Below, in pieces: positions 1 through 21,379 of a stretch of DNA of 21,379 nt. The stretch comes from a virus. Below the pieces are notes generated by a model. It did not search any database and had not been told where the DNA came from. It saw only the letters and a list, made by a program, of their open reading frames with translations. Both the position numbers and the translations under genes were made by a program. Within the stretch, counting starts at the first letter, position 1, and every line of letters starts with the position of its first letter. Location of the stretch: IMG/VR virus record IMGVR_UViG_3300012954_000110, positions 1 to 21,379 of that record, one strand, 5' to 3'.

Positions 1-1
1 A

Positions 2-97
2 ACACTGATCAAACTCATTGATAGGGTGCGTATGCTGGACAATGACCTCATAAGACTACAGGCCAAGGTGAGAACAGTTAGCAAAAAGAAGAAGTAG
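2..97 (+). CDS. C-terminal end of a protein cut by the window edge
   Basis: An open frame enters from the left edge and ends at a TAG at 95-97, giving 31 residues. The visible tail is rich in Leu, Ile, Arg and Lys with hydrophobic residues at heptad-like spacing (RVRMLDNDLIRLQAKV) and finishes with KKKK, so it could be the end of a coiled coil. No family can be recognised from so little. The next gene starts 39 bases downstream. Confidence 0.5.
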   Translation, partial: TLIKLIDRVRMLDNDLIRLQAKVRTVSKKKK

Positions 98-100
98 TCT

Positions 101-129
101 TATAACTTCGCATCACAAAGGTTTAAATA
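101..129 (+). promoter_or_regulatory. Weak possible promoter elements before the 137 gene
   Basis: A TATAAC (101-106) lies 17 bases after a poor -35 (TTAGCA, 78-83). An octamer TTTAAATA (122-129) differs from the T4 late consensus TATAAATA at one base. A possible AAGG Shine-Dalgarno (118-121) is too far from the ATG at 137 to be convincing. These are by-eye matches in A+T-rich DNA. Confidence 0.2.
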
Positions 130-136
130 ATTTTAT

Positions 137-403
137 ATGAAATTCGTAATGGTAATGATAATATGCTTCGGCGCAGAGTGTGAAGCAGTATTTGATCCAG
201 CAACATACTTTGAAAGTTACGATACCTGCTATGCCACAGCCATGCAGACCACCCAGTATATGCAACAGATGTATCCGCAATCCTCTGGGGAGATACACTG
301 CTACAACGAGGAACAACTTCTTTTGTTCCAAGAGTGGATAAAAGATGGTAATCAACCCACACTATCGAGACCAGAACCAGAAGCATCAGGCATAGACGCC
401 TAG
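137..403 (+). CDS. Small Cys-containing protein with a hydrophobic N-terminus
   Basis: The protein has 88 residues and no function I can name. Its first 11 residues (MKFVMVMIICF) are hydrophobic after one Lys, like a short signal peptide or membrane anchor. The remainder is acidic and polar, with Cys at 10, 15, 31 and 55, a Tyr/Met/Gln-rich middle and a Pro-rich tail. The layout (hydrophobic start, spaced cysteines, FxSYxxC-like segment) resembles short hypothetical proteins common in marine T4-like phages. It could be exported to the periplasm, where the cysteines might pair; this is inference. The stop codon directly abuts the -35 element of the next gene's promoter. Confidence 0.6.
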   Translation: MKFVMVMIICFGAECEAVFDPATYFESYDTCYATAMQTTQYMQQMYPQSSGEIHCYNEEQLLLFQEWIKDGNQPTLSRPEPEASGIDA

Positions 404-431
404 TTGACATTTACCTAAATTGTAGTATAAT
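404..431 (+). promoter_or_regulatory. Sigma-70 promoter for the exonuclease gene, leaderless type
   Basis: A perfect -35 TTGACA (404-409), a 16-base spacer and a perfect -10 TATAAT (426-431) lie just upstream of the ATG at 438. Only six bases (agtgct) separate the -10 from the start codon, so the usual transcription start would fall on or next to the A of ATG. There is no Shine-Dalgarno. The same geometry recurs at 2671, 3096, 18218 and 20284. Confidence 0.85.
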
Positions 432-437
432 AGTGCT

Positions 438-977
438 ATGATTCATGCGATGATAGATCTGGAAACACTTTCCACCAACCCCAATGCCACTATACTGACT
501 GTTGGTGGTGTCAAGTTCGATCCTTACACAACCGTTGAACCCGCACAAGGAATGTACTTCCGTGTGGATGTGGATTCTCAGACGGAAATGGGCAGAGACG
601 TGATGCAGGACACACTGGACTGGTGGGGCAAACAGGATCCAGAGATAATGGAAGAAGCACTCGGAGACAAGGACAGGATTTCCCTGGATCAAATGATAAA
701 GACCATCAACAAGTGGTCCGTGGGAGTTGACGTTTTCTGGTGCCAAGGACCTTTGTTCGATTATGCCATACTTCAGAACCTATACACGCAACTGGGACAC
801 CCACAACCATGGCAGTACTGGCAGATAAGGGATTCGAGGACACTGTTCAGTCTGGTGCCACGTGATCCTAATGAGAAGAGAACTGGTCTGCACAATGCCT
901 TAGAAGATTGTTATTTCCAGGCCAAAAAAGTACAACGGGTGTACAAACAGTTGGGAATAAAAAATGGCAGATATTAA
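438..977 (+). CDS. DEDDh-type 3'-5' exonuclease (Rv2179c/DexA-like)
   Basis: The protein has 179 residues and should remove nucleotides from 3' ends of RNA or DNA with two metal ions. The exonuclease motifs are visible: DLE (D7, E9), D108 in GPLFDYAIL, and HNALED (H152, D157), which gives a DEDDh set. The segment DTLDWWGKQDPEIMEEAL and RDSRTL (131-136) are typical of the Rv2179c-like/RecE-side branch, the group of T4 exonuclease A (DexA). The length fits a single catalytic domain. It is the first gene of a tight group (14-base overlap with the next gene) behind a strong early-type promoter. A role in degrading host nucleic acid or in repair is likely. Whether RNA or DNA is the substrate cannot be told from sequence. 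Confidence 0.88.
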   Translation: MIHAMIDLETLSTNPNATILTVGGVKFDPYTTVEPAQGMYFRVDVDSQTEMGRDVMQDTLDWWGKQDPEIMEEALGDKDRISLDQMIKTINKWSVGVDVFWCQGPLFDYAILQNLYTQLGHPQPWQYWQIRDSRTLFSLVPRDPNEKRTGLHNALEDCYFQAKKVQRVYKQLGIKNGRY

Positions 978-1323
978 GTGGTACGACATCAGCGACCTTT
1001 ACACAATTAAAGATTACAAGATCACACACAAGAAAGATCCTGCTACAAAATGGATCAGACTGCCCTGTGTGTACAAGATAAAAATCAACGATGCGATAGT
1101 GGAGGTTGGTAGATCCGACACCTGCAAGAAACACGGTGGTGCGGAAAAGGTCAGGAAAGCGATCGTCAATCTCTTGAACGTGTTGGATCACAACAAGAGT
1201 GTCACGAAAACCAAAAGATGGGAACAAATCAGGTTGCAACACAAACCAAATAGTAGTAACATTAAGATAGGAATAATAAAAACCAATGCCATCAAAAAAA
1301 CCTATCTACAAGAAAGCCTTTGA
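964..1323 (+). CDS. Basic hypothetical protein
   Basis: The protein has 119 residues and is very Lys-rich. It overlaps the exonuclease gene by 14 bases and the HIT gene by 38, so it is probably translated with them. A GGGA just upstream could serve as a weak ribosome site. The middle contains VYKIKIN and, about ten residues on, VEVGRSDTCKKHGG followed by a helix-like stretch. This faintly recalls the N-terminal half of GIY-YIG nucleases, but the key GIY/YIG residues are not clearly there, so I make no functional claim. The high charge suggests nucleic-acid contact. The C-terminal 13 residues lie in the overlap with the HIT gene. Confidence 0.6.
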   Translation: MADIKWYDISDLYTIKDYKITHKKDPATKWIRLPCVYKIKINDAIVEVGRSDTCKKHGGAEKVRKAIVNLLNVLDHNKSVTKTKRWEQIRLQHKPNSSNIKIGIIKTNAIKKTYLQESL

Positions 1324-1687
1324 GACCATAGACCGATACGAGGAAAGCACCTGGTTGGGCAACGACACACCCATATTTGAGAACAAGCACACAGCAGTAT
1401 TCAAAGACAAATATCCATGCACCGCCGGACACACACTTTTCATACCAAAGGAGGATGATCCGGTATTCATAGGAGAGTCATACAAACTGGCCTACTACTG
1501 TGGCAAGGAATGGATCAAGGAAGGCAAGATGAAAGGATTCAACGTGGGCATGAACATAGGTCTATGTGCAGGACAAACTATCATGTGGCCACACATACAC
1601 TTCATACCCAGGCACGACGGTGACGCAGACCACAAGGGCGGACTAAGACACGCACACCCAGGAGCAGACCACAAGCAATATTACTAA
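1286..1687 (+). CDS. HIT-family nucleotide hydrolase/transferase-like protein
   Basis: The protein has 133 residues, the usual size of a single histidine-triad domain. HIT proteins hydrolyse or transfer nucleotides through a covalent nucleotidyl-histidine intermediate. The core GQTIMWPHIHFIPR (96-109) aligns with the usual GQTVxHxHxHxIPR. H103 (the nucleophile position) and H105 are kept, but the first triad His is W101. Other HIT features are GHTLFIPK (48-55) and NVGMNIG (86-92). The tail GGLRHAHPG matches the common GGVR end of the family. The last base of the TAA stop is the first base of the next ATG. Substrate unknown; an ApnA or nucleoside-phosphoramidate type of substrate is a family-level guess. 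Confidence 0.85.
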   Translation: MPSKKPIYKKAFETIDRYEESTWLGNDTPIFENKHTAVFKDKYPCTAGHTLFIPKEDDPVFIGESYKLAYYCGKEWIKEGKMKGFNVGMNIGLCAGQTIMWPHIHFIPRHDGDADHKGGLRHAHPGADHKQYY

Positions 1688-1968
1688 TGAAGAAAACAAT
1701 AAAAAGAAAAAAGAAAGTCAGCAGGAAAATAAGACCTATGCCCATATACACCTCTCCAGATGGTGGCGAAACTGTGTACGAGCAGATTGGTAATGGTGAA
1801 CGCAGACTGATAGAAAAATCACAGAAAGCCAAGGACAACGAAACCGCATATGAGGAGTTGGAAATGGTAGGAACAGAGGCCATAGAGTTGAGGCGACAAC
1901 ATCCAACTCTGCAGAAAGCATGGGATCAATACCGCACCGTGTGGCATTTAATCAACGATAATGAGTGA
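1687..1968 (+). CDS. Hypothetical protein with basic N-terminus
   Basis: The protein has 93 residues. It begins with a cluster of Lys/Arg (KKTIKRKKKVSRKIRP), followed by a short beta-like part (PIYTSPDGGETVYEQIG) and then an acidic, probably helical second half. The start ATG overlaps the stop of the HIT gene (TAATG), which implies translational coupling. I do not recognise a family. The basic head followed by an acidic helix suggests binding to nucleic acid or to another phage protein, but that is only composition-based. Confidence 0.65.
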   Translation: MKKTIKRKKKVSRKIRPMPIYTSPDGGETVYEQIGNGERRLIEKSQKAKDNETAYEELEMVGTEAIELRRQHPTLQKAWDQYRTVWHLINDNE

Positions 1969-2049
1969 TATGTACAACTACTCCAGACCAACCTTTACCA
2001 TGCGTATATGTGCATCTGTGTGCGTTTAAAGGGGTGATTAAATAGCATT
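1969..2049 (+). promoter_or_regulatory. 81-base gap with a weak late-promoter-like octamer
   Basis: This is the longest gene-free stretch of the window. It contains an ATTAAATA octamer (2037-2044), a weak match to the T4 late motif, ending five bases before the ATG at 2050. A run GGGG (2031-2034) could act as a poor ribosome site. A 22-codon reading frame starts at an ATG at 1961 and ends at 2029, but nothing supports it as a gene. No -35 box or terminator hairpin is visible. Confidence 0.25.
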
Positions 2050-2685
2050 ATGACCAAGTATGTTAGTATAATAGGCAACGGTGAAAGCAGGCGAGGATTT
2101 GACGTTTCTCCTCTGAAGATGTTCAGCACGGTAATTGGATGTAATGCCATATACAGAGACTTCGTTACAGAATACCTGGTATGTGCAGACAAGCATATGT
2201 GCCAACAGGCGGTCAACGCCGTTGGTAAAGGAACCACAATATACACCAGAGAAAATTGGGCAGGTCAATTCGCCAATTGGTCCAATGTAAAAACATTACC
2301 AGGACTACCTTACGCAGGAGACAAGAGACAGGACGATACATTCCACTGGGGTACAGGTCCACACGCCGGCAACGTTGCGTTGAGTTTTAAACCAAAGGCC
2401 ATATTCATGTTGGGTTTCGACCTGCATCCTTTGGAAAAGGACAAGATCAACAACATGTACACAGGTTCTGAAGGATACAAATACATCAAGAGGCCAGTTG
2501 ATCCCAGTTACTGGATATACCAATTCCAGAAGTTAATGGGTTACTCAGATCCAGACACAAGATGGATAGTGGTAAATCATGATCGTTGGGAGATGCCCAA
2601 GGAATGGAAGGCACAGGCGAACGTGTTCCAAGAGACCTATGACGGCATGGCCAAGTTCATCAACAGGCAGTTGACAAAGAAGTAA
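2050..2685 (+). CDS. 'GNGESR' Rossmann-like protein, glycosyltransferase-like (paralogue 1)
   Basis: The protein has 211 residues. It opens with a Rossmann-type strand-turn, IIGNGESR (7-14), followed by IGCNAIYRD (29-37). Later comes GTGPHAGNVAL and, after a hydrophobic strand, MLGFDL. This order (GNGxS, xxxNA, small-residue helix, GFD) resembles the sialyltransferase/MAF (DUF115)-like proteins that bind nucleotide sugars, so a sugar-transfer role is possible but unproven. The same signature occurs in the gene at 6647, so the two are paralogues. The last 16 bases of the frame contain the -35 box of the next gene's promoter. Confidence 0.6.
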   Translation: MTKYVSIIGNGESRRGFDVSPLKMFSTVIGCNAIYRDFVTEYLVCADKHMCQQAVNAVGKGTTIYTRENWAGQFANWSNVKTLPGLPYAGDKRQDDTFHWGTGPHAGNVALSFKPKAIFMLGFDLHPLEKDKINNMYTGSEGYKYIKRPVDPSYWIYQFQKLMGYSDPDTRWIVVNHDRWEMPKEWKAQANVFQETYDGMAKFINRQLTKK

Positions 2686-2698
2686 TCTCATATAAAAT
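2671..2698 (+). promoter_or_regulatory. Sigma-70 promoter for the MBD4-like gene, leaderless type
   Basis: A perfect -35 TTGACA (2671-2676) lies inside the end of the upstream gene. A 16-base spacer leads to the -10 TAAAAT (2693-2698, five of six consensus bases), followed by six bases (tacagt) and the ATG at 2705. No Shine-Dalgarno is present. The geometry is the same as at 404 and 3096. Confidence 0.75.
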
Positions 2699-2704
2699 TA
2701 CAGT

Positions 2705-3115
2705 ATGATCAAACCTATGGCCGATGACCTGATGGTGCAACAACAACTGAAGGCACCCCACAAGAGATGGAAACACATGGTGGCCGTGATGTGCCTTAAC
2801 CTCACATACAGGAAACATGTCAAAATAATCTTACCAAAACTCTTCGCACGTTATCCCAGTCCTGAGGCGTACCTGCGTGGTAGATTGAAAACCCAACAGC
2901 AGATGTTGAAGCCTCTGGGTATGTGGGAAGTTAGATCTAGAAGGATACGTAAGATGACTGAACAGTACCTATCCTGGGACAGGAAAGAAGCCAGTGACCT
3001 ACATGGCATAGGCAAGTATGGATCAGACAGTTACCAGATATTTTTCTACAACAACATACCACCCAACGTTCAGGACAAAGAGTTGAAGAAATACATTGAC
3101 AAACTTGTAGGATAG
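2705..3115 (+). CDS. MBD4-type HhH-GPD DNA glycosylase domain protein
   Basis: The protein has 136 residues, matching just the catalytic domain of vertebrate/plant MBD4, which removes thymine or uracil from G mismatches. The helix-hairpin-helix LHGIGKYGSDSYQIF (99-113) is almost the MBD4 sequence. It is followed by QDKELKKYID (123-132), in which D124 lines up with the catalytic Asp of MBD4. Upstream, MCLNLTYRK (29-37), FARYPSP (47-53) and MLKPLGMWEVRSRRI (67-81) match MBD4 in order. In the first of these, a Leu (L33) replaces the Arg found in MBD4's LNRT loop. No Fe-S cysteines are present, as in MBD4. It has its own promoter and probably acts as a monofunctional base-excision enzyme. The substrate base is uncertain because of the loop change. 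Confidence 0.85.
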   Translation: MIKPMADDLMVQQQLKAPHKRWKHMVAVMCLNLTYRKHVKIILPKLFARYPSPEAYLRGRLKTQQQMLKPLGMWEVRSRRIRKMTEQYLSWDRKEASDLHGIGKYGSDSYQIFFYNNIPPNVQDKELKKYIDKLVG

Positions 3116-3123
3116 TTTATAAT
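3096..3123 (+). promoter_or_regulatory. Sigma-70 promoter for the Sm-like gene, leaderless type
   Basis: A perfect TTGACA (3096-3101), a 16-base spacer and a perfect TATAAT (3118-3123) are followed by six bases (aaggat) and the ATG at 3130. The AAGGA in that gap ends one base before the ATG, too close to act as a normal Shine-Dalgarno. The -35 lies in the last codons of the glycosylase gene. Confidence 0.85.
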
Positions 3124-3129
3124 AAGGAT

Positions 3130-3435
3130 ATGTTTGATAAAATAAAAGATGGAGATCTAGTAACTCTTAAATTGGCTTCAGGGGAAGAAGTCATTGGAAA
3201 ATTCACAGGCAAGGCTGACACATACATCAGTATAGAGAAGGCACTTGTATTGATGCAGGGTCCACAAGGACTGGCATTTGGTACATTTTTCTCCACTGCC
3301 AAACAAGACGAACCTTTCAACATTGCCACAGACAAGTTGACTTCGATCGCACACATCAATGACAAGATAGCGGAAGAGTACAAAAGAGTCTTCAGCAAGA
3401 TTGAAGTTCCTGCAAAACCAAAGATCATAACGTAA
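3130..3435 (+). CDS. Small Sm/LSm-like (Hfq-fold-like) protein
   Basis: The protein has 101 residues. Residues 8-42 read as an Sm1-type sheet: GDLVTLKLASGEEVIGKF, then ADTYISIEKALVLM, i.e. three to four strands with the Gly/Glu turn typical of Sm-like proteins. A second beta-rich half (LAFGTFF, DKLTSIAHI) and a short helical tail follow. Sm-like folds form rings that bind RNA, but many phage members are untested, and I see no specific RNA-binding residues. It has its own strong promoter, and its stop codon overlaps the next start (TAATG). Fold assignment is moderate; function is inference. Confidence 0.65.
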   Translation: MFDKIKDGDLVTLKLASGEEVIGKFTGKADTYISIEKALVLMQGPQGLAFGTFFSTAKQDEPFNIATDKLTSIAHINDKIAEEYKRVFSKIEVPAKPKIIT

Positions 3436-3689
3436 TGGCACACTTCGACAAACACTCAACGAGCATCAAGGCACTAGTTGACGTGTCAGAGGCCATGCTG
3501 AACGCAATGGAGGAACACGGTATAGATCCAGAGACGGTTTCCCAGAGGAATGAGTTCACTGTGATGATACACTTTCTTAAGAGCATCATCGATGGAGAAT
3601 TAAATATACCAAATGAACTTACGGATCGAATCAGAGACACGGCGTTCCAAATGGATCTAGATCAGAAGTTGAACAAGAAACTCAACTGA
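3435..3689 (+). CDS. Small acidic helical hypothetical protein
   Basis: The protein has 84 residues and looks mostly alpha-helical (DVSEAMLNAMEEHGIDPE, FLKSIIDGELNIPNE, LDQKLNKKLN). The start ATG overlaps the stop of the Sm-like gene by one base, so the pair is probably made together. I do not recognise a family. Its position as the second gene behind the strong 3096 promoter suggests early expression alongside the Sm-like protein, perhaps as its partner. Confidence 0.65.
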   Translation: MAHFDKHSTSIKALVDVSEAMLNAMEEHGIDPETVSQRNEFTVMIHFLKSIIDGELNIPNELTDRIRDTAFQMDLDQKLNKKLN

Positions 3690-3758
3690 TGATCAAGAGG
3701 ACTCAAAGACTTTCATCCCTCTATAAAAATTCTGCAAGTCATCAAAAAAGGAGAAAAG
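3690..3758 (+). promoter_or_regulatory. 69-base gap with Shine-Dalgarno for the QueD-like gene
   Basis: The gap contains a clear AAAGGAG ribosome site just before the ATG at 3759. A weak inverted repeat (AGAGG 3696-3700 with CCTCT 3718-3722) lies upstream, with no T-run after it, so it is not a convincing terminator. A TATAAA (3722-3727) lacks a good -35. Confidence 0.4.
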
Positions 3759-4208
3759 ATGACTTACTACTCAACTAAAACATACGGACACAACATAGGA
3801 CTGGCCTGTGTGTTCAGACAACCCAACGCAGATCACTCTCACTGCCATCTATTACATGGATACAGTCTTGCGTTCAAATTTACATTTGGATGTAATGAAC
3901 TGGACAATAAAAACTGGGCAGTTGACTTTGGTGGACTGAAACCCTTGAAGGCATGGCTTGAAGACAAGTTTGATCATAAACTGGCTTTGGACAAAAATGA
4001 TCCACAGTTGGAGAGATTAAAAGAACTTGAGAAGCATGATCTTGCCGAAGTGAGAATATTCGATGGTGTGGGTGCTGAAATGTTCGCCAAACACGCATTT
4101 GATTTTGCAGATAAACTGATCAGAGAGAAAACGGATGACAGGTGTTTTGTGGAAAGTGTTGAATGTATGGAACACGGAGCAAACAGTGCCATCTATTCTA
4201 GAGGATAA
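3759..4208 (+). CDS. queD: 6-pyruvoyl-tetrahydropterin/6-carboxy-tetrahydropterin synthase-like (QueD family)
   Basis: The protein has 149 residues, the family's usual size. QueD makes 6-carboxytetrahydropterin, the first committed intermediate to 7-deazaguanine (queuosine/preQ0-type) compounds; the related PTPS makes pterin cofactors. Family signs are HLLHGYSL (30-37), DFGGLKPLK (56-64) followed by DHK (72-74), GAEMFA (105-110, equivalent to PTAENFA) and VECMEHGANSAIY near the end. The zinc site is altered: the usual HGH is H33-G-Y35 and the early FxxxH is not obvious, while extra His at 26, 28 and 30 and C29 could substitute. A strong Shine-Dalgarno precedes it. It could supply a base-modification pathway or host queuosine synthesis, but no other pathway gene is in the window. 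Confidence 0.82.
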   Translation: MTYYSTKTYGHNIGLACVFRQPNADHSHCHLLHGYSLAFKFTFGCNELDNKNWAVDFGGLKPLKAWLEDKFDHKLALDKNDPQLERLKELEKHDLAEVRIFDGVGAEMFAKHAFDFADKLIREKTDDRCFVESVECMEHGANSAIYSRG

Positions 4209-5313
4209 AATATTAATAGAATACGATCACAAACTTGTCAAAGTTGACGTATATGGTACCCCATTAGGCAAAAGATTTATAGAAGCACTAAAGGACAATC
4301 TTCTTAAAAAAAGAATACTTGAGAAGAACTTCTGTTTCCTTGGCTGGGCAGACTCAAAAAGAGATTTAAATTTCCTTTGTCACGAGTTGAACAAAAGCAT
4401 ACAGCAAATAAATTCTTTCAAGTTTAGCCCGCCTTATGAAAGGCTCGATCCTTTCGTTGCGGATGATTTCCAATACAGTTCCAGACTACCCATTGGCAAA
4501 GCAATAGACGGTGACGTTAAGAAGACACCTGGACTGAGGTTGAAACACGAGGCATGTAATCTACTTCACAGATATTTCGAGGACCTGCAAGGAACGGCAT
4601 GGAAACTTTCTGAGTTTTACAAACAGGCAGACCATGAAACAAAGTATGCCATAAGACAACTGAATAACATATGCCACGAAATAGAAAGTTGGGTTGAAGC
4701 ATACAGGAAAAAGTTTATTGAACCTGAATGGATAAGACCCTCACAGATAACCACGTTCCTCAACGCACCGAGATATGACTTACACGAAGAAGATTATGAC
4801 TTATTCAAACAGAACAGGTACGACAGAGAGTTGGGTGGTGTGTACCTACACTGGTCACAGGTGGGCAAAACTTTGTATGAAGTTTACAGAGACGAACACG
4901 CACCTAAGATGACAGACGCACTGTGTTCAGCAATAAATCACCAAAAATACTACTCGGGAGAATTTGACATTGAGTGGGGTGACACAATCACTGAACAGAC
5001 ACATGATTTCAAAAAAGAAGAAATGGACGGATACAGAGCATGGCTCAAGGAAAACAACTATGATTGGGAAGATCCAAAACTTTCTCTCGGTTATATCAAG
5101 ATAGGACAGGTAGATTTGGCCACGTCTTTTCAAAATCGTCCGTTCCTTGGGATATACGACGTGATGAAAGATAATTTAAATATAAAGAACATCACTATCA
5201 GAGGAAAAGAAACTTTTGAAAATGATTTTTCTTACACACTGGACAGTAAGGACTGGAAACAGATACAGATGGAAGGACTGAAAAGGGGATATGAATCACG
5301 TAGTGTGCGTTAA
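4186..5313 (+). CDS. Large hypothetical protein
   Basis: The frame continues upstream to an ATG at 4135, but that would overlap the QueD-like gene by 74 bases. A GTG at 4186 has a GGAG six bases before it and gives 375 residues beginning near ILIEYDHKLVKVDVYGTPLG, which reads like a natural N-terminal strand. The protein is soluble, rich in aromatic and charged residues, with probable helices (HEACNLLHRYFEDLQGTAW, IRQLNNICHEIESWVEAY) and a second part containing WGDTITEQTHDF and YIKIGQVDLA. I do not recognise a fold or catalytic motif. It sits between the QueD-like gene and the glycosyltransferase and overlaps the latter by 23 bases, so it belongs to the same transcription unit. The start is uncertain. 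Confidence 0.65.
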   Translation: MPSILEDKILIEYDHKLVKVDVYGTPLGKRFIEALKDNLLKKRILEKNFCFLGWADSKRDLNFLCHELNKSIQQINSFKFSPPYERLDPFVADDFQYSSRLPIGKAIDGDVKKTPGLRLKHEACNLLHRYFEDLQGTAWKLSEFYKQADHETKYAIRQLNNICHEIESWVEAYRKKFIEPEWIRPSQITTFLNAPRYDLHEEDYDLFKQNRYDRELGGVYLHWSQVGKTLYEVYRDEHAPKMTDALCSAINHQKYYSGEFDIEWGDTITEQTHDFKKEEMDGYRAWLKENNYDWEDPKLSLGYIKIGQVDLATSFQNRPFLGIYDVMKDNLNIKNITIRGKETFENDFSYTLDSKDWKQIQMEGLKRGYESRSVR

Positions 5314-5989
5314 GTGGGGCAACAAGTATGTTTCGCAGTACGCCAATGTACTAAACAACATGGTCAAGAGACACACCACAGTGCCTATTCAGTTCCATTG
5401 TCTCACAGACGACCCTAGTGGACTTGATCCAGAAATAAATGTTATCAAACTACCAAACGATCCATGGATCAAATCATGGTGGAGCAAACTATGGATGTTC
5501 GCACCAGAGATGCCACTTGAAGGAAATATACTGTTCTTTGATCTTGATGTTGTCATATTCGAAAACATAGACCAGTTGTTCACTCATAATCCTGGCAAGT
5601 TCATGATAATAAGAGACTTCAACAGATGCAGGGTAAAGGACTGGAAACTGTCCAACTCCAGTTGTATGCGTTGGCAATCAGGCACGATGAACTACCTGTG
5701 GAACGAATTCAAAAGCAGATCGGCAGAGATAATGCAACAGAATCATGGAGACCAAGATTGGATAACAAAGAGGGCCAAGAATGATATCAACTGGTGGCCT
5801 GATGAGTGGATAAGATCGTACAAGTGGGAGATGGTAGGCCTGAGAGATACCAAACTGCTAACCAAGGAAGGCAAGAAATGGTTCAGGACACCGGCCAAGA
5901 TAGAGAAGGACAACAAGGTGGCAGTTTTCCATGGCTCGCCCAACCCCATGGAATGTGCAGACAAGTTTGTGGAGGACAACTGGAAATGA
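5291..5989 (+). CDS. Glycosyltransferase, GT8-like (DxD)
   Basis: The protein has 232 residues. The fold signature is that of a GT-A enzyme using a nucleotide sugar and a metal: an N-terminal strand MNHVVCVKWG, then a hydrophobic strand ending in the DxD motif ILFFDLDVVIF (D84, D86), and near the C-terminus FHGSPNP (213-219), the position where GT8-type enzymes carry a metal-binding His (HGxxKP). GDQDW (about 153-157) is also usual for the family. The gene overlaps its neighbours on both sides (23 and 4 bases). It could decorate the virion or host surface. Donor and acceptor cannot be read from sequence. Confidence 0.82.
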   Translation: MNHVVCVKWGNKYVSQYANVLNNMVKRHTTVPIQFHCLTDDPSGLDPEINVIKLPNDPWIKSWWSKLWMFAPEMPLEGNILFFDLDVVIFENIDQLFTHNPGKFMIIRDFNRCRVKDWKLSNSSCMRWQSGTMNYLWNEFKSRSAEIMQQNHGDQDWITKRAKNDINWWPDEWIRSYKWEMVGLRDTKLLTKEGKKWFRTPAKIEKDNKVAVFHGSPNPMECADKFVEDNWK

Positions 5990-6303
5990 AAAGTTTTGGC
6001 AAAGTGGATGTGAAAAGGATCAAACCTGAACTGTCGGACATACCCGAGGACTGCGGCTATGAGAAAAAGTTCCGTTTCAACATAGACATGAACTCTAACG
6101 GCATAATGGGCGAATGCATAGAGTGGTGCCAAGAGAACTGTGAAGGCAAATGGGGTTGGTGGTTTGAAAATGCCAATCGTATAGAGAATCCAAAGACACA
6201 CTGGGAGGATCAAGACAGTTACATGAGTTTCCAATACAAGAGAGATGCCACACGCTTCTGGCTGGCAATAGGTTTGAAAAACATGGGAGATAGAAGTAGA
6301 TAA
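5986..6303 (+). CDS. Hypothetical Trp/Cys-rich protein
   Basis: The ATG at 5986 overlaps the stop of the glycosyltransferase gene (ATGA), giving 105 residues. The frame stays open further upstream to 5806, but that part lies inside the glycosyltransferase. The protein is rich in Trp, Cys and acidic residues (ECIEWCQENCEGKWGWWFEN) and ends in a helix-like RFWLAIGLKN. No domain is recognised. The coupling suggests it is made with the glycosyltransferase. Confidence 0.65.
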   Translation: MKSFGKVDVKRIKPELSDIPEDCGYEKKFRFNIDMNSNGIMGECIEWCQENCEGKWGWWFENANRIENPKTHWEDQDSYMSFQYKRDATRFWLAIGLKNMGDRSR

Positions 6304-6311
6304 TTAATAGT

Positions 6312-6647
6312 ATGAAATGGTTTGAAATCACAGAAGAAGCAAAGAATCAAATGGAGAAGTTGTTGGCAAAACAACCAGACAAATATGCGGTCAGCCTGAT
6401 GGTTGAAGGCGGTGGCTGTGCAGGATTCAAATACAAGTGGGGATTCATAGACAACAAGGAAGACGTTGGTGCTGACGACCACACAGAGGATTGGCACACA
6501 GGCAAATTTGTTGTTGATGACGCAAGTATGCTCTACGTCGCAGGCACTAAGATAGACTGGAAAGAAGAAGTGTTCGGGTCACAGTTTGAAATAACAAATC
6601 CTAACGCATCTTCCGGTTGCGGTTGTGGAGAATCATTTGGGGTGTAA
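6312..6647 (+). CDS. hesB: HesB/IscA/ErpA-type iron-sulfur carrier
   Basis: The protein has 111 residues, standard for an A-type Fe-S scaffold/carrier, which hands clusters to apo-enzymes. The three ligand cysteines are present: C36 in GGGCAGFKY, and C103 and C105 in SSGCGCGESFGV. The N-terminal ITEEAKNQMEKLL and the central DDASMLYVAGTKIDW are also typical of the family. Such genes are known auxiliary genes in marine T4-like phages and probably support Fe-S enzymes of the host during infection. A weak -10-like GATAAT (6299-6304) lies seven bases before the ATG, with TTGAAA 19 bases further upstream; I do not count this as a promoter. The stop overlaps the next start. Confidence 0.92.
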   Translation: MKWFEITEEAKNQMEKLLAKQPDKYAVSLMVEGGGCAGFKYKWGFIDNKEDVGADDHTEDWHTGKFVVDDASMLYVAGTKIDWKEEVFGSQFEITNPNASSGCGCGESFGV

Positions 6648-7390
6648 TGGACACTGCTTTCATAATAGGTAACGGTGAGTCGAGAAACATATTTCCAATA
6701 GAAAATTTAAAAGGCAAAGGTGTGATATATGGTTGCAACGCCATATACCGAGACCATCCTAAGTTGTGTGATCACATTGTGGCTGTGAATCCTCCCATGT
6801 ACGAGGAACTGGCCGCCTGGCACAACAACGGAAAGGAATCTCCACAGATACACGGAAGAGATAACATCTCAGAATGGAACTACATCTGTGATGGTGATAA
6901 GGAAACAGACGTTCCGGAAGGACTCAAGATATACCGAGTGTGGAGGGGTGGTGACATCAAGAAAGGTGGCAAAATAAAAACCAATGACTTCACTAGGACC
7001 AAGGGTTCAGGTTGTAGTGCTGTGTTGATGGCGGCTGAATCTGGTGTGAAAAATATTGTGATACTGGCTTTCGACATCATGGGTGCCAGACAATGGGAGA
7101 TGGAAACCCCCAGCAGGATACAGAACAACATATACAAGAGCTCAAACAACTATCCAGGAAGAGAAAGTATGAAGGCATATCTCAAGTATGAATGGATGTA
7201 TCAACTCAGACAAACTTTTAGACAGTTTCCAGGAACAAACTTCCATTTCATCAACAGGAGGGAATACCTCGAAGGCAACCCGTTCCTGCGTTGGTACTTC
7301 GATCAACCAAATATAAAGTGTGGCATATACGCTGACCTGCAGAGATGGATCTCCGGTGCCAGGGATGATATCAAGTGGAAAACCCTATAG
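6647..7390 (+). CDS. 'GNGESR' Rossmann-like protein, glycosyltransferase-like (paralogue 2)
   Basis: The ATG at 6647 overlaps the HesB stop (TAATG) and gives 247 residues; an in-frame start at 6617 would only add residues overlapping the HesB gene. The N-terminus repeats the signature of the gene at 2050: IIGNGESR (6-13) and GCNAIYRD (29-36). Then come KGSGCSAVLMAA and IVILAFDI, followed by NNIYKSSNNYP, parallel to NNMYTGSEGYK in the other copy. This supports gene duplication with divergence. The layout recalls sialyltransferase/DUF115-like nucleotide-sugar enzymes, though no catalytic residue can be assigned. Its stop overlaps, tail to tail, the stop of the minus-strand gene. Confidence 0.6.
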   Translation: MDTAFIIGNGESRNIFPIENLKGKGVIYGCNAIYRDHPKLCDHIVAVNPPMYEELAAWHNNGKESPQIHGRDNISEWNYICDGDKETDVPEGLKIYRVWRGGDIKKGGKIKTNDFTRTKGSGCSAVLMAAESGVKNIVILAFDIMGARQWEMETPSRIQNNIYKSSNNYPGRESMKAYLKYEWMYQLRQTFRQFPGTNFHFINRREYLEGNPFLRWYFDQPNIKCGIYADLQRWISGARDDIKWKTL

Positions 7391-7639
7391 AGTTATTGTG
7401 CTACTAGCGTCGAGTTTGTAGACCTTACGCATTTTCACACCTACCTTCTGTGCAAACCTTTTCGTGTCACAATGTGAACAGACATGTTTGTAATCATTGG
7501 TGGCCCTCTCAGGATCCACTTTCGCTCTTGGTCTTAGAAATTGCACTCCGCATGAATCACATTTGAATACAAATACAGTATTTTTCCGGTGAAAGGTGTG
7601 GTAAACGCCACATTTGCTCTGGCGTTCGTACAGTCTCAT
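7385..7639 (-). CDS. Small zinc-ribbon protein, only minus-strand gene
   Basis: Read on the minus strand from the ATG at 7639 the protein has 84 residues. An in-frame ATG at 7663 and a TTG at 7666 would lengthen it, but the recognisable part starts at MRLYERQ. Two CxxC knuckles, C27-D-S-C30 and C54-S-H-C57, would bind one zinc, and a basic segment KRFAQKVGVKMRKVYK follows. The pattern resembles zinc-ribbon proteins of phages and the zinc part of HNH-type enzymes, but no HNH catalytic residues are seen. It converges with the upstream plus-strand gene, sharing six bases at their stops. It lies exactly between the auxiliary block and the tail block. DNA binding or regulation is a guess. Confidence 0.72.
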   Translation of the reverse strand: MRLYERQSKCGVYHTFHRKNTVFVFKCDSCGVQFLRPRAKVDPERATNDYKHVCSHCDTKRFAQKVGVKMRKVYKLDASSTITL

Positions 7640-7674
7640 AGTTTTTAATGTTTCGACAAACATCAATATTATTT

Positions 7675-7682
7675 AATAAATA
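7675..7682 (+). promoter_or_regulatory. T4-type late promoter octamer before the first tail gene
   Basis: AATAAATA matches the late consensus NATAAATA. It lies 14 bases before the ATG at 7697, so the transcript leader would be only about nine bases. No Shine-Dalgarno is visible for this gene. Confidence 0.55.
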
Positions 7683-7696
7683 TGTATATTCGATAT

Positions 7697-8575
7697 ATGG
7701 CTAGATTAAACATAGACACAGGAGCAGTAGGAAACCCGGCAACAGGCGATACTTTACGTACGGCCTTCAACAAGATCAACACGAATTTCTTAGAACTCTA
7801 CACAGATTTGGCGGCCACAACATCATCAGGAGGTGTGTTAACTAATTCAATCACAAACGGTAATGTAAAAATAGTTGCAAACGGAACAGGTATTGTTGAA
7901 ATTGATAGATTATCAATAAACAACACCACAATAAGTTCACTAGATACCAACGCAGACATCACACTTACAGCAAATGGCACAGGTAGTATTGTGTTGGCAG
8001 GACCAGTTACAGCAAGTGAGATTGTAACCAATGAGATCTCAACTAATGGATCGAACGCAGACTTGAAACTTATAACATCAGGCACAGGTGATATTTTATT
8101 GAAAGGTAAAAGAGTTGGAATTGCTGATGTTAACCAACCAGATTCACTCTTACACCTAAAAGATACAAATGCAGTCATAACACTCCAGAGAACTGCTGAC
8201 GCAAACACTCCTGGTCTAAGTTTCCAACAATCAGGCGGCAACGTAAGAGCAGTTATTAAGATGGATGGTACATCAGGCACATCCAATGAAATTTTCTTCC
8301 AGACATACTCCGGTTCATTGGCAGAGAGATTCAGGGTGACACACACAGGTGCGAAGGTATCTGGCACTTTAAATGTAGACGGCGGAATTAGCATCACTGA
8401 CAACAAAATAACGTCATCGGCTTCAAACGCAAACATACAGATCGATGCCGCAGGATCAGGAGCGATTGAGTTACTAACACAAAAAGTAATAATTGCTAAC
8501 CTTCCAACAAGCGATCCTAGTGTTGCTGGACAACTTTACCAGTCAGGTTCTGATTTAAAAATTAGCCAAGGATAA
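7697..8575 (+). CDS. Tail fibre/tail structural protein with GTG repeats (copy 1)
   Basis: The ATG at 7697 (292 residues) is preferred over 7682 because the protein then begins MARLNIDTG like its paralogues. Residues 17-35 carry the shared signature GDTLRTAFNKINTNFLELY. Repeats of about 30 residues follow around 77-100, 113-135 and 236-260, each of the type ISTxxxNADLxLTxxGTGxI. A middle segment (about 141-222) with DSLLHLKD and AERFRVTHTGAKV resembles phage fibre domains often found near the tip. The end, NLPTSDPSVAGQLYQSG (268-284), is a common closing motif in marine T4-like phage structural proteins. It is probably a trimeric beta-rich fibre, with the N-terminus attaching it to the tail. 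Confidence 0.78.
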   Translation: MARLNIDTGAVGNPATGDTLRTAFNKINTNFLELYTDLAATTSSGGVLTNSITNGNVKIVANGTGIVEIDRLSINNTTISSLDTNADITLTANGTGSIVLAGPVTASEIVTNEISTNGSNADLKLITSGTGDILLKGKRVGIADVNQPDSLLHLKDTNAVITLQRTADANTPGLSFQQSGGNVRAVIKMDGTSGTSNEIFFQTYSGSLAERFRVTHTGAKVSGTLNVDGGISITDNKITSSASNANIQIDAAGSGAIELLTQKVIIANLPTSDPSVAGQLYQSGSDLKISQG

Positions 8576-8578
8576 TAA

Positions 8579-9559
8579 ATGGCCCAGGAAATAATCAACA
8601 TTGGAATACAGGCCGATGACGGTACAGGCGACACTATCAGAGGCGCCGGAGTAAAGATCAACAACAACTTCACAGAAGTCTATGCAAGGCCACACCTAAC
8701 TTTGCCAGGCTTAGAGTTCTCCGGCAACGTGGTCACAGTGACAAGGTCCAATGATGACCTAGTGTTGGGGGCCAGTGGCACAGGCACAGTCACAGCACCT
8801 GAGATCACAATAGACGCAACTATAAACATCTCGGATAATGACATCAAGGTCAACACATCAAACGCTGACCTAGTAATGACAGCAAACGGCACAGGTTCTG
8901 TAGCAATCACAAAATTAGACCTAGACGATGGAACAGTTGATGCGACAACTATAGGATCAAGCACGGCTTCAACAGGTGAGTTCACAACTATGACTGCGAC
9001 AGGGTCAAGTTCAATAGATGTAATAACAATCACAGATAATACCATTTCAACCAACACCACCAACTCCGATTTAGAACTTACTGGTTCAGGTACAGGCACA
9101 GTATCGTTCAGTGGTATCAAATTTCCCACTAGCGATGCAGTTGGAAATAGAGCGTTGCAAACAAATGGAAATGGACAACTATCATTTTTTAGACCGGATA
9201 TATTATTAGAACATGCAGAGTTAACTGATGGTACAGCAACCATAACAGGTAATAGTGTGGCACAAACTTTTGATAGTTTCAGTGCTTCCACGTACAGAAG
9301 TGCAAAATATCACATACAAATTTCTGACGCAACAGCAAATAGATTTAGTATGATAGAAGCGAACGTCACACACGATGGCACGAACGCATACGTCAGTGTG
9401 TTTGGCGGTGTGGACAATGGAGCAGGTGACGGATCATCTGTGTATGACTCACTTGAATTTACTGCTGTAATAAACAGTGGCGATGTAAGGGTACGAGGTA
9501 AAGTAAATAACACTAACAGTCAGGTTATAAAATTTGTGAGGAGACCAATTAAGGTATAA
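8579..9559 (+). CDS. Tail fibre/tail structural protein with GTG repeats (copy 2)
   Basis: The protein has 326 residues and starts three bases after the previous stop, with AAGGA as ribosome site. The N-terminus carries GDTIRGAGVKINNNFTEVY, the shared attachment signature. Three repeats (VTRSNDDLVLGASGTGTV, VNTSNADLVMTANGTGSV, STNTTNSDLELTGSGTGTV) form the shaft. The last about 110 residues (from LEHAELTDG; TYRSAKYHIQISDATANRF) form a domain shared with the next gene and ending IKFVRRPIKV. This C-terminal domain probably forms the tip or a receptor-contacting head; that is inference. No enzymatic motif is seen. Confidence 0.78.
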   Translation: MAQEIINIGIQADDGTGDTIRGAGVKINNNFTEVYARPHLTLPGLEFSGNVVTVTRSNDDLVLGASGTGTVTAPEITIDATINISDNDIKVNTSNADLVMTANGTGSVAITKLDLDDGTVDATTIGSSTASTGEFTTMTATGSSSIDVITITDNTISTNTTNSDLELTGSGTGTVSFSGIKFPTSDAVGNRALQTNGNGQLSFFRPDILLEHAELTDGTATITGNSVAQTFDSFSASTYRSAKYHIQISDATANRFSMIEANVTHDGTNAYVSVFGGVDNGAGDGSSVYDSLEFTAVINSGDVRVRGKVNNTNSQVIKFVRRPIKV

Positions 9560-9560
9560 T

Positions 9561-10532
9561 ATGGCAAGGATTAACTTAAACGTAGGTTCAAACGCTAACA
9601 CCGGAGACGGTCAAACTTTGAGATCGGCTATGCAAGATGTGAACACTATGTTCACGGAGATATACGCTTCATCGCTTTTCGATGATGGTTTGCAACTGAG
9701 TGGTAACGAGATCAGGGCAACCAGATCCAATGACGATCTTGTGTTAAAACCAAGCGGAACGGGTATAGTCACCATGGACAGTCTCACAGTGGATTCCAAC
9801 ATTAATATCACAGACAACGAAATCAAAACTACTGTATCAAATTCAGATCTTAACCTTTCAGCGTCTGGAACAGGACAAGTTGTGATAGCCAAGGCTGACA
9901 TAAATGCTGGAACAATAGACAACACAACTATAGGTGCCACAACTCCAGCGGCAGGAACTTTTACTACTTTGACTGCGGGCATAAGTGCAACACTCGATGG
10001 GGTCTTGGTCAAGGACAACACGATATCCACCAACGCCACCAACGCCGATCTAGAACTTTCGGCTTCGGGAACAGGTACAGTAAGTATAAACGGATTAAAA
10101 ATGCCTGCCTCGGACGGCTCGGCCAATCAGTTATTAAAGACAAGCGGTGCTGGTGTGTTAAGTTTTGCCACTGTCACGCCAACGTTGAGTCATTCAGAAC
10201 TAGGTGATGGCACCAACACTATCGCCACTTCAACCACTACCCAACTCGATAGTTTTGACTCTGCTACCTACAGAAGTGCAAAATACTACATCTCGATATC
10301 GGACGCAACAAATGGCAGATTCGAACTTGTAGAAGCAAACGTCATACATGGTCCGAGTGCTGACAGCACCATCGAAGCATATGTTTCTGTGTTCGGTTCG
10401 ACAACTTCTTACACTGCACCACTTTGTACTTTCACTGCAGACATAGATGACGGTCTTGTGAGATTACTTGCGACAAATATCAGTAATAATAGCACTATAT
10501 TCAAGTATCAAAGAATACTTTTTGACCTTTAA
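9561..10532 (+). CDS. Tail fibre/tail structural protein with GTG repeats (copy 3)
   Basis: The protein has 323 residues. It follows the previous gene by one base, with AAGG six bases before the ATG. The N-terminal signature is slightly different (GDGQTLRSAMQDVNTMFTEIY). Three GTG repeats follow (TRSNDDLVLKPSGTGIV, TVSNSDLNLSASGTGQV, TNATNADLELSASGTGTV). The C-terminal domain, from LSHSELGDG through TYRSAKYYISISDATNGRF to the end, is clearly homologous to that of copy 2; the DNA shares an identical 17-base stretch at 9293-9309 and 10269-10285. The two genes are therefore a tandem duplication that has diverged mostly in the last 60 residues. Confidence 0.78.
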   Translation: MARINLNVGSNANTGDGQTLRSAMQDVNTMFTEIYASSLFDDGLQLSGNEIRATRSNDDLVLKPSGTGIVTMDSLTVDSNINITDNEIKTTVSNSDLNLSASGTGQVVIAKADINAGTIDNTTIGATTPAAGTFTTLTAGISATLDGVLVKDNTISTNATNADLELSASGTGTVSINGLKMPASDGSANQLLKTSGAGVLSFATVTPTLSHSELGDGTNTIATSTTTQLDSFDSATYRSAKYYISISDATNGRFELVEANVIHGPSADSTIEAYVSVFGSTTSYTAPLCTFTADIDDGLVRLLATNISNNSTIFKYQRILFDL

Positions 10533-10559
10533 TAATTACATTCGGTTTATAGAATTAAC

Positions 10560-10567
10560 GATAAATA
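10560..10567 (+). promoter_or_regulatory. T4-type late promoter octamer
   Basis: GATAAATA in the 62-base gap matches NATAAATA. It ends 27 bases before the ATG at 10595, leaving room for a short leader that contains an AAGGA ribosome site (10579-10583). Confidence 0.6.
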
Positions 10568-10594
10568 ACAACATTAACAAGGATATAAGCAAGT

Positions 10595-12037
10595 ATGGCA
10601 AGACAACATATCAATATAGGATCAAATGCAAACGATGGTCAAGGTGATCCATTACGAACAGCATTTGACAAAATAAACGACAATTTTATAGATTTATACG
10701 GTAGCGACAATGACCTAAATACATTAGACGCTAACCTTGACGTGAACAATTTCGCGATCACAACTGGCAGAACAAACGGTGACATCACTGTCACTCCAAA
10801 TGGCACAGGAAGCATCAAACTTGGTGCAGTCAAATTCAAAGGAACAACAATCAGTTCAGATGATTCAACAATTATCAATGTCAACGAAGGTCTAGTAGTT
10901 GACGGCACAGCATCGGTAAGCGGTGCGTTAAGTTCAGCGACTTCATTGGCATTGGCCACAGGAGCAACTGTGACAGGTATTCTGGACGAAGATAATATGG
11001 CGACAAATTCAGCAACACAACTTGCCACTCAGCAGTCGATCAAAGCATATGTAGATTCACAAGTCACAGCACAGGATTTAGATCTTGCAGGTGACTCGGG
11101 CACAGGTGCGGTTGATTTGGATTCACAATCATTGACCATTGCAGGCGGAACAGGTTTGACATCAGTGGCTGGTAGCCAAACAGTTACACTTAATATTGAC
11201 GCAACGGTGGCGACATTAACAGGTTCACAAACACTAACAAACAAAGTTTTAACCTCTCCCACAATAAACGCCGCGACCATGACAGGAAACGTAACTGTCG
11301 ACAATTTAATTTTCAATGACACAGACATTAGCACCGCTTCAAATGGAAGTTTAACTTTGAACCCAGGTGGAACTGGAACAATAGAATTACACGCGGCAAC
11401 AAATGTAACTGGCAACACAGCCGTAACAGGAAATCTAGGAGTAACAGGTACACTTAACACGGCAGACGTCGCCACAACAGGCAACACAACAATATCAGGT
11501 TCATTGACAACAGGTACTTTTAATGTTGGTGACTTGAACATCAATGCAGACGGTAAAATAAGCACAGACACAAATGGAAACATTGATCTAGATCCATCAG
11601 GTACAGGAGCAATTAACTTGACTGGTCCTACAAATATAACAGGCACAGGAACAGTAGATGGACAATTTAATGTAGACAACATTAGAATTGATGGGAACAC
11701 AATATCATCAACAACTGGAAGTATAACGCTGTCTCCGTTAGCAGGGCAGAACCTTGTGTTGGGAGCGACAGGCAATGGTGTTGTAACTGCATCTGAATTC
11801 CAAGCAACACTAGGTGAATTCGTAACCTTGAGAACAGACACATTATCTACTGATACTTCCAATGGTGACTTATCTATAAGCACACAGGGTACTGGAGTTA
11901 TAGACTTGAACACAGCAACGCAGGCAACTGTGGGATCGGCGGGAGGTGCTTCGGCCTTACCTGGACAACCGACTGGCTATATAAAGATCAAGATTGCTGG
12001 AACGATGAGAGTCGTGCCATTCTACGACGAATCGTAA
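10595..12037 (+). CDS. Tail fibre protein, long GTG-repeat form (copy 4)
   Basis: The protein has 480 residues. The N-terminus carries GDPLRTAFDKINDNFIDLY (17-35). At least five repeats follow (TTGRTNGDITVTPNGTGSI, STASNGSLTLNPGGTGTI, STDTNGNIDLDPSGTGAI, and others), separated by Thr/Gly-rich linkers with VTGNLGVTGTL-type strands. The segment LTGSQTLTNKVLTSPTI is a classic phage fibre element, often in host-recognition fibres. The C-terminus, GYIKIKIAGTMRVVPFYDES, is a closing motif typical of marine T4-like phage fibres. The composition (Thr, Asn, Gly, almost no Cys or Trp) fits a long trimeric beta-structured shaft. Confidence 0.82.
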   Translation: MARQHINIGSNANDGQGDPLRTAFDKINDNFIDLYGSDNDLNTLDANLDVNNFAITTGRTNGDITVTPNGTGSIKLGAVKFKGTTISSDDSTIINVNEGLVVDGTASVSGALSSATSLALATGATVTGILDEDNMATNSATQLATQQSIKAYVDSQVTAQDLDLAGDSGTGAVDLDSQSLTIAGGTGLTSVAGSQTVTLNIDATVATLTGSQTLTNKVLTSPTINAATMTGNVTVDNLIFNDTDISTASNGSLTLNPGGTGTIELHAATNVTGNTAVTGNLGVTGTLNTADVATTGNTTISGSLTTGTFNVGDLNINADGKISTDTNGNIDLDPSGTGAINLTGPTNITGTGTVDGQFNVDNIRIDGNTISSTTGSITLSPLAGQNLVLGATGNGVVTASEFQATLGEFVTLRTDTLSTDTSNGDLSISTQGTGVIDLNTATQATVGSAGGASALPGQPTGYIKIKIAGTMRVVPFYDES

Positions 12038-12071
12038 TAGGCTTTAACATATCCTTTACAAAGGAAAAATA

Positions 12072-12230
12072 ATGAGAAAATATCATAACGACCGTAAAAG
12101 GTATAGATCTCCAAAATCTGAGATAGCACGACTGCAAGAAGCGATCAAAAGGGAAAGGGATCCAATACTACGTGAAGGCCTAAAACAGCACCTAGAACAC
12201 TGGATTCGTACACAGAATAATAGTCGGTAA
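12072..12230 (+). CDS. Small basic helical protein (52 aa)
   Basis: An ATG at 12072 preceded by AAAGGA (spacing about six) opens a 52-residue frame ending TAA at 12230, tightly between two structural genes. The protein is strongly basic and probably helical: MRKYHNDRKRYRSPKSEIAR, then LQEAIKRERDPILREGLKQH. It resembles, in style, the 84-residue gene at 15366, also small, charged and helical beside tail genes. Function is unknown; binding to nucleic acid or an assembly partner is possible. An inverted repeat TCCTTT/AAAGGA (12052-12065) overlaps the ribosome site and could mask it. Confidence 0.6.
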   Translation: MRKYHNDRKRYRSPKSEIARLQEAIKRERDPILREGLKQHLEHWIRTQNNSR

Positions 12231-12235
12231 TTGCC

Positions 12236-12243
12236 AATAAATA
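12236..12243 (+). promoter_or_regulatory. T4-type late promoter octamer
   Basis: AATAAATA matches NATAAATA. It ends 20 bases before the ATG at 12264, with an AAGGAG ribosome site (12251-12256) between them. Confidence 0.62.
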
Positions 12244-12263
12244 CCCGTGTAAGGAGTAAAGTA

Positions 12264-14789
12264 ATGGCAACACCAGTGTGGACAACCACGGAAGGTAAAT
12301 TAGCAACTATACAAGAGCAAGTAGCATATTCGCTACAACTCGAAGCAAATGATCCTGTTCCCATGGGCGATTCCACGGCCGTCACTTACTCCCTGATAGC
12401 AGGAAGCCTACCTGTAGGAATGCAGGTCACATCAACAGGCTTACTGACAGGTACTCCGGCTGAGGTTGCCAAAAGAACTCTTTACACCTTCGTCGTGCGA
12501 GCCACGGCCGGTACCGCTATCACAGACAGAACATTCAAGTTGGACGTGCAAGGTGCAGACTCTCCCACGTTCACAACAGCATCAGGACAACTGCAACTAG
12601 ACGATTCCACAAGTGTTGGACTATACTGGGTCATAGATGGCGCCAGTGTTCAACTTCAAATGCAGGCCACAGATTCGGACACAGCAACAGGCCAGAAATT
12701 GGTATACGAGATAGTCAAAGGATCTTTGCCGCCTGGAATAACTCTCAGCAAGACAGGATTGATTTCAGGTATTGTTGCACTCACAGAGGACCAGAAGTTT
12801 GGAATAAGAGGAGGTTATGATGGCACAGGAACAGAAGACAAGTTCAATGGAATTTACGATAGAACAGTAACTTCAAAGAGTGTAAGCAAGAACTTTGATT
12901 TCATTGTAAGGGTATCAGATGGAGTAAGTTACGTTGAACAAAACAATTCTATTTTTGTATACACAGCAGATTTCTTTAGAGTTTCCAACTCCGGAGTAAC
13001 AATTGACGCCACAGAGATCGACGGAACAGCGTTGACAATGGACTTCAGTGGTAACAGGAGACCCGTTTTCAGGACAGGTTCTGATCTGGGAACATTCAGA
13101 CATGACAATAGTGTTGTGGTAAAAATTGATGTCGAAGACTTCGATCCATTGCAGGGAGACCTAGAGTATTCAATACATTCAGGATCTTTGCCTGCAGGAG
13201 TTTCAATTGATATCACATCCGGTGAACTTCATGGGCAGTTGGCAAGGCAGTCAGCAATTGAAGTGGACTACAATTTCACAGTCAGAGCCAAGAGGGTAAT
13301 ATCACCAGGCGTGGAAGTGTTCACGGACAAAGATTTCACAATGAAAGTAATAGGTGAAATAGACATAGGGATAGAATTCACAACCCCAACAGACCTAGGA
13401 ACACTTAAAGCCAACATACCAAGCCTTTTGACTGTAGAAGCAAAATCAGATGATACAAACAGAATATTAAGTTACAGTGTTACCTCAGGAAGTTTACCAA
13501 GTGGCATTACACTATCTCGTCAAGGCAACTTCATAGGTAAGATAGACCCTAGTGACTTCTCAGATTCAACAACGTCATACACATTTACAGTCACGGTCAG
13601 TGATCAATATCAGGCCGCGGCAACTTCGAAAGAATTTACTTTAAATGTTGAAATTCCATACAACTTTGTAGAATACGGAAACATGACTGGACACGCAACA
13701 TCATTCATAGATCAGAACATATTCTATAGCATAGCACAAGATCCAACAATTAATGATTCGTCGTATGTATATAGATCGGAGGATCCAAACTTTGGAATAA
13801 AATTGAAACCAGACATGCTGATGATGGCCGGGTTAGAGGCACAAACTTTGACAACTTTCCAACAACAAATGGAACAGAACCATGCTCCTAAGACTCTTTA
13901 CTTCGGAGATCTTAAGACCGCAGTGGCCAAAGAAGGCTCAACCACAAAATATGAAGTTGTTTATATTACAATAAAAGACAACATGGTCAACAGCAAGGGC
14001 GAAGCAGTTTCAAGTTCTATAAAACTACGAGATGCTGTTGTAAAACCTGTGTTGGGTCCTAGAGCTTCTACCATGAATGCAACAACGGATCTGACAGATT
14101 ACGAAATAACGACAGATAGTGGGTTGGCGTTCAGCACATCAGGATCAAAAGTCAGATACGCAAACCAGTTGAGTGCAGACCTAGGTTTCATGGAAACACT
14201 GTATCCAAATGCTGTTGCCAATATGAGAAGCAGAATGAAGACTCTTGGGCACAAGGAATGGGATTATCTTCCATTGTGGATGAAGACCACACAGGCAGGA
14301 GATAAAGCACCGCTTGGATACGTGATGGCCGTGCCTGTGTGCTATTGCAAACCAGGTACAGCAGGATTGGTAAAGAAAAGAATCCAAGACAAAGCACTAA
14401 AATTCCAAGATATCGCTTTTACTATTGACAGATATACCGTTGGAAACAACAAGATTTCTTCTAATCAATTTACAGGTGATGGAACAACTAAAACATTCCA
14501 ACTTAACGAAATAGTCCATGAGGAAGACATCAAGGTACTTGAGGGCACTCAAAGAGTGTACGCTGGTAAAGGGGTCACTGCGGACAACAATGTGATTCCT
14601 AGTTATCTCACAGTTGATGGCACACTAAGATCAGCGGACCACGAGTTTGGAATAACACTTACGCATGACACAGAAAACAAAAAAACAACGATGACTTTTA
14701 CCAAAGAAGCACCAGCACTCGATACAATTATAAAGGTGGAGAGATTGAACGATAAATATCTTAAATTTAGAGACAAAGGAATATTTTAA
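12264..14789 (+). CDS. Large virion protein with four Ig-like (He_PIG) domains
   Basis: The start at 12264 (MATPVW) is chosen because an AAGGAG lies seven bases upstream; the product has 841 residues. The first about 465 residues contain four Ig/cadherin-like domains, each marked by the turn GSLPxG at 47-52, 153-158, 307-312 and 409-414, followed by a strand such as LSKTGLISG. This is the He_PIG-type putative Ig domain, common on phage tails, where it may bind carbohydrate weakly. The last about 375 residues are a different, mixed alpha/beta part with no recognised domain, including FTGDGTTKTFQLNEIV. It is a likely tail or baseplate component, flanked by fibre genes. Stop and next start overlap (TAATG). 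Confidence 0.75.
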   Translation: MATPVWTTTEGKLATIQEQVAYSLQLEANDPVPMGDSTAVTYSLIAGSLPVGMQVTSTGLLTGTPAEVAKRTLYTFVVRATAGTAITDRTFKLDVQGADSPTFTTASGQLQLDDSTSVGLYWVIDGASVQLQMQATDSDTATGQKLVYEIVKGSLPPGITLSKTGLISGIVALTEDQKFGIRGGYDGTGTEDKFNGIYDRTVTSKSVSKNFDFIVRVSDGVSYVEQNNSIFVYTADFFRVSNSGVTIDATEIDGTALTMDFSGNRRPVFRTGSDLGTFRHDNSVVVKIDVEDFDPLQGDLEYSIHSGSLPAGVSIDITSGELHGQLARQSAIEVDYNFTVRAKRVISPGVEVFTDKDFTMKVIGEIDIGIEFTTPTDLGTLKANIPSLLTVEAKSDDTNRILSYSVTSGSLPSGITLSRQGNFIGKIDPSDFSDSTTSYTFTVTVSDQYQAAATSKEFTLNVEIPYNFVEYGNMTGHATSFIDQNIFYSIAQDPTINDSSYVYRSEDPNFGIKLKPDMLMMAGLEAQTLTTFQQQMEQNHAPKTLYFGDLKTAVAKEGSTTKYEVVYITIKDNMVNSKGEAVSSSIKLRDAVVKPVLGPRASTMNATTDLTDYEITTDSGLAFSTSGSKVRYANQLSADLGFMETLYPNAVANMRSRMKTLGHKEWDYLPLWMKTTQAGDKAPLGYVMAVPVCYCKPGTAGLVKKRIQDKALKFQDIAFTIDRYTVGNNKISSNQFTGDGTTKTFQLNEIVHEEDIKVLEGTQRVYAGKGVTADNNVIPSYLTVDGTLRSADHEFGITLTHDTENKKTTMTFTKEAPALDTIIKVERLNDKYLKFRDKGIF
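14751..14758 (+). promoter_or_regulatory. T4-type late promoter octamer inside the end of the Ig-domain gene
   Basis: GATAAATA matches NATAAATA and ends 30 bases before the ATG at 14789, with AAAGGA in between as ribosome site. It lies in coding sequence, so a chance match is possible. Confidence 0.45.
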
Positions 14790-15349
14790 TGGCTAGTAAC
14801 ATAGTACCAGGAAACATAGACGGAACATACCCTAAAGCAGGACAGGACAACAGTTCACAAGGCATGAGAGACAACTTCTCGGCCATCAAAGACAATTTCA
14901 CAGAGGCATCAACAGAGATTACGGCATTACAGACCAACAAGGCCAGCCTCAATCAATCAAGCGACTTTGCCGACAACGAAGTGCTACGTGCCAAATTCAA
15001 AAACACGTCAGAAGTGGTTTACTCACATGGATCTGTAAGTAGTGGAGTAATTACTTTGAATCACAACAACGGCCACTATCACACTGCAACAGTCACAGCA
15101 GATACAACTTTTGCATTTACAAATTTTCCAACAGGCGGACTGGGCAGAATCATACTAGATATAACAGTATCAGTGGGTGCAACCAATTTAATTTTCCCAT
15201 CAGCAGTGATCAAAGCAGATAACGTTAACGGCAGTGATGGTACATCAGACACCATCCAACCAGGTCTAGGACGTGTGATGTATGAGTTTATGTCACCCGA
15301 CGGTGGAACAACGATGCTGATGCATCAACTAGGCAAACAGTACACCTAA
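14789..15349 (+). CDS. Tail structural protein with related N-terminal signature (copy 5)
   Basis: The protein has 186 residues and overlaps the previous stop by one base, with AAAGGA upstream. The N-terminal SSQGMRDNFSAIKDNFTEAS is a shortened relative of the signature in the four fibre proteins. There are no GTG repeats. Instead a beta-rich domain runs from about residue 70 (VVYSHGSVSSGVITLNHNNG, ADTTFAFTNFPTGGLGRIIL), resembling the strand-rich domains at the end of phage fibres. It is probably a short fibre or baseplate-attached protein. Confidence 0.72.
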   Translation: MASNIVPGNIDGTYPKAGQDNSSQGMRDNFSAIKDNFTEASTEITALQTNKASLNQSSDFADNEVLRAKFKNTSEVVYSHGSVSSGVITLNHNNGHYHTATVTADTTFAFTNFPTGGLGRIILDITVSVGATNLIFPSAVIKADNVNGSDGTSDTIQPGLGRVMYEFMSPDGGTTMLMHQLGKQYT

Positions 15350-15365
15350 CATTTAAAGGAGGCAC

Positions 15366-15620
15366 ATGTACTTCCATCCATTACAAGAAGAGATAGGCAA
15401 CATGAGTGATGAGGAAATATCCAAAAGGATCAAGGACCTTTCTAAAAAAGTTGCAAGTGCCAGAAGATTTGGTCGTAACCCAGAGATGTTAGCACAACTC
15501 ACACACGCCCTGAACACATACAGGCACGCCATCAGAGAAAGAAGAATTGAGGAGTGGCACAAGAATAATAAAAAGTTAAGAGGTGAGCCAGATATCGGAG
15601 AACTGATCAACATCGACTAG
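15366..15620 (+). CDS. Small charged helical protein
   Basis: The protein has 84 residues and one of the best ribosome sites in the window (AAAGGAGG, six bases upstream or less). It is helical and Arg/Lys/Glu-rich (DEEISKRIKDLSKKVASARR; LTHALNTYRHAIRERRIEEW). Proteins of this size and pattern recur beside tail genes in marine T4-like phages, but I know of no assigned function. It may be an assembly or packaging accessory protein. A strong ribosome site suggests abundant product. Confidence 0.68.
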   Translation: MYFHPLQEEIGNMSDEEISKRIKDLSKKVASARRFGRNPEMLAQLTHALNTYRHAIRERRIEEWHKNNKKLRGEPDIGELINID

Positions 15621-15632
15621 TAAGTATTACTG

Positions 15633-16268
15633 ATGTCAAATACTTTTACTTGGAAAACAAAATTTAAATCGATCATTATTGTAGACGGAGAATTGTTTTC
15701 AAACGAATATAAATTGAATGTATCACTCACACCTCACACAGCAAACTTAAAGGAGCAAACACAATACTTCGAGAGATTGAAAAATCTTTTTGAGCAGGTG
15801 TTCGCCAACACAATTACCACATGGAGGGACGAACCTCTATACAAGGTCCTGAAGAAGAACACAAACAATAGATTCATTGAATTACCAAAGCCTCCATATG
15901 ATCAGATAATGGCGGCTGTGTGTTTCTGCAAGGCCAACAGCATTCTAGAGAGCAACATCACCATAAACCACATATCATTGAGCTCATGGCAAGGTGACGG
16001 TATTACCTACACGGTTGACAAAGACAGCAAAGAGCTTATACTTTTAGATAGACCGGACTGGTTTTCGGAAAAATATAACACGTTTGACCCATGGTGGTTG
16101 AGACCCGACACGGCAACATATGATGAAGAACTCGACAAAGGCATTTACACTGGACATTTTAGTTGGAACGATCAGCAGATTCCAGTTGACAAGAAGCACG
16201 AGTATCATGCTAAAGTGTTTGAGTTCCAACCAAAGGTTTTAGATGGCGGCAAAAACAAAGATAAATGA
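15633..16268 (+). CDS. Conserved-looking hypothetical protein
   Basis: The protein has 211 residues and begins 12 bases after the previous gene, with no clear Shine-Dalgarno. The N-terminal half has alternating strands and a helix (TWKTKFKSIIIVDGELFSNE, YFERLKNLFEQVFANTI). A PYDQIMAAVCFCKANSILES segment follows, then GITYTVDKDSKELILLDRPDW. No motif of a known enzyme is seen. Its 3' end overlaps the start of the DnaE-like gene by 26 bases, suggesting the two are translated together. It might be a partner of that protein; this is inference from the overlap only. Confidence 0.65.
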   Translation: MSNTFTWKTKFKSIIIVDGELFSNEYKLNVSLTPHTANLKEQTQYFERLKNLFEQVFANTITTWRDEPLYKVLKKNTNNRFIELPKPPYDQIMAAVCFCKANSILESNITINHISLSSWQGDGITYTVDKDSKELILLDRPDWFSEKYNTFDPWWLRPDTATYDEELDKGIYTGHFSWNDQQIPVDKKHEYHAKVFEFQPKVLDGGKNKDK

Positions 16269-16764
16269 TCATGGCGATGTTATATTCACAGAGCAAGAAG
16301 CAATAGATCTACTTTACACCAACCCAGACTTTGAAATTTCTAAACTGTTCTTTGAAAAAATTGAACAGTACAACGACGCCATTAAACAAATAGGTGCTGA
16401 CCTTACACCAATTAACACTGCACCCAAAAGAAAATCTCCAGCAGAATTTGATGCAATAAATATTGGTAATTGGCACATGCCAGACAAGTACTATCAAATA
16501 AATGTGTTGGAATGGTTACTAGACAAGTGTCAAAGCGACGAGGAAAAGATGAGAGTGCAAACAGAATACGATTTATTTGAAAAGAAAAAATTCGTTAAGG
16601 TTTTACAATTTTTAATTTACTTTGTGGACACACTACGGGCAAACAACATAGTGTGGGGAGTTGGAAGAGGTTCCAGTGTGGCCAGTTTTTGTTTGTTCTT
16701 GATAGGTGTACACAAAATTAATCCAATGCTGTACAATTTAGATATCAAGGAATTCCTAAGATGA
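16243..16764 (+). CDS. DnaE (DNA polymerase III alpha)-like fragment, lacks catalytic Asps
   Basis: The protein has 173 residues. Its C-terminus, WGVGRGSSVASFCLFLIGVHKINPMLYNLDIKEFLR at 138-173, closely follows the palm-entry segment of bacterial Pol III alpha (GPGRGSxxGSLVAYxLxITxIDPLxxxLLFERFL). In real DnaE that segment is followed within about ten residues by the catalytic DFDxD. Here the protein stops right after EFLR, so the active site is missing. Residues 1-110 (LLYTNPDF, KYYQINVLEWLLDKC) do not match DnaE in any way I can see. The next gene starts at the overlapping ATGA and does not continue the polymerase. It could be a clamp- or host-replisome-binding decoy, or a relic. The match is by recognised motif only. 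Confidence 0.7.
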   Translation: MAAKTKINDHGDVIFTEQEAIDLLYTNPDFEISKLFFEKIEQYNDAIKQIGADLTPINTAPKRKSPAEFDAINIGNWHMPDKYYQINVLEWLLDKCQSDEEKMRVQTEYDLFEKKKFVKVLQFLIYFVDTLRANNIVWGVGRGSSVASFCLFLIGVHKINPMLYNLDIKEFLR

Positions 16765-17786
16765 AGATTTCCATAGAGAGCTCAAAGCCTATCACCGAAT
16801 ACTACTTGCTTGACCTGTCGGAAAACAAGATAGATTTCAAAATAGACGAAAATTTCAATTTAGACAAGGGGTGGTATGAACTGCACCTACACTACCCTGG
16901 CCAGAGAACGAAAATCAATGATATAAAAATAAACGGCGAAAGCATCGTAGAAACTATATGGGCAGGACACTACCTCGACGGTGAAGGCAACAAGCATCAG
17001 CCTGCCGGTGTCATGTGGGACGAAGGTGGTGTGATAAAAGTATGGATACACACAAACCTTGGCGTGTTGTTTGATAGGATCTTCACGGAAATTGACGGTG
17101 GGGACCTCGGAGAAAACTTGTATAAAAAGTACCAGTTCACTGTTGACAGGCCCTGTTCATTAAAAAATCCATTCCCTGAGAGTATAAAAAGTTATTTCGC
17201 ACACGGTGATGGTCCGCACTGGTGGAAAAAAGACACAGACTACACCCCATACAAAATACTAGACATAGACACCCCACCTGTTGAAGAGATTTTAGAAGAG
17301 ATGGACAGGATCAGTGTACGTGAAATAAAGGGAGCATTCAAAGGTGTTATTGATATAAAGACCAATTCGCCTACAAAATCAGATCTTCCGTTCATTGATA
17401 TGGATTGGGAGAAGGTGCCTAGGATGAAAGAACTACTGGTGGACAAGGTTGGCTATAAAAATATCCTAAGTATCAACCTACAGACCTTACAACCACACAA
17501 AAATTTGGTGCTACACAGAGATGACCATTACAAAAGGAAAAAGTATCCGATCATTCGCGGATGTAAAAAATTCTACTGGCCGTTAACCGGCGACCTTGAA
17601 AACAATTATTTCAAACTTGGTAAAGCAGGTATGTTGCCTGCAAAGAACAGACCATTTTTGATTAACACACTCGAACACACGCACACGGCAGTGAACGACA
17701 GTGACGAACCTAGAAGTGTTTTAATTGTGTATGGTGACCTTCCAGGCGAAATTTTAGGACCAGGCGATCAGCGTGATGATAAGTAA
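16761..17786 (+). CDS. 2-oxoglutarate/Fe(II) oxygenase-like protein (Asp/Asn hydroxylase type)
   Basis: The protein has 341 residues. The C-terminal third has the jelly-roll oxygenase signature: INLQTLQPHKNLVLHRDDHY with the H252-x-D254 pair, KKFYWPLTGDL, LINTLEHTHTAVND with the distal H308, and R318 in EPRSVLIVYGD, the usual 2-oxoglutarate contact. This is the pattern of the aspartyl/asparaginyl beta-hydroxylase family. The first about 190 residues form a separate beta-rich part (YYLLDLSENKIDFKID, GWYELHLHYPG) that I cannot name and that might bind the substrate. It overlaps the DnaE-like gene by four bases (ATGA). Likely substrates are virion or host proteins; none can be read off. Confidence 0.75.
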   Translation: MKISIESSKPITEYYLLDLSENKIDFKIDENFNLDKGWYELHLHYPGQRTKINDIKINGESIVETIWAGHYLDGEGNKHQPAGVMWDEGGVIKVWIHTNLGVLFDRIFTEIDGGDLGENLYKKYQFTVDRPCSLKNPFPESIKSYFAHGDGPHWWKKDTDYTPYKILDIDTPPVEEILEEMDRISVREIKGAFKGVIDIKTNSPTKSDLPFIDMDWEKVPRMKELLVDKVGYKNILSINLQTLQPHKNLVLHRDDHYKRKKYPIIRGCKKFYWPLTGDLENNYFKLGKAGMLPAKNRPFLINTLEHTHTAVNDSDEPRSVLIVYGDLPGEILGPGDQRDDK

Positions 17787-17788
17787 AG

Positions 17789-17805
17789 TATAATAGGAGC
17801 ATATT
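17789..17805 (+). promoter_or_regulatory. TATAAT and Shine-Dalgarno before the 17806 gene
   Basis: TATAAT (17789-17794) is followed by GGAG (17796-17799), six bases before the ATG. No -35 box is found at 16-17 bases spacing, so the -10 may be fortuitous, but the ribosome site is good. Confidence 0.35.
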
Positions 17806-18234
17806 ATGGTAGCAAGAGCACCCAGGAAAAGAATGTACAGAACCATGCAGGGACGTATGGTAGACATAGAAAAATTACGAGCGGCAAACGAATCAGTACA
17901 GGCTGTTGGTAATATGAATGTGAATGCTAGAGGTGACGTATTAGGCCCAGGTGGAGCAATAGTAACTCCCAAATCACAAGTGATTAAAAAATATTACGAA
18001 CAACCAAAAGGCATGGTTGACGATACTCCAGTAAAAGGCAAACCAGCACCAGCACCTAAAACTGAACCAAAGAAGACTGTCCAGAAGATGACACCGGTTG
18101 CTAGTAAACCTGCCCCACAGAAAGCAGTGGCACCAACACCAAAGGTTGAAACAAAACCAGTGGAAACATTCAAACCAAAAACAGAGAGCACGGCCAAAAA
18201 AGGTATAGATGCGGCTCTTGACGGACTAGAATAA
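17806..18234 (+). CDS. Pro/Ala/Lys-rich hypothetical protein
   Basis: The protein has 142 residues. The first about 60 residues are ordered-looking and basic (ARAPRKRMYRTMQGRMVDIE; GNMNVNARGDVLGPGGAIV). The remaining 80 are a Pro/Ala/Lys/Thr-rich, probably disordered tail (PAPAPKTEPKKT; PKVETKPVETFKPKTES) ending in a short acidic helix. The first-half pattern NARGDxLGPGG occurs in marine T4-like phage proteins of unknown role. A disordered, basic tail suggests a linker or DNA/RNA contact. A good GGAG ribosome site precedes it. Confidence 0.65.
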   Translation: MVARAPRKRMYRTMQGRMVDIEKLRAANESVQAVGNMNVNARGDVLGPGGAIVTPKSQVIKKYYEQPKGMVDDTPVKGKPAPAPKTEPKKTVQKMTPVASKPAPQKAVAPTPKVETKPVETFKPKTESTAKKGIDAALDGLE

Positions 18235-18246
18235 ATCATTTATAAT
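18218..18246 (+). promoter_or_regulatory. Sigma-70 promoter for the co-chaperonin gene, leaderless type
   Basis: A -35 TTGACG (18218-18223, five of six) lies inside the end of the upstream gene. A 17-base spacer leads to a perfect TATAAT (18241-18246), then eight bases (acttctat) and the ATG at 18255. There is no Shine-Dalgarno. Confidence 0.78.
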
Positions 18247-18254
18247 ACTTCTAT

Positions 18255-18698
18255 ATGGGACAGATAGAAGACTTACAAGCAAAAGGTTTCGGATCACACG
18301 GTGGTAAGCAATACACTGTTGACAACGACATAACACCACTCAAGAAAAGAGTGCTTGTTTCAGACATGCACTTCGGAGAACGTACCACCAAAGGTGGAAT
18401 AATCATGATGGACGACGATGGGTCTGCAGATGGCATTCACCCACGTTGGGCAAAAGTATACGCAATAGGCAACCAACAGGAAGACGTCAAAGTTGGACAG
18501 TGGGTGATGGTCGCACACGGTAGATGGTCGAGAGCATTCAAAGTCAAGAAGCAAGGAGTCGAACTGGAAGTGAGGATGATTGACGAGAACGATATTCTAC
18601 TAGTATCAGACACCGAACCAGAATTCAACACCAAACAAGCAGGGTATATCAACACAGGCGGTATGCAACAGATGACCAAACTACCTGGCAATGACTAA
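18255..18698 (+). CDS. GroES-like co-chaperonin (gp31-type)
   Basis: The protein has 147 residues, longer than host GroES (about 95). GroES caps the GroEL ring; T4 replaces it with gp31 to fold the capsid protein. The fold is visible: ITPLKKRVLVSD (26-37), the mobile-loop segment ERTTKGGIIMMDDDG (42-56) with the GGII that docks on GroEL, then WAKVYAIGNQ, VKVGQWVMVAHGRW and MIDENDILLVSD (108-119). An extra 28-residue tail (FNTKQAGYINTGGM) follows. It has its own strong promoter and overlaps the next start by eight bases. A role in folding virion proteins with host GroEL follows from the family. Confidence 0.9.
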   Translation: MGQIEDLQAKGFGSHGGKQYTVDNDITPLKKRVLVSDMHFGERTTKGGIIMMDDDGSADGIHPRWAKVYAIGNQQEDVKVGQWVMVAHGRWSRAFKVKKQGVELEVRMIDENDILLVSDTEPEFNTKQAGYINTGGMQQMTKLPGND

Positions 18699-19386
18699 AA
18701 AAATACTTTTCCTTGGTTGTAGCAACCTAGCAGACGATCAGCAAAATCCAAATAAAGAACAGATCTGGAAAGATGTTGTGTTTGGCCAAGATGTTGAGAT
18801 AGTAAATTTATCTTGGTGGGGTGTGGGAAATCAATTCATATTAGGCAATTGTGTAGATTATGTTTCGAACAACAAAGTCGATTATGTTTACGCACAATTC
18901 ACTGGATTGGCAAGATTCGACATACCTGCCCATGACACTTATTCTATTCCAGATTACGATTACTGCATAAAAACTTATAAAAGAAGATATCTGTGTTCAG
19001 GTGGCAAAGTGGGTAGTTGGATAAACAATGACAGAACAAATGAAATTTTTATGCCCTGTTACTTTAATGATGAGGAATATCAACACGTGGCTAAAGAAAG
19101 CATCCAATCAGTGGCCAGCACACTGTGGTTTTTGAAACAAAAGAATATATCACACAACTGGACATTTTTTTACGACATCACAAATCCTGCCACTCCTGAA
19201 CAAGATATGTATGATGGTCATGTTGAAAAGTTTCCTGATCTTTTAGATGCAACACATCGTATCAATAGTGATCCACATTCATACTGTGCCAAGCATGACG
19301 GTTTACAAGATGACAAATGCCATTTTCACAACAGTGTTTACCGAGATTGGGTTATGTCTATAAAAGACCAAATTAACTGGCAATGA
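18691..19386 (+). CDS. SGNH/GDSL-hydrolase-like protein
   Basis: The protein has 231 residues. The three expected SGNH positions can be proposed: block I with Ser in ILFLGCSN (S11), a Gly/Asn block in WGVGNQF (44-49), and block V near the end, DDKCHFHNSVYRDW, which gives D208-x-x-H211. Spacing and order fit an esterase/lipase-like hydrolase, but the block I motif is GCSN rather than GDSN, and the oxyanion Asn is uncertain. It overlaps the co-chaperonin gene by eight bases and the next gene by four. A role on surface polysaccharide (deacetylation) is possible, inferred from family only. Confidence 0.55.
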   Translation: MTKKILFLGCSNLADDQQNPNKEQIWKDVVFGQDVEIVNLSWWGVGNQFILGNCVDYVSNNKVDYVYAQFTGLARFDIPAHDTYSIPDYDYCIKTYKRRYLCSGGKVGSWINNDRTNEIFMPCYFNDEEYQHVAKESIQSVASTLWFLKQKNISHNWTFFYDITNPATPEQDMYDGHVEKFPDLLDATHRINSDPHSYCAKHDGLQDDKCHFHNSVYRDWVMSIKDQINWQ

Positions 19387-19907
19387 TTAGCAAAGACTTC
19401 AAAATTATTCTATTCAATGGCGGATTTGCAGGTGATTTAATCACTGCTCTCTACAATCCAGATGTGTTTAAAGGGTTCGACGACAACACCGTAGTGCTGA
19501 TAAAAGAAGTGCTGAAACCAAAACAACCAGATTTCAAAGATTGGTCACACGACAAAAAAGTTGAATGGTTGGAATCAATAAACGATCTAGGGGTGTGTAG
19601 CAGTCATGACCTTGAACTGGCATTACGACTTAAAGAAAACACAATACTTGTACACTGTTCAGATTACAAACTAGCAAAATTTTTTCATAGTAGATTGGAA
19701 AGACATGAAGAACGTATGAAACTATCACTAGACGAACACATGAACTGGCAGAGAAACAGCAGGCAAGTTCATAAGAGACAGATAGATCTTGTTGATCTAA
19801 ACAAACAAAATTTCCTAGAAAGTTTACACATAAATGATAATAGAAGCTCGGACATTTTGAAAGAATGGTTGGCGAGAAATAAGATAGAAGAATATGAAAC
19901 AGATTAA
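19383..19907 (+). CDS. Hypothetical protein, 'FNGGFAGDLITALYNP' type
   Basis: The protein has 174 residues. The N-terminus, FKIILFNGGFAGDLITALYN, is a strand-turn-helix with a Gly-rich turn that could hold a phosphate or sulfate, but it is not a Walker A loop. A central segment LKENTILVHCSDYKLAKFF is another buried strand and helix, and the rest is charged and helical. I do not recognise a family; a sulfotransferase-like fold is one idea, not supported by a motif. The start overlaps the previous stop (ATGA) and the end overlaps the ParB-like gene by 14 bases. Confidence 0.6.
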   Translation: MISKDFKIILFNGGFAGDLITALYNPDVFKGFDDNTVVLIKEVLKPKQPDFKDWSHDKKVEWLESINDLGVCSSHDLELALRLKENTILVHCSDYKLAKFFHSRLERHEERMKLSLDEHMNWQRNSRQVHKRQIDLVDLNKQNFLESLHINDNRSSDILKEWLARNKIEEYETD

Positions 19908-20286
19908 AATCAAAAAAATAAAAGTAGAAATAAGCAAACTGGTTACCATGGCAGAGATGGGACTTGGTGCAGTGCGTCCTCTAAACAAAGAAAAGAGAGC
20001 ATGGATCAACAAACTTAAAAAAGAGGGTGTATGGGATCCAATACTTGTGACCCCAATAAAGGACAGTGGGTATTATCTGCTGACAGACGGGTGGCACAGA
20101 GTACAGGCCGCAACGGCACTCAAAAGAAAAACAATGAACGCATTACAATTACCAGCCAATGCAGGTCTGAGCATGGCCAAGGCAAACAAGATCCTACGAG
20201 ACATAGACAGGGAGTTTGGTTTCAAACTGGATTGTAGCAACATTATAGGCCATTGGGCCATGATGCAAACACTGTTAGAAGAGTAG
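19894..20286 (+). CDS. ParB/sulfiredoxin-like domain protein
   Basis: The protein has 130 residues. The core VWDPILVTPIKDSGYYLLTDGWHRVQAA (46-73) has the ParB N-terminal pattern: PIxVxP, a strand, then DGxHRxxAA (65-73), with Trp in the motif. The family includes CTP-binding partition proteins and small nucleases or kinases. Only this one domain is here, with no DNA-binding helix-turn-helix, so plasmid-type partition is unlikely. The remaining 50 residues (SMAKANKILRDIDREFGF) are helical. It overlaps the upstream gene by 14 bases. Nuclease, ATPase or regulatory roles all remain open. Confidence 0.72.
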   Translation: MKQIKIKKIKVEISKLVTMAEMGLGAVRPLNKEKRAWINKLKKEGVWDPILVTPIKDSGYYLLTDGWHRVQAATALKRKTMNALQLPANAGLSMAKANKILRDIDREFGFKLDCSNIIGHWAMMQTLLEE

Positions 20287-20311
20287 ACAAATCACAAATA
20301 TCTGTTATAAT
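20284..20311 (+). promoter_or_regulatory. Sigma-70 promoter for uvsE, leaderless type
   Basis: A -35 TAGACA (20284-20289, five of six) overlaps the upstream stop codon. A 16-base spacer leads to a perfect TATAAT (20306-20311). The second in-frame ATG of uvsE (20318) lies exactly six bases downstream. No Shine-Dalgarno is present. Confidence 0.78.
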
Positions 20312-20317
20312 ATGAGC

Positions 20318-21358
20318 ATGGTACAACGTTTCGGTTTCTGTTGCAAATGGCTCAATGACACCAGTGAATTCGGTGGCATGAAAGTGAATGCCAAGGACAG
20401 AGAACTCAACGGAAGGTCGACAACAATGCGTTGGCTTCGTGAACACAAGGACGAGGCAGAACAACGACAATGGGACATACTCACACACAACACACTGGCC
20501 GCACGTAGACTGGTACAACGTGTGGGCACACTGCCACCTGAACGTAGGATGGTCAGACTTGGTAGTGAGATGCTACAAGGTTACACAGAGAAAGACTGGA
20601 AGGCATGGTGGCAAAGACCAGAACTACAAGATCACTTGGCAAAATTATTCGCACCCGTGGGCGAGATGGCTAGGAAGTTGGATGTGAAGGTGAGTTTCCA
20701 CCCAGGACAGTTCTGTGTGCTTTCAAGCGCCACTCCAGACATTGTTGACCGTAGCATAGAAGAATTCGAATATCATGCGGACATGGCACGTTGGATGGGT
20801 TTTGGCAAATCATTCCAGGATGGTTGCAAGATAAACGTACACATCTCAGGCAAACAAGGACCAGACGGAATCATAAAAGCACTACCTAGACTATCGCAAG
20901 AGGCAAGGAACTTGATCACAATCGAGAATGACGAGATGGGACATGGACTTGAAAAAAGCCTTGAACTGGAAAAGCACCTGGCCCTTGTGCTGGACATACA
21001 CCATCACTGGATCCGAGATGAGGAATACATCGAAGCAAATGATGACAGGGTCAAAAGGGTTATTGACAGTTGGCGTGGTGTGAGACCCAGTATGCACTAC
21101 TCTTATTCCAGAGATGAACACTTGGCAGTTGCAAACCTGGGTGACAAGACACACACGGAAATGCACGATATCAAGATGTTGCTTGAACGTGGTTGCAAAA
21201 AACAGAAACTTAGAGCACACTCGGACCTATTACCAAACAAAAAGGTAAACGACTGGGCATTGTCTTTCTCGGAAAACTTCGACATACAGGTCGAGGCCAA
21301 AGGTAAAAACATGGCCCAGGAACAATTATATAGACAATACCTAGAGAATTCTATATAA
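20318..21358 (+). CDS. uvsE: UV-damage endonuclease UvsE (UVDE)
   Basis: UvsE nicks DNA on the 5' side of UV photoproducts using a TIM-barrel, three-metal active site. The ATG at 20318 (346 residues) fits the promoter geometry; an in-frame ATG at 20312 directly follows the -10. Counted from 20318, family motifs in order are VSFHPGQFCVLSS (125-137), KINVHISGK (171-179), ITIENDE (200-206), LVLDIHHHW (223-231), MHYSYSR (259-265) and RAHSDLL further on, covering the His/Glu/Asp metal ligands. The early YRISS-type motif is replaced by VRLGSEM. Length is normal for the family. Together with the exonuclease and the MBD4-like glycosylase it makes a light-damage repair set suited to surface waters. 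Confidence 0.92.
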   Translation: MVQRFGFCCKWLNDTSEFGGMKVNAKDRELNGRSTTMRWLREHKDEAEQRQWDILTHNTLAARRLVQRVGTLPPERRMVRLGSEMLQGYTEKDWKAWWQRPELQDHLAKLFAPVGEMARKLDVKVSFHPGQFCVLSSATPDIVDRSIEEFEYHADMARWMGFGKSFQDGCKINVHISGKQGPDGIIKALPRLSQEARNLITIENDEMGHGLEKSLELEKHLALVLDIHHHWIRDEEYIEANDDRVKRVIDSWRGVRPSMHYSYSRDEHLAVANLGDKTHTEMHDIKMLLERGCKKQKLRAHSDLLPNKKVNDWALSFSENFDIQVEAKGKNMAQEQLYRQYLENSI

Positions 21359-21379
21359 TCAATAACACTAACAGGAGAT
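21359..21379 (+). promoter_or_regulatory. Start of next gene's leader
   Basis: The last 21 bases contain AGGAG (21374-21378), a likely ribosome site for a gene beginning just beyond the window. Confidence 0.45.

Follow-up and report, generated by a model that had tools for sequence, protein, structure and literature searches.

In systems that use Shine-Dalgarno (SD) sequences, leaderless translation is generally regarded as rare; the standard phage example is lambda cI, and phiYS40 is the main case of leaderless expression on a phage-wide scale. In this phage of Thermus thermophilus the middle and late transcripts are leaderless, and IF2 is raised and IF3 lowered during infection (PMC3594737). 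PhiYS40 is the closest precedent for the virus described here, as a tailed phage with many leaderless genes, which in our case are predicted from sequence. It differs in its Deinococcus-Thermus host and in the middle and late class of its leaderless genes, whereas the promoters considered here are near-consensus sigma70 and T4-type late promoters; no kinship is claimed. In Deinococcus-Thermus itself, genes with a '-10 motif adjacent to ORF' carry their -10 box 6-7 bp upstream of the ORF and lack a ribosome binding site (PMC12340547). These genes are bacterial and their motif is TANNNT, whereas the virus has a near-perfect -35 box and carries SD-led genes in the same genome. In the alphaproteobacterium Sinorhizobium meliloti 171 leaderless transcription start sites were found, all at AUG (PMC3616915). 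The 5′ end on the AUG (here predicted) and the exclusive use of AUG are shared; the S. meliloti genes, in contrast, are cellular and their starts were mapped experimentally. T4-type late promoters have a TATA box read by gp55 (PMC2988020), and their ATAAATA core recurs in the virus group studied here.

The window, i.e. the whole stretch of DNA analysed, comprises 21,379 nucleotides of a virus record (IMGVR_UViG_3300012954_000110); all features given below lie on its + strand. The sequence-only reading had described five sigma70-type promoters in it, each followed after 6-8 nt by an ATG and lacking a usable SD, and direct reading and scoring of the sequence confirmed the five sites, their positions and the lack of an SD. 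The first leaderless-type promoter (404-437) consists of TTGACA-16-TATAAT (404-431) and 6 nt leading to ATG 438 of a 3′-5′ exonuclease gene (438-977; PF16473, phrog_255). The second (2671-2704; TTGACA-16-TAAAAT at 2671-2698, 6 nt) precedes ATG 2705 of a gene for an HhH-GPD-like base-excision repair protein (HhH, 2705-3115), which has a weak Pfam score and phage homologues annotated as endonuclease III/ENDO3c. The third (3096-3129; TTGACA-16-TATAAT at 3096-3123, 6 nt) precedes ATG 3130 of a gene for a putative RNA-binding protein of the Sm/LSm type (3130-3435; profile match to PDB 3by7, E=0.0013), whose predicted model (mean pLDDT 70) also has 3by7 as its best Foldseek match, with probability 1.00. 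The -35 boxes of these last two promoters lie inside the 3′ ends of the preceding genes, 2050-2685 (codons ..QLTKK) and HhH, respectively. The fourth promoter (18218-18254; TTGACG-17-TATAAT at 18218-18246) is 8 nt from ATG 18255 of a GroES-like co-chaperonin gene (18255-18698; PF00166), and such a distance, mostly 8-9 nt among relatives, could leave a leader of 1-3 nt. The fifth (20284-20317; TAGACA-16-TATAAT at 20284-20311) belongs to the UV damage endonuclease gene UvdE (20318-21358; PF03851). Here the -10 box is directly followed by an in-frame ATG at 20312 (0 nt), so the 6-nt distance requires the second ATG, 20318, from which the phage homologues align. The stop codons of the upstream genes lie 14-34 nt before the leaderless-type ATGs. 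Rfam and tRNA scans of the window gave no matches.

The comparison with shuffled sequence that had been proposed for these promoters bore them out. Sites matching the sigma70 consensus (TTGACA, 16-18, TATAAT) at 11 or more of 12 positions numbered seven on the + strand of the window and none on the - strand, against a mean of 0.29 and a maximum of 2 in 300 dinucleotide shuffles; for such sites with an ATG 5-9 nt downstream the shuffled expectation was 0.033. Five of the seven are the leaderless-type promoters described above, and a sixth, at 21331-21359, is a leadered promoter (see below). At 9 of 12 matches the window showed no excess (23 against 25.4 ± 5.9, and 26 against 20.6 ± 4.8); therefore only near-consensus sites are informative, and the looser threshold was dropped. 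The lack of excess at 9 of 12 is what would be expected if chance or an A+T-rich background mimicked promoters, but the more than 20-fold, one-stranded excess at the higher threshold and the near-invariance of both boxes among relatives make this explanation scarcely credible. The seventh site, at 16015, is inside a gene with no ATG for 48 nt and was set aside as a probable chance match.

A change of the constant distance among close relatives, named beforehand as the observation that would speak against a leaderless layout, was looked for in about 70-120 distinct relatives per gene, and the spacing was found to be kept. For the exonuclease gene 84 of 111 distinct relatives retain a promoter with at least 10 of 12 matches 5-6 nt before the ATG, none of them with an SD. 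The promoter spacing is kept in 101/102 relatives for HhH (exactly 6 nt in 97), in 122/122 for the Sm-like gene (5-8 nt), in 60/69 for GroES (mostly 8-9 nt) and in 79/93 for UvdE (5-7 nt), with almost no SD. The 6-8 nt of the sequence-only reading thus describe the window, with the fifth site counted from the second ATG, and have to be widened to 5-9 nt among relatives. The same spacing occurs behind different upstream genes (20 contexts for UvdE, 7 for the exonuclease, 4 each for HhH and GroES, 3 for the Sm-like gene), and in relatives without HhH the -35 box of the Sm-like promoter lies in whatever gene precedes, at an unchanged distance. Several neighbouring genes, in contrast, have an SD and no such promoter (QueD in 103/110 relatives, 12264 in 71/71, 17806 in 68/68). 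It might be argued that start codons were misassigned, and that the mRNAs are ordinary leadered ones whose true start is a downstream in-frame ATG, such as occurs at codon 5 of HhH and nearby in some other ORFs. This is very unlikely: homologues align from the first codon, the N-terminus of the Sm-like protein (MF..IKDGD) is nearly invariant from residue 1, and a one-codon displacement of the HhH N-terminus (L141, L132) is accompanied by an equal displacement of the -10 box, so that the 6 nt are kept. In the Pelagibacter phage HTVC008M the late-type motifs lie 5-8 nt ahead of the starts given in its annotation.

The distance between sigma70 promoter and ATG is bimodal. In nine contigs 65 genes have the promoter at 4-9 nt (mode 6), one of them with an SD, and 23 genes have it at 15-45 nt, 16 of them with an SD; the zone of 10-14 nt is nearly empty. 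Over ten contigs the most frequent distance is 6 nt, which accounts for 39 of 157 sites; 67 sites fall at 5-8 nt, against 2 on the opposite strand. Every start codon 5-8 nt from a promoter is ATG (60 ATG, 0 GTG, 0 TTG). All marine loci together gave 446 unique sites at 4-9 nt with an SD in one, but the greater part of the data belongs to a single related group, which makes locus counts non-independent and counts by gene family safer: 27 leaderless families contain no SD, whereas 12 of 19 leadered families do. A cluster of 175-179-aa 'leaderless' genes was rejected, the site lying in codons for VDENNKKLYNED, i.e. in conserved coding sequence; it is still contained in the automatic counts (4 genes, one family), which changes them in no material way. 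A pyrimidine is expected at position -1 of a transcription start, and its enrichment at the family level is marginal (43/54 against 19/32, p=0.05) and was not relied on. A short sigma70 distance class was not seen in T4, S-CAM3, S-TIM54 or 121Q, and G003, a relative by its UvdE, provides a natural contrast with one leaderless and 14 leadered sigma70 promoters.

These distributions bear on the explanation that genome compaction shortened the intergenic space, translation proceeds by re-initiation, and the exact distance has no translational meaning. Gene packing is indeed dense, with several of the -35 boxes in upstream coding sequence, and re-initiation by ribosomes finishing the upstream gene could also deliver translation. 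Compaction, however, predicts a spread of short distances rather than modes at 6 nt (sigma70) and 5 nt (late promoters, see below) and a near-empty zone at 10-14 nt for sigma70; it leaves the ATG-only starts unexplained, and T4, the cyanophages and 121Q lack the peak. We consider it improbable. Selection for the leaderless layout, as the sequence-only reading had suggested, is supported, as far as sequence goes, by the kept spacing, the varied contexts, the absence of SDs, the exclusive use of ATG and the lack of the layout in unrelated reference phages.

The same distance was found behind a second promoter type. The T4-type late motif ATAAATA occurs 173 times on the coding strand and 21 times on the opposite strand. 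It stands 4-9 nt (mode 5) before the ATG of 76 genes, none with an SD, and farther upstream in a leadered class of 39 genes, 31 with an SD. SD-like 4-mers precede 1/65 (sigma70) and 0/76 (late) genes of the short-distance classes, against a background of 0.096 before any ATG. Judged by sequence, the leaderless layout extends to 27 sigma70-type and 27 late-type gene families. In the window a late-type variant (2037-2049; ATTAAATA, variant at 2038) is 5 nt from ATG 2050 of a gene without a Pfam match (2050-2685), and TTAAATA is found at 5 nt (103) or 6 nt (2) in 105 of 119 relatives. Two further variants are possible with lower confidence: ATAATTA (6300-6311), 5 nt before ATG 6312 of an Fe-S assembly gene, an orthologue of which, in G005, carries ATAAATA at the same distance, and TTAAATA (123-136), 7 nt before ATG 137. 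In T4 and cyanophage S-CAM3, by contrast, late motifs before ORFs are with hardly an exception at least 12 nt from the ATG, whereas here they are mostly at 5-8 nt without an SD. A homologue of the gp55-like late sigma factor (phrog_234, E=4.2e-25) is encoded by the 196-kb relative G001 (IMGVR_UViG_3300030329_003470), the only contig with such a homologue among the 13 searched, of which many are fragments; a clamp loader is encoded in relatives.

The sequence-only reading had regarded the five genes, with their early-type promoters, as a leaderless regulon. Taken as a dedicated early regulon, this would mean that leaderless starts are confined to early-type promoters and were selected specifically for the timing or the benefit of nucleic-acid and folding genes needed early. 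The conserved sigma70-type leaderless set is indeed rich in replication, repair and proteostasis genes, and in relatives further includes DnaJ, ThyX, ClpS and the clamp loader. We nevertheless regard a dedicated early regulon as unlikely. The leaderless layout is equally frequent among late-type promoters (76 genes), including that of ATG 2050, and is therefore not tied to one promoter class, and the same bimodality in both types points to a genome-wide leaderless mode. Sigma70-type promoters can also be leadered (23 genes), as in a DnaK-like gene and at 21331-21379 of the window, where TAGACA-17-TATAAT (21331-21359) is followed by a leader with AGGAG (21373-21377); the next gene starts past the window, and in relatives the promoter is 23-25 nt from the ATG, with AGGAG. 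Finally, orthologues, for example those of the Fe-S gene, QueE and the clamp loader, change between the leaderless and the leadered mode from lineage to lineage. The accompanying view that tail genes keep strong ribosome sites holds for the tail genes of the window, whose late promoters are leadered. The leadered ATAAATA promoters there are 10561-10594 (27 nt with AAGGA, ATG 10595, tail gene), 12237-12263 (20 nt with AAGGAG, ATG 12264, tail gene; SD kept in 71/71 relatives) and 14752-14788 (30 nt with AAGGA, ATG 14789; SD in 58/69 relatives). In HTVC008M, however, several baseplate and tail genes are of the leaderless type.

In HTVC008M (Kyanoviridae; NC_020484) 12 late-type motifs lie 5-8 nt ahead of annotated starts, those of baseplate, tape-measure and end-protector genes among them. 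It differs in that its sigma70-type promoters are hardly ever leaderless (1 of 24 strong sites). In the literature searched we found no report of leaderless expression in Pelagibacter phages or in T4-like late genes; the relevant passages of the Melnitz paper, which describes 31 early and 15 late promoters, do not give leader lengths. The matches in cellular genomes were confined to phage contigs of a single MAG, labelled Rickettsiales MED657. Many contigs of this assembly show the same layout, but several seem to be duplicates of one another; therefore no host is claimed.

We propose, with a probability of roughly 0.86, that the sites are real promoters from which transcription would start at the A of the start codon or no more than about 3 nt away from it, without an SD. 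We infer this 5′ end from the modal distances of 6 nt (sigma70) and 5 nt (late), which would place +1 on the A of the AUG. RNA polymerase with the host sigma70 would read TTGACA/TATAAT and produce an mRNA that begins with the AUG itself; at this terminal AUG the ribosome would initiate, presumably by the 70S pathway, without an SD. The T4-type late promoters of the same lineage, presumably read by a gp55-like sigma factor, would do likewise, and the early and late timing of the two classes is presumed. Leaderless starts and leaders with an SD would then be two alternative modules used genome-wide, the former joining promoter and start codon in a single unit of about 40 bp that can sit within the 3′ end of the preceding gene. 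It would plausibly follow that such genes are translated efficiently only from their own promoter and not from read-through transcripts.

In this widespread, uncultured and mostly marine group of bacterial viruses many promoters are thus predicted to start the mRNA exactly at the start codon, in a layout conserved over hundreds of relatives and two promoter types, and its late-type version is seen in the cultured Pelagibacter phages HTVC008M and Mosig. One virus group common in marine metagenomes has predicted leaderless starts for dozens of gene families beside SD-led genes, and since orthologues switch between the modes, they offer a natural pairwise comparison by which the purpose of leaderless starts could be studied. 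The layout also cautions against assigning start codons without regard to the promoter. We suggest, tentatively and as a possibility still open to doubt, that this abundant, mostly marine, T4-related lineage has two modes of translation, either promoter class being combined with a 5′-terminal AUG or an SD leader. If so, translation of an ORF would be conditional on its own promoter, the leaderless mode would shift with the state of the initiation factors or of 70S ribosomes during infection, and the leaderless genes would represent a phage-wide translational switch and not scattered exceptions.

The window, an IMG/VR virus record of 21,379 bases, was read directly, and every position of both strands was scored against the TTGACA and TATAAT boxes. 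This confirmed the five sigma70-type promoters that the sequence-only reading had placed at 404, 2671, 3096, 18218 and 20284, with boxes, spacers and distances (nucleotides between the end of the -10 box and the ATG) all as claimed. At the fifth site two ATGs stand in frame, at 20312 and 20318; the 6-nt distance holds for the later one, which homologues support. Seven sites matching at least 11/12 box bases were found on the coding strand against 0.29 expected, and none on the other strand; at a loose threshold neither strand of the window had an excess. The window is strand-biased in composition (A 35%, T 23%), nearly all genes being on the plus strand. A lone 93-aa minus-strand ORF (7385-7666) has two CxxC pairs (zinc-ribbon-like); every other likely gene lies on the plus strand.

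The promoters precede plus-strand genes for an exonuclease (ATG 438, PF16473), an HhH-GPD-like protein (ATG 2705; under the Pfam cut-off, phage homologues annotated ENDO3c/endonuclease III), an Sm/LSm-like protein (ATG 3130; profile match to PDB 3by7, E=0.0013; predicted model of mean pLDDT 70, best Foldseek match 3by7), GroES (ATG 18255) and UvdE (ATG 20318). Each of the five encodes a protein with a nucleic-acid or folding function. We infer that these products act early. Elsewhere in the window, a 173-aa protein (16243-16764) matches no more than a portion of DNA polymerase III alpha (PF07733, phrog_11127); the gene directly after it (16761-17786) is absent from all but 9 of about 70 related loci and looks like an insertion.

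Scanning viral contigs five times yielded several hundred related loci. A promoter was scored as kept if it matched at least 10/12 and its -10 box ended 4-9 nt upstream of the ATG, counted over distinct loci. The spacing was kept in 101/102 loci for the HhH gene (exactly 6 nt in 97), 122/122 for the Sm-like gene (6 nt in 89), 79/93 for UvdE (6 nt in 56), 84/111 for the exonuclease (5 nt in 44, 6 nt in 40) and 60/69 for GroES (mostly 8-9 nt), with -35 and -10 boxes both near-invariant. Beside the kept promoters of all five genes there was one Shine-Dalgarno (SD)-like sequence in total. Other genes of the same loci showed the opposite behaviour, QueD (103/110) and the genes starting at 12264 (71/71), 17806 (68/68) and 15366 (65/70) having an SD and only very rarely a promoter of this kind. 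Certain neighbour genes carry neither, since they overlap the gene before them. The UvdE spacing occurs downstream of 20 different upstream-gene families, and that of the Sm-like gene after the HhH gene or directly after the gene starting at 2050; in the second arrangement the -35 box falls within another coding sequence. The spacing is thus more than inherited context. Promoter and gene could also travel as one unit; under either account the conserved element is the promoter plus ATG. The MAG Rickettsiales MED657 holds contigs of this phage group (loci L469, L470), several of them near-duplicates, and should not be used for naming a host.

For each strong sigma70 site in ten contigs (0.89 Mb, window included), the distance to the next ATG opening an ORF of 50 codons or more was surveyed. 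These distances peak at 6 nt (39/157 sites), with 67 sites at 5-8 nt against 2 on the other strand. With the atypical contig G003 excluded, the distribution is bimodal: 65 genes at 4-9 nt (leaderless-type; one with SD) and 23 at 15-45 nt (leadered; 16 with SD). By family, SD occurs in none of 27 leaderless-type families, one of which (4 genes) probably reflects a coincidence in coding sequence, and in 12 of 19 leadered ones. All marine loci together gave 446 unique sites at 4-9 nt, one with SD, and more distant UvdE loci were likewise bimodal (25 at 4-9 nt, SD 0; 27 at 15-45 nt, SD 17). Start codons at the leaderless distance were ATG in 60 cases, GTG and TTG in none. The short class of strong sites was absent from T4, S-CAM3 and S-TIM54, and numbered 1/120 in 121Q and 1/24 in HTVC008M. 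Further leaderless-type members include DnaJ, ThyX, ClpS and a clamp loader. Six contigs of relatives (G005, G006, G007, G009, G010, G011) encode proteostasis genes, of which GroES, DnaJ and ClpS are leaderless-type and the DnaK-like gene is leadered with SD. The 124-kb contig G003 (IMGVR_UViG_3300026183_000930; L382-L388) is related by UvdE. Of its strong sigma70 promoters, 14 are leadered, with a GAGAGGTA-type ribosome site recurring in many of them, and only 1 is leaderless-type, but it has 8 late-type motifs at leaderless distance.

The coding strand has 173 copies of the T4-type late core ATAAATA, versus 21 on the other, and the longest relative encodes a gp55-family late sigma. The core's distances to the ATG are likewise bimodal, with 76 genes at 4-9 nt (mode 5; SD 0) and 39 at 15-45 nt (SD 31). 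In T4 and S-CAM3, no ORF of 50 codons or more has ATAAATA 4-9 nt ahead of it. The proposal that tail genes keep strong ribosome sites held in the window, whose tail genes have leadered late promoters (10561, 12237, 14752). By contrast, ATTAAATA precedes ATG 2050 by 5 nt, and 105/119 relatives keep this distance. In the cultured Pelagibacter phage HTVC008M, 12 late motifs precede annotated starts by 5-8 nt, and several of these starts belong to baseplate, tape-measure and end-protector genes. Late pattern matches numbered 10 (control 3) in Mosig and 7 (control 4) in Melnitz. Four consecutive paralogous tail-type proteins (7682-12037) start with MAR/MAQ..NIG..TGDGTGD or a sequence like it. For the first (ATG 7697), ATAAATA lies 14 nt ahead of the start with no SD between, possibly a short-leader class. 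Agrobacterium phage Atu_ph07 (MF403008) has 17 matches to ATAAATA-N5-8-ATG (controls 6) and a gene annotated as translation initiation factor 3 (244-747). IF3 discriminates against leaderless mRNAs, and the combination may be of interest.

Sigma70 transcription starts about 7 nt past the -10 hexamer, and T4 late transcription about 1 nt closer. The modes of 6 and 5 nt would put +1 on the A of the ATG in each class. A T4 review gives the position of the TATA box only as roughly one helical turn ahead of the start (PMC2988020). Given the lack of SD, initiation on a 5'-terminal AUG is the simplest account. Position -1 was a pyrimidine marginally more often in leaderless than in leadered families (43/54 vs 19/32, p=0.05). 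The leaderless interpretation is well supported by the spacing kept in relatives, the near absence of SD and the exclusive use of ATG. Phage phiYS40 is a known case of leaderless expression (PMC3594737), and -10 boxes adjoining ORFs are known from Deinococcus-Thermus (PMC12340547) and, in surveys, from other bacteria; for T4-related marine phages we found no report in the literature searched, which is not all literature.

The early regulon proposed at first is too narrow, both promoter classes having leaderless and leadered, SD-containing forms. These are alternative modules in both classes, and the clamp loader, QueE and the Fe-S gene each switch between them from one orthologue to another. 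We favour, on comparative sequence grounds, a general leaderless mode in which promoter and start codon would be fused into a short module, and hypothesize that this module may silence the ORF in read-through transcripts.
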